Assembly: GCA_017622795.1 (NCBI GenBank)
Contig: JAGAQI010000096.1
Location: 1 to 64,000 of the forward strand
Source of the DNA: Lachnospiraceae bacterium
Lineage (GTDB): Bacteria > Bacillota > Clostridia > Lachnospirales > Lachnospiraceae
DNA length: 64,000 bases
Direction: 5' to 3'
The position numbers and the translations under genes are program-made. Within the stretch, counting starts at the first letter, position 1. Each line of letters begins with the position of its first letter. Under the pieces are notes generated by a model. It made no database searches. It saw only the letters and a list, made by a program, of their open reading frames with translations, and was not told the origin of the DNA. Positions 1 through 64,000 of the stretch are shown here, piece after piece.

Positions 1-1
1 C

Positions 2-769
2 ATTCTCATTCGTGAAATCGGAGAACACATGAAACTGTCTTTTGATATAAAAAGCCTGCTTAACTACGACAATATCAAAGATGATATCCGTGTACGGCTT
101 ATAAACTATGAAGCTAACGAAGAACTCCTTGAAGATCTTCCGCATTTTCGCATGCTGGATTTAGCTGCAATTTTTTATTATAGCATCAATCTCCCGGATA
201 ATTCTATCGGAACTATGAATATCACTCATCAGATGTTAAAAACCTGGGAAATGAGTCCGGAAGATTTCATAAATACCTGCATGCAAAATTTTTATACAAA
301 AGATTATGTCATGATTTCTGATATAAGGGACTCTCTTTACATGCTTGCTGAGAAAACCGGTGCAAACTTTTTTCTTAATGAATTAGAAAAAAGCTTCATG
401 CCTAAGGGCCATCTTTTTGTACTGACAGGAACAAACTGCATCCATGGTGCTTGCATGCTCTTACACACACAAGCCTTACACCAGTTTGCAACAGAACATA
501 ATGATAACTTGATTATTTATCCATCCAGTGTACATGAATGCCTGATTACCTTTGAATCCGATGCAAAAACAGTAAAGATTTCGACAAATGAAGTCGCTGA
601 CATCAATCTTAATATATTAGAACCGGAAGAACGTCTTTCCAACAACGTGTATCTGTACGACCGTCACCTGAAGGAGCTTCGAATTCTTTATCAAGGAATT
701 TCTTTGGCAGAACTTAATGATAGAAATAGCACAATAGAAAAAATCTACGACAGTTTAGGAGGAAATTGA
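2..769 (+). CDS. DUF5688-family protein, 5' end outside the window
   Basis: The frame is open from the left edge of the window, and the residues before the first ATG (position 29) read ILIREIGEH. That fits the linker that precedes the conserved part of this family, so the true start is probably upstream and the gene is partial here. The visible part resembles DUF5688 proteins, which are frequent on Lachnospiraceae mobile elements and have no known biochemical role. Matching segments are RLINYEANEELLEDLPHF near the start and IIYPSSVHECLITF about two thirds along. The next gene, a YqaJ nuclease, follows after 35 bases on the same strand, so they may be co-transcribed. The family call is from memory of the motif pattern, not a search. 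Confidence 0.7.
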   Translation: MLIREIGEHMKLSFDIKSLLNYDNIKDDIRVRLINYEANEELLEDLPHFRMLDLAAIFYYSINLPDNSIGTMNITHQMLKTWEMSPEDFINTCMQNFYTKDYVMISDIRDSLYMLAEKTGANFFLNELEKSFMPKGHLFVLTGTNCIHGACMLLHTQALHQFATEHNDNLIIYPSSVHECLITFESDAKTVKISTNEVADINLNILEPEERLSNNVYLYDRHLKELRILYQGISLAELNDRNSTIEKIYDSLGGN

Positions 770-804
770 TTTCCTTCTTTTTTTCTGTCTGAAAGGAATA
801 AACA

Positions 805-1845
805 ATGGATTTAAATTTGAATTACAAAGCAGAAGTTGTTGTTGATACGGATACATTAAGCCATGAGGACTGGCTGAAATATAGAAGGCTTGGAATTGGT
901 GGAAGCGATGCCGCTGCTATCATGGGGGTATCTCCATTCTGTACTAAACGGGATTTATATTACGATAAGTGTGGTATTACTCCAGCCATGGAGGAAGAAG
1001 AAAGCAACTGGGTAGCCAAGGAGGTGGGACACCGCCTGGAGGATCTGGTGGCAGAAATCTTCTCTAAAAAGACTGGCCTTCGTGTATTTCCAATCCGGAA
1101 AATGTTCCGTCACCCTCTGTATCCGTTCATGCTTGCAGATGTGGATTTCTTTATCAAATTCCCTGACGGTTCCATCGGCATCTTAGAATGCAAGACGACC
1201 AACTACAACTGCCAGGATAAGTGGGCTAACAACTCCACTCCTGTCAACTATGAGTACCAGGGACGGCACTATATGGCAGTCATGAATGTAAACCGCGTGT
1301 ATTTTGCCTGCCTGTACGGAAACAATGAGGACGAATTCTTTATCCGCCATGCAGAACGGGATCTTGATTTGGAAGAAGACTTAATTGCCGAGGAAGAATA
1401 TTTTTGGAACAACCATGTTCTCCCACGGGTAGAACCTCCATATACAGAGAAACCGGACATGGTACTGGAAAGCATCCGTAAGCATTTCGGTCCTGCTGAC
1501 AAAGATGCAGACAAAATTAAATTAAACCGGTCTCATCTTAGCAGTATCCAGAAATATCTGGAACTGAAGGAACAAAAGTCTGCCCTGGAAAGCGAAGCCA
1601 AGAAACTGGAAGAACAGATGAAAGACTCCTACACAGCCATTGTAGAGGAGCTCGGCATTAGCTGTACCGGAATCTTACGGGATGGCGCCACTGAATATGT
1701 TGTTACCTACAATCCGGCTTACCGTACCGGCATAGATAAAAAGAATCTGGAACGGCTAAAAATCAATCATCCGGATGTCTATGATGATTATGTCAGTATT
1801 TCCGAAAGCCGGCGTTTCTCCATCAAGAAGTGTAAGGCTGCCTAA
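805..1845 (+). CDS. YqaJ-type (lambda exonuclease-like) recombinase nuclease
   Basis: This is a predicted 5'-3' double-strand DNA exonuclease of the PD-(D/E)XK superfamily. Such enzymes generate single-stranded tails for an annealing partner in phage- or element-borne recombination. The YqaJ signature GIGGSDAAAIMGVSPF lies at residues 30-45. Likely catalytic residues follow: Glu79 in GHRLED, an Asp at 112 or 114 in LADVDFF, and Glu128/Lys130 in LECKTTNYN. Residues about 240-285 are rich in Lys/Glu/Leu and probably form a coiled coil. The length of 346 aa is normal for the family. It starts at an ATG behind GAAAGGAATAAAC and is followed 20 bases later by a RecD-like helicase, a sensible functional pair. 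A candidate annealing partner is at 46570-47571. Confidence 0.88.
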   Translation: MDLNLNYKAEVVVDTDTLSHEDWLKYRRLGIGGSDAAAIMGVSPFCTKRDLYYDKCGITPAMEEEESNWVAKEVGHRLEDLVAEIFSKKTGLRVFPIRKMFRHPLYPFMLADVDFFIKFPDGSIGILECKTTNYNCQDKWANNSTPVNYEYQGRHYMAVMNVNRVYFACLYGNNEDEFFIRHAERDLDLEEDLIAEEEYFWNNHVLPRVEPPYTEKPDMVLESIRKHFGPADKDADKIKLNRSHLSSIQKYLELKEQKSALESEAKKLEEQMKDSYTAIVEELGISCTGILRDGATEYVVTYNPAYRTGIDKKNLERLKINHPDVYDDYVSISESRRFSIKKCKAA

Positions 1846-1865
1846 TTACAGAAAGGACCACAAAT

Positions 1866-4079
1866 ATGAAATGCAGATTTGTAAAACCAATCTACCAAAA
1901 CAGGGACGATGGTTACTGTATCTTCCTTTACCACACGGAGGATACCGGTGTCCCGGCTCAGGCACAGAATTCCTTCTACAAGGGACGAGGATGCCAGTTC
2001 ACTGCCATCGGCAATAATCTGCCGGACACCGACAAAATAGAAATAGACATTCAGGGAAAATGGATAAAGAACAATCACGGTATGCAGCTTCGGGTAGATA
2101 CCTATGAAGAAATCCTTCCCCATACAGAGGAAGGTATCATCGGCTATCTTTCTTCCGGTATGATTAAGGGCATCGGCCCAAAAACTGCGCAGCTGATTGT
2201 GGACAAATACGGCACACGGACATTTGAAATCCTTGACCGTTACCCGAGCAGCCTGCTGGACATCAAGGGAATTACCCCCGGAAAGCTTGCCACCATTCTT
2301 TCTTCTTACCAGAGCAGTCATGCCCTCCGTGACCTGGCTGCTTATCTGACACCATTCCATGTTACCCCGAACAAAATCAAAAAAATCCATGAGGCCTTTG
2401 GCAGCAATGCACTGGATACGGTTAAGAACCAGCCATTTACCCTCTGCCAAATCAGCGGGTTCGGCTTCCTTACCGTGGATGAAATAGCAAAAGCGAACCG
2501 CTGCCGTTTAAATGACCCAATGCGGATTGAGGGATGCATCCACTACTGCATGGAGCTGGAAATGCAGGAGGGACATTTATATCAGGATAAGAACCTGTTC
2601 CAGAAAAAAGTCTACGAACAGTTAAACCATGGTTACAACACCGAGGTCGTTTCCGAGCGTGAAGTTTACCAGGAGCTGTACCGTCTGGTACAAAGCAAGT
2701 CCCTGTATTACGAAGACAACGCCCTGTACCCGGCAAAGCTTTACGGTTACGAATGCAGTGCTGCAAAAAAACTTGCCACACTGCTTACCCAGGAGTCCAT
2801 CCCTGCCACAGGTATTGACACCCTGATTGCGGAAGCACAGCGTGAACTTGGTATCTTATTATCAGAAAAACAGGCTGAAGGTGTCAAAAAGGCATTCACC
2901 CATTTAGTAAGCATTATCACCGGAGGACCCGGAACCGGAAAAACAACTATCCAAAAGGTTCTTTTATACATCAGCGAAAAGCTTGGAGATAAGAACGTAC
3001 TGCTGACCGCCCCAACCGGGCGGGCAAGCAGACGGATGGCGGAAAGCACCGGTCATCCCGATGCCGTTACCATGCACAGTGCCATGGGGCTTACCAATGA
3101 TGAAGACTGCGAAGCTCTGCCCGATATGCTGGAAGCTGACCTGATTATTGCGGATGAATATACTATGGCAGACATGCGGCTGTCCTATGAGTTCTTTACG
3201 CATATCCCGCTTGGAACCCGTCTGGTTCTGGTCGGGGATGTCAACCAGCTTCCGAGCGTGGGACCGGGCAACGTCTTCCGGGAACTCATCCAGTGCGGTG
3301 TTATTCCGGTTACCGTCCTTGATATGGTCTTCCGGCAGGCAGAAAACAGCAGGATTGCGGTCAATGCCCACCGCATGCAGGAAAACAATGCCATGCTTGA
3401 TTACGGTACAGGTTTTGAACTGGTAGAAGTTGCGACAGCTGAAGAAGCTGCAGCCATTGTTGAAAAAGCATACCGCGAAGAAGTCACCCGTCTTGGTGTA
3501 GACAAAGTTCAAGTACTGACTCCCTTCCGTAAACGCGGAGATGCCAGTGTGGATTCCTTAAATGCAAGACTCTGGGATATTGTAAACCCGGCGGCTCCTG
3601 ACAAAGCGGAAATCAAAACCGGCAAACGCTCCTTCCGCTCCGGCGACCGGATTATCCATAATAAAAACCGGAACGAAATCAGTAACGGTGATGTCGGCTA
3701 TCTTGGCTCTATCTATGAAGATGAGGATGGAACACCTCTTGTAAAACTAACATTTTCAGAAGGACGTATGGTAGATTACACTACGGAGGAACTTGACATG
3801 ATAGAACATGCCTATGCCACTACAGTACATAAAAGCCAGGGTTCCGAATACCCGGTTGTTATTCTCCCTTGGCTTCCAATGTTCTATAAAATGCTGCGCC
3901 GCAATATTCTCTACACTGCGGTTACCAGAGCCAAAGAAAAGGTTATCATAGTCGGTAGCAAGCGGGCCATTTACCAGGCCATCCACAACACGGGAAGCGA
4001 CAACCGTAATACACGGCTTGGTGAACGTATTTCGAGGGAATATTACCGAATGCTTGCTGAGAAAAAGATTGCTGTTTAA
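1866..4079 (+). CDS. RecD2/TraA-like SF1B DNA helicase
   Basis: This is a predicted ATP-dependent 5'-3' DNA helicase of the RecD2 type. An N-terminal OB-like region is followed by a helix-hairpin-helix segment (IKGIGPKTAQLIVDKYG, around residues 100-117). The Walker A motif GGPGTGKTT is at about residue 353, and the Walker B region LIIADEYTMAD is near residue 427, with Glu-Tyr-Thr where many relatives have Glu-Ala/Phe-Ser. The C-terminal UvrD-like motif TTVHKSQGSEYP is near residue 652, followed by LYTAVTRAK. The 737 aa length matches RecD2. No RecB or RecC neighbour is present, as expected for RecD2. It follows the YqaJ nuclease closely, and a strong hairpin about 45 bases after its stop ends the unit. 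The role in element recombination or transfer is inferred from context. Confidence 0.88.
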   Translation: MKCRFVKPIYQNRDDGYCIFLYHTEDTGVPAQAQNSFYKGRGCQFTAIGNNLPDTDKIEIDIQGKWIKNNHGMQLRVDTYEEILPHTEEGIIGYLSSGMIKGIGPKTAQLIVDKYGTRTFEILDRYPSSLLDIKGITPGKLATILSSYQSSHALRDLAAYLTPFHVTPNKIKKIHEAFGSNALDTVKNQPFTLCQISGFGFLTVDEIAKANRCRLNDPMRIEGCIHYCMELEMQEGHLYQDKNLFQKKVYEQLNHGYNTEVVSEREVYQELYRLVQSKSLYYEDNALYPAKLYGYECSAAKKLATLLTQESIPATGIDTLIAEAQRELGILLSEKQAEGVKKAFTHLVSIITGGPGTGKTTIQKVLLYISEKLGDKNVLLTAPTGRASRRMAESTGHPDAVTMHSAMGLTNDEDCEALPDMLEADLIIADEYTMADMRLSYEFFTHIPLGTRLVLVGDVNQLPSVGPGNVFRELIQCGVIPVTVLDMVFRQAENSRIAVNAHRMQENNAMLDYGTGFELVEVATAEEAAAIVEKAYREEVTRLGVDKVQVLTPFRKRGDASVDSLNARLWDIVNPAAPDKAEIKTGKRSFRSGDRIIHNKNRNEISNGDVGYLGSIYEDEDGTPLVKLTFSEGRMVDYTTEELDMIEHAYATTVHKSQGSEYPVVILPWLPMFYKMLRRNILYTAVTRAKEKVIIVGSKRAIYQAIHNTGSDNRNTRLGERISREYYRMLAEKKIAV

Positions 4080-4124
4080 AAAGCATTATTGATATCCTCG
4101 TACAAAACAAGACATCCCAAAAAT

Positions 4125-4166
4125 ATAGAAGCTGCCCTCGCCGAGAGAAGCAGCTTCTATTATTTT
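4125..4166 (+). terminator. Intrinsic terminator after the nuclease-helicase unit
   Basis: A perfect 11-bp stem (ATAGAAGCTGC pairing with GCAGCTTCTAT) encloses a 14-base loop and is followed by TATTTTATC. It lies 45 bases after the helicase stop codon. The downstream tract is short, so it may work in both directions, but the facing minus-strand gene ends 160 bases away. Confidence 0.7.
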
Positions 4167-4323
4167 ATCAAGAAAACTATACTATCTACTATATCATATG
4201 CATATGTATGCAAAAAGAAACCTCGAAGTTACTCATGCACAAAGAAAAACTTATCGAGTCAGTGCAGTAAAACCAGCTGCAGAGATATAAAGTTATTTTT
4301 TTTCATTAAACAACCTCCTTGTA

Positions 4324-4827
4324 TTATTTTATTTCAAATTCTGTGAAAAACTCTGTGGACTTTCCTTTCTCATCACATAATGTAAACACTAATTTATATG
4401 TTCCCGATTGTAAATTAGCAGCGCCAATTCCAGGCACAGTAATGCGCCCTGTTTCTCCAGGAAAAAAACCATACCCCATCAAATTTGAAAGACCGCCTTC
4501 GCTTGGTATTACTTTTTCCCAGGAGTCTTTATTGAATCTATATAGACTGCTCTTTTCACTCGGCAAAATATATGTATTAATGGTTTTATTTTTTAGCAGG
4601 AGATAAAAATCCCCATTAGCATTATAAAATACAGTGCCTTCAAAATTTACCACTTCACCTGTTACTGTATCAATTGAAACAGGTATCTCTTGTAGAAACT
4701 TGTGTTGCTTAACAGAAAGAGTTTTCTGGTTTATAATGATGAAGAAAACTAACAGGATAGCTAAAAATACGATTGTTGAAATAACTTTTAAGACATGTTT
4801 TTTCGTTGATAACACCTCTCTTTTCAA
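4324..4827 (-). CDS. Membrane-anchored protein with a bacterial Ig-like domain
   Basis: A basic N-terminus is followed by one hydrophobic segment at residues about 14-32 (VISTIVFLAILLVFF), with no lipobox, so this is probably a signal anchor with the rest outside the cell. The exported part ends in the pattern VPGIGAANLQSGTYKLVFTL, resembling small Ig-like domains found in Firmicutes lipoproteins in which a G-x-Y-K-L strand closes the fold. The function is unknown. It is the last gene of an AT-rich minus-strand block headed by a membrane-tailed ECF sigma factor, so it may belong to that regulon. Reading by pattern only; the Ig-like call is moderate. Confidence 0.6.
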   Translation of the reverse strand: MKREVLSTKKHVLKVISTIVFLAILLVFFIIINQKTLSVKQHKFLQEIPVSIDTVTGEVVNFEGTVFYNANGDFYLLLKNKTINTYILPSEKSSLYRFNKDSWEKVIPSEGGLSNLMGYGFFPGETGRITVPGIGAANLQSGTYKLVFTLCDEKGKSTEFFTEFEIK

Positions 4828-4940
4828 GTATGTATTTACTCAAATATCTTCCCATTCATTATAAATACTTCTGTTATATTCACTCGTCTCATATTTTCAA
4901 ACATTTGACAGTTAACAAAAAGTATAGAGTTCCATTCCAA

Positions 4941-5372
4941 TCAATATATAATTTCAACCAATATAACTTCTTCTACTGAATAGTGCTTTTCATAATTGCT
5001 ACTTAAAAAACTTTCTGCAAGGCTTGAAAATGTAATATCGTCTATATTACTTAGACAAATTAGTGTAACGCCCGAAATAGCATTATGAGTTCTTCCTGAT
5101 AAAATAACTCTATCTTTATAATACCAATTTTCTGTTTTCCATCTTCCATCTGAAAGTTCATAATATGTACGCACCCGTCCATCTTTATCTGATTTTTCAT
5201 AGGTCTGAATTATGTCATCTTCTGATGTGTTCGTACTATCGCTATCAGACATTTCATACGTATAAATTACATCGTCATCTTGTTTGTCCGTATTATCATC
5301 CATACTGCTTCTACATCCAGACATAGCTAAAACGCATACAATCAAGCAAATAACTATTATTTTACCAGTCAT
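4941..5372 (-). CDS. Small predicted lipoprotein, unknown function
   Basis: The N-terminus has a lipoprotein signal: a short basic start, hydrophobic core and lipobox LAMSGC with the lipidated Cys at about residue 19. The segment after it is acidic and low in complexity. It contains the near-repeat VIYTYEMSDSD and IIQTYEKSDKD, then RTYYELSDGRWKTENWYY, so one Y-E-x-S-D unit appears about three times. The C-terminal half has no feature I recognise. It belongs to the secreted-protein block downstream of the ECF sigma gene. No enzyme motif is seen. Confidence 0.65.
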   Translation of the reverse strand: MTGKIIVICLIVCVLAMSGCRSSMDDNTDKQDDDVIYTYEMSDSDSTNTSEDDIIQTYEKSDKDGRVRTYYELSDGRWKTENWYYKDRVILSGRTHNAISGVTLICLSNIDDITFSSLAESFLSSNYEKHYSVEEVILVEIIY

Positions 5373-5456
5373 GATTCATTAGTACTCCCTTATTCATAAA
5401 ATTCAAACGGGTTTGCTACAATAGCATAATAATATAAGCAATTTTCTCTGGCATGC

Positions 5457-5960
5457 TCAACCAAACTCCATTCGCCCCATTTTGAACGAATCGTATTTCC
5501 TGATGTAGATATCACTATGCTCGTTTCCGGGCATTGTATAATAAATGATTTGTCCGGGTTGCATTGTTCTTCCTGTACCTACCCTTGTATATGACCCATC
5601 TGTCATAAGAGGAGTTGGGTCATTTAACCAGTAATACGAAGACCCCAACCATGCATATGCGTGGCAATTATATACAGATGTAGCATCACCAACAACATTG
5701 GATCCTATATATTCCGTTTCTATATATTCCTCAAGACATTCTCGAATCTAGTATGCTTCGTCAACACCAGTAAATATTCCCACTTCTACCCATGAGCCTC
5801 CAGGTGTTAGTATTAAAATCCACTGATAATCTCCCCTCGAATCATTAATCCTTCTTTCTGTCGCTAACGTCTCTGTATTTTCACAGCATAACGCTTCTCG
5901 CACAATTGAATTATTGTATTGCATTTGTGCACTTATATAAGCAACTTCATCATCACTCAT
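5457..5960 (-). pseudogene. CHAP/amidase-like secreted protein gene broken by an amber stop and missing its 5' end
   Basis: Two open stretches, 5960-5748 and the part ending at 5457, are in the same frame and are separated only by a TAG at 5750-5748. Reading through that stop gives continuous protein containing VYNCHAYAWLGSS and then WLNDPTPLMTDGSY. This resembles the N-C-H-x-Y-A-W motif of a family of small secreted Cys-His (amidase-like) proteins in Clostridia. No signal peptide is present: in-frame stops occur just upstream of the first Met, so the 5' end also looks lost or degraded. It sits among secreted and lipoprotein genes. It could be decay, a sequencing error or amber read-through; decay is favoured because the start is missing too. 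Confidence 0.6.
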
Positions 5961-6003
5961 TTGTATACATAAAGTTGACTAGATTTAAAAATTCATTTTC
6001 ATA

Positions 6004-6690
6004 CTATTCACAAACCAGTTCATAAGTATCTTCGATTTGCTTCTTAATCTGTTTTGCTGAAGTGTCTTGATATTCTATTATTGATTTTGCAACAACTTCT
6101 GTAACTGTTCCATCCACCCAACTTTCCATGCTATATTCAGCAAGAGTTTCTACTCGTAATAATTCCCATTTTTTTGAATAACAAAGAGTTATTTGATTTT
6201 TTTTATATTTCTGTGCACTTTCTATAGGTAAAGAGCTAAACTCAATGTAATATTCACCATTTTCTTCTTTCCAGGAAACAATTGAATTCTCAGAAAACTG
6301 TTCTGCAGTATCCTTTTTTACGCCAAACGGACCAAAAGCACCAATTTCCTTTGTTTGTATCCAGTTTTCATTCACAGAAGTTTTTGTATATACTTTATCA
6401 TCGTATTGAATGCGTGTTGTTATAATTCCATCACTCTGTTTTCCTACATACAAACAATTACCGTCTACATACCAGCGCTCAATTTCCACAGTGTCGGTTC
6501 CTTCAGGATAAGTAATTGCGGTAGTTTCCACTGTATGAAGAGCTTCTCCGCTTATTTTTTCTAACGCCGACTGGGTTTTCTCAACAATTTCTGAAGCCTC
6601 CATGGAAGAAAAATCTTTTTCAGCAGAGCAACCCACTCCTAAAACAAGCGAAAGCACAATTACGCTAAAGATTTTTTTGCTTTTCCCCAT
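6004..6690 (-). CDS. Predicted lipoprotein (228 aa)
   Basis: A lipoprotein signal peptide ends in LGVGCS, with the Cys at residue 21. The mature part has a Ser/Glu-rich start (MEASEIVEKTQSALEKI) and a region of alternating strands (IERWYVDGNCLYVGKQ, KVYTKTSVNENWIQTKE). This looks like the LolA/LppX-like beta sheets of Firmicutes sporulation or envelope lipoproteins (DUF6612 and similar), an uncertain resemblance. No catalytic residues are recognised. It lies between the broken CHAP-like gene and another damaged secreted-protein gene in the sigma-headed block. Intact and probably expressed. Confidence 0.65.
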   Translation of the reverse strand: MGKSKKIFSVIVLSLVLGVGCSAEKDFSSMEASEIVEKTQSALEKISGEALHTVETTAITYPEGTDTVEIERWYVDGNCLYVGKQSDGIITTRIQYDDKVYTKTSVNENWIQTKEIGAFGPFGVKKDTAEQFSENSIVSWKEENGEYYIEFSSLPIESAQKYKKNQITLCYSKKWELLRVETLAEYSMESWVDGTVTEVVAKSIIEYQDTSAKQIKKQIEDTYELVCE

Positions 6691-6726
6691 ATTCTCAATC
6701 CATCCTTCTACACATAATTTTCATGT

Positions 6727-7429
6727 TTAATTTGCAGAAACATCATAATATCCCGGCCCCACTTCCAGCCGCAAAATTCCAGTAAAATATACAGGAAGTC
6801 CTCCTAAATTTTCATCATATATCTCTATACCAAATGAAGCTGAATACTCAATATAGGCAGGTTCTGTTTCTGTTCTCTGAACACGGCCTCCCAAATACGA
6901 CCACATAGCAACAGAGACTCCCAGCCCTGGAATAATTGTTTCCGGCTCATACACCTCACCTAAATTAATAATTGATCCTGGCGCATTTTCTCTTACAATA
7001 AAAGACACATCATTCACTATAAAAGTATCTTCACTAGATGGACACTGTAACCACATATTTATACTGTAAATTACAACACCAGAACCCATATCGTATTCAT
7101 AGGTCTGGTTCTTACCCGCCACAATGCCGAATGCATAAGTAGACATTCCATTTGCATATTCCGTATAGGAAACAACCTCGTCCTCAGATAACCAACGGGT
7201 CTCACTAAATGTAATCTGATTGTCCGCCACGCCTCTTGACAAATTATTATTTATGGCAGAAATATTTTCTCCACGTATTTTTACACTATACTCAGGAAAA
7301 TGCTTCTATTGCTTTGGACATTACATATTCTTTAGTTATTACATCTTCCATTGTTTCAATGTTTTCAGCTGCTAATACCTTTACTCTTGGCGAAACAAGA
7401 AACAACATAAACCTAAACATTCTTTTCAT
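6727..7429 (-). pseudogene. Secreted protein gene with a frameshift near its 5' end
   Basis: The long frame has no good start: its first possible codon is a TTG at 7242 with no ribosome site. Farther upstream, an ATG at 7429 stands behind AAAGGCGG and encodes a basic start, a hydrophobic core and VLAAEN, a plausible signal-peptidase site. That frame runs through KEYVMSKAIEAF and stops near 7297. Shifting frame around 7300-7310 joins it to HFPEYSVKIRGENISAINNN and the rest of the protein. The body (GSGVVIYSINMWLQC, GPGYYDV) is not recognised. One frameshift, real or from sequencing, explains this best. Confidence 0.6.
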
Positions 7430-7468
7430 ATAATCGCCGCCTTTCTTTCGTTAAACATATTTTGGGAC

Positions 7469-8293
7469 TTACTGAATATTGTTCCAATCAAGTTCCTCAA
7501 GCCAAGGATTGTCTTCCCAATTCTTTTCAATTTCATCAAAAGAGTAATCCTCACCATTAACATTAATACTACTTTTTTTCGATATCTTTCCATCCATATA
7601 CAACTTATATGCTCTTCCTAATTCAACAATCTCCAAGGTATCTTTTGTATCTTCAGTCAGATATCTTTTAATTTGTGCAATCATATCCTCTGCCCAAGAA
7701 TACACTGGCTTTGCAAAAAAAGCTGTCAACAAAAGTATTGCTATAATTATTGCAAACCGTTTCATTTTCTTCAGTTCCTGCAAAGCACGATACAATCGCT
7801 TTTTTACTGTAGTTTCTTTCACCCCACAGTTTTCTGCAATCTCCTTTAAGGTCTTATCTTGAAAATAATGTTGATAAAATATATCTCTTGTCAATTCATC
7901 TTTTGTAGCTAAATAATCCATAACCTCCTTTGCAGTTAATTTATCAACTAGCATATCCTCCCACTCTTTTTTATGAGAAAGTTCCTTTGCAGCATAAGTA
8001 CTACCTTGATTTGATGCTTCCACCTGCAAATAAGCGCGCTGTCGCTCTTTCTCACTATAATAGCGATACACTTTACTTCTCGCCAGTTGCATCACAAAAC
8101 CTTCCGGAGCGGATATGTACTCAACACCCTTGTCTGACAAAACCTTGAACAGTTCTGCATAAGTGTCCTGTAAAATATCCTCTACTTCTGGGATTCTCCC
8201 GCACTTTGTCACAATATAAAAAACTACTTTGTCATAAGTCAATTGATACATTTGCACAAATACACTATCTACATTCTCCAACGGAGTCACCAC
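7469..8293 (-). CDS. ECF-type sigma factor with a C-terminal membrane anchor and extracytoplasmic tail
   Basis: Residues about 20-90 form a sigma region 2 (VEDILQDTYAELFKV, then a Tyr/Arg-rich core). Residues about 115-175 form region 4 with a helix-turn-helix, TLKEIAENCGVKETTVKKR. Unusually, the protein continues past region 4 into a hydrophobic helix at about 180-196 (FAIIIAILLLTAFFA) and an 80-residue acidic tail that should lie outside the membrane. A self-contained membrane-tethered sigma needs no separate anti-sigma gene, and none is adjacent. The start is a GTG at 8293. Downstream genes all encode exported or lipid-anchored proteins, suggesting an envelope-stress or surface regulon. 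The extracytoplasmic tail as sensor is an inference. Confidence 0.85.
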   Translation of the reverse strand: MVTPLENVDSVFVQMYQLTYDKVVFYIVTKCGRIPEVEDILQDTYAELFKVLSDKGVEYISAPEGFVMQLARSKVYRYYSEKERQRAYLQVEASNQGSTYAAKELSHKKEWEDMLVDKLTAKEVMDYLATKDELTRDIFYQHYFQDKTLKEIAENCGVKETTVKKRLYRALQELKKMKRFAIIIAILLLTAFFAKPVYSWAEDMIAQIKRYLTEDTKDTLEIVELGRAYKLYMDGKISKKSSINVNGEDYSFDEIEKNWEDNPWLEELDWNNIQ

Positions 8294-8330
8294 CCTTTTA
8301 TTTATATAAGTGTTATTTTATAGAAAAAAA

Positions 8331-8336
8331 GTTACA
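8331..8336 (-). promoter_or_regulatory. Possible ECF-type -35 element upstream of the sigma gene
   Basis: On the minus strand TGTAAC followed by a run of seven T lies 38 bases before the GTG start. This resembles the TGAAAC-TTTT -35 of Firmicutes ECF sigma factors and would fit autoregulation. The -10 cannot be assigned with confidence. Confidence 0.3.
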
Positions 8337-8438
8337 TAAAAATAATTATTCAGAAAAATTTTTCATTTTTATTCGCTCTTTCGATTAATAATACCATATT
8401 TTTAACCTCCAAAAAACTTTTTCATTATTTTTATCCAT

Positions 8439-8467
8439 TTGACTATTCCTCTATCCAATGCTATAAT
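8439..8467 (+). promoter_or_regulatory. Sigma-A promoter for the ParB leader transcript
   Basis: TTGACT (8439-8444) and TATAAT (8462-8467) are separated by exactly 17 bases, close to the housekeeping consensus. Transcription should begin near 8474. The start codon of the ParB-like gene is about 265 bases farther on, so the leader is long and contains two hairpins. Confidence 0.8.
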
Positions 8468-8527
8468 TAACTTGTTATTTTATTTGTGCAATCCGTAAGG
8501 ACACCACACGCAGTTTATGTTTGTACG

Positions 8528-8574
8528 CAGTCAGTAGGTATCAGGTAATACACCTGTCCATCTGGCTGTTTTTT
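8528..8574 (+). terminator. Promoter-proximal hairpin with T tract (first)
   Basis: CAGTCAG pairs with CTGGCTG (one G-U), with an inner hairpin CAGGT-AATAC-ACCTG, and is followed directly by TTTTTT. It is an intrinsic-terminator shape only about 55 bases after the predicted transcription start. Confidence 0.65.
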
Positions 8575-8595
8575 ATTTACAGCAAAGCTGTACGT

Positions 8596-8645
8596 AAGCA
8601 GGAATCGAAAGGGAACTATAGCTTCCCACGGCTCCTGCTTTTTTT
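8596..8645 (+). terminator. Promoter-proximal hairpin with T tract (second)
   Basis: AAGCAGGA pairs with TCCTGCTT, enclosing an inner stem GGGAA-CTATAGC-TTCCC, and runs into seven T. This second terminator-like structure still precedes the ParB-like gene by about 95 bases. Confidence 0.65.
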
Positions 8646-8738
8646 ATGTTCAAAAAGGAGGATTGAAGTACCGGGTTGCACAAGAACCTAACAAAATTAC
8701 AAGAAAAGAGGTTTAGAAAATGAAGGAGGAATATTATT

Positions 8739-10181
8739 ATGGAAAGTAATGCTATTGTTTACATCAAAACGAATAATCTTTATCCGCACCCACAAAATCC
8801 AAGAAAGAATCTCGGGGAACTGGAGGAACTTGCGGACTCTATCCTGAAAAATGGTATTATGCAAAACCTCACTGTCATTCCGCTGTCTGCACTTACTGAT
8901 GAAGTTGACCAACAGCCGGAACCGGATAACATTTCCCTGCTCAGTGATTTCCATGTCTTGATTGGGCACCGAAGACTGGCTGCGGCAAAACTTGCCGGTG
9001 TGACAGAACTTCCGTGCAAAATCATCAGTAAAATCTCAGCCAAGGAACAGGTTGGTATCATGTTGGAAGAAAACATGCAGAGAAACGACCTGACTGTATA
9101 CGAACAGGCGCAGGGTTTCCAGATGATGCTTGATCTTGGAGAAACCGAAGACTCCATTGCGGAGAAAACCGGCTTCAGTAAAACCACTATCCGGCGCCGC
9201 TTAAACATAGCCAAGCTGGATCAGACGATTTTGCAGGAGAAAGAACAGCAGACCGGATTCCAGATGACTCTCACTGATTTATACGAATTGGAGAAGATTG
9301 CAGACATCGAAACAAGAAATAAGATTCTCAGCGAGGCTACGGATTCCAAAAATTTAGCCTTCCGAGCTCAGCGTGCAGTAGAGGCTGCAGAAAAGAAATC
9401 CAAAGAAAAAGCGATCATTGATTTACTGTTCAAGAAAGGAGTTCGTATCGCACCCGATTCCTATGCCAAGGAAATGTATTCTTCTAAATGGAAAATACTT
9501 AAAGAGATTTCTTTTAATGAAGAGGTTCCAAAGAATATCAAACTTCCGAAGCAGGATGAACCGATTTATTTCTCCCCTTACTGGAACGGCATCCGGGTTA
9601 TTACAAAGCAAAAGCAGGAAAAGAAAGCAAAAACACCGGAGCAATTGGAACGTGACCGAATTGAGAAAAACAAGCGTACCATCAAAGATATCGTAAAAAA
9701 GATAGATACCACACGCCACGCTTTCATTTGCGACATTCTTTCCGGAAAAGCCCCTACTTTAAGCTCCCAAGCAGTTTCCGAAGTAAAAGATAGCATTTGG
9801 CAAATTTTCATCCAGTATGGTGCCAGCGTATACCCTTCTACTTTACGCAGCTTTTTTGCAGATAAAGAGGAGTACCGTCTTACTACGGAAGAACGCGACA
9901 CCATCCAGAAACAAGTTGACCAATTAAGTGTACTTCATCAGATGCTGATCATACTTGACCATGTCATCAGTTGCGAAGAACCCTTTGATTATTACGGAAT
10001 ATACCGGGAATCATACGGTCTGAAAGCCAGACAAGTCTATGGCATATTTGAGAAATATGGCTGGTCATTTGAAGATGAAACCGAACAAAAGATTATCGAC
10101 GGTACCAGCGAACTGTATGTAAAAAGGAAAGCACCGGAGCAGGAAGAAGAACCTTCTGCTTCTGTTGCTCTTGCTGCATAA
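8739..10181 (+). CDS. ParB/RepB/Spo0J-like DNA-binding protein
   Basis: The N-terminal ParB nuclease-like (CTP-binding) domain has its signature GHRRLAAAKLAG at residues 76-87 and ENMQRNDLTVYEQAQGF at 111-127. A helix-turn-helix follows (IAEKTGFSKTTIRRRL, about 140-155). The remaining 300 residues form a Lys/Glu-rich helical region of unknown role, making the protein (480 aa) much longer than Spo0J. No ParA is adjacent, so it may act in element maintenance or regulation rather than classic ParABS segregation. It has a strong AAGGAGGA ribosome site eight bases before the ATG, lies behind a long hairpin-rich leader, and ends at a clear terminator. Confidence 0.85.
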   Translation: MESNAIVYIKTNNLYPHPQNPRKNLGELEELADSILKNGIMQNLTVIPLSALTDEVDQQPEPDNISLLSDFHVLIGHRRLAAAKLAGVTELPCKIISKISAKEQVGIMLEENMQRNDLTVYEQAQGFQMMLDLGETEDSIAEKTGFSKTTIRRRLNIAKLDQTILQEKEQQTGFQMTLTDLYELEKIADIETRNKILSEATDSKNLAFRAQRAVEAAEKKSKEKAIIDLLFKKGVRIAPDSYAKEMYSSKWKILKEISFNEEVPKNIKLPKQDEPIYFSPYWNGIRVITKQKQEKKAKTPEQLERDRIEKNKRTIKDIVKKIDTTRHAFICDILSGKAPTLSSQAVSEVKDSIWQIFIQYGASVYPSTLRSFFADKEEYRLTTEERDTIQKQVDQLSVLHQMLIILDHVISCEEPFDYYGIYRESYGLKARQVYGIFEKYGWSFEDETEQKIIDGTSELYVKRKAPEQEEEPSASVALAA

Positions 10182-10197
10182 TATCTCACAAAGAACT

Positions 10198-10233
10198 GAA
10201 GCTGCCCCTCTACTTGAGGGACAGCTTCTTTTG
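10198..10233 (+). terminator. Intrinsic terminator after the ParB-like gene
   Basis: GAAGCTG pairs with CAGCTTC, the CCCTC and GAGGG blocks extend the stem, and TTTTGTTT follows. It is 17 bases after the stop and overlaps the end region of the opposing small gene, so it may serve both. Confidence 0.75.
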
Positions 10234-10234
10234 T

Positions 10235-10450
10235 TTACCACTCGGTTTTTATCTCAGCTACAGAAATATCATATTTCTCCAAAAACTCATCCATATCCTT
10301 ATCAGATTGAATGAGCATAACTTCTGTAAACTTTCCTGTCTTAATATCACGGAAGCCTGCCACTTTTTCTCCATTACAAATGCTGCTGCGGATTATAGGT
10401 TTCTGTGTCTCTTTATCATATGTTTCTTTCAATTGCTTCTTATGAAACAT
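10235..10450 (-). CDS. Small conserved-looking protein, unknown function (71 aa)
   Basis: A short soluble protein starting at an ATG behind GGAGGATGAAGC. It has a basic N-terminus (MFHKKQLKETYDKETQKP), one Cys, and an acidic C-terminal half (SDKDMDEFLEKYDISVAEI). No motif is recognised. The good ribosome site, the codon pattern and the position between two well-supported genes make it a likely real gene. It faces the ParB-like gene and may share its terminator. Confidence 0.5.
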   Translation of the reverse strand: MFHKKQLKETYDKETQKPIIRSSICNGEKVAGFRDIKTGKFTEVMLIQSDKDMDEFLEKYDISVAEIKTEW

Positions 10451-10520
10451 GCTTCATCCTCCGAATACCATATACCGTTATTTTACCATACTGCCATCTG
10501 CTTTTCCACTGAAAATCTGA

Positions 10521-10832
10521 TTATTTTAAAGTTAACACCCAACGACTTTCCGTCTGGTAAAAAATGAGTTTTGCATGGAAAGATTTCTCAAGCATCATTA
10601 TCGTACAATCAAATTCCACCGATGGTATCCCGGCATATTTCTTTTTGTCACTGCTATGCACTTCAATCTTTTTAATAATATGCAGTTCACCATCTGCATC
10701 CTGCACTTTTAGCATCAGGGGTATCATCTTGCCGGTACTGGTAAACCAGCATTCACAAGCAACTTCTATTTGTGTCCCGGTTACTTCGCCGGCATCCGGT
10801 TCTTTTGTATTTGTACCAATACCAAAAGCCAT
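10521..10832 (-). CDS. Uncharacterised protein encoded just after DNA polymerase IV
   Basis: A 103-residue soluble protein, mostly beta-rich by appearance (GTQIEVACECWFTSTGKMIPL, FHAKLIFYQTESRWVLTL). It starts 17 bases after the polymerase stop, so the two are almost certainly co-transcribed and may share the SOS-type promoter at 12138-12166. Its role is unknown; a link to polymerase function or DNA damage is suggested only by gene order. Confidence 0.6.
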   Translation of the reverse strand: MAFGIGTNTKEPDAGEVTGTQIEVACECWFTSTGKMIPLMLKVQDADGELHIIKKIEVHSSDKKKYAGIPSVEFDCTIMMLEKSFHAKLIFYQTESRWVLTLK

Positions 10833-10849
10833 AAGCCCCCTCCTTCCTG

Positions 10850-12112
10850 CTACTGAACCTCTACTTTACTATAATCTACCGTTCGTTTCTCTCTGGAAAT
10901 ACCGCCACTCATATGGTCTATCGGCTGTCCCACAAACACTGCCCTTTTCACTGCATCAATTCCAAAGCGTTCCCTGATACAGTCTACGGTATCGTCTACT
11001 TTTGCCAGCTTATCATAGTCAGTATCATCAAAAAGCAGCATCTGCCGGATAAAATCATCTTCCTGCACTCGCGCAGTATGGATACCCAGGTGCCGTACCG
11101 GGCAGCCGTTCCACAACTCCATAAACAAATCACATGCTGCCTCATAAATTTCCAGTGTCAGATTCGTACCGGAACGGAGCCTTTTCTGGTGAGATACATA
11201 GGATAAATCCGAATAACGGATTCCTACCGCCACAACTTCTATCTGTACCTGGTCATTGCGTAACCGGGTACCTACTGTTTCTGCCAATGCCAGTAATACC
11301 TTTTTCGCATTTGGAATGTCCATTACATCGAAAGGTGTTGTTGTGCTGTTTCCATATCCTTTATTCGGGGCAGGCTGCGACAGTACAGGTGAACAGTCAA
11401 TGCCGTTGGCGAATCCCCAAATAATTTCACCCTGCTTCTTAAGAATTGTTTTAAGCCATTTCGGATCCGATGCAGCTAATTCCCCTATCGTCCGTATTCC
11501 CATGGTTATCAGTTTTTTAGCCGTTGCTCTCCCGACAAAAAACAAGTCAGATACCGCCAGCGGCCACATTTTTCTTTCAATCTCTTCCGGATACAGTGTA
11601 TGAACCCGGTCAGGTTTCTTAAAATCGGATGCCATCTTCGCCAAAAGCTTATTGCACGAAATACCAATGTTTACAGTAAAGCCCAGTTCCTCACGGATCC
11701 GATTCTTTATCAGTTCTGCCGTTTCTTCCGGAGTTCCGAACAAATGGCAGGTAGAGGTCATGTCAACAAAAGCTTCATCAATGCTATACTGCTCCACTGT
11801 ATCAGAATACTCTTTCAAAATATCCATAAATGCTGCTGAACACTGTTCATACAGTCCATAGTTTGGAGGAACCAATACTAATTCCGGACACTTCTGCTGT
11901 GCCTCTAAAATCGTTTCCCCTGTCTTAATATTATATTTCTTTGCCGGAATGGATTTTGCAAGTATAATCCCATGCCGCATGGACATATCTCCGCCGACGG
12001 CTGAAGGAATTTCCCGTAAATCCAATTTTCCTCCTTTATGAAACAAACGATAAACAGCCTCCCAGGATAGGAAGGCTGAATTCACATCAATATGAAAAAT
12101 AATCGTTTCCAA
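10850..12112 (-). CDS. dinB: Y-family DNA polymerase (DNA polymerase IV/UmuC-like)
   Basis: This is a translesion DNA polymerase. The first catalytic block IIFHIDVNSAFLSWEA carries the metal-binding Asp, and the second, YSIDEAFVDMT, carries the catalytic Asp-Glu pair. A thumb/HhH region (ATAKKLITMGIRTIGELA) and a little-finger domain follow. The open frame extends further upstream, but the best start is a TTG at 12112, nine bases after GGGAGG. The ATG four bases before it is out of frame. The protein is about 420 aa, normal for the family. Its promoter contains a LexA-like box, so expression is probably induced by DNA damage. On mobile elements such enzymes are common cargo. Confidence 0.9.
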   Translation of the reverse strand: METIIFHIDVNSAFLSWEAVYRLFHKGGKLDLREIPSAVGGDMSMRHGIILAKSIPAKKYNIKTGETILEAQQKCPELVLVPPNYGLYEQCSAAFMDILKEYSDTVEQYSIDEAFVDMTSTCHLFGTPEETAELIKNRIREELGFTVNIGISCNKLLAKMASDFKKPDRVHTLYPEEIERKMWPLAVSDLFFVGRATAKKLITMGIRTIGELAASDPKWLKTILKKQGEIIWGFANGIDCSPVLSQPAPNKGYGNSTTTPFDVMDIPNAKKVLLALAETVGTRLRNDQVQIEVVAVGIRYSDLSYVSHQKRLRSGTNLTLEIYEAACDLFMELWNGCPVRHLGIHTARVQEDDFIRQMLLFDDTDYDKLAKVDDTVDCIRERFGIDAVKRAVFVGQPIDHMSGGISREKRTVDYSKVEVQ

Positions 12113-12137
12113 ACATGTGTTCCTCCCTGTGTTTTTC

Positions 12138-12166
12138 ATTATACCAAACACTTGTTCTGTTTTCAA
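12138..12166 (-). promoter_or_regulatory. SOS-type promoter of the DNA polymerase IV gene
   Basis: On the minus strand TTGAAA (12166-12161) and TATAAT (12143-12138) are 17 bases apart. The spacer holds AGAACAAGTGTTTG (12158-12145), which fits the Gram-positive LexA box pattern GAAC-N4-GTTY with the purine/pyrimidine preferences of the Bacillus consensus. A LexA repressor bound here would block polymerase directly. Confidence 0.75.
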
Positions 12167-12209
12167 GAGGAATTTTCTGCCCTGCCAACATTCCATATTA
12201 CATTAAACC

Positions 12210-12251
12210 CTTCATATTGTGGGTATATCCACAATATGAAGTTGTGCACAA
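12210..12251. promoter_or_regulatory. Perfect inverted repeat and short palindrome upstream of the HTH gene
   Basis: CTTCATATTGTGG (12210-12222) is repeated in inverse orientation at 12229-12241 around a 6-base centre, directly followed by the palindrome TTGTGCACAA (12242-12251). A -10-like TATAAT lies at 12258-12263. The array is placed to act as an operator for the small HTH protein encoded next, and may also influence the divergent polymerase promoter. Confidence 0.55.
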
Positions 12252-12300
12252 TAAACCTATAATTATTTTGTAATCAGTTGCCAAAGGAGCGTGGTTCTAT

Positions 12301-12492
12301 ATGATAGACTATCAACCGTTATGGGATACCATGAAAAAGAAGGGCATTTCCCAATACTTCCTGTTAAAATCAGGAATCGACCACAAAACATTAGACAGCT
12401 TGAAGAAAAACAAAAACATTACCCTGCTTACCGTTGAAAACCTCTGCGACATCCTTGATTGTACACCAAACGACATCGTAATGTTTAAATGA
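12301..12492 (+). CDS. Small Cro/C1-type HTH regulator (63 aa)
   Basis: A single-domain XRE-like DNA-binding protein. Residues about 14-42 form the helix-turn-helix (KGISQYFLLKSGIDHKTL), and the C-terminus LCDILDCTPNDIVMF is the usual end of the YozG-like small Cro family. It has a clear AAAGGAG ribosome site. It is divergent from the SOS polymerase gene and lies downstream of a perfect palindrome that may be its own operator. It is followed at once by a terminator hairpin. The target is unknown. Confidence 0.85.
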   Translation: MIDYQPLWDTMKKKGISQYFLLKSGIDHKTLDSLKKNKNITLLTVENLCDILDCTPNDIVMFK

Positions 12493-12535
12493 GCAGAGAC
12501 GCATCCAAAAATGCTTGTCTCTGCTCATTTTACTT
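12491..12535. terminator. Bidirectional terminator between the HTH and SRAP genes
   Basis: GAGCAGAGAC (12491-12500) pairs with GTCTCTGCTC (12517-12526), followed by ATTTTACTTTT on the plus strand and by ATTTAAAC on the minus strand. It overlaps the HTH stop and precedes the convergent end of the SRAP gene at 12552. Confidence 0.7.
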
Positions 12536-12551
12536 TTGGCATTCAAAATAC

Positions 12552-13154
12552 TCAAAACAGTGTCAGCTGTTCAAACTCGGATGATCTGTCGAGCTGGCAT
12601 GGTACCTTGCATAAAAGTTCTTCTGCCCTGTTCCTGTCTTCCAGCCAAGGTACGATTTCATTGTCATCAAGAACCAGGGGCATTCTGTCATGTACGGGAC
12701 TCATAGATTCATTAGCGGACGTAGTAAGAATCACAAACTTGTCCTCATTTTCCTGCCTGGTGTAAATACCGGCCATGTAAAGAATCGGATGTCCGTTCCG
12801 TGTGAAGGTGTTCTTTTCCTTATTCCTATTCCATTCGTAAAAGCCTGCAGCCGGAATAACTATCCTTCTGTGTTCCATGCTTTCACAGAACATCTTCTTT
12901 TCCATGACGGTTTCGCTCCTGGCATTGATTATAAGCTGTTTGCCCATAAAACCTGAGAGACCCCATTGTTTTAACTCGCAGCGAAGACCAGCTTCGGTTA
13001 AAACTAAAACCGGCGCATACTCTGTCGGGTGGATATCACCAGCCCGGAGTTTGATTCCGCTTCCTGCTTCCTTTTTCAGCTGTTCGTCCACGCTTCTTAC
13101 AATTCTTTCTATCTCTTTTGCCGTTTCATCATCTACATAATATCTGCCGCACAT
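12552..13154 (-). CDS. SOS response-associated peptidase (SRAP/YedK/HMCES family)
   Basis: Members of this family covalently shield abasic sites in single-stranded DNA through the N-terminal Cys. The chosen start (ATG at 13154, behind AAAGGAGA) gives MCGRYYVDDE, which places the catalytic Cys at position 2; the longer open frame would bury it. Other family signatures are INARSETV, the PAAGFYEW block with the active-site Glu, and HDRMPLVL with the conserved His. The length, about 200 aa, is normal. It neighbours the SOS polymerase unit. Its own promoter (13260-13288) is surrounded by TTTCAC/GTGAAA repeats rather than a LexA box, so its control may differ. Confidence 0.92.
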   Translation of the reverse strand: MCGRYYVDDETAKEIERIVRSVDEQLKKEAGSGIKLRAGDIHPTEYAPVLVLTEAGLRCELKQWGLSGFMGKQLIINARSETVMEKKMFCESMEHRRIVIPAAGFYEWNRNKEKNTFTRNGHPILYMAGIYTRQENEDKFVILTTSANESMSPVHDRMPLVLDDNEIVPWLEDRNRAEELLCKVPCQLDRSSEFEQLTLF

Positions 13155-13219
13155 GACAATCTCCTTTCGCAAAACTACCCCTGCAAGCCCTTCTTGGCTT
13201 CTCATCCGTTTCTATTTAG

Positions 13220-13274
13220 TTTCACCAAAATCAGCACTTTCACTCCTATAGTGAAAACTATTATATCAGTGAAA
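13220..13274. promoter_or_regulatory. Cluster of four TTTCAC/GTGAAA repeats over the SRAP promoter
   Basis: TTTCAC occurs at 13220-13225 and 13238-13243, and its inverse GTGAAA at 13251-13256 and 13269-13274. The central pair forms TTTCACT-CCTAT-AGTGAAA. The outer copies are spaced almost symmetrically. This looks like a cooperative operator overlapping the promoter -10; the binding protein is unknown. Confidence 0.5.
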
Positions 13275-13288
13275 CCTGGTCTTGTCGA
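13260..13288 (-). promoter_or_regulatory. Promoter of the SRAP gene
   Basis: On the minus strand TCGACA (13288-13283) and TATAAT (13265-13260) are 17 bases apart. The predicted start of transcription falls inside the TTTCAC repeat cluster, about 100 bases before the SRAP start codon. Confidence 0.65.
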
Positions 13289-13350
13289 CTGTCATTACAT
13301 GATTTGATTTTTTAACAAAGCACTTCTACTAAATAAGTACCAGATAACCC

Positions 13351-13965
13351 TTATTTTCTTGGATTAATTTTGGAATTCTCATGCTTTTTTACTAACCGGT
13401 AAAAACTGTCCTTTTTAAGGTCCATCAATTTCATAGCCTCTTTCGCCGTAATTCTGCCTGACTTCCATCGCTCATAACACTCTTCCCAGTTTTCAGGAAA
13501 TTCCACCCTTGGTCTGCCCAGGTACTTGCCGGATTTCTTTGCAACTTCGATTCCCTGGCGCTGCAGCTCATGCCGCTCCGCCCAGTCACCTTCTGCCACA
13601 TAAGATAATAAGGCAAGTACCACATCCGTAATCACCTGTCCCAACAGATCCTTGTCCTTCGATGTATCAAGAATCTTGTTGTCTGCAACACGGATATCCA
13701 TCTGCAGTTCCTTCGTGATGTGGTGCCATTCACGGTAAATCTCCATATAATTACGGCCGAACCGTTTCAGCTCGGTTACTGTCAGCCTGTCACCGGGCCG
13801 CATGATATGATTTATCAGCATATCATACGTTTCCCGGTTAAAGTTGTGTCCGGATTTCTTCTCCACATAAATATTTCGCTCCTCGATACCCATGTCCAAC
13901 AGAATTGCAATCTGTCTTTCTGGGTTCTGCTCTTTTGTGGATACCCTTACATAGCCAAAATCCAT
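13351..13965 (-). CDS. Serine recombinase of the resolvase/invertase family
   Basis: The N-terminal catalytic domain begins MDFGYVRVSTKEQNPERQ, with Arg7 and the nucleophile Ser9. The second arginine motif LKRFGRN is at residues 66-72, and the long E-helix region (VVLALLSYVAEGDWAERHELQRQ) follows. The C-terminus has the GRPRVEFPENW linker and a Hin-like helix-turn-helix (RITAKEAMKLMDLKKDSFYRL). At 204 aa it is a small resolvase, not a large integrase. It probably resolves element multimers or inverts DNA. The upstream intergenic region holds a repeat array fitting a res site, which would also let the protein regulate itself. Confidence 0.9.
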   Translation of the reverse strand: MDFGYVRVSTKEQNPERQIAILLDMGIEERNIYVEKKSGHNFNRETYDMLINHIMRPGDRLTVTELKRFGRNYMEIYREWHHITKELQMDIRVADNKILDTSKDKDLLGQVITDVVLALLSYVAEGDWAERHELQRQGIEVAKKSGKYLGRPRVEFPENWEECYERWKSGRITAKEAMKLMDLKKDSFYRLVKKHENSKINPRK

Positions 13966-13993
13966 GATTTAAAACTCCCTTGCGTATGAATTC

Positions 13994-14121
13994 TGTGTCG
14001 CAAAAGGTCTTGTTCCTTTCTTGCGATGTCTGAAAATAAAATTCCGACCTTTAGCGACAGCAAACAGGTAGTCGATTACCACTGAAGAAAACATCTCTAA
14101 TGGTATACCTTTTGCGACACA
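13994..14121. other. Res-like repeat array upstream of the serine recombinase
   Basis: The 13-mer TGTCGCAAAAGGT occurs at 13996-14008 and, inverted, at 14109-14121 reversed across ACCTTTTGCGACA. Variants ACCTTTAGCGACA (14047-14059) and CCTTTCTTGCGATG (14015-14028) lie between. The outer copies match over 15 bases (13994-14008 and 14107-14121). The first and second units face each other across about 6 bases, as in a resolvase subsite. Multiple half-sites in the 200 bases before a resolvase gene are typical of res/sub regions. Confidence 0.6.
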
Positions 14122-14162
14122 TTATTCTATACGAAAGTAGCTGCTATGTTACAACACCGGCA

Positions 14163-14345
14163 TCAGAACTTGAAGTTCTTTATACAGAATAAAAGTGTTG
14201 CAGATAATTCCTGGTACAAGTCCTCATCAAACACATTGTTATCCATGGAATTTTTAATCAGAAGCGGACGATACATACGGAAGATTTCTTCCTTAGCATC
14301 CTTATCCCCCTCCTTAGCTCTTTTAAGGGTTAATCCAAAATCCAT
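14163..14345 (-). CDS. Tn916 Orf8-like small regulator (HTH_16 type)
   Basis: A 60-residue protein with KRAKEGDKDAKEEIFRMYRP near its start and FDEDLYQELSATLLFCIKNF at its end. This follows the pattern of the short helix-turn-helix proteins that accompany sigma-like regulators in Tn916-type elements, in which a conserved D-E-D-L-x-Q-E segment precedes a final I-x-x-F. Its start codon lies immediately after the stop of the sigma-like gene. The pair probably acts together to control transfer or recombination genes. The assignment is by resemblance. Confidence 0.7.
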   Translation of the reverse strand: MDFGLTLKRAKEGDKDAKEEIFRMYRPLLIKNSMDNNVFDEDLYQELSATLLFCIKNFKF

Positions 14346-14346
14346 T

Positions 14347-14784
14347 CTATTTTTTTGCCTCCAGTTCCTTGCGAAGCTTTCGAAGTATGTAATAATAAGA
14401 CATCTCCGCCTGCTTCGGTTTCATCCCAAATTTCCTGCCCAGTTCTTCAAAAGTCATTTCGCCAAACACCCTGGCAAACAACAACTTATGTTCCTTGTCC
14501 TTTAACTTGTTCAGTGCCTTCATCAGGTTGTCACTTCCCAGGGCAAGTAAAAATTCACGGAACTTCTCCCAATCTTCCAAAACGGCATACTGTGGTTCAC
14601 CGAAAAAGTTCTGGTATTGTCTTTCAATATTCAGATACTTTTTTATTTCCTGCTCGGTCAAAAGAGTTTCCTTTTGCAGCATATTTTTGCGTTTCTCCAT
14701 GTAGTTGATTCGTTTATTCATTACTGCAGAAACTAAATATGCTGTAAAGCGGTTCTGAATAGAATCCGTATTGTGCTTTGTCAT
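14347..14784 (-). CDS. Tn916 Orf7-like sigma factor-type regulator
   Basis: The start at 14784 (ATG behind AAAAGGAGG) gives MTKHNTDSIQNRFTAYLVSAV; the longer open frame has no ribosome site. The N-terminal part resembles the Orf7-type sigma N-terminus (FTAYLVSAVMNKRINYMEKR). The C-terminus is a sigma region 4 helix-turn-helix (MTFEELGRKFGMKPKQAEMS, then ILRKLRKEL). Region 2 is not evident. It is directly followed by the Orf8-like gene. In Tn916 and relatives these genes promote expression of excision and transfer functions. A small inverted repeat overlaps the ribosome site. Confidence 0.75.
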   Translation of the reverse strand: MTKHNTDSIQNRFTAYLVSAVMNKRINYMEKRKNMLQKETLLTEQEIKKYLNIERQYQNFFGEPQYAVLEDWEKFREFLLALGSDNLMKALNKLKDKEHKLLFARVFGEMTFEELGRKFGMKPKQAEMSYYYILRKLRKELEAKK

Positions 14785-14794
14785 ATATAACCTC

Positions 14795-14820
14795 CTTTTC
14801 TGTTGAATTTCACAGAAAAG
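14795..14820 (-). promoter_or_regulatory. Inverted repeat abutting the ribosome site of the Orf7-like gene
   Basis: On the transcript CUUUUCUGU pairs with ACAGAAAAG across an 8-base loop. The second arm runs straight into GAGG, so it contains the AAAAG half of the ribosome site. Folding could limit translation, or the DNA repeat could be an operator. Confidence 0.4.
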
Positions 14821-14912
14821 AAGAGGTGGACTACGTATTTTCATCCCATTCCAAAGCCTCATTATAAATAAATTATTTTGTAACGTATTGCGAAATTCCC
14901 CTAAAAACCAAC

Positions 14913-14953
14913 AAAGAGAAGTTAGAACCAATTTGTCTAACTTCTCTTTTATT
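14913..14953. terminator. Strong hairpin between the GGDEF remnant and the Orf7-like gene
   Basis: AAAGAGAAGTTAGA (14913-14926) pairs perfectly with TCTAACTTCTCTTT (14936-14949) around a 9-base loop, followed by TATTT on the plus strand and preceded by a short A run. It is a likely terminator for the remnant gene, which ends 20 bases upstream on the minus strand. Confidence 0.7.
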
Positions 14954-14970
14954 TCAAATTCATTACCTTT

Positions 14971-15390
14971 TTAGCAATCACTTAATAATTCTCTAAGATT
15001 GCTATTCTTTTTCTTCCATTCCCTTTTAATCCGGTACATCTCTTCATCTGCCCTGGCACAAAGACTATTAAAGCTTTCTCCCTTACGGTATTCTGCCAGA
15101 CCAAAAACAAGATATTTACTATAACAAATAAATAATTTTGAATAGACTCTCGAAACATGAAATAAACCTTTCTTTAGTACTCTGTTTACTTTCAAAAACC
15201 TTCTCGATATATTTGAAATTCTTCTCGGAACTTGATGAAAAATAAGACTTGCTAACGTATCATCAATTCTTTTAGTGGAATACAGAGGAGGCAGACGCAC
15301 AACAATCATCTGCCCCCTTCCGCGGAGAATATTAACAGTAAAAAGAAATTCTTTTATCCTAATTAATTCTGATTTACCTTTTCTCCTCAA
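14971..15390 (-). pseudogene. Remnant ending in a GGDEF (diguanylate cyclase) C-terminus
   Basis: The last 45 residues read FGLAEYRKGESFNSLCARAD, then EEMYRIKREWKKK, the usual final strand and helix of a GGDEF domain. The GGDEF signature itself and everything before it are absent. The preceding 90 residues are basic, have no recognisable domain and may be non-coding. It has no convincing ribosome site. This is best read as the 3' scrap of a cyclic-di-GMP synthase gene left by a deletion or insertion at the edge of the glycan island. Confidence 0.5.
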
Positions 15391-15435
15391 GATGGGGCAG
15401 AGAACACTTCGTCATCTGCCCCATCTTGAGGAGAA
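15381..15435. terminator. 21-bp perfect inverted repeat, probable bidirectional terminator
   Basis: TTCTCCTCAAGATGGGGCAG plus A (15381-15401) is repeated inverted at 15415-15435 around a 13-base loop, flanked by AATAAAAAAG on one side and ACCTT on the other. It lies between the last island gene (minus strand, ends 15482) and the GGDEF remnant. The arms are longer than most terminators, so it may instead be a mobile hairpin element. Confidence 0.6.
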
Positions 15436-15481
15436 TAAAAAAGTATGTACACTTACAAATAAAGTTAATTTACTATATTCT

Positions 15482-16273
15482 TTACGGCTGCTTTCCGATA
15501 TAAGCAAGAATACCGCCATCTACATATAAAATATGACCATTTACGAAGTCAGAAGCATCGGATGCAAGGAATACTGCAGGACCTTCCAGGTCTTCCGGTG
15601 TTCCCCAACGCTCTGCCGGTGTTTTTGCAATAATAAATTTATCAAACGGATGACGCTCTCCATCCGGCTGAATTTCGCGGAGAGGTGCTGTCTGCGGTGT
15701 TGCAATATAACCAGGTCCGATACCGTTACACTGGATGTTATATGCACCGTATTCAGATGCAATATTCTTAGTCAGCATCTTTAAACCGCCTTTTGCAGCT
15801 GCATAAGCAGATACTGTCTCTCTGCCCAATTCGGACATCATGGAGCAGATGTTAATAATCTTTCCATGCCCCTTCTTAATCATAGAAGGAATAACTGCCT
15901 TAGACATGATGAACGGAGCATTTAAATCCACATCAATAACCTGTCTGAACTCTGCTGCGGACATCTCACACATCGGGATTCTCTTAATAATACCTGCATT
16001 ATTAACTAAAATATCAATAACACCGATTTCTTTTTCGATGGTTGCTACCATAGCGTTTACTGCAGTTTCATCGGTAACGTCACACACATAACCGTGTGCT
16101 GTAATATTTTTGGCAGCATATGCTTCAATACCTTTGTCAACCAATTCCTGCTTAATATCATTAAATACAATTGTTGCACCGGCTTTAGCGAATGCCTTTG
16201 CAATAGCAAATCCAATACCGTAAGAAGCTCCAGTAACCAGTGCGACTTTTCCTGTTAAATCAAATTTAGACAT
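15482..16273 (-). CDS. SDR oxidoreductase, gluconate 5-dehydrogenase/KduD-like
   Basis: A classical short-chain dehydrogenase: nucleotide-binding TGASYGIG at residues 14-21, NNAG in the middle, and the catalytic Ser-Tyr-Lys in ICSMMSELGRETVSAYAAAKGG read in two parts. It also has the GPGYIATP loop and the C-terminal FVNGHILYVDGG. The sequence is closest in feel to gluconate 5-dehydrogenase (IdnO) and to 2-dehydro-3-deoxy-D-gluconate 5-dehydrogenase (KduD), which cannot be separated by eye. Because a GH105 enzyme in the same island would release unsaturated uronic acid, a KduD-type role in the pectin route is attractive. It is the last gene of the island. Confidence 0.8.
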   Translation of the reverse strand: MSKFDLTGKVALVTGASYGIGFAIAKAFAKAGATIVFNDIKQELVDKGIEAYAAKNITAHGYVCDVTDETAVNAMVATIEKEIGVIDILVNNAGIIKRIPMCEMSAAEFRQVIDVDLNAPFIMSKAVIPSMIKKGHGKIINICSMMSELGRETVSAYAAAKGGLKMLTKNIASEYGAYNIQCNGIGPGYIATPQTAPLREIQPDGERHPFDKFIIAKTPAERWGTPEDLEGPAVFLASDASDFVNGHILYVDGGILAYIGKQP

Positions 16274-16302
16274 CTTTCATTTCCTCCTTATTTCCTAACC
16301 AT

Positions 16303-16950
16303 TTAATTATTTTCATCAGATTCTATATTCTCATCCTCAATCTCACTATCCTGTGGCAAATATTTATTTAATACACGATTAAATACTATACCATTCAATG
16401 CCATATAGACAGCTGAAATCAATAAACAGAAATGAGGGTACATATACATTAAGTACAAATGTCCCGCAAACATAGCTATCAGCAGTAATGACCACGGAAT
16501 ATTTCTTACCATTATTTGTCCGCAGTTCTTTAATACAATTTTTGTTTTGTCTTCAATGCAAGAAATGTACGGAAACCAGAACCTCGTCCAATTATAAACA
16601 ATTGCAATACATCCAAAAAACACTCCACATAAAACATCATTAAACACAGTCCTAAATAAAAGTAAACAATAACAATTTAACGCAAGTATAGTACCTATAA
16701 CAATCTGTAGTATAAACATACCGGTAGCCTGCTTAAAGTTATCTTTAAACGAATGAATAAAAGAACGCCATAAATAGCCTCTTTCCTTTATAATGACTTT
16801 ACGGAATGTATAATAAAATGCACTCGTTGATGCTCCAAAGGTTACAATTGGTACCGAAAACAACAACCATAAAACGAACAGGCAAACGAAATCAGTCAAT
16901 TTATTAAGTATATTTATCACTCCTGAATCGTAGTTAAAAATTCCTACCAT
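16303..16950 (-). CDS. DUF624 (YesL-like) membrane protein
   Basis: The start at 16950 (ATG behind GGGAAAGGTG) gives MVGIFNYDSGVINILNKLTD, the usual beginning of the YesL family; the longer frame is spurious. About five hydrophobic helices follow, with the family pattern LFSVPIVTFGASTSAFYYTF between helices one and two. YesL homologues are encoded with rhamnogalacturonan transporters and regulators in Bacillus and in many Lachnospiraceae sugar loci, but their activity is unknown. The C-terminus is acidic. It is followed by the SDR gene and preceded by the DUF4886 gene. Confidence 0.85.
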   Translation of the reverse strand: MVGIFNYDSGVINILNKLTDFVCLFVLWLLFSVPIVTFGASTSAFYYTFRKVIIKERGYLWRSFIHSFKDNFKQATGMFILQIVIGTILALNCYCLLLFRTVFNDVLCGVFFGCIAIVYNWTRFWFPYISCIEDKTKIVLKNCGQIMVRNIPWSLLLIAMFAGHLYLMYMYPHFCLLISAVYMALNGIVFNRVLNKYLPQDSEIEDENIESDENN

Positions 16951-17012
16951 TATTATGCACCTTTCCCTTCTATCGCATACAAAATAACTCCTTAAAGTAC
17001 TTCCACGATAAA

Positions 17013-17774
17013 CTAAGAAACCCAACGTTCAACAGCTTTACGTAACTTTTCAAATAACATATTGTCCGGAATTTCTTTTAAAACAGGAGACTCCGGAATA
17101 TATGACAAATCACACACGCTAATTCCGGTTAATTTTCTAAGCCATATACATGCCAACAGATAACGTCCATAATCAAAAGTCATATGAAAACCATCTCTGC
17201 AAAGAGAACGTCCTCCTTCTTGTACATAAAACTCCGGTAATTGACGTACTTTTTGAATGACTGTTCCTGAAGGAATTACTTCTAACTTGTACTTATCTGC
17301 CATCTCTTTGTAACATCTGTGAAGTTTTTCATACATTTCCTGCTGATTCCTGTTATAACGTGCAAAAAACTTATGAGTAGTTTTTACTTCGTAAGCCCAT
17401 GTCTCATGGATCAGAATTTTCGCGGCAGGTACTTTTTCTTTTACATGCTTAATTATGCGGCCCAAAAACGGCTCATATGAATCTGCCCATCCGCTATCCG
17501 GACTTGCTTGTTGAACCGTGATATAATCCCACTCTTCTTCCAAAAGCACTTCATCAATAGAAACTTTTCTTTCCGTAACATAACCATTTAATTGATATTG
17601 ATAAGCTACTTCGTCGGACTCAATATTTAACCAATGACTTTTCAACGAACAACCCCCAATAAACAAATTAACTACCTTACTGTTAATACCCGCATTTTCA
17701 GCAAGTTGATGAAGATACCGTGTTGCATCTTCTGAAAAGCTGTTTCCTATTGCAAGAATTTTCAAAGACTTCAT
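17013..17774 (-). CDS. DUF4886/SGNH-like hydrolase
   Basis: The N-terminus ILAIGNSFSEDATRYL contains the G-N-S block with the likely nucleophile Ser. Later blocks include the ITVQQASPDSGW region and the C-terminal DGFHMTFDYGRYL with the Asp-x-x-His pair. This is the arrangement of DUF4886 proteins, an SGNH-hydrolase relative often found beside glycoside hydrolases. It has no signal peptide, so it probably deacetylates or de-esterifies sugars in the cytoplasm. The ribosome site is GAAGGATG, and the substrate is not evident. Confidence 0.8.
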   Translation of the reverse strand: MKSLKILAIGNSFSEDATRYLHQLAENAGINSKVVNLFIGGCSLKSHWLNIESDEVAYQYQLNGYVTERKVSIDEVLLEEEWDYITVQQASPDSGWADSYEPFLGRIIKHVKEKVPAAKILIHETWAYEVKTTHKFFARYNRNQQEMYEKLHRCYKEMADKYKLEVIPSGTVIQKVRQLPEFYVQEGGRSLCRDGFHMTFDYGRYLLACIWLRKLTGISVCDLSYIPESPVLKEIPDNMLFEKLRKAVERWVS

Positions 17775-17813
17775 AATCGATTACATCCTTCTCAAAAATC
17801 ACTAATTACTGTA

Positions 17814-18737
17814 TCAGATTATATGTAACATTTCTGCTATCTGTACAACCAGCGGAATTGTGACTATCGAAAAAAGAGTAGAAATAATAATTGACTCAAC
17901 CGCATAAGTATAATCGCTGTCATAAAGTTGCGCATATATTGCAACATTCGTGCCTGCCGGACATGCCGCTACAAGCAACAATGCTGTTTTCATTTCTACA
18001 TACTGATCCGGGAAAATACACAAAACCAGCATTGATACTAACGGAATCACTATAAGACTTATTAACGACATCTTATACAACTTCACTTTTTTAAACATCT
18101 GGGCCGGATTGGCCTGTGCAAAATATATACCGATTGTGAACATTGCAAGAGGAGTATTCAATCCTGAAATGCTTTGAATCGTCTGAAGAATCAGTTTTGG
18201 CATTGGTACTCTGGTAAGAAAGAAGAACATACCAATCAGAGTTGCAATCATGAATGGTGCTGTTAAAAATCTTTTTACGATATTTCCCGGAACTGTCTTC
18301 TTATTTTCTTTTGTCAGAAGAGCTACACCATATGTCCACTGAAATAAATTTGTAAATGCGATAAATGTTGCCACGTAAAATACTGCACCATCACTTAAAG
18401 ATGCCACAATCAGAGGCACCCCAAAAAATCCCGGATTAGAGAATGCTGCCGCAAAATTTAAAACAGCATCTTTTGAAAAAAACAATCTGGAAATAATAAT
18501 AGAAACCAGTATTACAAGCAATGCTGCAACTGTACTAAAAACAAGTCCTAAGAGTTTTTCTTTAGAAAACTCAGTCAAAAATCCATTCAATATCACACAT
18601 GGCAGGGATAAGAAAATCAGAATATTACTGATTGTACGACAACCTTCCATGGTTACTTTTTTAGTTTTAAAACATATGTATCCTACCGCAGACAGTAAAA
18701 ACATACTTAATACTTTTTGAATAAGAAGTGTAATCAT
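17814..18737 (-). CDS. AEC-family transporter (auxin efflux carrier type)
   Basis: A very hydrophobic 307-residue protein with eight to ten predicted membrane helices. Family marks include the N-terminal SAVGYICFKTKKVTMEG, ISNILIFLSLPCVIL, the FSNPGFFGVPLI segment with the conserved Asn-Pro-Gly, and AACPAGTNVAIYAQLY near the end. AEC proteins move organic anions such as malate, but the substrate here cannot be told. It is placed between an esterase gene and the DUF4886 gene in one minus-strand run, which suggests export or uptake of an acid product of sugar breakdown. Confidence 0.88.
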   Translation of the reverse strand: MITLLIQKVLSMFLLSAVGYICFKTKKVTMEGCRTISNILIFLSLPCVILNGFLTEFSKEKLLGLVFSTVAALLVILVSIIISRLFFSKDAVLNFAAAFSNPGFFGVPLIVASLSDGAVFYVATFIAFTNLFQWTYGVALLTKENKKTVPGNIVKRFLTAPFMIATLIGMFFFLTRVPMPKLILQTIQSISGLNTPLAMFTIGIYFAQANPAQMFKKVKLYKMSLISLIVIPLVSMLVLCIFPDQYVEMKTALLLVAACPAGTNVAIYAQLYDSDYTYAVESIIISTLFSIVTIPLVVQIAEMLHII

Positions 18738-18752
18738 ATCCGTCTCCCCTTG

Positions 18753-19496
18753 TTATTGAATAGAATTCATGTATTCCAGTAGAATATCAGCAAAATCTTC
18801 TAATTTGTCATATTTACAATGGGTAAAACCTTCCATCAGCTTAAACTTCATCTTCTCCTCAGGACAGCCAAATACACTAGCAGTCTTCAAAAACATCATA
18901 TTCTGCTCCAAACGGCATGCCATATCGTTATCCGATACAATAACTAATGAATTTGGGAACACTGTATCTTCAGAAAGATGATACACCGGTGCAGCTTCAT
19001 CAACGATAATACGCTTTGCGCTGATTCCTCTCTCGTTAAGGACACTAAAATGAGTTGTCATCTGGGAAGAATTAATAATATATCCATTTATATCATTTAC
19101 ATTAATCCCATGCGCCCCTAAATAATGCGTATCAAAAGCTAACATTACCGCCATATATGCTCCGGCAGAAGAACCACCAACGAAGGTTTTTCTTACTTTC
19201 ATATATGTCCCCATGTTTTCTTTTGCCCAATACACAACAGCTGCAGCGTCTTCCAGAAAGTCCGGAAATTTTGCAGTTGGATACATACGGTAATTTGCAG
19301 AAATGATAGCAATTCCCTTATTTACAAAATACTCAAAATTAACGCCATTGTTCTTATCTCCATTTATCAAACCACCGCCATGAAAATATATTAATAAGTC
19401 CGTTGGTTTTTCACTTGCTTCATCAGGAAGATAGATGTCCAGCACCTGATTTTCTGTATCCTGAGTTCCATACATAAGATCTTTAATAAGTTTCAT
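18753..19496 (-). CDS. Alpha/beta hydrolase (esterase/acetyl-xylan esterase-like)
   Basis: The oxyanion-hole motif LIYFHGGGLINGD is followed by YRMYPTAKFPDFLEDAAAVV and the nucleophile elbow GGSSAGAYMA, as in hormone-sensitive-lipase-type carboxylesterases. A C-terminal Asp (SDNDMACRLE) and His (GFTHCKYDKL) complete a plausible triad. There is no signal peptide, so it acts in the cytoplasm. Together with the SGNH-type genes in this island it could remove acyl groups from imported oligosaccharides. The specific substrate is unknown. Confidence 0.88.
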   Translation of the reverse strand: MKLIKDLMYGTQDTENQVLDIYLPDEASEKPTDLLIYFHGGGLINGDKNNGVNFEYFVNKGIAIISANYRMYPTAKFPDFLEDAAAVVYWAKENMGTYMKVRKTFVGGSSAGAYMAVMLAFDTHYLGAHGINVNDINGYIINSSQMTTHFSVLNERGISAKRIIVDEAAPVYHLSEDTVFPNSLVIVSDNDMACRLEQNMMFLKTASVFGCPEEKMKFKLMEGFTHCKYDKLEDFADILLEYMNSIQ

Positions 19497-19597
19497 ATAT
19501 TTACTCTCCTTGTAAAATAATAATATATTTGCACATTAGTACCTACTCATTTCAATCGGTTTGCTAAAGCCCATGATATAATTTGTCTTAGTGTCAA

Positions 19598-19720
19598 TCA
19601 GGCAATAGGTCTTTTGCCTCCTGTTGAACCAGTCATTGTTGCTTCAAAACGAGTCATTCCTCTGAGCTGGAAGTTAGCTTCAACCCAGCTGGCTGTTTTC
19701 TTAAGCACATCCCTAGGTTC
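19598..19720 (-). pseudogene. Remnant of an unidentified gene: C-terminal tail only
   Basis: Directly after the stop of the isomerase gene and in the same frame, the minus strand encodes EPRDVLKKTASWVEANFQL, then RGMTRFEATMTGSTGGKRPIA and a TGA. The composition is clearly protein-like, but it has no start. It looks like the last 40 codons of another enzyme joined onto the end of the isomerase by a deletion. I cannot name the parent family. The 100 bases beyond it, to the esterase gene start at 19496, show nothing further. Confidence 0.5.
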
Positions 19721-20542
19721 TTAAAATAATTTTTTCATAAACTCTTGATCTTGTTTTGCCATTGTAGGTATTGCCTCCTCTCGGAGTACAGGAATTTTTT
19801 CCTGTGGTAATCCTTTCATGGCATCAAAAGCTACCGCATAATCTACGATAGATTCCTCCAACGAACACGACCTTCGTTCACTTTTATCGTAGCATACACC
19901 TTTCATATGAATAGCTGCTATATCTTCACCCCAACTATCCACTGCACGACCAAAAAGTACATCTTGTTTCTCTACCCATTCCGGTCCCATGAGATTAGCC
20001 ATATCTAAGATAATCTTTAAATTCGTACTCTGTATGTTATCTAACACTTCTCGTGTTGTTTCCACCGAATTCATTGTATGTTCATAAACCGGTTCCAAAG
20101 CTACAATCACATTATATCTTTCTGCCACAGGCATAATTTCTTCCAAACTATTTAACAATGCCCTTTTTGCATCAGCATGTGTCGCTCCCTCTCGCCACCA
20201 AGCGGTTGTTTCGCTACCCATACAAGGAATATTTAATTCCTTACATACTGGGATTTGACTGATAAACTCTTTTACTGCACTCTTTCGTTTTACTTCATTT
20301 GCAGTTCCAAGCTCCACATATGTCCCTAACACCGCAATATCTAACGTCACTTCATGAGCGACCCTCTCAATCTCTTTTACTAATTCAGGTGTAACATCCT
20401 CATAACTATTCACACCTTCAATCAGTTTTTTAAAGGCCAGTTGCGTGCAAGACCAGCCTCCTTGCTTAATCTGAGTAAATATATCCTTAACTCTTCCCTT
20501 TCCGTAATCGTGGCCCCTGGCCCCCAAAACATATTTAGGCAT
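19721..20542 (-). CDS. Sugar phosphate isomerase/epimerase (TIM barrel)
   Basis: A 273-residue protein of the xylose-isomerase-like TIM barrel fold. Metal-binding positions are suggested by VALEPVYEHTMNSVETT, the ILDMANLMGPE strand and IAAIHMKGVCYD, with ALKDF-like elements replaced by KGVC. Members convert sugars or inositol derivatives by isomerisation or epimerisation. The ribosome site AAGGGGGAT precedes the ATG. A gene remnant is fused to its 3' end region after the stop, so the C-terminus (MKKLF) may be a rearranged end. The substrate is unknown. Confidence 0.82.
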   Translation of the reverse strand: MPKYVLGARGHDYGKGRVKDIFTQIKQGGWSCTQLAFKKLIEGVNSYEDVTPELVKEIERVAHEVTLDIAVLGTYVELGTANEVKRKSAVKEFISQIPVCKELNIPCMGSETTAWWREGATHADAKRALLNSLEEIMPVAERYNVIVALEPVYEHTMNSVETTREVLDNIQSTNLKIILDMANLMGPEWVEKQDVLFGRAVDSWGEDIAAIHMKGVCYDKSERRSCSLEESIVDYAVAFDAMKGLPQEKIPVLREEAIPTMAKQDQEFMKKLF

Positions 20543-20674
20543 TCAAAATCCCCCTTATAAGTTAAAACTAGAATCCATGCATTTATTGTTACTTCATTAG
20601 TTACGATTGACAAAACTATGATAGAGGATCCTCTTGCTCAACAATCAATTCAGCGGTCATTACTAATCATGTGT

Positions 20675-21358
20675 TTACTGAATCATTTCAAATGACTGTA
20701 ATTCTTGAAATCCCATAAAAATATCTACTACCTCGTCCCTTTTATAATGTGCCGGAACCATCACCTGACATTTTAATAACATTGTACTTTCGGACTTACT
20801 TTCCCACTTAATCCTAGCTACAGAAAACTTATGTGTGGTCAATTCCTTCATTACTTTATTATACATATCCTTATTATGTTCTATTTCAAAAATTAATCCA
20901 ACTCTAGTTGGATGCTTTGAAATACCTACATTTATATGCAACAACAATTGGATAACAACTACTAAAATCATAGCTCCAACACCTAAGACATACATTCCCG
21001 CACCTACTGCCATACCTATGCCAATAGTAACACATGTGCCAGCTGCTGTTGTAATACCACTAATGCTACCTTGTTTTCCGGTGAAAATCAAACCACCACC
21101 AATAATACCAATACCTGTAATAATCGTCGATGCTACTCGCGACACATCACAAGTTAAACCATTAGAACCTGCCACATCAACAAAACCATATTTTGATATA
21201 ATAATAAGCAACGCAGCACCAATACATATCATAATATGTGTTCTGACGCCTGCAACCTTTGTTCTAAGCTGACGCTCAATACCAATGATCCCACCACAAA
21301 TACAAGCTATTGCCAAACGGATAAAGAATTCCCCTTGGCCTACAAAAAACTGCTCCAT
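20675..21358 (-). CDS. MgtC/SapB-family membrane protein
   Basis: The start at 21358 (ATG, nine bases after GGAG) gives MEQFFVGQGEFFIRLAIACI. The signature GGIIGIERQLRTKVAGVRTHIMICIGAAL spans the first membrane helices. Next comes RVASTIITGIGIIGGGLIF, with Gly-Gly-Gly where many relatives have Gly-Ala-Gly, and then GITTAAGTCVTIGIGMAVGAG. About four or five helices precede a soluble C-terminal domain of about 80 residues. MgtC-like proteins relate to magnesium homeostasis or ATP synthase modulation. Its place in a sugar island has no obvious functional link. Confidence 0.88.
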   Translation of the reverse strand: MEQFFVGQGEFFIRLAIACICGGIIGIERQLRTKVAGVRTHIMICIGAALLIIISKYGFVDVAGSNGLTCDVSRVASTIITGIGIIGGGLIFTGKQGSISGITTAAGTCVTIGIGMAVGAGMYVLGVGAMILVVVIQLLLHINVGISKHPTRVGLIFEIEHNKDMYNKVMKELTTHKFSVARIKWESKSESTMLLKCQVMVPAHYKRDEVVDIFMGFQELQSFEMIQ

Positions 21359-21417
21359 TTCTCTCATCTCCAATGTTTATTTACTTTTTCTAATAATCGA
21401 TTGACCAACTTTAGCTT

Positions 21418-22485
21418 TCACTTCTTTGTCTCATACACATAATTTGCCACAAACAAAGCCAACACACCTGAAACTACTTTCCCAATCAGCATGGCTGAAA
21501 GGTAAGTCTCATCGAAAGCCATGGTAAATGCAAGATGGCTTCCGAAAACAAAAGCTGCTGATACTGCAAACGCAGAATTCATTACAACCCCCTTTTCATC
21601 CATTTTGTTCATCACTCCAAATGTTGGAGCGTTAGATACCAAAGTGGAGGCAAAGCCTATGGCAGATACTTCATTGATTCCAAACTTTCCTCCGATAAAG
21701 CGCAAAGGTTTTACCAACAGTTTGGATATAAGATACATTAATGGAAATGCACCAGAAAGCACCACACTAGCGTTCAAGCATACCATTGTGCCCTCTTCAA
21801 GGGATGCAATGGGACTAAGCAGATATTTCCCAGTTAGAAATTGGACTACACCAACAATCAGTCCCACCGTTATTAAACTCCGTACAAAAATTGCAAATCC
21901 ATTAAAAAGCCTTACACATATATCTGTAAATTTCAAAAGCCCTAAAGCAAGAAGCAAAGAAAATATAATCAGTGGGAACAAATCAAATAACAATTTTCCA
22001 ATTGGGATTTTCAATACTATTCCAGAAACCAAACAACCTAAAGGGATAACTACAATTCCACATAAAATGCCCAAAAACATGTTCTTATGTTGTTCCTCTC
22101 TTACTACACCTAACGCATATGGTATAGTAAATGAAATAGTAGCTCCCATCATAGAGGATACAATCAAAGCATTGAAGCCACCAATCTGACTATCCACTGC
22201 AATCTGAGTAGCCATCGGTGCCCCACCCATATCATTGGCAAATAGTATTGCCGGAACAACAGAAGGGTCAATATGTAAGTATCTCCACACAAAAGAAAAA
22301 ACGGGTTCTAAAATTTGGGCTAGCCATGGTGTAATTACAAGCATTCCTGTCATGGATAAAGACATCGCTCCAAGCAACAAAAATCCTTTTTCAAACTCTT
22401 TTCCCAGCCCGAATCTATTGCCGATAATACGATCCATTGCTCCTAATATTGAAAATATTAACATCACCGTTGTTATCAAACCCAT
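21418..22485 (-). CDS. EutH-like ethanolamine permease
   Basis: A ten-helix type membrane protein with EutH marks: ILGAMDRIIGNRFGLGKEFE near the start, then FLLLGAMSLSMTGMLVITPW, and AILFANDMGGAPMATQIAVD. At 355 aa it is a little shorter than enteric EutH. EutH imports ethanolamine or its protonated form. No other eut gene (ammonia lyase, microcompartment shell, sensor pair) is nearby. It is flanked by MgtC and a PHP phosphatase. Either it moves another amine or polyol, or it is a stray gene. Confidence 0.85.
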   Translation of the reverse strand: MGLITTVMLIFSILGAMDRIIGNRFGLGKEFEKGFLLLGAMSLSMTGMLVITPWLAQILEPVFSFVWRYLHIDPSVVPAILFANDMGGAPMATQIAVDSQIGGFNALIVSSMMGATISFTIPYALGVVREEQHKNMFLGILCGIVVIPLGCLVSGIVLKIPIGKLLFDLFPLIIFSLLLALGLLKFTDICVRLFNGFAIFVRSLITVGLIVGVVQFLTGKYLLSPIASLEEGTMVCLNASVVLSGAFPLMYLISKLLVKPLRFIGGKFGINEVSAIGFASTLVSNAPTFGVMNKMDEKGVVMNSAFAVSAAFVFGSHLAFTMAFDETYLSAMLIGKVVSGVLALFVANYVYETKK

Positions 22486-22503
22486 GATATTGATCCTCTC
22501 TAT

Positions 22504-23307
22504 TTATATCTCGATTCCCTCAAATCCGTTTTTTGTTAAAACAAAACGTTCCTTGAATCCACATTTTTTGAGTAACATCTCCGCTTCTTCATAGCCATAA
22601 TCCAAATTCCTTTTGTCATGGCAATCCGTTGAAATCACTGCTCCAAATCCAAGCCGCTTTAACTCTTTTATTAGAAAGATGTCTGGATAAGGAGTAGTAC
22701 GGTATCCTCTTGCCATCGCCCCTGTATTAAGTTCGAAATACGGAATCTTGCCCGCAAGTTTCTCGGCTGCCTCCACAGCAAACCGCTGATACTCTTTGGA
22801 GCTTAAATCAAAAAAAGCTTCTCTTTCACAATGCTTTGTAATAAGATCAAAATGGGCAATGATATCAAAATTTCCGTATCTTGGCAACTGTGCAAGATCC
22901 TGATAATATGCTCTGGCATATTCCATGCCGTCGCCATTAAAATACTGTTCAATGACCTTTCTGACTCCTTCTGAGTCTATGTCAAAGTCTACAAAATTTT
23001 CTTCAATCCGAAAATAATGTAAAGCTCCTATTACATAGTCAAAATCCGATATCTCTGCATTATCCCGCATTTCTCGTTCCAAACCACAATATACATCTAT
23101 CGTTCCTGCATATTTTTTTCGCAACACTGCTATCTCATTCTTGTAAGCCTCTATCTTCTCACTTGGTACCGAACAGGAACGCAAAAAAGAATGCATGGAA
23201 AAGCCTACGGACTTAAAACCTTTCTCACATGCTGCAATAACTACTTCTTCCGGTTTATCTAGTCCATCGCAATATTTTGTGTGAGTATGTAAATTTTGTT
23301 TATACAT
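22504..23307 (-). CDS. PHP-domain phosphatase (histidinol-phosphatase-like)
   Basis: The N-terminal metal motif NLHTHTKYCDGLDKPEEVV (H-x-H and an Asp) is followed by FSMHSFLR, a Glu in YCGLEREMRD, the pair IAHFDLITKHCE and C-terminal STDCHDKRNLDYG. This is the order of PHP phosphatases such as HisK. At 267 aa it fits histidinol-phosphatase, but the absence of other his genes and its position in a sugar operon suggest another phosphomonoester, perhaps a sugar phosphate. The ribosome site is GGGGGC. Confidence 0.85.
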   Translation of the reverse strand: MYKQNLHTHTKYCDGLDKPEEVVIAACEKGFKSVGFSMHSFLRSCSVPSEKIEAYKNEIAVLRKKYAGTIDVYCGLEREMRDNAEISDFDYVIGALHYFRIEENFVDFDIDSEGVRKVIEQYFNGDGMEYARAYYQDLAQLPRYGNFDIIAHFDLITKHCEREAFFDLSSKEYQRFAVEAAEKLAGKIPYFELNTGAMARGYRTTPYPDIFLIKELKRLGFGAVISTDCHDKRNLDYGYEEAEMLLKKCGFKERFVLTKNGFEGIEI

Positions 23308-23468
23308 AAACGAATGTGCCCCCTAAATTTCACATTTTTCATATAACTATATGTATGTTGCAGCAAATCACTTTTTCATTTACAGTTTATGGATAAAGAG
23401 GAGATGGACGATTTTCATAAGGCATTTCAAGAAGATTAGTTCCGGACGCACCTCCTATAAAGCTGCAA

Positions 23469-24395
23469 TTATAAAATAATGTCCAATAACTCCATCAGGT
23501 TATTTGCTCGATAATCACATAATTCTGCAACACCGGCATCATCTATATTGCCTCCTGTAATACCTGCACAGCAAAAACCCGAAAGCTTTACCGAAACCAC
23601 ACCCGCAGCACTGTCTTCAATACCAAGCACTTTATGTCTTCTTTCAAAAGGTATACCTAGTCCTACCCTTGCGGTTTCTGCATAAAGCCATGGATGTGGT
23701 TTTGGGGCAAGTTCTCCAAGCGTACCCGTCTGTCCTTTTCGAAGTGCTTGTCCTGCAGTAATAATTGCATCATAAAACTCAATCGGATTTCCCATATCAA
23801 GTTGCTTAAAAGCGGAGATAATTTCCGGCATTGCTTTTTCATAAAGACCACTGGTTACAAGCCCTATCTTAATACCTTCTTTTTTTAATGTGTTCAAAAA
23901 CTTTTTTAAATTCGGTGCAGGAGTAAAGGCATCCTGCTTTCCTCTGCCTTTCATGATTTCATCCATTTCATAATTTACTATTTCAAAATAGCACTGTCTG
24001 GCAAGTTCCAAACTACTACCCTTTGCATATTTTTCAATCATGTACTGTAGATGTTCGGAAACACTATGACCGGAAATAAATGGTTCATCCTCCACTTCTC
24101 TTTTAAAGCCCGGCTTCCCAAGTAATTTTGCAGTTGTCTGCTCAATCACCCACATCCAAAAACTTTCTGAATGCACACTTGTACCATCAAGATCCATCAG
24201 AACCGCTTCTGCCCTTGGTTCAAAATAAGTTTCGTACATAGGATAAATTGCCGGATATCCCATACCGCTTTTAACATAGCAAAGGGTTTTATCATCAAAC
24301 TCAACTATGTCTATCTTCTTATCTTGGGGAGTTAGAATTTTTCTAACTCCCCCTTTTCCCTTTTCAAACAAGTCAGACTTAGTAATCTCAATCAT
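23469..24395 (-). CDS. HAD-superfamily phosphatase/phosphoglucomutase-like
   Basis: The catalytic motif AVLMDLDGTSVHSESFW carries the nucleophile Asp and the acid/base Asp, followed by a helical cap domain. Motif II is GLVTSGLYEKA, motif III the conserved Lys in APKPHPWLY, and motif IV GIEDSAAGV, as in beta-phosphoglucomutase-type HADs. I chose the ATG at 24395, seven bases after AAGGA. The open frame continues to a TTG at 24539, but that part overlaps the aldolase gene in another frame and has no ribosome site. About 75 residues precede the HAD domain. As the last gene of the mannoside set it may dephosphorylate a sugar phosphate intermediate. Confidence 0.82.
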   Translation of the reverse strand: MIEITKSDLFEKGKGGVRKILTPQDKKIDIVEFDDKTLCYVKSGMGYPAIYPMYETYFEPRAEAVLMDLDGTSVHSESFWMWVIEQTTAKLLGKPGFKREVEDEPFISGHSVSEHLQYMIEKYAKGSSLELARQCYFEIVNYEMDEIMKGRGKQDAFTPAPNLKKFLNTLKKEGIKIGLVTSGLYEKAMPEIISAFKQLDMGNPIEFYDAIITAGQALRKGQTGTLGELAPKPHPWLYAETARVGLGIPFERRHKVLGIEDSAAGVVSVKLSGFCCAGITGGNIDDAGVAELCDYRANNLMELLDIIL

Positions 24396-24468
24396 TATTA
24401 GTTCCTTCCCAACAATTGCAAAGAAATTCTTATTACCTTCTTTGACAGCGCTCTTTACAAATTCATCA

Positions 24469-25332
24469 TTATGCTTGAAATTTGTTAATACTTGAGAATA
24501 ATTCCATTTTAGCCATTGTTTCAAGTTTAACTGCTTCAACAGTTGCAGGGATCAAATCAGTTATTCCTTTATTTGCATCAGTAAAGTTACTTATCATTGC
24601 CTGTGCCGCAGCTACATTTATATCTGTGAAAATATTAACTTTACTAATACCATAATCAATTGCTTTTTTAAAATCATTATCGGTAAGTCCTGAACCACCG
24701 TGAAGGACAAGTGGAACATCCACTGTATTGGCAATTGTTTTTATTCTTTCAAAATCAAGTTTTGGCGGCAGTTTATATGCACCATGAGCATTCCCTACTG
24801 CAATGGCTAAAGCATCAACTTTTGTTTTTTCAACATAATCCTTCGCAACTTTAGGATCTGTAAAAAATTTTGATGGATCCTCTAATCTTGAATTTCCTTC
24901 TGCAGATCCTTCGTTATCACCAACATGACCAAGTTCGCCCTCTATTGTTGCACCATAAGAATGTGCAATTTCAGCCATTTCTTTTACTTTCTCAACATTC
25001 GTATCATAATCATCCGTTGAACAATCATACATAATTGATGTAAATCCTAACTCCAGGGCTTTTAAACAAGTTTCCTTTTTCAGGCCATGGTCAAGGTGTA
25101 TAACCACCGGTACATTTGCTTTTTTAGCCATAGGAAGTAAATAGTATGATACATCCTCTAACGGGCCATATGGGAAAAGAACTTCCGCGGTTCCCATAAT
25201 AACGGGAGATTTCGTTTTTTCTGCTGCAGCAATGATGCCTCTTGCAAGTTCAATATTTACTGCATTGAATAACCCTACAGCATATTTACCCTTTTTTGCC
25301 GGTTTTAGTACTTCATTTAATGTAACTAACAT
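24469..25332 (-). CDS. Class II (zinc) fructose/tagatose-bisphosphate-type aldolase
   Basis: A 287-residue TIM-barrel aldolase. The zinc-binding HLDHGLKKE, the GFTSIMYDCSTDDYDTNV block, EGELGHVG and the C-terminal VLHGGSGLTDNDFKKAIDYG with the phosphate-binding GGSG are all present. The family includes FbaA, GatY/KbaY and fructose-1-phosphate-like enzymes, and these cannot be separated by eye. It is placed between a cupin sugar isomerase and a HAD phosphatase and after a PfkB kinase, so it probably cleaves the phosphorylated ketose made by those neighbours to dihydroxyacetone phosphate and an aldehyde. Confidence 0.88.
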   Translation of the reverse strand: MLVTLNEVLKPAKKGKYAVGLFNAVNIELARGIIAAAEKTKSPVIMGTAEVLFPYGPLEDVSYYLLPMAKKANVPVVIHLDHGLKKETCLKALELGFTSIMYDCSTDDYDTNVEKVKEMAEIAHSYGATIEGELGHVGDNEGSAEGNSRLEDPSKFFTDPKVAKDYVEKTKVDALAIAVGNAHGAYKLPPKLDFERIKTIANTVDVPLVLHGGSGLTDNDFKKAIDYGISKVNIFTDINVAAAQAMISNFTDANKGITDLIPATVEAVKLETMAKMELFSSINKFQA

Positions 25333-25382
25333 TCTTTCTTTCCTTTCAAATACATCGTAAAATAATTTCGATTTATTCTAAA

Positions 25383-27100
<1,718 letters not shown>

Positions 27101-27111
27101 ATACACACTCC

Positions 27112-29796
27112 TTAGAAATTTAATCGATAAGTCGATATTTTCTTTGCAGTAACGGTAACTTCCGGCGCAGCTTCCGCCTTAAATTCTTCTGCCATACTGT
27201 TAATTTCAACAGACTTACATTTGTCACCAAAACTGAATTTTTGTTCTTTTTCTGTCGGGTTATACAATCTAACTATAACCCCATTGCCGTCATTAGCTTT
27301 CTTAATTGAGGTAACATGTACATTTTTGTTTTCAACACTTAATACACTGTTTTCCTTCGGCAATGTTCCCTTACCTCTTCCACATACTGCGCATTTAACC
27401 GGAACAAAATATTCAGCGGCTTTATTTGGAAGTTCATTATAATTATCCTTATAGAATGTAAGCGCATACTCAAATGTCTGCTTTCCTGGGCACTGAACAC
27501 CCTCGTCCGAAAGTTCTGTTATCTTTTCTTCTGATACAGCCAGCTTGATTCTGCACGCTCTGATAAGAGTTAATGCCATGACACTGTCATCAAATACTTC
27601 GTATTCAAAAAGACCTTTTGGCATAACCGCAAAACCATTCTCATTATCCGTTACAGACGCAAAAGTTCTTAAAGGCTGGGTTCCAAACGCCTGCTCTACC
27701 CAACCTGTAGAATCAGGAATTTCTACACTTCTCTTAACAATATCAAAGTGGCTGTCTGCTATAGATACTTCTGTTTTAATATCTGTCGGGAAATTTGCTC
27801 TGAACCAATGGTCTTTGATATTATTATCCACTTCAACTTTCACTTTCACGTAATCTGCGCCGGCATCAAGAGTATATGTAATCTTAACAGGCATTTTTTT
27901 GTAAATATCACTTGGATTAACTTCACAACTTTCAGGAAGTTCAAAATCATATTCACAAACGATTGAACCAGTAAGCGCTCCACTTTCTGTAACATAAATC
28001 TTTGCATTTGCCCCAAGGGTATTATATTTCCTGTCAAATTCAGGAGCTTTGTGGTTCCAAGCATTACCGATTTCACCCTGAGATGTCATGTAGTTCAGGT
28101 TCTTATATACCTTCCCTGTTTCTTTATAGATTACATCTATTGTTCCATTGCCGTTAACAGTAACCTTAAGCTTATCATTTTCCATTACATTACCAAGTGC
28201 AATTCCTGGAGTCTTTAAGAGCTTATTTGGATTTTTCTTAATCTCGAATGTCTTATAACCGAATGCAGGAATCTTTTCAAATTTCGCATAAACTCTGTGA
28301 TTGACACTTTCAAGGATTGTAGGTACATCCCAAATGTTATCAACAAAGATACTTGATTTTTGACTTGTAATTAACTGCAGTTTAACACCATCAATTTCGA
28401 TTCCGTTACCAAATTCCTTTGGAACTTCAAGATCAAGAGGAACAACAACATCTCTTTCGAAAGGAAGTGTGTTATAAACTATCAATTGAAGTACATCTTG
28501 TGCCTGTCCTTCAGGAGAAAGATTTTTTGCAATTTCAACCATTGCTTCATCTGCAACAATTTCACCAATATCACTTGCTTTTCTATATCTATATTCAATA
28601 TCCTTGCATACACAGTCAGGTGCGCAGCCCCCATTTGCATCGTGTGTATGATTGGAAATAAGATACTTCCAACCTCTCTTTAAATATTCGGTACTGTCAT
28701 TTCCAGCCATTGCATTAAGTGGTTCCGCATAATAAGCAAGATTGGTATACGCATTAAAATCTGCCTGTTTAAGGTAAGTTCTTGCACTGATTGTAGCCGG
28801 CATCAGGAACGTCCATCTGCCTTCTTTGAGATAGGCTCTTCTTTCACCTTTGAGAACAGTCATATTATCCTTGTCAAGATACTTTTCTGCATCCTGCCAA
28901 AACTTCTCAAGGTTTGTGTGTTCAAATTCAATTTCACCATTAAAAATTGCATTAGCATCTTTAATAACCTGACTTTCTTTCGGGAATCCAACAGAAATAT
29001 CATGTCCATTCATTCCTAAGAAGATCGGTGTTGTGAAATGTCCTTTTTCTTCTTCAAGCATATCAAGGATTGCTTTTTTTAAATTTTCTTTCTCGTAATT
29101 TGCAACCGGTGCTTTCAAGTCATAGTTAATAGCTGCACCAACAAAACCATCTGCACGTCTGAACGGAGCCTCATCGAATTCGCCCCATTTATAGTCCTTT
29201 GACCACACTCTGTTTCTTGAAACAGCGCGATGTACCTGATAATACCAGTTATAACGGCAGTAAAGTGCAAAACGACTTGCAAGCATTCTTGTGCCATCAA
29301 CACCCTGCCAGATATATTCAGCAGGCGCCTCGTGGTGAGAAAGGCCACGGTAAAACATCATCTTATCAAGACCAAAATCAACCAAAATCTGTGGATACTG
29401 ACCTGTCTGTCCCCATGATGCAGGTGTATATGCAACCGTTCCTGTTTTTCCACCATATTTTTCTACCGTTTCACGACCTAACATAAGGTTTCTTATAAGT
29501 GCTTCATGAGAAATTGTAAATTCTTCAGGAAGTGTGTAGTAAGGTCCAATAATCAATCTACCTTCCTTTACAAATTTCTCAACTTGTTCCCGTCTTTCAG
29601 GTCGCATCTCAAGATAATCCTCTATCATAATAGAATGACCGTCCATTGTGAAAGAATGATAATCCGGATCACTTTCCAAGATATCTAAGGTCGTATCAAG
29701 CATAACCAAAAGATTGTGCCGTGTTTTTTCAAAACTAAATCTGAATTCTCTGTCCCAGTGCGTATTAGACACTACGTCAATTTTATTTACTTTCAT
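27112..29796 (-). CDS. GH38 alpha-mannosidase
   Basis: The start at 29796, behind TTTAGGAGAATC, gives MKVNKIDVVSNTHWDREFRF. NTHWDREF contains the zinc ligands His and Asp typical of GH38 near the N-terminus. The region GTVAYTPASWGQTGQYPQIL resembles the second catalytic block, FLGMNGHDISVG carries a further His-Asp pair, and ISNHTHDANGGCAPD contains the late zinc-binding His. The C-terminal half is beta-rich, as in the family, and the total of 894 aa is normal. It has no signal peptide, so it hydrolyses imported alpha-mannosides in the cytoplasm. It heads a set with a kinase, isomerase, aldolase and phosphatase that could take mannose to central metabolism. Confidence 0.9.
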   Translation of the reverse strand: MKVNKIDVVSNTHWDREFRFSFEKTRHNLLVMLDTTLDILESDPDYHSFTMDGHSIMIEDYLEMRPERREQVEKFVKEGRLIIGPYYTLPEEFTISHEALIRNLMLGRETVEKYGGKTGTVAYTPASWGQTGQYPQILVDFGLDKMMFYRGLSHHEAPAEYIWQGVDGTRMLASRFALYCRYNWYYQVHRAVSRNRVWSKDYKWGEFDEAPFRRADGFVGAAINYDLKAPVANYEKENLKKAILDMLEEEKGHFTTPIFLGMNGHDISVGFPKESQVIKDANAIFNGEIEFEHTNLEKFWQDAEKYLDKDNMTVLKGERRAYLKEGRWTFLMPATISARTYLKQADFNAYTNLAYYAEPLNAMAGNDSTEYLKRGWKYLISNHTHDANGGCAPDCVCKDIEYRYRKASDIGEIVADEAMVEIAKNLSPEGQAQDVLQLIVYNTLPFERDVVVPLDLEVPKEFGNGIEIDGVKLQLITSQKSSIFVDNIWDVPTILESVNHRVYAKFEKIPAFGYKTFEIKKNPNKLLKTPGIALGNVMENDKLKVTVNGNGTIDVIYKETGKVYKNLNYMTSQGEIGNAWNHKAPEFDRKYNTLGANAKIYVTESGALTGSIVCEYDFELPESCEVNPSDIYKKMPVKITYTLDAGADYVKVKVEVDNNIKDHWFRANFPTDIKTEVSIADSHFDIVKRSVEIPDSTGWVEQAFGTQPLRTFASVTDNENGFAVMPKGLFEYEVFDDSVMALTLIRACRIKLAVSEEKITELSDEGVQCPGKQTFEYALTFYKDNYNELPNKAAEYFVPVKCAVCGRGKGTLPKENSVLSVENKNVHVTSIKKANDGNGVIVRLYNPTEKEQKFSFGDKCKSVEINSMAEEFKAEAAPEVTVTAKKISTYRLNF

Positions 29797-29888
29797 TTTG
29801 ATTCTCCTAAAATATATAGTTTTTATACAGTCTATCATTCTAACTCTGTTACATATCAGCTAATAAGCCATCCACCAATCTGTATGGA

Positions 29889-31061
29889 TTATTTCAGACA
29901 AGAATATATTACATTGCGAATTCGTGGTTGGTAGTAATTCTCTCGAGGATTTAAAGTATGCTGCGCATAGAAAACTCCCAACCCAATATCAGGATCAACA
30001 ATTGATAAAGCTCCTGCCGCACCATCCCATCCAAATTCACCTAAATTAGAAATCATTCCAGACTTTACTTGACTAATGTGAGTTCTTACTCCAAGTCCAT
30101 AACCATATCCTGCCAAATGCTTCCAATTAAAATCTTCTTTCTGTACATCACTTAAACGATTTGCCCGCATGAGATTTATAGAGCCAGGCGAAAGAATTCT
30201 TTCTCCGTTAACTCCTGTGCCATATCCTGCTAGTGCTGCCATTAATTTTGCATAATCAGATACAGTAGTAATGATTCCAGCCCCGCCACTATCATATTCT
30301 TCTCCTAAAATATGCTTGACTGCTTTTCCTACATTTTTGAAATAGCCATCCTTAAATCTCTCATCTCCTTGGACATTTCCGTTATTTTCATCATTAGATT
30401 GTATAAACAAATATTGCTGTGCCATTTTTTCCAACACCTCTGGCGTTTGATGATATACACTTTCTTTCATTTCTAATGGTTCAAATATATTTTCCTTCAC
30501 ATAATCCCTAAATTTATGTCCTGATACAACGCTGATTAGTGCAGCCAAAACGTCATGACAAATACTGTACTGCCAATGAGTTCCCGGCTCAAAGGAAAGC
30601 GGATCCCTAGCAATACACTGTATTGTTCTCACTGTATCCATTTTTCCTGCTGTTACCTCTCTAGCTTTTTGAAATCCAGGCGCTTCAAGGTTATATGTAA
30701 ATCCTGCTGTCATAGAGAACAAATCTCCAACAGTTATATAGTTATTCGCTCTGGTTAAGTTACCTTCTGCGCTCAATACGAACATATTGCGAAACTCTGG
30801 CATATATTCATACAATGGATCTGAAAGTAGTATTTTCCCCTGTTCTAATAATTGAACACCTGCAACTACCGTGGTTATTTTTGAACATGAATAAATATTG
30901 TACATTTCATCTCCAACCAAAGGAATTGCATTTTCAAGATCTGCATATCCAGCAAAATATTGAAAGACTCTCTTACCTTTCAGAAAAACCTCAATACTAT
31001 TTCCTGGTGTTCTTTCTTCAGCCATATGATTCATAAACATCTTTAAGTTCGTAAAATCCAT
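29889..31061 (-). CDS. Serine hydrolase of the beta-lactamase/class C-like family
   Basis: The S-x-x-K motif appears as YSCSKITTVVAGVQLLEQGK, the Tyr motif as HWQYSICHDVLAALI, and the third motif region as EFGWDGAAGALSIVDP. It also has GNSIEVFLKGKRVFQYFAGY at the start, a usual beginning for this esterase/peptidase family. There is no signal peptide. Members hydrolyse esters, small peptides or, in carbohydrate loci, acyl substituents. It is the gene between GH36 and GH38, so an accessory role on decorated oligosaccharides is possible. No antibiotic resistance role is implied by this family alone. Confidence 0.85.
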   Translation of the reverse strand: MDFTNLKMFMNHMAEERTPGNSIEVFLKGKRVFQYFAGYADLENAIPLVGDEMYNIYSCSKITTVVAGVQLLEQGKILLSDPLYEYMPEFRNMFVLSAEGNLTRANNYITVGDLFSMTAGFTYNLEAPGFQKAREVTAGKMDTVRTIQCIARDPLSFEPGTHWQYSICHDVLAALISVVSGHKFRDYVKENIFEPLEMKESVYHQTPEVLEKMAQQYLFIQSNDENNGNVQGDERFKDGYFKNVGKAVKHILGEEYDSGGAGIITTVSDYAKLMAALAGYGTGVNGERILSPGSINLMRANRLSDVQKEDFNWKHLAGYGYGLGVRTHISQVKSGMISNLGEFGWDGAAGALSIVDPDIGLGVFYAQHTLNPRENYYQPRIRNVIYSCLK

Positions 31062-31124
31062 TATTCTTGTACTCCTGTTACAAATTCAGAAAATGTAATT
31101 AATAGCACTTTTTCACTGTATACT

Positions 31125-33308
31125 TCATTGTTTTTTTTCAAAAACTAGTATTTCAGAGTTAAACTCCTTATTATTATCAAAATACAATCCAACATTCATA
31201 AGATAACTTCCGCTATACGTTCGACCACTCAAAGTTTCCACATATTGTACGCTATCTTCCAGTCCTTGTAACTTAACCTGTATTTTTCCTAGTTGGCTTC
31301 TGGTAAACATCGTAAAATACATTAGCACTACCTTATCTTTATAAATATATTCCCAAACAGTATTTCTTCCTTCAAATGGACTCTTTAAACGATACATATT
31401 GCCATGATGAATAACTTCTCTTATTTTCTTATAGTCTGTTATTTGTTGTTTTACCAATTCCAACTCATCATCATCTAAAGTATTTAAATCGAGTTCATAT
31501 CCAAATTGTCCAGACATAGCCACATTCCCACGCATTTTCAGTGGAGTACTTCTTCCAACCTGATGATTTGGTATCGCTGAAACATGAGCTCCCATAGTAG
31601 AAACCGGCATTACCATACTAGTTCCATGTTGTATGTAAAGACGTTCAATTGCATCTGAATTGTCACTGGTCCAATACTGCGGATAATAGTGAATCATTCC
31701 TGCATCAAATCTACCACCTCCTCCGGAACACCCTTCAAATAAAACGTCCGGAAATGCTGTGGTTATTCGTTCTAATATCTCATAAATTCCCAGTACATAT
31801 CGATGAGGTAATTCCTGTTGTCTTTCCACCGGTAATCCTTCTGAACCTATATCAGATATATTCCTATTATAATCCCATTTTACATATGAGATTGGCGCAG
31901 CTTTTAATATATTAGATACACTATCAACAATATAATCACGGACATCTTTTCTTGACAGATCCAATACAAGCTGATTTCTAGCTGGATTTCTTTTACGGCC
32001 TTCCACATGAATACACCAATCCGGATGAATTCTATATAGTTCACTATCTTCAGAAATCATTTCTGGTTCAAACCATAGCCCAAACTTCATTCCTAATTCT
32101 GTTATCTTAGTAGCTAAGCTTTCTATTCCATTTGGTAACTTATTTCTGTCTGCAACCCAATCTCCAAGAGAACAATTATCACTATTTCTCTTGCCAAACC
32201 ATCCATCGTCTAGAACCATCAGTTCAACGCCTACATCCTTAGCTTTCTTTGCAATATTTAGAATTTTTTCCTCGTTAAAATCAAAATAAGTTGCTTCCCA
32301 GTTATTAATCAGCACCGGTCTTTCAATATCTCTATATTTTCCTCTGCACAAGCGAGAACGATAAAGTTCATGATATGTTCTCGACATTTTACCAAATCCT
32401 TCATTTGAATATGTCAGAACAACTTCTGGTGCTTGAAATTCTTCTTTAGGTGCCAATATCCAGTTAAATCCAAACGGATTGATTCCCACATTTATTCTTG
32501 CCACGTCATATTCACTGACTTCAACTTGTTCAATATGATTACCACTGTAAACCAGACTAAACCCATAAACTTCACCTTGAATTTCTGTTGCCCAAGGTCT
32601 CGCAAGAGCCAAAAACGGGCTATGAGTGTGACTGCTTGATACTCTTTTGCTGTCAATTTGCATAATCCCATTCATTAGTGATTTTTTCTGAATATTTCTT
32701 TCTCTCGCCCAAGAGCCTTCCAGATGTACAAATTCAAACTCTTTATCAAACAGATATGTCGTGCTACTCAATACACTTTTAATACTAATATTTTGATTTC
32801 CGGCATTTTGAATTTTTACGCTTTTAGCTATTGCATCTATTTTGTTGTAGGCAGTATAAGACAATATTGCTTCTATCCCAGTTAATTCATCTCTCAATGT
32901 TATGTATAATGTATCCGCTTCGTTGTCTTCGTCTACATATGTAGCAGGCAAACCGTTAAGTTTCTTTTTTCCTTTTGCTATTTCATGCCCCACATATTCA
33001 AACCTTGTCAATGTACTCCCATTCTCATATTCAGCATGAAATGCAGGGGTTCTAAAATCTACATTTCCATAACAAGGATATTCCATAGGCAACAGATTCG
33101 AACTCGCATTTGTTTCTTCTATATCAATTGGAGAAAATGGTAAGTCGACTGCAACCGGAAGATAATCAATAAAATTAACAAATCTATCTATTTTCTTGCC
33201 ATAATACAAATGCAACAATAGTTTTCCACAATATATCCCCATCACATAACTTGTATTTGGCGTATTTAAATAAAATATTTTTTCATTTGGATCAAAACAT
33301 ATGCTCAT
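31125..33308 (-). CDS. GH36 alpha-galactosidase
   Basis: A 727-residue cytoplasmic enzyme. The catalytic nucleophile is the Asp in ISYVKWDYNRNISD, and the acid/base region is FEGCSGGGGRFDAGM followed by WTSDNSDA, all hallmarks of bacterial GH36. The VLDDGWFGKRNSDNCSLGDW block precedes them. An N-terminal beta-sandwich and the motif GLWFEPEMISEDSELY complete the fold. It removes terminal alpha-galactose from oligosaccharides such as raffinose-type sugars or galactosylated mannan and pectin side chains. The ribosome site is GGGAGG. Confidence 0.95.
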   Translation of the reverse strand: MSICFDPNEKIFYLNTPNTSYVMGIYCGKLLLHLYYGKKIDRFVNFIDYLPVAVDLPFSPIDIEETNASSNLLPMEYPCYGNVDFRTPAFHAEYENGSTLTRFEYVGHEIAKGKKKLNGLPATYVDEDNEADTLYITLRDELTGIEAILSYTAYNKIDAIAKSVKIQNAGNQNISIKSVLSSTTYLFDKEFEFVHLEGSWARERNIQKKSLMNGIMQIDSKRVSSSHTHSPFLALARPWATEIQGEVYGFSLVYSGNHIEQVEVSEYDVARINVGINPFGFNWILAPKEEFQAPEVVLTYSNEGFGKMSRTYHELYRSRLCRGKYRDIERPVLINNWEATYFDFNEEKILNIAKKAKDVGVELMVLDDGWFGKRNSDNCSLGDWVADRNKLPNGIESLATKITELGMKFGLWFEPEMISEDSELYRIHPDWCIHVEGRKRNPARNQLVLDLSRKDVRDYIVDSVSNILKAAPISYVKWDYNRNISDIGSEGLPVERQQELPHRYVLGIYEILERITTAFPDVLFEGCSGGGGRFDAGMIHYYPQYWTSDNSDAIERLYIQHGTSMVMPVSTMGAHVSAIPNHQVGRSTPLKMRGNVAMSGQFGYELDLNTLDDDELELVKQQITDYKKIREVIHHGNMYRLKSPFEGRNTVWEYIYKDKVVLMYFTMFTRSQLGKIQVKLQGLEDSVQYVETLSGRTYSGSYLMNVGLYFDNNKEFNSEILVFEKKQ

Positions 33309-33410
33309 TATTTTTCCTCCCAGAAATAATATTCAAAGCCAGTCAAATACTAAAATATGTATTTTACATTTAAACAAAATATATTAAATAATCTATTAGC
33401 ACAATATAAA

Positions 33411-34043
33411 CTAGAATCCGCTCGGCTTATCTGTATATAATTCCTCCATATATTCTACTTTTTCATCAATACCAAGTGCCGGAAGAATATAAGAAAGTAC
33501 TTGCTCTGTGAACACCCGTGTCCCCATTGGCGTATAGAAATGCACTTCATCTGAATGTGCATCTGCAGGCAAAGAAAGCGATGCAGCATATAAATCATTC
33601 ACTTCGAATCCATATGAAGTAACCACTTCTACCGCAGCAGCATTATATTCCTCTATCTCTTCGTTATATCGAATTTTATCAAAAGACATTCTTTCAGTCT
33701 GTACACTAGTAGAAGTAGCAAAAATCACTTTAGCTTCGGGAAATGTATTTTTAATTCTCTTACATATTCTATCAATATAATATGTGTAAATTTCTAATGG
33801 TGTATGCGGCTCTTCTCCGAACAAACGCAAACAATCCCACAGACCAGCATTCCAATGTAACACATCAACCGGTTTATCTCCCATTACATATTCCTTATAC
33901 TCATTTAGATAACGTAAAATATAAGATGCAAATCGACAATTATCATCTGGAAAGTATACATTTGCTTTTCCCTCTAACGTATTGCGAATCGCTTTATCGT
34001 ATCCTATACGAATAGAATCTCCTATTAATAGTACATTCTTCAT
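33411..34043 (-). CDS. SGNH/GDSL-type hydrolase
   Basis: The N-terminus VLLIGDSIRIGYDKAI holds the G-D-S block with the nucleophile Ser. The block around HWNAGLWDCLRLFGEE fits the Asn-containing third block, and the C-terminal SDEVHFYTPMGTRVF provides the Asp-x-x-His-like pair. There is no signal peptide. SGNH enzymes in such loci remove acetyl groups from pectin or other plant oligosaccharides. The gene lies between GH105 and GH36 and is translated from a strong GGAGGG site. Confidence 0.88.
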   Translation of the reverse strand: MKNVLLIGDSIRIGYDKAIRNTLEGKANVYFPDDNCRFASYILRYLNEYKEYVMGDKPVDVLHWNAGLWDCLRLFGEEPHTPLEIYTYYIDRICKRIKNTFPEAKVIFATSTSVQTERMSFDKIRYNEEIEEYNAAAVEVVTSYGFEVNDLYAASLSLPADAHSDEVHFYTPMGTRVFTEQVLSYILPALGIDEKVEYMEELYTDKPSGF

Positions 34044-34082
34044 ATCTTCCCTCCATCAGTAATAATTCACCATTCTTTTCTA

Positions 34083-36158
34083 TTATTTTGGTTCTTTATT
34101 CTTTTCCACTTCAACCATAGCAAGTAAAACAATGCCTGTACCGTGAGTATCATTCAGAACCCATGGTAATTCATTCTTATAATACTCTTCTCTATAAGAG
34201 TAGCCGGAGCCACAACAAACTCCATAAACATTACCTTGATTATCAACGCAATATCGTTTTAATGCTTCTACACATCTCTCACTCGCTAATTTATACGGTT
34301 CTTCAGGTAATATTCCCATACGTACTCCTCGTGCGAATGCAACGGCGCACATAGATGTACATGAAGCTTCTCCATAAGATTCATGATCCCAGAGAACTTG
34401 ATGTAGCATTCCATCATCATCAATCTGATTTAAAAATCCTTGTGAAATCTTTACAAAAAACTTCAGTATTTCATTGTAGTCTTTATGATCTGTTGGAAGT
34501 ACCATCAACAACTCTGACAAAGAGAACAGAACCCATCCATTCCCTCTTCCCCACGGAATACGTGTAGGCAAACCGTAGGTTAAATTATACACATGACTCA
34601 TCAACCCACTTTCTTCCATAAATAACTTTTCTTTAAAACATAAGAACTGATTGACAACATCATCTATCACATCTTTATCACCTTTAATTTTGGCAAACCT
34701 ATTCATAAATGGTGTACTCATATACAAATCATCTGCCCAAATAGAATTTTGATGTAAGTGTCCTGGCTGTTCTCGATAGAACATACCATTTTCGAGTCTT
34801 TCCTGTTTATTTAGAATATATTCTGCCACATATTCCGCAAATGACACCACCGCTTCATCTGCATTGTGATATAAATAATCTTCTAACACAGCGGACGCAA
34901 AAGAACCACAGTCGTCAAGCGAGGCAAGTCCTACCAACTGATGATTAATGCAAGGATAACCAAACATTTTTTCATCCCATAAAGAATATTCCATAGCGGC
35001 ATAACAACTTTTTAAATGCTCATGTGCATATGTTAATACCTCTTTATCATTTAAATATTCTCCTGCTTTTAACAATCCGTATAACACAACACCAACTGGG
35101 TAATTACTCTTACCAAACAAATCTTCTTCTAATACCGGCCTTAAATGTGTATTTTCATCACATAAAAAGAAGGTTTTCTGTTCTGGTTCATACGCATCAT
35201 ACAATGTATACATATCGAATCCTAATTTAGCTTTTTCGTCTTTACTATGCAGAAATAACCAATTTCCTCTGATGTCTTTAATACATTCTGGCAAACATAG
35301 TTTCCCTCCTTGCACAGTACAATCAAATTCTGTTCCACTCAAATTGCACATACGAAGCGATAATGAATGTTCACCCTTCAATAAATTCAAATTGATGTTT
35401 ATATTGTTATTTCCGCTAGCTACTAACGAACCATTCACATATAATTCCATATCTGCGGAGACATTACACGAAATAGCTACCTCAGCATCTTCTTTACACA
35501 AAATCATAGAGATTGCATATATTTCTTCATTGCTATGTACCTTCGGCAGCCTATTTTTGTATGGCTGCGGCAGCCAAAACTCCTGCATGGAATCATTTAA
35601 TTTAGGACTTTCCTTAATGATATCTTCTCCAAACGGACCACAGTAATTCCAACCAATTTCTCCATCGTTCTCGGCAAATGCCGTATAAAAATTCACAGGA
35701 TCCCATTTGTTTCTATGACTTCCTAACTTGCATTGGAATCCCAACGCAGTTTTTTTGCACTTTACAAATATCGTATTAGTACCTTCCTCAACTGGTATAT
35801 CAACAAATCGCTTATCGTAGACAACTTCATCCCAGATATTTGTCTGGGTTATCTTGATCCCATTAATGTACAATTCCATATAATTATGCGCTGTTACTGA
35901 TAGTGTCAGCGTTCTATTTTCACGACTATGAAATTTAGCAAATGCATAGGCGAAATCTCCATTTTTAGCATTTGGAAACTTCTGAGCAAAATCCAAAACA
36001 CATCTGCCATCTGCATCCCTATTAAACCCTTCTCTTGAAAACGCCCTGTAAGAAAATGGTCTGGCCGGATTAGCTTTCATGTATCGATTAACAATTGTTC
36101 TGATCACTTCACATGACTTTCCGGTAATACTACTTCCTTCTTCAAAATATGGCTTCAT
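34083..36158 (-). CDS. GH88/GH105 unsaturated glycuronyl hydrolase with N-terminal beta domains
   Basis: The C-terminal half (about residue 330 on) is an alpha6/alpha6 barrel of the YteR/YesR type: HQNSIWADDLYMSTPFMNR carries the catalytic Asp region, and PWGRGNGWVLFSLSEL is the GH105 signature. The first 320 residues form beta-rich domains (TLSVTAHNYMELYINGIKI and a second similar YINGSL-type unit) that resemble galactose-binding-like modules and are unusual in short GH105 enzymes of about 370 aa. The enzyme would release 4,5-unsaturated galacturonic acid from rhamnogalacturonan oligomers inside the cell. No lyase is in the window to make that end, so the lyase must be elsewhere. Confidence 0.88.
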   Translation of the reverse strand: MKPYFEEGSSITGKSCEVIRTIVNRYMKANPARPFSYRAFSREGFNRDADGRCVLDFAQKFPNAKNGDFAYAFAKFHSRENRTLTLSVTAHNYMELYINGIKITQTNIWDEVVYDKRFVDIPVEEGTNTIFVKCKKTALGFQCKLGSHRNKWDPVNFYTAFAENDGEIGWNYCGPFGEDIIKESPKLNDSMQEFWLPQPYKNRLPKVHSNEEIYAISMILCKEDAEVAISCNVSADMELYVNGSLVASGNNNININLNLLKGEHSLSLRMCNLSGTEFDCTVQGGKLCLPECIKDIRGNWLFLHSKDEKAKLGFDMYTLYDAYEPEQKTFFLCDENTHLRPVLEEDLFGKSNYPVGVVLYGLLKAGEYLNDKEVLTYAHEHLKSCYAAMEYSLWDEKMFGYPCINHQLVGLASLDDCGSFASAVLEDYLYHNADEAVVSFAEYVAEYILNKQERLENGMFYREQPGHLHQNSIWADDLYMSTPFMNRFAKIKGDKDVIDDVVNQFLCFKEKLFMEESGLMSHVYNLTYGLPTRIPWGRGNGWVLFSLSELLMVLPTDHKDYNEILKFFVKISQGFLNQIDDDGMLHQVLWDHESYGEASCTSMCAVAFARGVRMGILPEEPYKLASERCVEALKRYCVDNQGNVYGVCCGSGYSYREEYYKNELPWVLNDTHGTGIVLLAMVEVEKNKEPK

Positions 36159-36186
36159 ACAATAATATCCTCCTTTTCGTTACAGT

Positions 36187-37278
36187 TTAAAGCTCTACTT
36201 CACGATTTGAACCACTAACACCATAGCGTTTTATCTGTAATTTTCTTCTTTTTTTATCAATGAAAACACAGTCCCATCCGCCATCAATAGTTTCATTGAT
36301 ATCGTCCCAATTCTTTTTTACATTACCAAGTAAATTTTTAGTTGCTATCGCTGTAATACCATCTAATACAAAAGACAGATCCACATGTCTGTGACCAAAC
36401 ATATATACCAATACATCATTCGATTGATTGTTAGTAAAATCAAATTGAACATGCGCTTCCAAATGCGCTTCTTCTGAAGTCACACTACCCTTTTCGTTTC
36501 TTTTATATGCTTGAATAATCTTCCAGGCCAAATCACCATTTCTAACTATTTTGTCATTTTGTTCATTAGTAAGAAATTCATGAGACATAAAAACAACTGA
36601 CCATCCATCTTCTTCAAAACTTAACGTTTCAACAAGCCACTTCAGCTGTTTTTCACTTATTCCGAAATTCCATTGTCCACAATATTCTTTTCTTAACTTT
36701 CCTTCTTCATCCATAACAACTGGAAGATCATTTGTATTTATATTGATTACTCTTATTTTATGTAAAGGATAATCTATGTAATAATAACCACCCGTAATAT
36801 TTTCAGTATCTACAGTTATTGGATATTGAACACGGATAGGGTTCACTACATATGAATACCAGGCCTCTGGAGAAAGAACAGCTTCTATTCCCATACTATT
36901 TTTATACGCATACCATGAACAATCATCATGATTCCCTTTAGATATAAGTACAGCCGTAGTCTTTGCTTCGCGAACTAAACTTATCAAGTCACCCAAGTCT
37001 CTTTTTTGCCTCTTTAATGTTGTATTACCATCTACCAGATCTCCAGTAAGAGCAAGCAAATCAAAACCTGCAAACTGCGAAAATTCTACCATTTCCTTCA
37101 CTTTATAATATGCTGGGACATACATAGCAAACTTACGTATATAATGTATATCTGTTGCATACAAAATACTAAATATATCTGGACCTTGAACATCTTTTAT
37201 TTCTTGTGAAAATTCGTCCCACTTTGTATTTATTTTTTCCATATGCTGTTCAAAAACAAAACTCTCAATTGTGTTCAT
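36187..37278 (-). CDS. Calcineurin-like metallophosphoesterase
   Basis: The metal-binding sequence is intact: ILYATDIHYIRKF (D-x-H), LALTGDLVDGNTTL (G-D), LISKGNHDDCSWY (G-N-H-D), MSHEFLTNEQ (H) and MFGHRHVDLSF (G-H-x-H). There is no signal peptide, so it is intracellular. The specific substrate is not evident. Its position between the AraC regulator and GH105 suggests that it is part of the glycan operon, perhaps acting on a phosphorylated or nucleotide-linked sugar. Confidence 0.88.
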   Translation of the reverse strand: MNTIESFVFEQHMEKINTKWDEFSQEIKDVQGPDIFSILYATDIHYIRKFAMYVPAYYKVKEMVEFSQFAGFDLLALTGDLVDGNTTLKRQKRDLGDLISLVREAKTTAVLISKGNHDDCSWYAYKNSMGIEAVLSPEAWYSYVVNPIRVQYPITVDTENITGGYYYIDYPLHKIRVININTNDLPVVMDEEGKLRKEYCGQWNFGISEKQLKWLVETLSFEEDGWSVVFMSHEFLTNEQNDKIVRNGDLAWKIIQAYKRNEKGSVTSEEAHLEAHVQFDFTNNQSNDVLVYMFGHRHVDLSFVLDGITAIATKNLLGNVKKNWDDINETIDGGWDCVFIDKKRRKLQIKRYGVSGSNREVEL

Positions 37279-37293
37279 CGAAATACCTCAATA

Positions 37294-39462
37294 CTATCCT
37301 TTCTCATTTACCTGTTGTTCTTTCTTACGATACTCTGTCGGTCCCATACCATATCTCTTTTTGAAATTTCTACGAAAACTAGATGTATCATCATATCCAA
37401 CCAGGAGCACAATTTCACCAATACTGTAATCTGAGGTTCGCAATAACATACATGCTTTATCCATTCTAACTCTTGTTAAATACTCAATATATGACATTCC
37501 TAACTTTGCCTGAAATATCTTACTTATATATGTTTTACTTACGCCTCCAGCCAACGCCACCTCTTCATAGGTCAAGTCACTACGCATGTAATTCTCTCCA
37601 ATAAATTCAAGCATCTTCGTAAAATTATCGTCTTCTTTTTTGTCTAAACATCGCTTCAATACATTAGTCACATTTTTCACAAAGATTTTCTCGTCTGTAA
37701 TATCTATATCTAAACAATATTTTAAAAGTATCGGCTTATCTATACTTGTCTCCTCATTTAAAAACTGTACAATACACTGCATAATAGTATATCTAATATA
37801 CTGTTTATTCTCTTGAGAACATTCTTGTGTCGCATACTGATGCAAAATATGATAAAACCACTTCTGAGCAGTTTCTAAATTATGCTCCTTCAATGCTTCC
37901 CGAAAATTGTTTAAAATCAGCGTATCCGGAATCAAAAAATGGGTAAACTCTACCATGTTTTCTCCACAACCACAAAAATCGCGGATTTGTCCTGTTAATA
38001 TATATTCCAATACATCGATTGCCTCAGTAACGGCACTCTTAATCAGCATTACATCATTATACATTTGACTTAATCCAATGCGAACTTTTCTAATATTCAG
38101 GTTGTGAAGATAACTTCTTATTTCATTTGCTACATGTTTTCTCTGTACTTGATTTTCATCATTACTGGTAGGTAAATCATATAAAAAAACAAGCAAACTC
38201 TTCCCTTCATTTATCACATACGTCTTCAACTTGTCATCTAATATTGAAGGTAATAATATAGACTCTAAGTCAGTATCTGAACTAACTACTCCTACGAAAA
38301 AACATTTGGGACTTCCTACAAATCCAAGCTCACGAAAAGTGAACTCCATATTTTCTATATCCCTTATCGCCCCATGAAAAATCATATCAGCTAATAAATC
38401 TTTGACTTTTAACTCATATGTAGTAACTTTACTTTCATATTCCTTCTTCTCATGGATACCGGAAGTAATTATTCCTTGAAGCCTGCTATATACATTATTA
38501 TTCTTAAGGAAGCGTTCCATTTGCCCGCGTGCTACATTCTCCAAATAAACGACCTCACTAATTCGCTTTCTACTAATAGACCAAGAAATCAAAGCAGATA
38601 ATATAATCCCAGCAACAATTAGTATCATATTTATCATTTGTAACTGTTGCAGACCTCTATTGACGCCAAAAGAAGATTCTTTATAGTATAACGCAGTAGT
38701 CATTCCTAAGATCTCATTTTCTACCTCCTCCATTATATATTGAGCATCATTCGTTATTTGCTCCCATTCTTCCTGCGGTACTATTACAATTTCTCCGCCG
38801 AAATCACGCCCAACTATCAATACAGCTCCATCTTTCAGTTCCATTCGATAGAACTGCCCTTCCTGCAAATGAGCAAACTTATTTTTTATCTGTTCAAATG
38901 GAATCAAAAAACTCACCGAAGTCTGATTTAAACGTATATCTTTTGTATAACATGTATACATTAAGAAGCCGTCATCCTTAGATGTAAACAAAAACGTAAG
39001 CGCATTTTCACCTGAGTCAATAATATCTAATCCCCTATTAACACTTTCATCTTGACACTTTAAATCTATCCCAAAATATACTTTTTTCGTTGCTACTCCT
39101 GATGAAGTATAAACATAATCTGTACCATAACAAATAAGTACTGCATGAATACGATTATCAAATTGTCTTTTTAATCTTAGCATGTCAATTGCTTTTATAG
39201 TATCGCTCGCTTTTCCGGTAATATGACTATATCTTAACTCTTCGCGTGAAAATAAGACTATACTTTCATCTACATATTCCTGGTAGTCTGCTTCAAAACT
39301 TGCAGCCACATCATTTAATCTCTGGATTGCTGTATTTTTTTCTATTTTTTTAGTTTCATTAGCCACCATATTAACAGCAAAAATACTTATAATAACCATA
39401 GGAATAATAAGACACATATTTAATAAAAAGAACCTCATCAAATATCGTTTTTCAAATGTCAT
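37294..39462 (-). CDS. Membrane-bound AraC-family sensor-regulator (YesS-like)
   Basis: The start at 39462 follows TAGGAGGAG. A first membrane helix at about residues 10-30 and a second near 283-303 (MINMILIVAGIILSALISW) enclose an extracellular sensor region. The C-terminal 100 residues are an AraC double helix-turn-helix (LTYEEVALAGGVSKTYISKI, then IVLLVGYDDTSSFRRNFKKR and GMGPTEYRKK). The one-component arrangement is that of YesS and similar regulators of pectin and other polysaccharide loci. It lies between the importer operon and the hydrolase genes and probably activates both in response to an external sugar. Confidence 0.9.
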   Translation of the reverse strand: MTFEKRYLMRFFLLNMCLIIPMVIISIFAVNMVANETKKIEKNTAIQRLNDVAASFEADYQEYVDESIVLFSREELRYSHITGKASDTIKAIDMLRLKRQFDNRIHAVLICYGTDYVYTSSGVATKKVYFGIDLKCQDESVNRGLDIIDSGENALTFLFTSKDDGFLMYTCYTKDIRLNQTSVSFLIPFEQIKNKFAHLQEGQFYRMELKDGAVLIVGRDFGGEIVIVPQEEWEQITNDAQYIMEEVENEILGMTTALYYKESSFGVNRGLQQLQMINMILIVAGIILSALISWSISRKRISEVVYLENVARGQMERFLKNNNVYSRLQGIITSGIHEKKEYESKVTTYELKVKDLLADMIFHGAIRDIENMEFTFRELGFVGSPKCFFVGVVSSDTDLESILLPSILDDKLKTYVINEGKSLLVFLYDLPTSNDENQVQRKHVANEIRSYLHNLNIRKVRIGLSQMYNDVMLIKSAVTEAIDVLEYILTGQIRDFCGCGENMVEFTHFLIPDTLILNNFREALKEHNLETAQKWFYHILHQYATQECSQENKQYIRYTIMQCIVQFLNEETSIDKPILLKYCLDIDITDEKIFVKNVTNVLKRCLDKKEDDNFTKMLEFIGENYMRSDLTYEEVALAGGVSKTYISKIFQAKLGMSYIEYLTRVRMDKACMLLRTSDYSIGEIVLLVGYDDTSSFRRNFKKRYGMGPTEYRKKEQQVNEKG

Positions 39463-39633
39463 ACAAACAACTCCTCCTATTTCCTTTCTTATAAATATGA
39501 TACTGTTATTTTGTGCTAAATGAAAGCACATTACATCGATTAGTTAAAATTTTTATAATGTAAAAATGTCTTTTCGTTGTAACAGAATTTTCTTACGTTC
39601 TATTATAACGGAAAGATATTTTAATAGAGCCAT

Positions 39634-39683
39634 AAAAAAGGGAGTCCTCAAGCCATACTTGGCTTGAGGATTACCCTTTTTTT
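39634..39683 (-). terminator. Terminator of the ABC importer operon
   Basis: On the minus strand TCCTCAAGCCA and TGGCTTGAGGA (positions 39670-39660 and 39655-39645) form an 11-bp stem with a 4-base loop. An outer AAAAGGG/CCCTTTT pairing and a T run follow. It lies just after the solute-binding protein stop, separating that operon from the AraC gene. Confidence 0.85.
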
Positions 39684-39687
39684 AAGA

Positions 39688-41403
39688 TTACTTGACTCTT
39701 AATAAATATCTTGCATAAGCAGCATTCTCAATTTCCATCAATCTGTCCAAACCGATTTCCTTTAATTTTGCAATATGCGCATCCCATTCCTTATCAATAT
39801 CACGTTCGCCAATAATAAAATCCGCCTTTGCAGTAATTAAGTATGTGTTGATATCGTTATATAAAGAAGCACGTTCTGTCATCTCATCAGCTGTGTACTG
39901 TAATGCAGGGAAAGATTCATTGACAACAACGCCATCTTCTCTCATACGTACAGCTCTCATACCATTTAAAGTAGTCAGGGACATTACCTCATCCGATACT
40001 AACTGTTCATCTGTTACACGTACAAGTAAATCATAAATTGTACCTTCGTTTACTGTAAGTAATGAAAAAGCATTTAAAGCAATTTCTTGCTTACGATAAG
40101 CATCAGCAGAAATACCTTCTGCTTCGCCATATTTAGCATGATCCACCGTACCAATACCAAATACATTTGCATAATCAAAAGTTACACCTTCGTAACCATT
40201 TGCTGCAGAAAGTGCTCCTTCTGGTGTAAATAAATAGTCGATGAATTTAGCTACTTCTTCTGGATATTTTACTTCGGAATTTACTGCTACCTTGTATTTT
40301 GCATTTACACGATTACTGGTAGTAACACTCTGATTTTCGCAATAATCACTAGTAAATCCAATCAGCTGTGTAAAGTTCTCCCATACCCTGTCTCCATAAC
40401 AATCTAAGCTACCACAGGAAACACCTACTCTATTGGCCTTAATCAATTCTTTACATTCAGATAAAGTGAGAACATAAGCATCTTGATTCATTAAACCTTC
40501 GCTGTATAATTTATTCATATACTTTAAGAAATCCTTATAGTTTTCGGTAGTATCACCTAAAACTACTTTACCGGACTCATCAGCCATTAAATGATAGGTA
40601 TAATTTTTACTATTGATGCCATGAGCGAATAAGATGTACTGTTCATTACGATAGTAAACTTTACTATCACCTACTGCAATAGCAAGAGGAATTTCATCAT
40701 TAGGATCTCCATTTCCATTTGCATCCTGTTCCTTAAAAGCAACTAAAACATCATAAAGTTCATCTAAGGATGTAGGAACTTCTTTGCCAACTCTTTCTAA
40801 CCAAGCATTGTTAATCAATGTGATTTCTGTTAATGCAATCGCATCATAACCATTGAGAGAAGGTAACGCATAAATATGTCCCTCTTCGTCTCTTAAGGCA
40901 GCTGCATACTGAGGATACTTCTCCATAATAGCTTTTAAATTAGGCATAATATCTAAATATTTACTGAAATCAAGGAAGTATCCGTCTTTACCATATTTTG
41001 CTACCTGATCAGCAGTTAAATCAGCTCCTGCGAGAATATCTGGCATAGTATCACCAGCCAACATTAATGTAAGCTTACTTGGCCAAGTTTCACTGTCATA
41101 AGTAGTTGCATCCAGCTTAATTCCAAGACGTTTTTCATATTCTTGGAACTGCAATGTATCATTCCATTCACTAGTAGCACCTGTACTGTACTGACCTGCA
41201 ACAGTCAATGTGATAGTCTTATCAGAAATACGTCCGGATTCCTCTGCATTATTGTTCTCAGCAGAAGCCCCTGGCGTTGTCTGAGATGTCTGTGTAGTTC
41301 CCTTGCCCTCCTCATTAGTTTTTCCTTCAGTTTGTCCACATCCTACTAACATTCCGCATAAAAGAGTTGTTGCAAGAAGTGCACATAAGATTTTTTTTCT
41401 CAT
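39688..41403 (-). CDS. Extracellular solute-binding lipoprotein of a YtcQ/LplA-type sugar ABC importer
   Basis: A lipoprotein signal with lipobox GMLVGCG (Cys about residue 22) is followed by a Thr/Ser/Glu-rich linker and a type-1 binding-protein domain (ITLTVAGQYSTGATSEWND at its start; DTMPDILAGADLT). At 571 aa it belongs to the long LplA/YtcQ group that brings in polygalacturonate or rhamnogalacturonan oligosaccharides without an own ATPase gene. It is encoded last in a three-gene operon after two permeases and has a strong GAAGGAGGA site. Confidence 0.9.
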   Translation of the reverse strand: MRKKILCALLATTLLCGMLVGCGQTEGKTNEEGKGTTQTSQTTPGASAENNNAEESGRISDKTITLTVAGQYSTGATSEWNDTLQFQEYEKRLGIKLDATTYDSETWPSKLTLMLAGDTMPDILAGADLTADQVAKYGKDGYFLDFSKYLDIMPNLKAIMEKYPQYAAALRDEEGHIYALPSLNGYDAIALTEITLINNAWLERVGKEVPTSLDELYDVLVAFKEQDANGNGDPNDEIPLAIAVGDSKVYYRNEQYILFAHGINSKNYTYHLMADESGKVVLGDTTENYKDFLKYMNKLYSEGLMNQDAYVLTLSECKELIKANRVGVSCGSLDCYGDRVWENFTQLIGFTSDYCENQSVTTSNRVNAKYKVAVNSEVKYPEEVAKFIDYLFTPEGALSAANGYEGVTFDYANVFGIGTVDHAKYGEAEGISADAYRKQEIALNAFSLLTVNEGTIYDLLVRVTDEQLVSDEVMSLTTLNGMRAVRMREDGVVVNESFPALQYTADEMTERASLYNDINTYLITAKADFIIGERDIDKEWDAHIAKLKEIGLDRLMEIENAAYARYLLRVK

Positions 41404-41457
41404 TATTGAGATCCTCCTTCTTTTTATTTTACCACTTACAAAGTGGTTATTTACTCA

Positions 41458-42366
41458 TTATCCCTTTACGCCACCAATCATTACACCCTTTTCGAAAAAC
41501 TTCTGAAGTTTCGGATAAATGATCATCATTGGCAACGTACTAACAACAATAACACAATATTTCATCAAATCAGCCCGCTCGGCCATTTCTGCCATTAGTT
41601 TGGCTTCTTCGGCTGTCATTGCCATTGCTGCATCCATAGAAATTTTACTTTGAATCAGAATTTCCCGAAGAAACATTTGTAAAGGATACTTATCTCTATC
41701 ATCTAAATAAATCATGGCATTAAAGTAAGCATTCCATCTAGCAACGCCATAATATAAGATTTGGACTGCAACACACGCTTTTGATAAAGGTAATACTATT
41801 TTTAGAAATGTCCCAAAATCACTACATCCATCAATCTTTGCTGCTTCAATTATTTCATTTGGAATTGAATTAACAAAAAAAGTTCTAGCTACAATCATGT
41901 TGTAAACTGACAATGCACCACCTATAATCATATAGGTTCTAGTATTTAAGAGACCTAGACTCTTTACGTTCAGATATTCTGGAATAAGTCCACCACTGAT
42001 GTACATGGTAATCATAAAGAATATCATGAGGATTTTTTTACCTTCTACCTCTTCTCTTGACAGCGCATAAGCACAAGTTAATGTCACAATTAAATTTACA
42101 ATCGTTCCTAAAACAGTATAAAGAATTGTGTTACCATACCCAATCCAAATATCTTTATGTTGTAATATGTACTCATATCCTTCCAACGTGAAGTCCACCG
42201 GAAACAATACTAACTTGCCGCTAGATACTGCAGAAGGTGCACTCAAAGAGGCGCTAACAACATATATAAGTGGATATAATTGTGTAACGGCAAATACACA
42301 TAAAATTACACTTATCACTGTCTGAAAGAATTTATCACTTCTGATAAACTTCTTAAAAGATTTCAT
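41458..42366 (-). CDS. Sugar ABC importer permease (YtcP/LplC type)
   Basis: The start at 42366 behind AAGGAGGTG gives MKSFKKFIRSDKFFQTVISV. Six membrane helices are apparent. The ABC-loop motif is EIIEAAKIDGCSDFGTFLKIVLPLSK (read in parts: E-A-A-x-I-D-G-C-S and I-x-L-P-L-S). The C-terminus KLQKFFEKGVMIGGVKG is the typical end of LplC/YtcP. It partners the permease encoded immediately upstream and the binding lipoprotein downstream. No ATP-binding subunit is in the window, as usual for this group, which shares an MsmX-like ATPase encoded elsewhere. Confidence 0.9.
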   Translation of the reverse strand: MKSFKKFIRSDKFFQTVISVILCVFAVTQLYPLIYVVSASLSAPSAVSSGKLVLFPVDFTLEGYEYILQHKDIWIGYGNTILYTVLGTIVNLIVTLTCAYALSREEVEGKKILMIFFMITMYISGGLIPEYLNVKSLGLLNTRTYMIIGGALSVYNMIVARTFFVNSIPNEIIEAAKIDGCSDFGTFLKIVLPLSKACVAVQILYYGVARWNAYFNAMIYLDDRDKYPLQMFLREILIQSKISMDAAMAMTAEEAKLMAEMAERADLMKYCVIVVSTLPMMIIYPKLQKFFEKGVMIGGVKG

Positions 42367-42382
42367 CTGTGTACACACCTCC

Positions 42383-43321
42383 TTAAAACAATCCCGTCTT
42401 TGTGATCTTTTTTGATAATTTATTTGCAATAATTAAAACCACACAGTTAACAACCGTATTTAAAAGGTTAATTGCTGTCGAAAACGAAAAATCGGATTGT
42501 TCCAAGCCTACTTTATATACATATGTAGAAATTATTTCCGAACCGACCAAGTTTGTATCTGTTTGTAATAAGAAAACTTTTTCGTAGCCAACACTCAAAA
42601 TACGACCGCATTGCAATATTAACATTGTTACAATAGTTGGCAAAATTGCTGGGAGATTTATGAATCGTATCTTTTGCATGCGTGTCGCACCATCAATATC
42701 TGCCGCTTCAAGTAAAGCTTTATCAACACTAGATAATGCAGCAAAATATATAATTGAACTCCATCCCATCGTCTGCCATATTCCAGTGATAACATAAATC
42801 CACTTAAACATCCCTGCATGCTGCATGAAGAATACAGACTCTTGTCCAAGCATATTTAAAAACTTATTAATAATTCCATTACTTGGACTCAAAAATAACA
42901 GTATCATACCACATATTACTGCTGTCGAAATAAAGTGAGGTGCATACGAAATAGTTTGTATTGTACTTCGAAACTTAGTATTTTTCACCTCATTTAATAA
43001 CAATGCTAATATAATCGGAAATGGAAAACCCAAAATTAAATTAAGCAAACTTATTACTAGTGTATTTTTCAATATAATAGGAAACCAATATGACTTAAAT
43101 AGTCTCGCGAAATGATCAAATCCGACCCATTCGCTTCCCCACACACCTCTTTTAATGCTGAAATCTTCAAATGCCATTAAAATACCGTACATTGGTTTAT
43201 ACGCGAATATGATTGTATAAATAATTGCAGGTAACAATAACACATATAATTGCCAATGTTTTAAAATACTTTTCCATACGACCGATGCAGGTCTTTTTGC
43301 TCTCCCTTGTACATTAGTCAC
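42383..43321 (-). CDS. Sugar ABC importer permease (YteP/LplB type)
   Basis: A 312-residue protein with six predicted membrane helices. The N-terminus ILKHWQLYVLLLPAIIYTII and the motif FGWVGFDHFARLF-like KRGVWGSEWVGFDHFARL mark the LplB/YteP type. The EAA loop is ALLEAADIDGATRMQKIRFI followed by NLPAIL. Translation begins at a GTG eleven bases after AAAGGAG. It is the first gene of the importer operon. The 270 bases upstream presumably hold its promoter, but I could not assign one clearly. Confidence 0.9.
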   Translation of the reverse strand: MTNVQGRAKRPASVVWKSILKHWQLYVLLLPAIIYTIIFAYKPMYGILMAFEDFSIKRGVWGSEWVGFDHFARLFKSYWFPIILKNTLVISLLNLILGFPFPIILALLLNEVKNTKFRSTIQTISYAPHFISTAVICGMILLFLSPSNGIINKFLNMLGQESVFFMQHAGMFKWIYVITGIWQTMGWSSIIYFAALSSVDKALLEAADIDGATRMQKIRFINLPAILPTIVTMLILQCGRILSVGYEKVFLLQTDTNLVGSEIISTYVYKVGLEQSDFSFSTAINLLNTVVNCVVLIIANKLSKKITKTGLF

Positions 43322-43591
43322 AATTTTTTTCTCCTTTCCGCTTCTGTTTACGGCAATTTTAACAAATCCTTAGTTATTCTTCAATTCCTCAATATTTGGC
43401 AATAAAATATGTAATTTGCAAATTTTACCCGTTTCACTATGACATCGGAGCTGATTTAAAGAATGAATTACAAATTTCACCGCATTGTATATCCCAAAAT
43501 CTCAAAAATCACCCTATAACAGTATAACAATTAGAAAGCTTTACTAAGCACTTTTAGTGCCATTCCCTATAAAGTGGTGTAAAATTAACAT
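43322..43591. other. Upstream region of the importer operon; no gene seen
   Basis: No convincing open frame on either strand. It contains the palindrome GCACTTTTAGTGC (43548-43560), a possible regulator site, and several AT-rich promoter-like stretches on the minus strand, none with a clear -35/-10 pair. Confidence 0.3.
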
Positions 43592-43771
43592 ATGGCTTTT
43601 GGAATCAGACAGAAAACTATTGAAGCCAAGAAAAGCATCCATAAAGATTATCATAATATTACCCGGATTTCAGAATTGCTTGGCTATACCAGTATTCATC
43701 ATTTTACAAGAATGTTTAAACGAATAACCGGAATATCACCGACTGCATATAAGACATCGGTGAGGATGTGA
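43592..43771 (+). pseudogene. AraC-family regulator remnant (C-terminal HTH only)
   Basis: A 59-codon frame from ATG at 43592 encodes the second half of an AraC DNA-binding domain: ISELLGYTSIHHFTRMFKRI and then TGISPTAYKTS. The sensor domain and the first helix-turn-helix are missing, and no ribosome site stands before the ATG. It is the only plus-strand coding trace at the right edge of the island. It probably derives from a divergent regulator of the importer that has been truncated, and it marks the junction with the element backbone. Confidence 0.7.
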
Positions 43772-43784
43772 AGATAAAACAATA

Positions 43785-43830
43785 TTAAACTCATAAAACC
43801 GATATGACCAGATTGGTTTTATGAGTTTAA
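43785..43830. terminator. 16-bp hairpin between the AraC remnant and the parR-like gene
   Basis: TTAAACTCATAAAACC (43785-43800) pairs perfectly with GGTTTTATGAGTTTAA (43815-43830) around a 14-base loop, with AT-rich flanks on both sides. It is placed to stop transcription from the segregation operon (minus strand) and from the remnant (plus strand). Confidence 0.65.
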
Positions 43831-43848
43831 TTAATTCATTGTTCAAAC

Positions 43849-44229
43849 TTACTGCCCCTGAAACGCCAACATAGAAACCAACATTCCTTCCAAATCTGCC
43901 TCATCGAATTCCTGTAACAGATTATTCTCCTCCTGTTGCGCCTCTTTCAGGTCCTGTCTTGTTTCATGCTCGGATGCCGAACTTTGTTTTCCATCCCTCT
44001 CATCCAGTATCTGAAAAACCATCCGCCGGAGCAGTTCGTAATCCACCAGCCCTCCGGACAGCATTGGAACTTGACCGCTTTCCTGCACGCTCTGATAAGC
44101 CAGTACCGCTTTTACCAGGTACCCGGCCTTTCCCCTGCCCATGGAATTTAGCAGTTCAGCTACCCTCACATGGTCCGGGTCGTCCTTATTAAATCCTACT
44201 GTTGTAACATACGGATTCTTTTTCTCCAC
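43849..44229 (-). CDS. ParR-like partner of the ParM filament protein
   Basis: A 126-residue protein translated 6 bases after the ParM-like gene. The N-terminus VTTVGFNKDDPDHVRVAELL, then GRGKAGYLVKAVLAYQ, looks like a ribbon-helix-helix-type DNA-binding domain. The C-terminal part is acidic and Glu/Gln rich and ends in a hydrophobic segment (LEGMLVSMLAFQGQ) that could bind the filament. Gene order, size and charge pattern fit a centromere-binding adaptor of a type II (actin-like) partition system. The sequence itself is poorly conserved in such proteins, so the call leans on context. Confidence 0.7.
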   Translation of the reverse strand: MEKKNPYVTTVGFNKDDPDHVRVAELLNSMGRGKAGYLVKAVLAYQSVQESGQVPMLSGGLVDYELLRRMVFQILDERDGKQSSASEHETRQDLKEAQQEENNLLQEFDEADLEGMLVSMLAFQGQ

Positions 44230-44235
44230 GCAACA

Positions 44236-45162
44236 TTACCTGCCTCTCTTTTGTACCTGGTAAAGTAACTCATATCCTTTTGCATTGGCACAGATATCTT
44301 CAATGAATACGCATTTGCCAATCTTACCGGATGCTTCTAAGTATTCCCTAAGAAGCAGTGCTCCTCCGCCGATAAATACCACACAGCCTGTTTTTAAATC
44401 CAGTCCGCGTTCTCTTAAGGTGCCAAGAAGGTCGTCCACATACATCTTTGTCATTTCTTTTACCATGTTGATAATGGAATCTTCATAGTCGGTCCTCTGG
44501 TTCCTGATAATACTGTCAATATCCGTATCATCAAGCAGGATGTCATATTCCGAATTGATACGGGAAATGATGGAATTGTAAAGCGGAATTACACCCTTTT
44601 CCAAGGAATCACATACGGACAGATCCGGTGCCCCGTTTCTCATCAGAAGATAATCCAGGGTAAAGCCACCGATATCCACGGTAATTACTTTACTGTAATC
44701 GGAAATCTGCTTATAGATGGTCATGGCCGCCGCATAATCCTGCGGAAAGGCAATGGCATTATCAATCTGCACATGATATGTTTTTCCGCGGTAGGTAAAG
44801 GTCTGAATTCCCCTGTCTGTAAAATATTCCTGGAACTTTTTATGTAATGCTCCGTAATGCTTAGGCGGAAGCCCTACCGGAAGGTCCACGGTAAGAAGTA
44901 CATTGTCTGCAACCACTCCTCTGCGTTCTGCTTCCATCGCAATCGCAAACAAAGTCAGGATAAAGAATCGGTTGTCCATTGTCTTATCCCTCATATACGG
45001 AATTCTCTGTTCAGATAAGGTGTAATAATGGCCATTGTAAAATAAAAACTCTCCCAGCACCGGTCTGCAGTCACTTTCAATAATACCGGAAGTGAATACA
45101 AACTGGCTGGTTTTCATGTTTCTGTTGCCGTGATCCACGGCTACTGTAAGCTTCTGATTCAT
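44236..45162 (-). CDS. parM: ParM/StbA-like actin-type plasmid segregation ATPase
   Basis: An actin-fold protein: phosphate-1 motif VAVDHGNRNMKTSQF, a middle motif LLTVDLPVGLPPKHYG, phosphate-2 VITVDIGGFTLDYLLM and adenosine motif CVVFIGGGALLLREYL. The length of 308 aa is normal for bacterial actin-like ParM/Alp proteins. It would form filaments that separate element copies. It is the first gene of a two-gene unit with the ParR-like gene, behind its own promoter (45194-45222) and isolated upstream by a terminator. Such systems indicate that the element at least sometimes exists as a low-copy plasmid-like circle. Confidence 0.9.
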   Translation of the reverse strand: MNQKLTVAVDHGNRNMKTSQFVFTSGIIESDCRPVLGEFLFYNGHYYTLSEQRIPYMRDKTMDNRFFILTLFAIAMEAERRGVVADNVLLTVDLPVGLPPKHYGALHKKFQEYFTDRGIQTFTYRGKTYHVQIDNAIAFPQDYAAAMTIYKQISDYSKVITVDIGGFTLDYLLMRNGAPDLSVCDSLEKGVIPLYNSIISRINSEYDILLDDTDIDSIIRNQRTDYEDSIINMVKEMTKMYVDDLLGTLRERGLDLKTGCVVFIGGGALLLREYLEASGKIGKCVFIEDICANAKGYELLYQVQKRGR

Positions 45163-45193
45163 AAAATATCGCTCCTTTTTTCTTATTTACTGT

Positions 45194-45222
45194 TATATAC
45201 GCACAGAATATGTAAAAGCCAA
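45194..45222 (-). promoter_or_regulatory. Promoter of the parM-parR unit
   Basis: On the minus strand TTGGCT (45222-45217) and TATATA (45199-45194) are 17 bases apart, about 30 bases before the AAAAAAGGAG ribosome site. The short region between here and the upstream terminator is the likely place for a centromere, although no clear iterons are seen. Confidence 0.6.
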
Positions 45223-45233
45223 CATTTATACAT

Positions 45234-45281
45234 AAAAAAAATTCGAAGAAGCACTTCTCAAAAGAAGCACTCCTCCGAAAC
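45234..45281 (-). terminator. Terminator of the primase unit
   Basis: On the minus strand an imperfect 17-bp stem (TTCGGAGGAGTGCTTCT with AGAAGTGCTTCTTCGAA) is followed by TTTTTTT. It begins 20 bases after the primase stop. AAGAAGCACT also appears as a direct repeat because of the stem. Confidence 0.7.
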
Positions 45282-45301
45282 ATCCATGCATTACTTATTC
45301 T

Positions 45302-46513
45302 TTACTTATTCCGTTCCAAATGAAATAAATAATCATCCACACCTTTTAACTGCTCTGCCCAGTCGCCATCCTGGTCCATATCCCAGGTCAGTATTTTCCC
45401 GGGAAGTTTCAGCTCGCCGCATATTTCAGCAAGCTTCCTGCACCCGCGCTGAATGTTATTTCGCTTGGTCTGTTTCTTTTCACATACTATGTGAACCCCT
45501 TCCCGATAGTTAGAATAATGCGGACAATGTACACATGCCGCATTATAATCTCTGCGGCAGACCGGTTTTAACAGCTTGTCCATATCATAAGCCTCATAAA
45601 CAAATTCGGTTCCCGCTTCTTTCATGGAAGCTAAGAAAGCCGGAAGATTTGCATACTGGTTTGCACCCGGCACACATCCAAAAGTTCTGCCGGATAAAGC
45701 AAATGCCAGATCACCTTTTAACGGACCTTCCGTAATGAACACCGTTTTTGCCCCGGGACGTCCTGCCAGATGCAGGGGGCTTCCCGATGAAGTGCCCATA
45801 TGGTAATTCACACTGGACAGCCAGATATACTTTCTGCCATCCTGCGGATGGTCCAGCCGTATCTGGGCACCGACAATCAGACCTTCCATGTTGCGGACAG
45901 GGATTAGGAAGCCTGCGGATTTAGGATTAAAATGGACACTCCATGCACCATTTTCCTCCTGATAAAATCCCGGCACCCCCTTTACTTCACATCCTGCTTC
46001 TATGAGCCTCTTTGTCAGATTCTTAAACCCAAAGACCGGTGTACTCTTATATCCGTTTTTTTCTATCTGCCCTTCCGTAAACCCACGCTGTAATAATTTC
46101 TGCTTGTGTGTTTCCGATAAGGTCAGCATGGAAAAGAACATAGTATAGGTTTTATGTTTTACTGCATCCGGTGCAGGCGGAGAATTGGTTATCTCAGGTT
46201 CTTCCGCAAAAACAGCCTTTGTCTGCACTTTATACTCTTTTGCATTACGTATTCCATACAGTATATCCTTAATTTCCTGATATGCCGTCTGGTTATCAAC
46301 ACCATAGAGCTTTCCGTATAAAGCAAGCATTCCGCCGCTTTCCCCACACCGGTTACATTTAAACACATTCTTTTTAAGATTAATATTTAGTTTTCCTTTT
46401 TTCTCTCCGCAAAAAGGGCAGTCCACATCATAACTGATGGCATTCTTATGCCTGATATGAAGTCCCAGCACTCCTGCAACATCCCTGATGGTAAAAGGAA
46501 AGTCCTGTTCCAT
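45302..46513 (-). CDS. CHC2 zinc-finger/TOPRIM DNA primase-like protein
   Basis: The N-terminal zinc finger is VDCPFCGEKKGKLNINLKK, then FKCNRCGESGG, a Cys4 variant (C-x2-C and C-x2-C) of the CHC2 finger. The middle TOPRIM-like region includes VFITEGPLKGDLAFALSG with the Glu, and FVYEAYDMDKL with the Asp-x-Asp. A second Cys cluster (CRRDYNAACVHCPHY) follows. At 403 aa it is shorter than DnaG and lacks a helicase-binding domain. It probably primes element replication or transfer. Confidence 0.82.
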   Translation of the reverse strand: MEQDFPFTIRDVAGVLGLHIRHKNAISYDVDCPFCGEKKGKLNINLKKNVFKCNRCGESGGMLALYGKLYGVDNQTAYQEIKDILYGIRNAKEYKVQTKAVFAEEPEITNSPPAPDAVKHKTYTMFFSMLTLSETHKQKLLQRGFTEGQIEKNGYKSTPVFGFKNLTKRLIEAGCEVKGVPGFYQEENGAWSVHFNPKSAGFLIPVRNMEGLIVGAQIRLDHPQDGRKYIWLSSVNYHMGTSSGSPLHLAGRPGAKTVFITEGPLKGDLAFALSGRTFGCVPGANQYANLPAFLASMKEAGTEFVYEAYDMDKLLKPVCRRDYNAACVHCPHYSNYREGVHIVCEKKQTKRNNIQRGCRKLAEICGELKLPGKILTWDMDQDGDWAEQLKGVDDYLFHLERNK

Positions 46514-46569
46514 GGCTTGTCTCCTTTCTGCGGCCCGGTTTTACCGGACCGCCTTAGTTATGCCATGAA

Positions 46570-47571
46570 TCATCCTGCTTTTGCATACGCCTTTTCCATC
46601 AGAAACTTAGCAGCTGCACGCAGCAGATTGTCAGCACCGCCATAGGATTTTACATACCACTCCAAGCTTTCCGGCTTTTCAACTGCAATCTGTCCAAGGG
46701 TCTTCCCTTTATAATATCCGGCAGATACCACAACTGCCGCAGCCGTATCACGGGTCATCAGCTGCATAATCTCATCCACCGACATGTCTTTTCGGATTTC
46801 CCTAGTGCCGGTTGCTGCCGGTGCTGCCGCATTGCTACTTTGCTGCATGGCAGGAACTAGCTGCGTCCGGTTCTGGATTGGTGCTGTCTGCATCATTGCC
46901 GGTATACCGTTCTGTTGTGGTACCGGCGTCTGTCTCATAGCAGCTCCTACCTGTGCCGGTGTCGGAATGTATTCTTCAATTCCATACTGGCCCGGGATAG
47001 AAGCTTCCTCAAACGGTACTTCTTCCGGTTCCTGCATCAACTGGTTTTCCAAAGAAGCATCCTCCATATAGGTACCTGTAGGAAGCGGATTTATTCCGTT
47101 CATAGCTAAACCTACAATTGGAGCTTCCGTTATTTCCGAATCGATATCTCCTTCCGTATCTGCGAACTGCAGACCGAACCCGGCATCTGATAATGCCCGT
47201 CCCACTGCAGCGGTTTCTGCCAGTTCCACAAATTTGTTACCAAACTGCTCATCACCGGACTGGTACTTCTGTGCCAGTGCATTGGAAATAAAATTATCCT
47301 CCGCATCATTCCGGTTCAAATACACCCTTGCTTCCACAATAGCCACATTGTCAGTCAGCTTAATCAGCTTCTTTACAATCTTTCCTTCCGGGAAACAAAG
47401 CCGGAACCAAAGCTTTCTAAACGCAACATCCAAATAATACCTACTCTGTTGTCCTTCATTGGAAATCAGACGCATATACTTTCTTGGATCAAATCCTTTT
47501 ACTTTATTTAAGTTGTTTACCACTTCTACTTCTTCATACATACCATATCCGGTACTAGCCAATTCACTCAT
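46570..47571 (-). CDS. Putative single-strand annealing/recombination protein
   Basis: The central motif VELAETAAVGRALSDAGFGL matches the A-E-T-x-A-x-G-R-A-L stretch seen in Rad52-like and other phage annealing proteins. It is preceded by a strand-rich region (NVAIVEARVYLNRNDAED). A long Pro/Gln/Met-rich linker (residues about 165-265) leads to a C-terminal domain, GYYKGKTLGQIAVEKPESLE with WYVKSYGG, which resembles small DNA-binding tails of exonuclease X-type proteins. It would pair with the YqaJ exonuclease at 805-1845. Annotation by motif only. Confidence 0.65.
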   Translation of the reverse strand: MSELASTGYGMYEEVEVVNNLNKVKGFDPRKYMRLISNEGQQSRYYLDVAFRKLWFRLCFPEGKIVKKLIKLTDNVAIVEARVYLNRNDAEDNFISNALAQKYQSGDEQFGNKFVELAETAAVGRALSDAGFGLQFADTEGDIDSEITEAPIVGLAMNGINPLPTGTYMEDASLENQLMQEPEEVPFEEASIPGQYGIEEYIPTPAQVGAAMRQTPVPQQNGIPAMMQTAPIQNRTQLVPAMQQSSNAAAPAATGTREIRKDMSVDEIMQLMTRDTAAAVVVSAGYYKGKTLGQIAVEKPESLEWYVKSYGGADNLLRAAAKFLMEKAYAKAG

Positions 47572-47630
47572 TCTAAATCTCCTTTCACGTTAAACTTCCT
47601 CTCAATTAATAAATATCCTGAATTCTTCGA

Positions 47631-48077
47631 TTACTTGAAAATTTCTAAAACTTTTTCAGAATCTTGTTCCGCGATTTTTTCAAAAAGGACTGTTTTACCG
47701 TCGGCATATGGCTGCAAAGCCATAATTATCTGTTTACGCAGGTTCTCTATCAGAAGATTGATTTCCTCCATATCCTGTCTTGCAAATACCGCATACGATA
47801 ATTCCTTCATATCAGCTGAGTTCTGCATGATTTCTTCAATGATAGCAATACCCTCTTTAACAAAATCCGCATGAATCCGGATATCCTTAAGAGCTACTTG
47901 TATCACATATTCTGAAGCTTTTTCCTTGATGTCGCTCCTCAGTGCATCATACCCTTGTTTATATCTGGTCTGTAACAGTTTAAGCGGAACCCTGTCACGG
48001 TTTGTTTTAAGTGTCTTTAACTGTGATGCCAGTTCATCCCTAAGAAACATCAGGTCCGGACTTAATGCCAGTTCCAT
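47631..48077 (-). CDS. Uncharacterised helical element protein (148 aa)
   Basis: The start at 48077 follows AAAGGAGACGGTAGG and gives MELALSPDLMFLRDELASQL; the longer frame has no site. Nearly the whole protein looks alpha-helical and charged, with heptad-like Leu/Ile spacing (IREDHADFVKEGIAIIEEIM-type), ending SEKVLEIFK. No motif is recognised. It is embedded in the element backbone between the annealing protein and a small basic protein, translated in the same direction with short gaps. Confidence 0.55.
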   Translation of the reverse strand: MELALSPDLMFLRDELASQLKTLKTNRDRVPLKLLQTRYKQGYDALRSDIKEKASEYVIQVALKDIRIHADFVKEGIAIIEEIMQNSADMKELSYAVFARQDMEEINLLIENLRKQIIMALQPYADGKTVLFEKIAEQDSEKVLEIFK

Positions 48078-48104
48078 CCTACCGTCTCCTTTCCAATCCA
48101 TCTG

Positions 48105-48362
48105 CTATGCAGCAAGTTTTACACTCTCTGCTTCCGGTCCATAATAGGAAATGGAATAGATACTGTGTTCTGTTTCAAACCGCACATGGTCAGGATCCAC
48201 TTCTAAAATGGCCTCCACGGCTGTTGTTCGAATTAAATATCCCTGATACATATATACGGCAGGGACTCCCGGGCGCAGTGCCCTTGCCAGTGTTCCGGTT
48301 ACGTTTATTACAGGTTTTCTTTTCTGAACTCTTCTTTTCAACATTTTAAATAATTTAAACAT
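48105..48362 (-). CDS. Small basic protein, unknown function (85 aa)
   Basis: A strongly basic N-terminus (MFKLFKMLKRRVQKRKP) precedes an apparently beta-rich body (VYMYQGYLIRTTAVEAILEV). No membrane segment and no known motif are present. It has an AAGGAGGAAAG ribosome site and lies 13 bases after the DNA methyltransferase gene, so they are probably co-transcribed. Confidence 0.5.
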   Translation of the reverse strand: MFKLFKMLKRRVQKRKPVINVTGTLARALRPGVPAVYMYQGYLIRTTAVEAILEVDPDHVRFETEHSIYSISYYGPEAESVKLAA

Positions 48363-48375
48363 CTAACTTTCCTCC

Positions 48376-49425
48376 TTATGCAACCTGATACGTAAGACGG
48401 TATGTGCCGTCTCCGCATGCTATGTACTGGTCTTTATGCTCATAAATCGTCGCACGGATGCGTTCCTTGTAATGTGGATTCTTCTCTGCCTTCGGGTGGT
48501 TTTTAAGTCGTACATAAAGCTCTGTAAGGCTCATCCTTCCGCCGGCACTTTCCAACGTCATTCGGATTAAGTGATGCCATGTCAGTGCTGCCAGATCCGT
48601 TTCTGCAATGGAAAAACATTGATTCTGCGAATAATGAAACGGAACCATAAACACGTCCTTTTTATGCAGAAGCAGCATATACTCCGTCACAATCGGAATA
48701 AACGGCTTCTCATATCTTCTGCCGTCTGATACGCAGTTAAACTGGCCCTTCACTAAGAAAGACTCAAACTCGCCCATCCGCATCATGTCATGCTGTATGG
48801 AATAAAACTGTCCTTTGGAACGGATGTCACCCACAAGGACTGCCAGACGGCCATCCTTTCTGAGTGCCATGTAAAACTTCCGGATGCAAAGGTTTAATTT
48901 CTCCAAAAAATCATTGTAGTTTTCACAGCGGGATAAATCATCCGGGTGGGGTTTTCCCCACATATTGCCGGAATACTTGATGATATCGTGGTATGGCGGA
49001 TGGAAAAATATCAGGTCTGCCGAATCCTCTACATCATTCTTTAAGGCATTCCAGTTTCCCTTTCCGGCGGCAGGTGCAGGGTTTAAATCATACAAAACGG
49101 AGGTCACGCCGTACCTGTCTGCCACTGCCTTGCTGGTACCGGAACCGGACATAGGATCAAGCAGGGTAAACTGGGATATGTCCTTCCCGTAATACCGCTT
49201 AGTATCCAGCACGTATTTTAGAACAGAAGACACCACTTCAGGGGAACAGTTTCCACGCCAGGTGCTGCTTCCGCCCTCTCCGCGTTCCGGAAATGCCAGA
49301 AACGAAGTCAGCTCCTTGCCAACCCGTTTCCGCAGATTTTCTGTGCCAAGCTGTTGGGCAATGGCAAGCCAGTCCGGTCCAAATTCACGTTCCAGAAGTT
49401 TTGCTGCCTGTGCTATTTTGTCCAT
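48376..49425 (-). CDS. SAM-dependent DNA methyltransferase
   Basis: The start at 49425 follows AAAGAGGTG. The SAM-binding motif I is LLDPMSGSGTSKAVADRYGV at about residue 85-105. The catalytic motif IV is LIFFHPPYHDIIKYSG, with His-Pro-Pro-Tyr in place of Asp-Pro-Pro-Tyr. Motif order (I then IV) differs from the common beta-class adenine methylases. The C-terminal 70 residues (MTLESAGGRMSLTELYVRLK) look like a winged helix. No restriction endonuclease is adjacent, so it may be a solitary methylase that protects the element or affects expression. It begins 4 bases after the SpoVT-like stop. Confidence 0.82.
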   Translation of the reverse strand: MDKIAQAAKLLEREFGPDWLAIAQQLGTENLRKRVGKELTSFLAFPERGEGGSSTWRGNCSPEVVSSVLKYVLDTKRYYGKDISQFTLLDPMSGSGTSKAVADRYGVTSVLYDLNPAPAAGKGNWNALKNDVEDSADLIFFHPPYHDIIKYSGNMWGKPHPDDLSRCENYNDFLEKLNLCIRKFYMALRKDGRLAVLVGDIRSKGQFYSIQHDMMRMGEFESFLVKGQFNCVSDGRRYEKPFIPIVTEYMLLLHKKDVFMVPFHYSQNQCFSIAETDLAALTWHHLIRMTLESAGGRMSLTELYVRLKNHPKAEKNPHYKERIRATIYEHKDQYIACGDGTYRLTYQVA

Positions 49426-49429
49426 ACAG

Positions 49430-49966
49430 TTACACCTCTTTCTGCTTTGTAAGCTCAGAAAGGATGTCTGCCATGTATCTGGCACAGCCGCGTTCCACCG
49501 GGGTTGCCTCCCTGAAATGAATCAGGATTACAGCACCCATCGGATTATTCTTGGTGCCAACCGGATACAGGGAATCCACCAAATACTTACTGTTTTCAAA
49601 TAACCTCATCTGATCTGATTCCGTATACTGGTATTCCGTTGCGTTTGCAATATACCACCGTACTTCTTCAGAAAGCAGGATATCCGTGGAAAAATTCATG
49701 CCTCTTGTTGCAATTACTTTCTCTGTACTGCTGACAATGCATATTGTTCTGCAGGACTTAAAGAAAGCATCCAAATAAGTTTTGCACAAAGATTCTAATG
49801 TCTGTAATGGCTGAAACTTTCTTACCTGGATCGTACGTCCGTATACACCAATTTCCACCGCATCTTCCGATTCAATCTCCAGCTGTTTTCTTAATTCCTT
49901 CGGTATCACCACTCGGCCAAGATCGTCTACATGCCTGATGATTCCACTGCTCATTTCATTCTTCAC
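49430..49966 (-). CDS. SpoVT/AbrB-type transcriptional regulator with a sensor domain
   Basis: The N-terminal swapped-hairpin DNA-binding domain has the signature DDLGRVVIPKELRKQL followed by YGRTIQVRKFQP. The C-terminal 120 residues resemble the GAF-like domain of SpoVT (CRTICIVSSTEKVIATRGM, GAVILIHFREATPVERGC). The length of 178 aa equals SpoVT. Translation begins at GTG behind AAGGAGG. The chromosome of a spore-former has its own SpoVT, so this element copy may steer host or element transcription. It is followed directly by the methyltransferase gene. Confidence 0.88.
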   Translation of the reverse strand: MKNEMSSGIIRHVDDLGRVVIPKELRKQLEIESEDAVEIGVYGRTIQVRKFQPLQTLESLCKTYLDAFFKSCRTICIVSSTEKVIATRGMNFSTDILLSEEVRWYIANATEYQYTESDQMRLFENSKYLVDSLYPVGTKNNPMGAVILIHFREATPVERGCARYMADILSELTKQKEV

Positions 49967-50036
49967 TACCTAACCTCCTTCATGACAGAAGGTAACACCT
50001 GTCGGTATTCCCTTCTTAAACACTTCCTATTAAGCT

Positions 50037-50687
50037 TTATGCTGCACTACGTTCCGCCTGCCTCTTTGCAATCACATTCTTTGCATGGGTGATTAACTGT
50101 GGACCGATGGCTTTTTCCCACGCATTGATGTAGGATGATACCCGTCCAAGCAGCTTAAACATATCCATGTCGCTTAAATTGGCATATACCTTTCCTTCGC
50201 TTACAAAAGACTTCGGTTTCATGTAGGTGCCGCCGGTGGCATTCTTAAGCGGAATCCCTTTTCCGTTCTCCACTTCAATATACCACGGAAGTTTCCGGAC
50301 ATTGCCCTTTCCATCCTTGGTTGCCCGTATAATCCGGACCTTGGATACTTTTGCATAGCCGGAAGCATCCACATTTCCAAAGATTTTCTCCTGCTCAAAG
50401 GCGTATTCCTGAAAACCGGCAGTCAGCCGTGATAAAATAAACTTCGCCTCTTCCGGCGAAATGTTTGCTGTCACCGTCACTGCCTTATCCCCGGTTCCGT
50501 TGGAATAGTCCTTCATCAGTATTCCAATCAGGGAATGCCGCTTCGGTCCTTCCGCAGTTGCTTCCCCGTCTGCATGCAGATGGGCATAGCATTCCAGGCT
50601 CGCCGCCTTTAACTTGTCCTGAAATTCCACCAGTGTCTTGTTATTCTTATAAACCGCTATCTGATTTGATATATATACTTCATTCAT
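50037..50687 (-). CDS. Uncharacterised element protein (216 aa)
   Basis: A soluble protein without membrane segments. Notable parts are HSLIGILMKDYSNGTGDKAV, ANISPEEAKFILSRLTAGFQ and a Lys-rich C-terminus (HAKNVIAKRQAERSAA). No enzyme or DNA-binding motif is recognised. It follows the VWA-domain gene by 20 bases and may be part of the same transcript, so a role with the MoxR/VWA pair is possible. Ribosome site AGAAGGG. Confidence 0.55.
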   Translation of the reverse strand: MNEVYISNQIAVYKNNKTLVEFQDKLKAASLECYAHLHADGEATAEGPKRHSLIGILMKDYSNGTGDKAVTVTANISPEEAKFILSRLTAGFQEYAFEQEKIFGNVDASGYAKVSKVRIIRATKDGKGNVRKLPWYIEVENGKGIPLKNATGGTYMKPKSFVSEGKVYANLSDMDMFKLLGRVSSYINAWEKAIGPQLITHAKNVIAKRQAERSAA

Positions 50688-50707
50688 TTAAATTTCCCTT
50701 CTTTCCT

Positions 50708-52786
50708 CTATGCTGCGTACTTGTTTTTCACCTGCGTGATAATCAGTTTCCCAAGGTTTACCGGAAGCTTCTCAAGATTAGTAATATCAAGAAATCCATC
50801 CCCATAGATACGCTGGATATTCTGCTTGTCACTGCCGATTGCCGCAGCAAACAACTGGATTCCTTTGGCTGAATACTCCTTCTTGATTCCCCTAAGGTCT
50901 GCTTCTGCTTCCGTTCCGTAATAACCGGTTCCGGCAGGTTGGCCGTCAGAAATAATAATTAACAATTTGATTTCTTCCGGGCGTGTCATCAGACGCTCTG
51001 CGGCATACCGAAGCGCTGCCCCGTCACGGTTTCCGCCTCTGGCACTCATGTCCATCATGCGGTACTTGTCCTTATTATCGATGGAATCAAATTCTGCGTA
51101 AGCATACAGCTCCACATCTGTTTCTTCCGTATGGCCATATACTGCAACCGGAATATCAAGCCCCCTGCAGAAATCATACAGAATAATGGAAGCAGCTCTG
51201 GCATAAGTAATACGGTTGCAGCTGCACATGGAGCCGCTTTCGTCATTTAGAACCACAACTGCGATATCCGGATGGTCATTTGGAAGCCTAAGCTTATAAA
51301 ATATCTTGCCGTCATTCCGGAATAATGTCCTTGCATTAATACGTTTTCCCATAGGAAGATTATCAAGCTTTCCTCCTTCCTTAAAATCCTTCAGCATCTG
51401 CGATATCTGCTTCTGAAGACGTTTAGAAACCAAGAGTAATGGCGGTGCAACCTTACGGTATTCTTCCATGTAGGAATTGTCCACATAAGACATACGGTTC
51501 ACATGTACATGCATACCCCGATGAGCATTACCATAACGGATTTTATCCGCTTCTTCCTGAAGTTCTTCTGTCAGTTCCTCTTCATATGCTTCGTAAACCG
51601 ATTCTTCCGCAAGCTGTGACATAATACGTTCCATATCTTCTGCCGCTTTTGATACATAACCTGCTCCCGCATAATCTGCAGAACGGCTGATACCACCATC
51701 GCCATCCTCGTTAATCTCTTCCGTCTTTTCCAGCGCTATTCTTCCTGCTTCATAATCAAGAACCTCCTGAAGATAATCCTGTTCTTCCAAAACAGAAGAT
51801 GGATCAAACTTTGATTTTCCGGTTCCCGGAGCCGCTTTCCCTTTTCCGCTTGGCATTTGGGAACTTCCTGCCATCTGCGAATTAAGGTCAGCTTCTGCCT
51901 TGTTTGTCCCGTTCTTAATATCCTCCCGTATCTTTTCCACAAAGCTTTCCATGAAAGGCCATAAGTTAAGCAGGATATGGTTGGCAGCATCATAGCGTAC
52001 CCTGGCATCATCATCGTAAGCACCGTCATCAATATACGGAATACACTCATATACCGCATCCAGATACTTGCCTTTATAACCGCCCAGATTGTTTAGGTCC
52101 CCTGTCTTTGCATACTGGATCAAAAGATTTACGATGATAAAAACATCATGGTGTCCCTTTGTAATCTGCTCCTGTACGGAATCCATATCTTCCGCAAACC
52201 GTAGGTTATTGAGCAGTATCCCGGAACGGATACTGCCCGGAAACGCATCACACATGCGTCCTTCAATATAGACATCTTCCATGATGTTAATCAGGTTGTG
52301 GGCAATCTGTGAGACCGCCATTATGACAGCCTCATCCTCTGCTTCAAAACCATCAAGGATTTCCTTCAGACTCTTATCCTGCTCCACACTTAACTCTTCA
52401 GGTTCATTTGGATAAAACCTACCTCCGGTTAATGCCTGATTGTATGTCGTAAGCATCGTAAAATCCGTGTACAGGATATGCCCGCATTCATGCCCCACAA
52501 TACCTAAAAGACTGTCTGCCATCAGTGTCCTTGTCGGGAAGCTCTGCGTCAGACAGTTCCCGGTATTCACCTGAATGACCCGGTTATCCGTACAGGCAAT
52601 CCCCGCTTCCGGACGCTCATCCCAGTAAGTCTTTACCTTACTGGAACGCTTGTAGCGTTTGGTAATGCCTTCCGCAATATCCGTCAGATACGAGGCATAT
52701 TGCGGAGAGACAAAAATCTGCTCATTGGTCAGCTTGCTTTTTTGTTCTGCAATCATTTTCCGTATTGCCAGATGTGATGTTCTCAT
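50708..52786 (-). CDS. VWA-domain protein with a zinc-peptidase-like N-terminal motif (MoxR partner)
   Basis: The C-terminal von Willebrand A domain has a complete metal site: NDESGSMCS at residues 514-522, the Thr/Asp loop GGNRDGAAL, and IISDGQPAGTGY. The N-terminal half carries LGIVGHECGHILYTDF (H-E-x-x-H at 99-103) and, 67 residues later, NIMEDVYIEGRM, a likely third ligand Glu. This arrangement is seen in CobT/NorD-like and predicted metallopeptidase-VWA proteins. An acidic linker at about 300-420 joins them. Its ATG overlaps the TGA of the XRE gene, and an AAA+ ATPase is encoded just upstream. The pair probably remodels a protein complex; the target is unknown. Confidence 0.85.
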   Translation of the reverse strand: MRTSHLAIRKMIAEQKSKLTNEQIFVSPQYASYLTDIAEGITKRYKRSSKVKTYWDERPEAGIACTDNRVIQVNTGNCLTQSFPTRTLMADSLLGIVGHECGHILYTDFTMLTTYNQALTGGRFYPNEPEELSVEQDKSLKEILDGFEAEDEAVIMAVSQIAHNLINIMEDVYIEGRMCDAFPGSIRSGILLNNLRFAEDMDSVQEQITKGHHDVFIIVNLLIQYAKTGDLNNLGGYKGKYLDAVYECIPYIDDGAYDDDARVRYDAANHILLNLWPFMESFVEKIREDIKNGTNKAEADLNSQMAGSSQMPSGKGKAAPGTGKSKFDPSSVLEEQDYLQEVLDYEAGRIALEKTEEINEDGDGGISRSADYAGAGYVSKAAEDMERIMSQLAEESVYEAYEEELTEELQEEADKIRYGNAHRGMHVHVNRMSYVDNSYMEEYRKVAPPLLLVSKRLQKQISQMLKDFKEGGKLDNLPMGKRINARTLFRNDGKIFYKLRLPNDHPDIAVVVLNDESGSMCSCNRITYARAASIILYDFCRGLDIPVAVYGHTEETDVELYAYAEFDSIDNKDKYRMMDMSARGGNRDGAALRYAAERLMTRPEEIKLLIIISDGQPAGTGYYGTEAEADLRGIKKEYSAKGIQLFAAAIGSDKQNIQRIYGDGFLDITNLEKLPVNLGKLIITQVKNKYAA

Positions 52787-53040
52787 TCGTTTTCTTTCCT
52801 TCCTTTCCTGCCCGGCAGTTCCGCTGATAGCAAATCATCCATGGATATTCCAAAGTATTCTGCCAGCCCTGCAAGAATATGCAGCGGTGGCAACGTAACT
52901 TCATTTTCATATCTGGAGATACTTTTCTGCGTCACTTCCAGTTTATTTGCAAGCATGGTCTGTGACATGCGGGGGCTTCGCTGTTTTCTTAAATACCGCA
53001 TGTTCTTAGCAAGATTCTTTCTTAATTTTTCTTCATCCAA
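52783..53040 (-). CDS. XRE-family HTH regulator between the MoxR and VWA genes
   Basis: An 85-residue single-domain regulator. MRYLRKQRSPRMSQTMLANK with LEVTQKSISRYENEVTLPPL forms the helix-turn-helix, and LAEYFGISMDDLL is the usual closing helix. Translation starts at a TTG nine bases after AGGAGG, a weak start that should keep its level low. Its stop overlaps the VWA start (ATGA), so it is translationally coupled to the AAA+/VWA pair and may repress their transcript. Confidence 0.88.
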   Translation of the reverse strand: MDEEKLRKNLAKNMRYLRKQRSPRMSQTMLANKLEVTQKSISRYENEVTLPPLHILAGLAEYFGISMDDLLSAELPGRKGRKENE

Positions 53041-53053
53041 TCATTCATCCCTC

Positions 53054-54841
53054 CTATGCCGCAAACTTCTGTTCCAGACAGGAGGATAAAATGTCAGCCC
53101 TGTTTTCCGGATCACTGGAAACAGAAGACAATACGGTATACTTCGCTGCCTCCAGGGCATTGCCACATACCATATAGGACTGTACCCAGCTGATGAGTTC
53201 TCTTACGCCGCAGCTTCCGTCGTTAATCATGGTTTCCCTGCAGCGCTCACTGATTTCCTGTACTGCAGCAGCCATATCCGTTACCATGGTTTTATCTGTA
53301 CATCCGGTAACTAACATGGTACGCTCTGCAAGGGTGCCCACATCCGGTGTCTCCACATCCAGAATCAGGTTCATTCGAGAAATCACCGACTGGTTCATGT
53401 CCCTGCATCCGGCATAACTGTTGTTGGTGGTAATCACCACAACTGTATCCGGGTGCCGGTGGATTACTTCACCGGTAGTAAGAGTAATACTGGCACAACG
53501 ATCCAACAGGGCATTTAATCCAACTAAAACACCGGGGTTAGCTATTACCGTAGGCTCCTGTATTTCTATCAGGTAACCGTTCCGTATCGCCTGAATTAAT
53601 GGTGTTTCCACGTAACGGAACTTCTGTCCGCCGGCATTATCGTTCACCAGTGTTTTTGCATCCCGTTCCATGACTTCCATAAGCTTATTAAAAACCTCCA
53701 CATCCGTCACTTCTTCATCATAGATCCCGGTCAGCTTTTTATAAGCAGACGGCGGATCCATCTGAATATCAGTAAAGGAAGGATACTCTGCCACCATTTC
53801 CTGTTTCCCGTCCGTTTCCGGAAGCATCTGTCCGAGGAAATCATAAATTTCCGTATTGGCAGAACAGGTATAATACAGGTATGGCAGACCGAGTCCTGCA
53901 GCAATTGCCTTCGCACCTTCCGTCTTTCCGGTTCCTGCAGGTCCGCGCATCATAAAGTTGCGCATCGGCTGGGAGCTGTTCGTTGTCAGGAAAGCATGCT
54001 TACATATGGTCACTACTTCCTGCGGAATCAGATACCAGTCCTCAATCTTTGGTATCATCAGCTGCTCCTGCGCTGAAAACATGCGGTTGGAAAGCGGATA
54101 ATTCCCGATGAAGTCTTTCTTATCTACAGCTGTCCCCGCAGTCAAAACAGCGGTTCCCGTGAATATTTCAAATGTTCCGTATAATACGCTGGATGGGCTG
54201 TACGCCTTTTTGTTTAGATTCAGTGTCGTAATCGGTGCAATGTTTCCGGTTGCCGGAATATCCAAGTCAATACCATTTTTCCCATGCAGGTTTGCACCTT
54301 CAATACGACGGTACAGATTGTCGCATAAGATAAAGGCTGCTTTTTCTGCCTCTTCCATATCCGAGAAGCCATCATTCTTACAGCGTCCAAGCAGTTCATA
54401 ATATTCCCTAAACTCATCCTCTGTAAGTGCCTCCGGAATCAGCGCAAAAAACAAAGCTGTACCGGTGTTTCCACCATCCTTTAAGGAATACACCTTAGGA
54501 GCCGCTGTCGGATCTTCAAAACGGCCAACATTAAACTTACCGTTCTTTTTGTTGAAAACCACTGCATGAATTTCTTTTGTCCGGCTTCTGTACTCAGCAA
54601 CAATTTTGTCTCCCTGTGTGCCAATGGCACATGCCGATGTACTGGCCGGTGTGTATGTGGTATCCATATCAAGATACGCCAAGATGGCACTTAAAGTCGG
54701 AGAATGCAGTGTTGCTTTCTTTGCCGATGCCATATTGTATCTGGAATAGTGTATGGTACTGGTTCCATTGACCGTTAAATGAAACGGCTCCGGTAATGTC
54801 ATCCTCCAGGTACGTGAATCATATAATTTGTTTTTCGCCAT
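53054..54841 (-). CDS. MoxR-like AAA+ ATPase
   Basis: The start at 54841 (ATG after AAAGAAGGGTG) gives MAKNKLYDSRTWRMTLPEPF. A 280-residue N-terminal region without recognisable domain precedes the AAA+ core. Walker A is MRGPAGTGKTEGAKAIAAGL. The Walker B position reads GYLIEIQEPTVIANPG, where Ile-Gln-Glu replaces the usual Asp-Glu pair with the Glu kept. Sensor 1 is VVVITTNNSYAGC, and an arginine-containing segment (NQSVISRMNLILDVETP) follows. It forms a MoxR-VWA pair with the gene two positions downstream. Such pairs act as chaperones or complex remodelers; no substrate is visible. Confidence 0.85.
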   Translation of the reverse strand: MAKNKLYDSRTWRMTLPEPFHLTVNGTSTIHYSRYNMASAKKATLHSPTLSAILAYLDMDTTYTPASTSACAIGTQGDKIVAEYRSRTKEIHAVVFNKKNGKFNVGRFEDPTAAPKVYSLKDGGNTGTALFFALIPEALTEDEFREYYELLGRCKNDGFSDMEEAEKAAFILCDNLYRRIEGANLHGKNGIDLDIPATGNIAPITTLNLNKKAYSPSSVLYGTFEIFTGTAVLTAGTAVDKKDFIGNYPLSNRMFSAQEQLMIPKIEDWYLIPQEVVTICKHAFLTTNSSQPMRNFMMRGPAGTGKTEGAKAIAAGLGLPYLYYTCSANTEIYDFLGQMLPETDGKQEMVAEYPSFTDIQMDPPSAYKKLTGIYDEEVTDVEVFNKLMEVMERDAKTLVNDNAGGQKFRYVETPLIQAIRNGYLIEIQEPTVIANPGVLVGLNALLDRCASITLTTGEVIHRHPDTVVVITTNNSYAGCRDMNQSVISRMNLILDVETPDVGTLAERTMLVTGCTDKTMVTDMAAAVQEISERCRETMINDGSCGVRELISWVQSYMVCGNALEAAKYTVLSSVSSDPENRADILSSCLEQKFAA

Positions 54842-54859
54842 AACAATCACCCTTCTTTC

Positions 54860-55711
54860 TTACATAATCCAGGAAACCTGTACGGTTTCTCCTGCAACTC
54901 TTGCATTCAATTCATTCTCTTCCAAAATAGCAACCAGCTCATTCCAATACTTCTTTTCCGGAAACGCTTCTAATGTAGTCACCAGTGACTCCTTTTTCTG
55001 TCTCTGAATTACAATGTCTCCGTTTTCTTTGATGGAAAGCTTGCTGTGGCCATTGGCATTCAGTTCCACAATCTGTGCCTCCAGTATTTTCTGTCCAATC
55101 AGTTCATACCAGGCACGTACATCCACCACAGATGGTTCCGACGAAACCTCCTCGGTTTCTTCTGCAGACTGGGAAGTGCCAAAACTTCCTACAGTCAAAG
55201 GTTCCACATGGATGCGACCAAACCGGTCGAAGGTGATGTCCGCATGGCTGTACTCTGCCATATTCTCTACTTTGATACGTACCGTGGTTCCAGAAAGAAG
55301 TTCCATAAGGGAAGCTTTTTTACACCACTGCCAGACAGCATCCGGATAAGCGGATTTTAGCTTTTCACTGATTCGAAGCGACACCTGCTGCATCATCAGT
55401 TCTAGCCCATCTTCTGAAACCATAGTGTTTCCAGAAATCTTAGCAATCCCGCTATCAGTTTCCGGTTCTCCCGGTACCGGTACAGGACATACCTGCCTCT
55501 TCGCATTTTTCGAGCCAAAAACCTTAGCGGGCCTCCCTTTCCTTACCTTTTTCATATACCGGTTAAGGAATGACATACCCATCACTGCCAGCCAGAGCAC
55601 CATGGTTACTGCCATCATGATTTGTGAATACTGTTTCGGAGCCAGTGCTGCTTCTGCAAGGAGCAGTACAATAAGCACACGGATACTTTTTGTAAATACC
55701 TTCTTTTTCAT
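54860..55711 (-). CDS. Membrane protein with a soluble C-terminal domain, unknown function
   Basis: The start at 55711 follows AAAGGAC and gives MKKKVFTKSIRVLIVLLLAE. Two hydrophobic helices lie at about residues 8-22 and 31-49. They are followed by a basic stretch (RYMKKVRKGRPAKVFG), which places the remaining 220 residues inside the cell. That part has a Ser/Glu-rich linker and two beta-rich segments (VRIKVENMAEYSHADITFDR; HSKLSIKENGDIVIQRQ). No motif is recognised. It is encoded between SSB and the AAA+ ATPase. Confidence 0.6.
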   Translation of the reverse strand: MKKKVFTKSIRVLIVLLLAEAALAPKQYSQIMMAVTMVLWLAVMGMSFLNRYMKKVRKGRPAKVFGSKNAKRQVCPVPVPGEPETDSGIAKISGNTMVSEDGLELMMQQVSLRISEKLKSAYPDAVWQWCKKASLMELLSGTTVRIKVENMAEYSHADITFDRFGRIHVEPLTVGSFGTSQSAEETEEVSSEPSVVDVRAWYELIGQKILEAQIVELNANGHSKLSIKENGDIVIQRQKKESLVTTLEAFPEKKYWNELVAILEENELNARVAGETVQVSWIM

Positions 55712-55804
55712 CTTCTTTTGTCCTTTCTCTTGAAATAAAAAAAGAGGAATCACACCCAAAGCATTTTCGCCATAGTTGCAATTCCTCTTGTGCCGCTTAA
55801 AACT

Positions 55805-56245
55805 TTAATTAAACGGTAATCCATTTGGTCCACAGTTCTCATAAGCAGGAAAACCACCTGTATAATCCGGAATGGATTCTTCAGCAGATTCCGCTCCAGT
55901 TTCTTCAGAACTCTTTGGACGACCTGTAAGTGCATAGCTCCAGTTCATTACCTGGATTTTTGCCATCCAGCCGGTAGAGTTGTTATTTCTCTTGTACTCC
56001 ACAAGCTCCTGGTCTCCGATAATCTGGATTGCACTTCCCTTTTTTACTTTTGCATCAATCATTCGTTGTGCGTCTTCACCATAGACAATGCAGTTGTAGA
56101 AGTTAGGATGGGTGTTCTCACCATACCCTCTGTTGACAGCAAGGCCAAATGCGACATACTTGGTGTTCTTACCGTTCTGACTCAGTTTCAGCTCAAGGTC
56201 TGCCGTTACCCGTCCTGTGGTGATGATAGTTACTGGATCATTCAT
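55805..56245 (-). CDS. ssb: Single-stranded DNA-binding protein
   Basis: The start at 56245 follows AGAAGGGAG. The OB-fold is evident: TIITTGRVTADLELKLSQNG, KYVAFGLAVNRGYGENTHPN with FYNCIVYGEDAQRM, VKKGSAIQIIGDQELVEYKR and the final strand AKIQVMNWSYALTG. The C-terminal tail is acidic and ends GPNGLPFN, similar to the SSB interaction tip. It is an element-borne SSB, expected to protect transferred single strands. The promoter at 56413-56441 probably starts its transcript, which then crosses a hairpin. Confidence 0.9.
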   Translation of the reverse strand: MNDPVTIITTGRVTADLELKLSQNGKNTKYVAFGLAVNRGYGENTHPNFYNCIVYGEDAQRMIDAKVKKGSAIQIIGDQELVEYKRNNNSTGWMAKIQVMNWSYALTGRPKSSEETGAESAEESIPDYTGGFPAYENCGPNGLPFN

Positions 56246-56282
56246 GTTTCTTTTCTCCCTTCTTGGATTAAATTTTTGTATT

Positions 56283-56335
56283 AAAAAAAGTGCCAAAAGA
56301 CTGCCATTTCATAAATGGTAATTCTTCTGACACTT
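56283..56335 (-). terminator. Hairpin with T run between the SSB promoter and gene
   Basis: On the minus strand AAGTGTCAGAAGAATTACCA and TGGCAGTCTTTTGGCACTT form a long imperfect stem around a short loop, followed by TTTTTTT. It can end toxin-antitoxin read-through, but it also sits downstream of the SSB promoter, so the SSB transcript must pass it. Confidence 0.65.
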
Positions 56336-56412
56336 ATTTCAATCATAAACAACGTGTGTATGATACCAAACGGTACTTCCCTACGGAAAACACAAAAATC
56401 AACTACAGTTCT

Positions 56413-56441
56413 ATAGTAGCATAAGTTTATTCACCTGTCAA
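56413..56441 (-). promoter_or_regulatory. Promoter upstream of the SSB gene
   Basis: On the minus strand TTGACA (56441-56436, perfect) and TACTAT (56418-56413) are 17 bases apart. It lies just after the toxin stop and points into a roughly 165-base leader before the SSB start codon. Confidence 0.65.
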
Positions 56442-56469
56442 ACGCAAATACTGCACCGGTTCTAATACC

Positions 56470-56727
56470 TTACTTGTCATCATAATGTCCTTTACACTGC
56501 ATTACTATAATAGTTTCATCCGTAACATCATACACCAGTCGGTCTTTATCATTGATACGGCGGCTCCATAGTCCTCCTTTTAATGGCTCAGGTTTTCCTT
56601 CACCTGTAAAAGGTTGTCTCTGCACATCTTTTAACAAGGAATTAATTTTCTTTAAGGTTTTCTTATCCTGCATCTGCCAATACAGATATTCTTCCCAGGC
56701 ATCTTCCGCAAATGTAATTTTACTCAA
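56470..56727 (-). CDS. YoeB/Txe-family mRNA-cleaving toxin
   Basis: An 85-residue basic protein with family marks: EDAWEEYLYWQMQDKKTLKK at the start, INSLLKDVQRQPFTGEGKPE in the middle, and the C-terminal LVYDVTDETIIVMQCKGHYD. WSRRINDKDRLVY supplies the catalytic Arg/Glu region, and the final His-Tyr pair is typical of YoeB. Such toxins cut mRNA at the ribosome. Its start overlaps the antitoxin's 3' end by 8 bases, so the pair is translationally coupled. Unusually, the partner is RelB/DinJ-like rather than YefM-like. Confidence 0.9.
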   Translation of the reverse strand: MSKITFAEDAWEEYLYWQMQDKKTLKKINSLLKDVQRQPFTGEGKPEPLKGGLWSRRINDKDRLVYDVTDETIIVMQCKGHYDDK

Positions 56728-56992
56728 CTTCCATTGCCTCCAGTTCCTCCATGGTCTTTACAACCACGTTTCCAGCCTTTACCTGCTGTTCCGCCCTTGC
56801 AAGTTGCGCCATATTGGACTCCGAATAAAATGGTTCCACTGGAGCCGTAATATCAAACGGAATACGGCGGTCACGTAATGCCTTCTTTGCATAAATCGTA
56901 AAGAACGTGGTAAGATTCATACCCATCTCATCACACATACTATCTAACTGCTGCTTCATATCATCATCAAGACGTATACTTACTGTTGTCAT
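56720..56992 (-). CDS. RelB/DinJ-type antitoxin
   Basis: The start at 56992 gives MTTVSIRLDDDMKQQLDSMC, a ribbon-helix-helix DNA-binding N-terminus; the frame extends further but lacks need. Then come MGMNLTTFFTIYAKKALRDR and the DinJ-like IPFDITAPVEPFYSE. The acidic C-terminal helix (MEELEAMEVE) would wrap the toxin. It is co-encoded with the YoeB-type toxin and preceded by a promoter with a palindromic operator, so it should repress its own transcription. Confidence 0.88.
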   Translation of the reverse strand: MTTVSIRLDDDMKQQLDSMCDEMGMNLTTFFTIYAKKALRDRRIPFDITAPVEPFYSESNMAQLARAEQQVKAGNVVVKTMEELEAMEVE

Positions 56993-57017
56993 ATTCACTA
57001 CCTCACTTTCCAATAAT

Positions 57018-57060
57018 AGTATACTTCATTTTGAAGCAAATTGCAATATATTTGCTTCAA
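57018..57060 (-). promoter_or_regulatory. Toxin-antitoxin promoter and palindromic operator
   Basis: On the minus strand TTGCAA (57046-57041) and TATACT (57023-57018) are 17 bases apart. The inverted repeat TTGAAGCAAAT (57031-57041) / ATTTGCTTCAA (57050-57060) covers the -35. A ribbon-helix-helix antitoxin bound there would block polymerase, the usual conditional autoregulation. Confidence 0.7.
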
Positions 57061-57120
57061 TTTCTTTCATTTGTATTATAATAGTATATGATATAAAGAA
57101 ACAATTTATACGTAAGTTAG

Positions 57121-57804
57121 TTACACCAGTTGAAATACAATCCGCTGTTTCATGTAAAGGTTAGCCACTGCAGATAGTATAGTATATCTGATTTCAGAGA
57201 ATCTTCCTTCTGTAACAAGTTTTTCACAATCATCATCTTCCTCCGGATACAGGCATTCCATCAGTTCCTCGTTATCCTTCAGACTTATTTTACCCTTTTC
57301 TGTACACCGGATCAGTTCTGCGATGGAAAGCGTCTGGTTCTTCACAAGGGCGAGAATCTGTTTTTCTTCCGTTTCCAGCTTTTCCTTATGAAATACTCCT
57401 ATCGCTTTTTTCCAAGGCATCTTCTTACATAGTGTTAGTTTCATAAAAGATAACACCTTTTCCGGCCATCCGTCCGGCACCGGCTGTACATGCAGATGTC
57501 CTAACAGATTATAAAGTGCATCTGCACCGGTACAATCTTTACCGGATACTACCAGTCCACGCATCATCAGTCTGTGCAGGCAATGGTCAAACTCCATCTC
57601 ATCCGGAATATCAAGCTCCATCATATGCATATAAAACTTTTCTTTCAGTTCCTTGTATGTTAAAATCCGGAACGCAAGATCGCTCCATAGCAATAATTCA
57701 CATGGAACCAAACCATATTCCTTATTTCCGGACACAATCGTTGGTAACCCTCTGTTTCCCAACTTATATGTTCCAATTGCTGTATATAATGTCATCACAC
57801 TCAT
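57121..57804 (-). CDS. Uncharacterised protein, possibly winged-helix (227 aa)
   Basis: A soluble protein with no recognised domain. EMEFDHCLHRLMMRGLVVSG looks like the recognition helix and wing of a winged-helix fold, and a second helical half (LSIAELIRCTEKGKISLKDN) could be another. The middle is Trp/Lys-rich (CKKMPWKKAIGVFHKE). It follows the sigma factor gene by 13 bases and is probably co-transcribed with it, suggesting a regulatory function. Ribosome site AAGGGAGAGG. Confidence 0.55.
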   Translation of the reverse strand: MSVMTLYTAIGTYKLGNRGLPTIVSGNKEYGLVPCELLLWSDLAFRILTYKELKEKFYMHMMELDIPDEMEFDHCLHRLMMRGLVVSGKDCTGADALYNLLGHLHVQPVPDGWPEKVLSFMKLTLCKKMPWKKAIGVFHKEKLETEEKQILALVKNQTLSIAELIRCTEKGKISLKDNEELMECLYPEEDDDCEKLVTEGRFSEIRYTILSAVANLYMKQRIVFQLV

Positions 57805-57817
57805 CCTCTCCCTTTAC

Positions 57818-58372
57818 TTATGCTGCGTATTCTGTTCTCATCTTCTGAAGTGCTCTGGATACCCAGGCAGATACATGATTTGGTTTTACGCCGAAATGTC
57901 TGGCGATTTCATCCCCGTCATGTCCCTGGTATCTTAACCGCAATGCTGCTATTCCCTTTTTAGCTATACCGGTGAACTGCTGCTCCATCTGGTCAAGCAT
58001 GAAGTCTGTCTCACGGTCAGATATTCCATGCTCTTCTTTGGCGCATAAAACATCACCATATGTAATATTTTCGTTATCTGCTACAGGAGCATCTAAATAA
58101 CTGAGAGGAGCCTGAATCCTGCTGATTTTCCTGCAGTGGGATAACAAACTGTTTTTGATTACCACATCTGCAAAGGTTACAAAAGATGCTCCCCTGTCTT
58201 CCCTGTAAGTGACAGCTGCTTTACACAGTGCTTCACATCCTGTCTGATATAAATCCTCATATCCTAATCCCTGTATATTTTCATTGATGGACATGGTGCC
58301 CCTTACAATCCTGTTTACCAGCTCCAAATGCTCTTCCACTAATCGTTGTTCCTTCTTGGTCATAATCCCCAT
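57818..58372 (-). CDS. Sigma-70 family RNA polymerase sigma factor
   Basis: Region 2 runs from about residue 12 to 85 (EEHLELVNRIVRGTMSINEN, GLGYEDLYQTGCEALCKAAV with FVTFADVVIKNSLL). Region 4 is at about 135-180 with a helix-turn-helix GHDGDEIARHFGVKPNHVSA. Region 3 is short. At 184 aa it resembles the small sigma factors of Clostridia elements more than FliA or SigF. It may direct transcription of the conjugation or pilus genes encoded around it. Ribosome site GTGAGGTGG. Confidence 0.88.
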   Translation of the reverse strand: MGIMTKKEQRLVEEHLELVNRIVRGTMSINENIQGLGYEDLYQTGCEALCKAAVTYREDRGASFVTFADVVIKNSLLSHCRKISRIQAPLSYLDAPVADNENITYGDVLCAKEEHGISDRETDFMLDQMEQQFTGIAKKGIAALRLRYQGHDGDEIARHFGVKPNHVSAWVSRALQKMRTEYAA

Positions 58373-58403
58373 ACTTCCACCTCACTTTCCTCCTGCAACG
58401 TTA

Positions 58404-58820
58404 TTAAACCGCAACCGTGATATGATTGTTTCTCAGTACTTTTCTGCATTCTTCTATCAAACAATCACAACGGTACTCCGAAAATTCACCGATATGGGCC
58501 TGTGTATCCGTCAGGCAGAAAACATCCTGCATCCACCGGTAAGCATCCTTCCGGGAGAAAACGCCATTCTTCCAGATTGCATCAAATAAACGATGGGCTT
58601 CAATTCTCTTATGCCGCAGGTCACCATTTGCCAGTGTTCCTTTGGGAACCAGGGTTCCTTCATGGACTCCAACATAAGCATCACATTCAGGATACCCACT
58701 GCATACATAGAGATTCTTTTCGGATGTAGCATCTTTATATACATACCGGGCACTTCTCAATACCGCATTACGTCCACAATACGGACACTTTACGGAATAT
58801 TTTCTTGCTTTCTTTCCCAT
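58404..58820 (-). CDS. DUF3268-type zinc-finger protein
   Basis: The N-terminus has a zinc ribbon: KCPYCGRNAVLRSARYVY and then YVCSGYPECDAYVGVH, a C-x2-C...C-x4-C arrangement with phrases typical of DUF3268. The C-terminal half is helical (HRLFDAIWKNGVFSRKDAYR) and ends SEYRCDCLIEECRKVL. The function is unknown, and such proteins are common on Clostridia conjugative elements. Strong ribosome site AAAGGAGGAAA. Confidence 0.8.
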   Translation of the reverse strand: MGKKARKYSVKCPYCGRNAVLRSARYVYKDATSEKNLYVCSGYPECDAYVGVHEGTLVPKGTLANGDLRHKRIEAHRLFDAIWKNGVFSRKDAYRWMQDVFCLTDTQAHIGEFSEYRCDCLIEECRKVLRNNHITVAV

Positions 58821-58958
58821 GACGATTTCCTCCTTTCAGTCGCTTTTTTGAATACGTATTCTGTAAGTATATTTTAAAATAAATTAAGGATGAATCCTAT
58901 GGCACTGCCGCAGATTCTTAAGTCATTTGCGTCTATTCTGCCAGTTTCTGGCAATTTT

Positions 58959-59183
58959 TTAGTTACCAAACAGTTCCGTAATCTCCTGGGTGATACGTGG
59001 AATAACCGTTGTATTAAAAATAGTGGTCAGGGCACCTAATAACAGTGCACCCAGCACTACGGCGATGATAATCTTAACACCATCAGAGATGTAGAAATCA
59101 CCTCTCTCGTTCTTTAATACCGCCTTTACACGGCTGATTACATTCCCAGTTTTTAAAGCTACCTTATTCATCATTTTTCTCAT
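58959..59183 (-). CDS. DUF6133-type small membrane protein, pilin-like
   Basis: The start at 59183 behind AAAAGGAGA gives MRKMMNKVALKTGNVISRVK. A short basic leader is followed by ERGDFYISDGVKIIIAVVLG, with a hydrophobic helix to about residue 58 (ALLLGALTTIFNTTVI) and a polar end. A basic leader, a Gly-Asp-containing junction and a single N-proximal helix are the layout of Flp/class III pilins. It directly follows the TadC/TadB/TadA genes, so a pilus subunit is likely, though the cleavage site is not certain. Confidence 0.7.
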   Translation of the reverse strand: MRKMMNKVALKTGNVISRVKAVLKNERGDFYISDGVKIIIAVVLGALLLGALTTIFNTTVIPRITQEITELFGN

Positions 59184-59308
59184 TTTTGTTTTCTCCTTTT
59201 TCTCAATCATTGTTTTGTTCTCTATGTCCGGCTGTATACCGGCTTTTATAAGTTACCTTTCCTTCTTTCCCTGCATCACATAAGCCCCGCCTCCTTTCTC
59301 TGCAGATA

Positions 59309-60184
59309 CTAAAAGAAGCCTCCTAAAGAACTGACAACTTCTACAGACAGTACTACGACATAAATAAGCAGAATGCAGAACAGCATCATCATGGAATACT
59401 TCTGCATCTGTTTTGGCCGTTTGGCTGCCTCCTTCTTTAAGTTGTTCTGTTCAATCTGGCGCATATCAAATACCAGCATCTTAAAATACATCTGCTGGTC
59501 GTCACCGCGAAGAGTGCCAATCAGTCCGCGGACAATATCCGACAGCATGGTGCTGCCAACCCTGTTCTGTAACCGGAGCAATGCATTTTCATAGTTTCCG
59601 GTCTTCATATCCGCAATCGTAGTGTCCAGTTCCTGTCCAAGATGCGGTCCGGCAATACGCCGGTAGGAAATCAGAAGTTTCAGCACATCCCTGTCAGTAC
59701 TAAGGGACTGCTGAATACTGACTGCAAACCTTGGGAGCTCTGCTTCAATCAGCTTCTTTCTCTTTTTTACAATGTCAAATACCTGATGATAGGAAGAAAA
59801 CCACATCAGAACAGAGAGCCCCATGACTGCAAATCCCGCCATCGGAATAAGCAGCAATAAAAAAAGCCCTGCAAACAGGGTCAGTAAAGCCATGAGTATT
59901 GCCTTCATGGTGTAGCTCTCCGGTGTCAGGTTCATCCCCGCAATGTGCAGAGCCGCTTCCAGCTTACTCCGTTTAATAGGATCCATTTTTAAGATTGGGC
60001 TTAATTTTTCCGCAATCTTGGTGATGTATACTTCCATCAGTTTTTCATCACCGGTACCGGTCTGCTTTTTTGCAAGCATCATTGCCCGGGAGGTTTTTGC
60101 CGTCGGTACATCCACAAACGCACACGAGAGATTGTAAATACCAAATCCCACAAATATGGAAGCCAGTATTACTAAAACTGCCAT
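59309..60184 (-). CDS. TadC-like inner-membrane platform protein
   Basis: A 291-residue membrane protein with an N-terminal helix (VLILASIFVGFGIYNLSCAF), a central double helix (ILMALLTLFAGLFLLLLIPM and a following one) and a C-terminal helix (MMMLFCILLIYVVVLSVEVV). A T2SS-F-type cytoplasmic domain with PRFAVSIQQSLSTDRDVLKL lies between. It follows TadB- and TadA-like genes, so it would be part of the assembly platform of a Tad-like pilus. Ribosome site GAAAGGAAG. Confidence 0.82.
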   Translation of the reverse strand: MAVLVILASIFVGFGIYNLSCAFVDVPTAKTSRAMMLAKKQTGTGDEKLMEVYITKIAEKLSPILKMDPIKRSKLEAALHIAGMNLTPESYTMKAILMALLTLFAGLFLLLLIPMAGFAVMGLSVLMWFSSYHQVFDIVKKRKKLIEAELPRFAVSIQQSLSTDRDVLKLLISYRRIAGPHLGQELDTTIADMKTGNYENALLRLQNRVGSTMLSDIVRGLIGTLRGDDQQMYFKMLVFDMRQIEQNNLKKEAAKRPKQMQKYSMMMLFCILLIYVVVLSVEVVSSLGGFF

Positions 60185-60201
60185 ATGTTTTTTCTTCCTT
60201 T

Positions 60202-61122
60202 CTATGTGTTATATTCCACTGGGCGGCTGAGTTTTAGAATCTTGGTAAACGAGAAAAGAATAATAGCCGCACAGATGGCCAGCGTAATCTTTCCCGGTGT
60301 GGAAAACATCAAAGTTTCAAACCAGGCTTTATTCAAAACATATAAAAGAGGAATGTTGCCTATCACAAGAAACATCATAGTAATTGCTTCCTTCTTTGGC
60401 TCATTTATCATCGCCTCCAGCTCTGACTGCATAATTCTCATGTCAGAAAACTTCTGCACCGTAAAAGTCAGCGTATTCTTCATGCTTCTGTCACTCTGGC
60501 ACTGGATTAGCGTATTGCACCACTCATGGAAAATACGATTTGGTACTCTCATCTTCAGAGTGTTAATAGTTGAGATCATATTGGCATTTAACATCTCCGA
60601 CTCCAGCACAAATGCCTCGAAATGATTTTTTACCGGAGGATTTAAATAAGGGATATTTTCCTTTACGGACTTTAATATGTCCCCGGTGCGAAGATATGAA
60701 GTGGTAATCACTGAAATTGCTGTTTCCAGTTCCTCATTCAGGTGCTTTTTATAGGACGCCGCTGTGGATCTTAAATACCATACCGGTGCAAATGCAAAGC
60801 CGGCACCCATAATCGGTATCATGAACGGATTATCAATCAGAATAGCTGCAATGGCGCCAACGGAGAACAAAATAATGGAAATTCTCTTTACCATATTAAA
60901 TCTGCCTTCCCTTCCGGTGGCAATCAACAGCTGCTCAATCTCTAATGTCTCCCTGTTAAAAAATCCTTTCGCCGGTTTTCCAAGCAGCACATCCACATCA
61001 TCCTGCAGTGTACTTTTGGCCTGTGGAGATAAAAGGTTTAGGAAATCAATAAAGCGTACATGAAAGAGTGAAAACAGCCCGCTAACTATCAGCAGGAATA
61101 CAATAATCTGAACCCATTGCAT
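60202..61122 (-). CDS. TadB-like inner-membrane platform protein
   Basis: A 306-residue protein with helices at the N-terminus (VQIIVFLLIVSGLFSLFHVR), about residues 82-120 and near the C-terminus (LAICAAIILFSFTKI). The cytoplasmic domain contains LNEELETAISVITTSYLRTG and SDRSMKNTLTFTVQKFSDMR, the T2SS-F pattern. The gene starts inside the last 41 bases of the TadA-like gene, indicating translational coupling. Together with the TadC-like protein it forms the expected platform pair. Confidence 0.82.
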   Translation of the reverse strand: MQWVQIIVFLLIVSGLFSLFHVRFIDFLNLLSPQAKSTLQDDVDVLLGKPAKGFFNRETLEIEQLLIATGREGRFNMVKRISIILFSVGAIAAILIDNPFMIPIMGAGFAFAPVWYLRSTAASYKKHLNEELETAISVITTSYLRTGDILKSVKENIPYLNPPVKNHFEAFVLESEMLNANMISTINTLKMRVPNRIFHEWCNTLIQCQSDRSMKNTLTFTVQKFSDMRIMQSELEAMINEPKKEAITMMFLVIGNIPLLYVLNKAWFETLMFSTPGKITLAICAAIILFSFTKILKLSRPVEYNT

Positions 61123-62509
61123 TCATTGTTCCTCCTCTCATTGCCCCATTCTCATTAGAATCCAAAAATAGTTTCAACTTTCCTGCCGGAATACCGTTAT
61201 CTAACATCCGTTTTTTCAAAGACTCTGAAATTCCGCCAAGCTTCCTGTGGCTGCCAAGAACTGTAATCTTGCCATTCTCATCCGTGCGGTTATCTTCCAC
61301 ATCATACTGATACAACGGACGGTAATACAGTTTTCCGTTCCGGTAATCCTCACCCTCGATAATCTGCATGATTTTTCTGGATCCATCTTCTAACTGCTTG
61401 GTAAATACAACTATCGGATATGCCTCCACCATAATCTGCATCAGGATATCATCCGCCATATTATATTTTCTCTTTGCAAGCGTCATCATACGACGGTAGG
61501 TAGATTCCGAGGAATTGGAATGGATGGTAGTTACAACGGTGTGGCCGGTTCTGGAGCTTTCCGCAACCGACAACGCTTCCTTGGCAGAACGCATCTCGCC
61601 GACACCGATTACATCCGGATGCTTTCTAAGCACACGCTCCAAAAGAACATCCTGGTCAATGTCCAGTGCCGGGTTTTCATGGGGCCTGGTAAGCAGGTGG
61701 ACGACGCTGTTAATGGCATGTCCGTTCTCATCCCTCTTAATCAAATCAAATTCCCGGCTTCCTTCTTCAATGGTAATCAGTCGCCGGTTGTCCGGCACCA
61801 TGGAAAGCAGCCAGCTCATAACCGTTGTTTTTCCGGAACCGGTACTGCCGGCAATACAGACCGACACACCATACCGGATGCAGCAGGTTAAGAAATCTAA
61901 CATCTCCTCTGTTGCGGAACCCGAAGCAATCAGCTTATCCTTGGATACCGACTGCTGGTTGACAATTCGGATGGAAGCATTGATTCCTACCTCTGCGTCT
62001 ACAATCGGCGTCTTATCTACGGATATACGGATATTTTTATCTAAGAATCCGATAACTGACGGCATGGTATCATCAATTACCATACCGCAGGTGTTAAGAA
62101 GACGTCGGGTTACATCCACGGCATGCTGCGGAGACTGAAACCGGTCCGGAATTTTCATGGAACGTCCACCGCTCATAATAACTTCGATATCATCAAAGGC
62201 ATTGATGTTTACCTCTTCAATCCCCGGTTTGTAAATCCATTTCTTTAAAAAAGAGATTCCAGCCATATCCTCAAACAGGCTGTCCTTTAATTCCTCCGTT
62301 CTCATTCCATCGATATGATAGGATTTACTGAGGATATACTGCAAAATAAATTCTTTTAATAACAGTTTTGCCTCTTCCTGATTTCCTTCCGTGGTTAACT
62401 TATCCGCATGGTTTACAGTGCAGTATTTCTGTACATCCTCCAAAATCTGGTCATACGTTACCACCTCCTGCCCGGCAGAAGCAAAAAACATATCATTCAA
62501 TGACTGCAT
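61082..62509 (-). CDS. TadA/CpaF-type secretion ATPase
   Basis: A 475-residue hexameric-type ATPase. Walker A is CIAGSTGSGKTTVMSWLLSM near residue 217, followed by the Asp box LITIEEGSREFDL, Walker B RHPDVIGVGEMRSAKEALS and the His box GHTVVTTIHSNSSES. The N-terminal domain has the FLKKWIYKPGIEEVNINAFD region seen in CpaF. It would power pilus assembly or substrate export. Its start overlaps the CpaE-like stop by 17 bases. VirB11 of type IV secretion is related, but the TadB/TadC neighbours favour the Tad type. Confidence 0.9.
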   Translation of the reverse strand: MQSLNDMFFASAGQEVVTYDQILEDVQKYCTVNHADKLTTEGNQEEAKLLLKEFILQYILSKSYHIDGMRTEELKDSLFEDMAGISFLKKWIYKPGIEEVNINAFDDIEVIMSGGRSMKIPDRFQSPQHAVDVTRRLLNTCGMVIDDTMPSVIGFLDKNIRISVDKTPIVDAEVGINASIRIVNQQSVSKDKLIASGSATEEMLDFLTCCIRYGVSVCIAGSTGSGKTTVMSWLLSMVPDNRRLITIEEGSREFDLIKRDENGHAINSVVHLLTRPHENPALDIDQDVLLERVLRKHPDVIGVGEMRSAKEALSVAESSRTGHTVVTTIHSNSSESTYRRMMTLAKRKYNMADDILMQIMVEAYPIVVFTKQLEDGSRKIMQIIEGEDYRNGKLYYRPLYQYDVEDNRTDENGKITVLGSHRKLGGISESLKKRMLDNGIPAGKLKLFLDSNENGAMRGGTMNAMGSDYCIPADS

Positions 62510-63338
62510 CCATAGCCTCCTCCTCTTTCTTTAATCCCTGTTGTTCTTCCAGAACTACTTCTGTTCCGTCCGGCAGGTCTGCAGGCTCTTCTTCCTGCTC
62601 CTCCTGTGGTTCTTCCAGACGTTTTCTCACCAGTTTAAGTGAACTCAAATAACGCTGATTGCAATACCCCAGTGCTTTAAACATCTGTCCGCTGGTACCG
62701 CACCTCTCAATTTCCTTCGAGTAAGGAAGTAACCCATCAAACCCTCCAATCAGATTATCCATCTCATCAATGGCATGGAACGGTCTTGCCAGCCCTGCAA
62801 AGGTCAGATGCTTGTCATAATGAAATTTCTCATCCGTCAGAAGAGCCTTATGTGCTTTTAAATAATTCAGGCCTCTGAGGTCCGGTGTAACAATCCGGAT
62901 GACCAGATCCGCTGCTTCAATCGCGGACGGAGTAAAAAAGTTCAGCATATTCGAGCTGCAATCCAGAATAATATAATCCACCAGTTTAGATGCTTCCGTA
63001 ATAAACAGTTTGATTTTTTCATACTTCAGCTCCGGATAAGAAAATGGATTTTCACCTGCCGCATACCCCATTACACCGATAAACGGATACTCCTTCAAAA
63101 TCACCACCCGTTCTGCAATCAATGCATTATTAATCTCAAGTCCGGTCAGTACATTACCAATGGAAGAAGCTGTTTCAATCATCCGCTCCGGCATCCATAC
63201 CGGAAGCATCGGTGTACTGGAGTCCGCGTTAATAACCAGTGCTTTCTTTTTATCTGCTGTCAAAACTTTTGCAAGATTACAGCAAAACATGGACTTACCG
63301 CACCCCGGGTTTCCCCATACTGTAATAATCTTTGACAT
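62493..63338 (-). CDS. CpaE/MinD-like ATPase of the Tad locus
   Basis: The start at 63338 follows TAGGAGGTG. The P-loop is VWGNPGCGKSMFCCNLAKVL, a deviant Walker A in which Gly-Asn-Pro-Gly-Cys-Gly-Lys-Ser replaces the ParA-type KGGxGKT. The second motif is LVINADSSTPMLPVW, and the later IILDCSSNMLNFF is the switch-like Asp strand. The C-terminus is very acidic (EEPQEEQEEEPADLPDG). In Tad systems such proteins localise the machine to a cell pole. It lies between the CpaB-like and TadA-like genes. Confidence 0.82.
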   Translation of the reverse strand: MSKIITVWGNPGCGKSMFCCNLAKVLTADKKKALVINADSSTPMLPVWMPERMIETASSIGNVLTGLEINNALIAERVVILKEYPFIGVMGYAAGENPFSYPELKYEKIKLFITEASKLVDYIILDCSSNMLNFFTPSAIEAADLVIRIVTPDLRGLNYLKAHKALLTDEKFHYDKHLTFAGLARPFHAIDEMDNLIGGFDGLLPYSKEIERCGTSGQMFKALGYCNQRYLSSLKLVRKRLEEPQEEQEEEPADLPDGTEVVLEEQQGLKKEEEAMDAVIE

Positions 63339-63350
63339 GATGTACACCTC

Positions 63351-64000
63351 CTATGGCAGTTCTTCCTTTTCAAATTCCGGTTCATAAACCATGTCCTCCT
63401 CGTCCTCAGAGAAAGAATCCTCCGTCCAGTCATCCGACAAATTTTCCTCTTCTTCATTAGGATCCATATCTTCGTCCGGTGTTCCGTAGATTTCCTCTAA
63501 AACCTGTTCCTGACGCAATAACAGTTCTTCCGCCAGTTTCGCATTACCACGGCTTACTAAAGCCACATGTAATACTCCCTCATTTTCAAACCGGGTAAGC
63601 AGCATTGCCTGCTCCGGTGATGCCAGCACAGTAATTGTTGCTGTCTGCTGTTTTTCCTCATCTTCATTGAGCGGCTTTGTGTAATCTACGTCCAGGCCGT
63701 CTGCATCACTAATGGACAACACCTTAATAAATCGAAGCTCCGGTATATCTTTTACCGGTTCTTCTTCCTCCTCTTCGTTATAATGGTAGAGGCGGACAAT
63801 ATCCCCATCCTGCAGTTTATCCGAAAGCGCGGTAGCCAGTGTCTGTGTAGTAATGGATAACACCACCTTGCCATCCGGGATTTCATTTAACATAGGATCC
63901 GAAGACACCGGTGTACTGCTTACCTTTTCCGCAAGAATATAGTCTCCCGGATATAAATCAGCAGCTACATAAATTCCTACTACATCCGTTTCCTTCTTGG
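63351..64000 (-). CDS. CpaB/RcpC-like SAF-domain protein, N-terminus outside the window
   Basis: The frame is open to the right edge, where it encodes GIYVAADLYPGDYILAEKVS, the beta-clip (SAF) pattern of CpaB/RcpC, so the apparent GTG start inside is not real. The next part (SITTQTLATALSDKLQDGDI) is also typical of CpaB. A long acidic C-terminal tail follows (about 50 residues rich in Glu and Asp). CpaB proteins are periplasmic or wall-side parts of Tad pili. Here it is the first Tad gene visible and leads into the CpaE-like gene. Confidence 0.75.
   Translation of the reverse strand, partial: KKETDVVGIYVAADLYPGDYILAEKVSSTPVSSDPMLNEIPDGKVVLSITTQTLATALSDKLQDGDIVRLYHYNEEEEEEPVKDIPELRFIKVLSISDADGLDVDYTKPLNEDEEKQQTATITVLASPEQAMLLTRFENEGVLHVALVSRGNAKLAEELLLRQEQVLEEIYGTPDEDMDPNEEEENLSDDWTEDSFSEDEEDMVYEPEFEKEELP

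Follow-up and report, generated by a model that had tools for sequence, protein, structure and literature searches.

A putative glycan island in the cargo slot of a probable conjugation-type element from a Lachnospiraceae bacterium

The window analysed here, the first 64,000 nucleotides of contig JAGAQI010000096.1 from a Lachnospiraceae bacterium (GCA_017622795.1; G000 below), raises the question of how a co-oriented block of glycan genes came to lie between two sets of mobile-element genes. The original prediction was of a mobile island between two arms of one backbone, an interpretation that is partly supported. We put at about 85% the probability that the window is part of a large conjugation-type element with an accessory island of about 28 kb in a cargo slot from which an xre gene has been lost.

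The left arm spans 29-14784. It encodes DUF5688, YqaJ recombinase and RecD2 helicase proteins (29..4079, plus strand; Pfam; 83.6% nucleotide identity over 472-4080 to G151, a genome of the same genus), a ParB-like protein (8739..10181, plus; Pfam ParB_N, PHROG 6218; 91% at the amino acid level versus G151), a Y-family polymerase with an SRAP peptidase (10850..13205, minus; Pfam), and a small serine resolvase/invertase (13351..13965, minus; Pfam Resolvase, PHROG DNA invertase; 85% in G013, where it adjoins the same slot). The sigma-like gene at the slot's left edge follows (14347..14784, minus; PHROG 1740, sigma region 4 below the Pfam cut-off), and nucleotide similarity to G013 fades out at 14771, the last position at which it was seen. 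Between RecD2 and ParB, a second AT-rich insert at 4.3-8.3 kb (4324..8293, minus; Pfam) encodes an Ig-like protein, a small protein that we read as a putative lipoprotein and a sigma-region-4 protein; these three genes have a GC3 of 0.287 and a codon usage that correlates with that of the glycan island (r=0.944). The insert is absent from G151, where RecD2 and ParB are 0.3 kb apart.

The right arm starts at 43849 with a ParR-like gene (43849..44229, minus), the right edge gene of the slot, which adjoins ParM and matched no Pfam family or PHROG; similarity to the genome G152 begins exactly at this position. It is followed by a ParM-type actin (44236..45162, minus; Pfam; 91% and 90% at the amino acid level in two congeners), by genes for a CHC2 primase zinc finger, a recombination-type protein (presumably ERF), methylase-like, AbrB, VWA, AAA and SSB proteins (45302..56296, minus; Pfam; 96-100% per gene versus G151), among which the gene at 46570-47571 matched no Pfam family, and by sigma-like, zinc-ribbon and Tad-type pilus genes (CpaF, TadB, TadC, CpaE-like; 57121..63908, minus; Pfam T2SSE/CpaF ATPase and CpaE-like AAA; 80-99% versus G151). 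Pfam thus agrees with the predicted recombination, SOS and resolvase genes on the left and segregation, primase, SSB and pilus genes on the right, while the names ParR, TadB and TadC are our own reading, the Pfam scan giving no match for TadC or ParR and a chance-level match for TadB. Scans for tRNA genes and Rfam families found nothing in the window, which therefore shows no tRNA attachment site.

In G151 the same backbone is present, with both arms arranged and oriented as in G000 but enclosing different cargo, and the arms (1-14.8 and 43.85-64 kb) are, as had been proposed, parts of one element. This element extends beyond the window to about 81.7 kb of the contig, where it carries VirD4 and VirB4-like genes. 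Its toolkit would comprise a Tad-type pilus, a CD1115-family VirD4, a VirB4-like ATPase, ParM/ParR segregation and its own recombination and SOS genes. The right arms of G000 and G151 are 95.7% identical over 37,545 columns versus 81.3% over 7,833 chromosomal columns, which shows that the backbone was exchanged between the congeners after their chromosomes diverged. Near-identical relatives occur in three genera, G102 and G235 sharing 99.6-99.9% identity in long pieces that begin at the end of a GMP synthase gene; the G102 relative lies at such a gene, on a contig of 3.6 Mb. G149 and G046 are 99.99% identical over 88.7 kb, but this was dropped as a sign of transfer: the identity continues beyond both ends of the compared stretch and could come from a shared chromosome or from contamination.

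The coding region for VirD4 scored 428 bits to CD1115 (cut-off 250) and the VirB4-like gene 269 bits to CD1110, below the cut-off of 325; both are encoded further along the contig, beyond the window, and the contig holds the type IV transfer ATPase and the coupling protein by which an ICE is recognised. We take these NCBIfam names to derive from Clostridioides difficile elements. The element resembles Firmicutes ICEs with genes of these types in its VirD4 and in a VirB4 nearest to CD1110, and differs from them in the low score of that VirB4 and in combining these genes with a Tad-type pilus and ParM/ParR. The claim that this copy is able to move fared less well: no relaxase was recognised among the scanned backbone genes, a scan that took in not every small gene, and no integrase was found on the contig, from which the element's left end is missing.

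The G151 element splits a Mn-catalase gene (cotJC-like); a large serine recombinase (523 aa) adjoins one half, and the other half lies at the far end of the element, the contigs overlapping by 95 bases. The gene is probably split in G152 as well, where the first 57 residues of the recombinase alone were matched (100%), on another contig. As the cotJC-like gene is intact in G000, the window's copy sits elsewhere.

It is possible, if the less probable reading, that in the window's strain the element is a degenerate immobile remnant or a plasmid fragment and not an ICE. Besides the missing integrase and the intact cotJC-like gene, this would fit the lack of any match in G000 to the G151 serine recombinase, a right end that departs from G151 just past 81,668, and the fact that full-length related backbones are known as plasmid records. 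Against it, the backbone has open reading frames throughout, with 80-100% similarity to G151 over most of the right arm, and the 82-91 kb flank, which includes GH43 and MraW-family methylase genes, is read as chromosomal (GC3 of 0.473 for the genes right of 82 kb), although it was not found in the congeners. The contig ends do not overlap, and its first 37 bases occur nowhere else in the genome. The last backbone gene gave weak initiator/helicase-loader matches only.

The plasmid records are both from Oscillospiraceae: the circular 247.5-kb Subdoligranulum variabile plasmid OY725878.1 and the 142.5-kb Vescimonas fastidiosa plasmid pMM35_02 (NZ_AP023417.1). They share VirB4 (64-65%), ParM (49-52%), VirD4, a TrbL-like gene and the last gene (51-57%) with the present element, and OY725878.1 also carries the Tad genes at 61-73% (CpaF 73%) in one order; in pMM35_02, by contrast, sortase pilins replace them. 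Both differ from the element in being plasmid records with other cargo, in which the slot pair is weakly matched (24-31%). PLSDB typing called both non-mobilizable. Neither arm found a counterpart among plasmids by megablast, whereas protein searches did match plasmids. ParM matches were seen in 13 unannotated faecal contigs among phage records, and a scan of viral contigs with VirB4 found one locus, without ParM.

For the conjugation-type element with an island in a cargo slot, the relatives provide the main evidence. The slot lies between ParR and the xre-sigma gene pair. It was empty in all 11 loci where ParR remains grouped with the xre-type and sigma-like genes, with gaps of 806-928 bp (806 bp in G102); these loci represent 10 genomes and are not independent, falling into five groups with <70% identity between groups. 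Relatives had been expected to have the backbone genes of 14.9 and 43.85 kb side by side, as these 11 loci do, and the possibility that the arms never occur together is excluded by this adjacency and by the presence of both arms in G151. The xre gene is present in all 11 empty slots and would have been lost from the window's copy. Filled slots measure 29.1 kb in G000, 36.9 kb in G151, 5.8 kb in G013, 22.8 kb in G363 and 11.8 kb in G371, and 53.7 kb, with dockerin/cohesin genes, in pMM35_02. The sigma-like gene is weakly matched in G363 (30%), G371 (32%), pMM35_02 (24%) and OY725878 (31%), so that the slot limits there are less sure; the slot could not be read in six of the 24 loci examined (G149, G046, G342, G119, G356 and G152). 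The G151 cargo is a NeuB-type polysaccharide biosynthesis cluster (NeuB, cytidylyltransferase, UDP-GlcNAc epimerase, UDP-glucose dehydrogenase, flippase and glycosyltransferases), that of G363 holds PTS and GH1 genes, and the cargo of other relatives includes ABC-transporter genes. This is a cargo slot with varied contents. Between G000 and G151 the edge genes have diverged (ParR 52% and the sigma-like gene 39% at the amino acid level versus 91% for ParM and 82% for the resolvase), a pattern that would fit a swap of cargo through recombination at the borders of the slot.

In the window, the gap between backbone genes runs from 14784 to 43849 and is 29,064 bp long, not the predicted 28 kb from 14.9. 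Within it, the 23 island genes (15482..43321, minus) all lie on one strand and each has a Pfam family match. They comprise SDR, DUF624, DUF4886, AEC transporter, alpha/beta hydrolase, TIM-barrel isomerase-like, MgtC, EutH, PHP, HAD, class II aldolase, lyxose isomerase, PfkB, GH38, beta-lactamase-like, GH36, GDSL, GH88-like and metallophosphatase genes, an AraC-type regulator, a binding protein and two permeases. Gene scraps had been predicted at both edges: the AraC-type regulator tail (43592..43771, plus; HTH_18 E=1.1e-9, profile positions 30-78 of 80) held up and is followed by an apparent hairpin and T-run-like stretch, while the degenerate scrap on the left (14971..15390, minus) is possibly a GGDEF tail at best (Pfam GGDEF E=0.17, profile positions 126-159 of 161 only). 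As in a gpPUL-like cluster, the genes for transport (binding protein, two permeases), regulation (AraC-type) and glycoside hydrolysis (GH36, GH38 and GH88-like) stand together and share one orientation. No ABC ATPase domain was found by Pfam in the 23 proteins, however, leaving the importer incomplete by the gpPUL-like standard and the word "complete", as first used of this oligosaccharide pathway, too strong. Importers of this class are known to share host ATPases, and this one would likewise borrow one. The island would serve to import an oligosaccharide and break it down inside the cell: a sensor-type AraC regulator would switch the operon, and the freed sugars would pass to the isomerase, the PfkB kinase and the class II aldolase.

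The composition of the island is foreign. Its mean GC3 is 0.283 (0.21-0.34, n=23) versus 0.461 in the left-arm core (n=8) and 0.442 in the right arm (n=37), with no gene-by-gene overlap (Mann-Whitney U=0, p=2e-11 against both arms); a chromosomal contig gave 0.442 (n=12). Both GC and codon use separate the island from the arms, which bears out the predicted AT-rich block. GH38 matches were found in three of 396 other sampled genomes of the host family, at 31-32% identity, while 15 loci from uncultured Clostridia, among 43 GH38-bearing loci, gave matches of 70-79%; GH88-like matches occurred in 33 of 390 other genomes of the class, and among the matches listed all were outside the host family, the best at 39%. 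None of the 43 loci holds a whole copy of the island, and the idea that it moves as a unit is not borne out there. It is from the titles of the relatives' records that the label "gut bacteria" derives.

The source would be an AT-richer lineage, and we infer entry by recombination. Rather unlikely is entry of the island as its own mobile unit, a transposon or integrative island, for which the sharp borders, a site-specific integrase in the pMM35_02 cargo and integrase-like genes (our own reading) in some other cargos might speak; no transposase or integrase is present among the 23 genes, no flanking repeats were seen, the borders match, direct or inverted, over at most 11 bases, and the xre gene is missing. 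It is very improbable that island and arms were joined artificially, during assembly or binning: the assembly is metagenome-like (147 contigs, 86.6% complete) and composition changes sharply at both edges, but two independent joins would be needed, both at slot edges where five other records hold cargo. That old chromosomal glycan genes of the host were flanked by separately landed mobile fragments, as the edge scraps, the lack of a recognised integrase and the chromosome-like genes right of 82 kb might suggest, is largely refuted by the 11 closed slots. The arms found together in G151, the near absence of GH38 from the family and the lack of any match longer than 395 bases to 30000-43300 in three congeners also speak against it.

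The element is a new representative among known cargo-bearing ICEs and plasmids. The ImmeDB survey reports that gut mobile elements carry genes for glycan catabolism and capsule biosynthesis, with mucus-glycan hydrolases and capsule loci enriched in Bacteroidetes elements only (PMC6907783); here, a single slot of a Firmicutes-type element takes catabolic cargo in one genome and biosynthetic cargo in another. Elements that intervene in sporulation genes are described in earlier reports (skin, SPbeta/spsM and gin in gerE; PMC5595907, PMC4191935, PMC5025042). The G151 element is like these in splitting a cotJC-like gene and in having its large serine recombinase where the gene is split, and unlike them in being conjugation-type and not a prophage. 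As a tentative extension, there may be one element family across several genera, in plasmid and integrated forms, with a dedicated exchange site beside parMR and with whole islands for breaking down glycans or for building surface polysaccharides as alternatives; in some hosts, its seat in a spore-coat gene could tie excision to sporulation.

As the slot is empty in some relatives and filled with quite different genes in others, a large metabolic capability is apparently swappable, which offers a concrete route for its change in one step in a clostridial lineage. With the same backbone and slot, one species carries cargo to eat a glycan and its congener cargo to make a surface glycan. Because slots without cargo and slots with different cargo both exist, the mechanism of exchange is testable, and the cotJC-like gene split in two congeners makes a link of conjugative elements to sporulation testable too.

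The contig whose bases 1-64000 make up the window comprises 91,448 bases of a genome assembly of 147 contigs that is 86.6% complete. Gene calls and Pfam searches bore out the gene content originally predicted for the mobile-element backbone (left arm, 1-14.8 kb; right arm, 43.85-64 kb) and for the 23-gene island between its arms (15482-43321, minus strand). The island was also the more AT-rich, as had been proposed, with third-position GC values (mean 0.283, range 0.21-0.34, n=23) that did not overlap those of the arms; the left-arm core (0.461, eight genes) and right arm (0.442, 37 genes), and not the island, matched the reference host chromosome (0.442; one stretch of 12 genes). Gene scraps had been noted at both island edges, and while the AraC tail (43592-43771, plus strand) is sound, the GGDEF tail (14971-15390, minus strand) is weak. 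A second AT-rich insert, with codon usage near that of the island (r=0.944), occupies 4324-8293 of the left arm and is absent from the same-genus genome G151.

The proposal that the two arms form one element was upheld by G151, which carries both on a single contig around another cargo. There, YqaJ, RecD2, ParB, polymerase, SRAP, resolvase and the sigma-like gene (14347-14784 in the window) follow the window's order, the resolvase lying on the opposite strand, and are succeeded by a 36.9-kb cargo, ParR (window 43849-44229), ParM and the remainder up to the last backbone gene. The backbone extends past the window to about 81.7 kb of the contig; the transfer genes there include VirD4 and a VirB4-like gene. 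Between 44135 and 81668 the two genomes share 95.7% identity (37,545 columns) against 81.3% for their chromosomes (7,833 columns), which shows that the right arm was exchanged after the hosts diverged. The left arm averaged 83.6% in three pieces, none bearing a sign of such exchange. In both genomes the segment from the ERF-like gene (a right-arm recombination-type gene) to ParB is inverted relative to relatives G102 and G035.

ParM relatives occurred at E<=1e-80 in 19 of 397 family genomes, counting the window's own, and at E<=1e-20 in 43 of 150. Twenty-four loci (22 genomic, two plasmid-borne) were surveyed for the site between ParR and the xre-sigma gene pair, the tally leaving out six (G149, G046, G342, G119, G356 and G152). 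As expected of relatives lacking the island, ParR, xre-type and sigma-like genes were consecutive in 11 of the 24, separated from ParR to sigma by 806-928 bp; these 11 form five groups less than 70% alike. The gap was 1.9 kb in the Subdoligranulum variabile plasmid OY725878. Six loci were filled: the window (29.1 kb), G151 (surface-polysaccharide genes including NeuB), G013 (5.8 kb) and G371 (11.8 kb), both with ABC transporters, G363 (22.8 kb; PTS and GH1), all by Pfam, and the Vescimonas fastidiosa plasmid pMM35_02 (53.7 kb), annotated with redox genes, an integrase and dockerin/cohesin genes. The xre gene is retained in G013 and G363, was not found in the window's slot and had no good match in that of G151. 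Several empty-slot loci carry cargo past the sigma-like gene instead. Searches of an open-licence library listed no title on this slot. Polysaccharide utilisation and capsule loci are reported on gut elements in the available part of PMC6907783, where enrichment of capsule loci and mucus-glycan hydrolases concerns Bacteroidetes elements only; the portions available of PMC11913394 and PMC12503163 are concerned with related gut genera, covering their carbohydrate loci as well as transfer.

The element's right end in G151 carries residues 1-138 of a split Mn-catalase gene, which we take to be cotJC-like (a spore-coat gene). Residues 133-198 adjoin a 523-aa large serine recombinase on another contig overlapping the first by 95 bases (C31:96505-96918; C66:81576-81773, fetched locus L138:11573-13474). 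In the congener G152, this backbone end directly adjoins catalase residues 1-136, on the same junction side. The window's genome retains an intact catalase gene and lacks the G151 recombinase, so its copy sits at another site; its right flank was not found in congeners. G102 has a tyrosine integrase beside GMP synthase, and its identity with G235 starts at the end of that gene. The element family thus uses several integration modules. Sporulation gene-intervening elements are described in PMC5595907, with cotJ unmentioned in the part available, and the open-licence library listed no title on insertion into cotJC by a recombinase or conjugative element. G102, G235 and G194, of three different genera, carry near-identical elements (97.9-99.9% in long pieces). 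G149 and G046, labelled as different genera, are 99.99% identical along 88.7 kb, a match that extends beyond the fetched sequence on either side and may reflect transfer, shared chromosome or contamination. At 82-91.4 kb of the window's contig (L002, L003) lies an extra MraW/RsmH-family methylase gene, with an esterase on one side and GH2 on the other.

The island itself looks foreign and assembled, given the rarity of its GH38 in the host family, the absence of that family from the GH88-like matches listed, the lack of a whole copy at any of 43 GH38 loci and the absence of matches longer than 395 bases to 30000-43300 in three congeners. GH38 matched three of 396 other genomes of the host family (31-32% identity); the GH88-like protein had matches in 33 of 390 genomes of the class besides the window's own (best 39%), none of the matches listed being from the host's family. 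The 43 loci, from a scan of 84,980 species, comprised 15 at 70-79% identity, one partial at 67% and 27 at 52-59%. The best 15 are labelled Oscillospiraceae, Clostridia, Clostridiales, Ruminococcus or Bacillota, six naming a ruminant gut site in their titles. No donor emerged from the GH38, GH88-like and congener DNA searches, and a simple donor story is weakened because most of the best GH38 loci (GC 0.37-0.48, 16 loci) have a lower AT content than the island. A HAD gene resembling the island's lies near GH38 in 26 of the 43 loci, accompanied by PfkB, lyxose isomerase and aldolase in L068 only; this GH38-HAD pair (window 23469-29838) may mark an unnamed sugar pathway.

By Pfam, one end of the island carries importer genes (a binding protein plus two permeases) and an AraC regulator of the sensor type; the enzymes comprise GH38, GH36, GH88-like and esterase-like members, followed by an isomerase, a kinase and an aldolase. 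The original prediction of a 'complete' pathway was not borne out, since the island contains no ABC ATPase. We read the island as taking up an oligosaccharide that contains mannose and galactose, and perhaps uronate, and degrading it in the cytoplasm.
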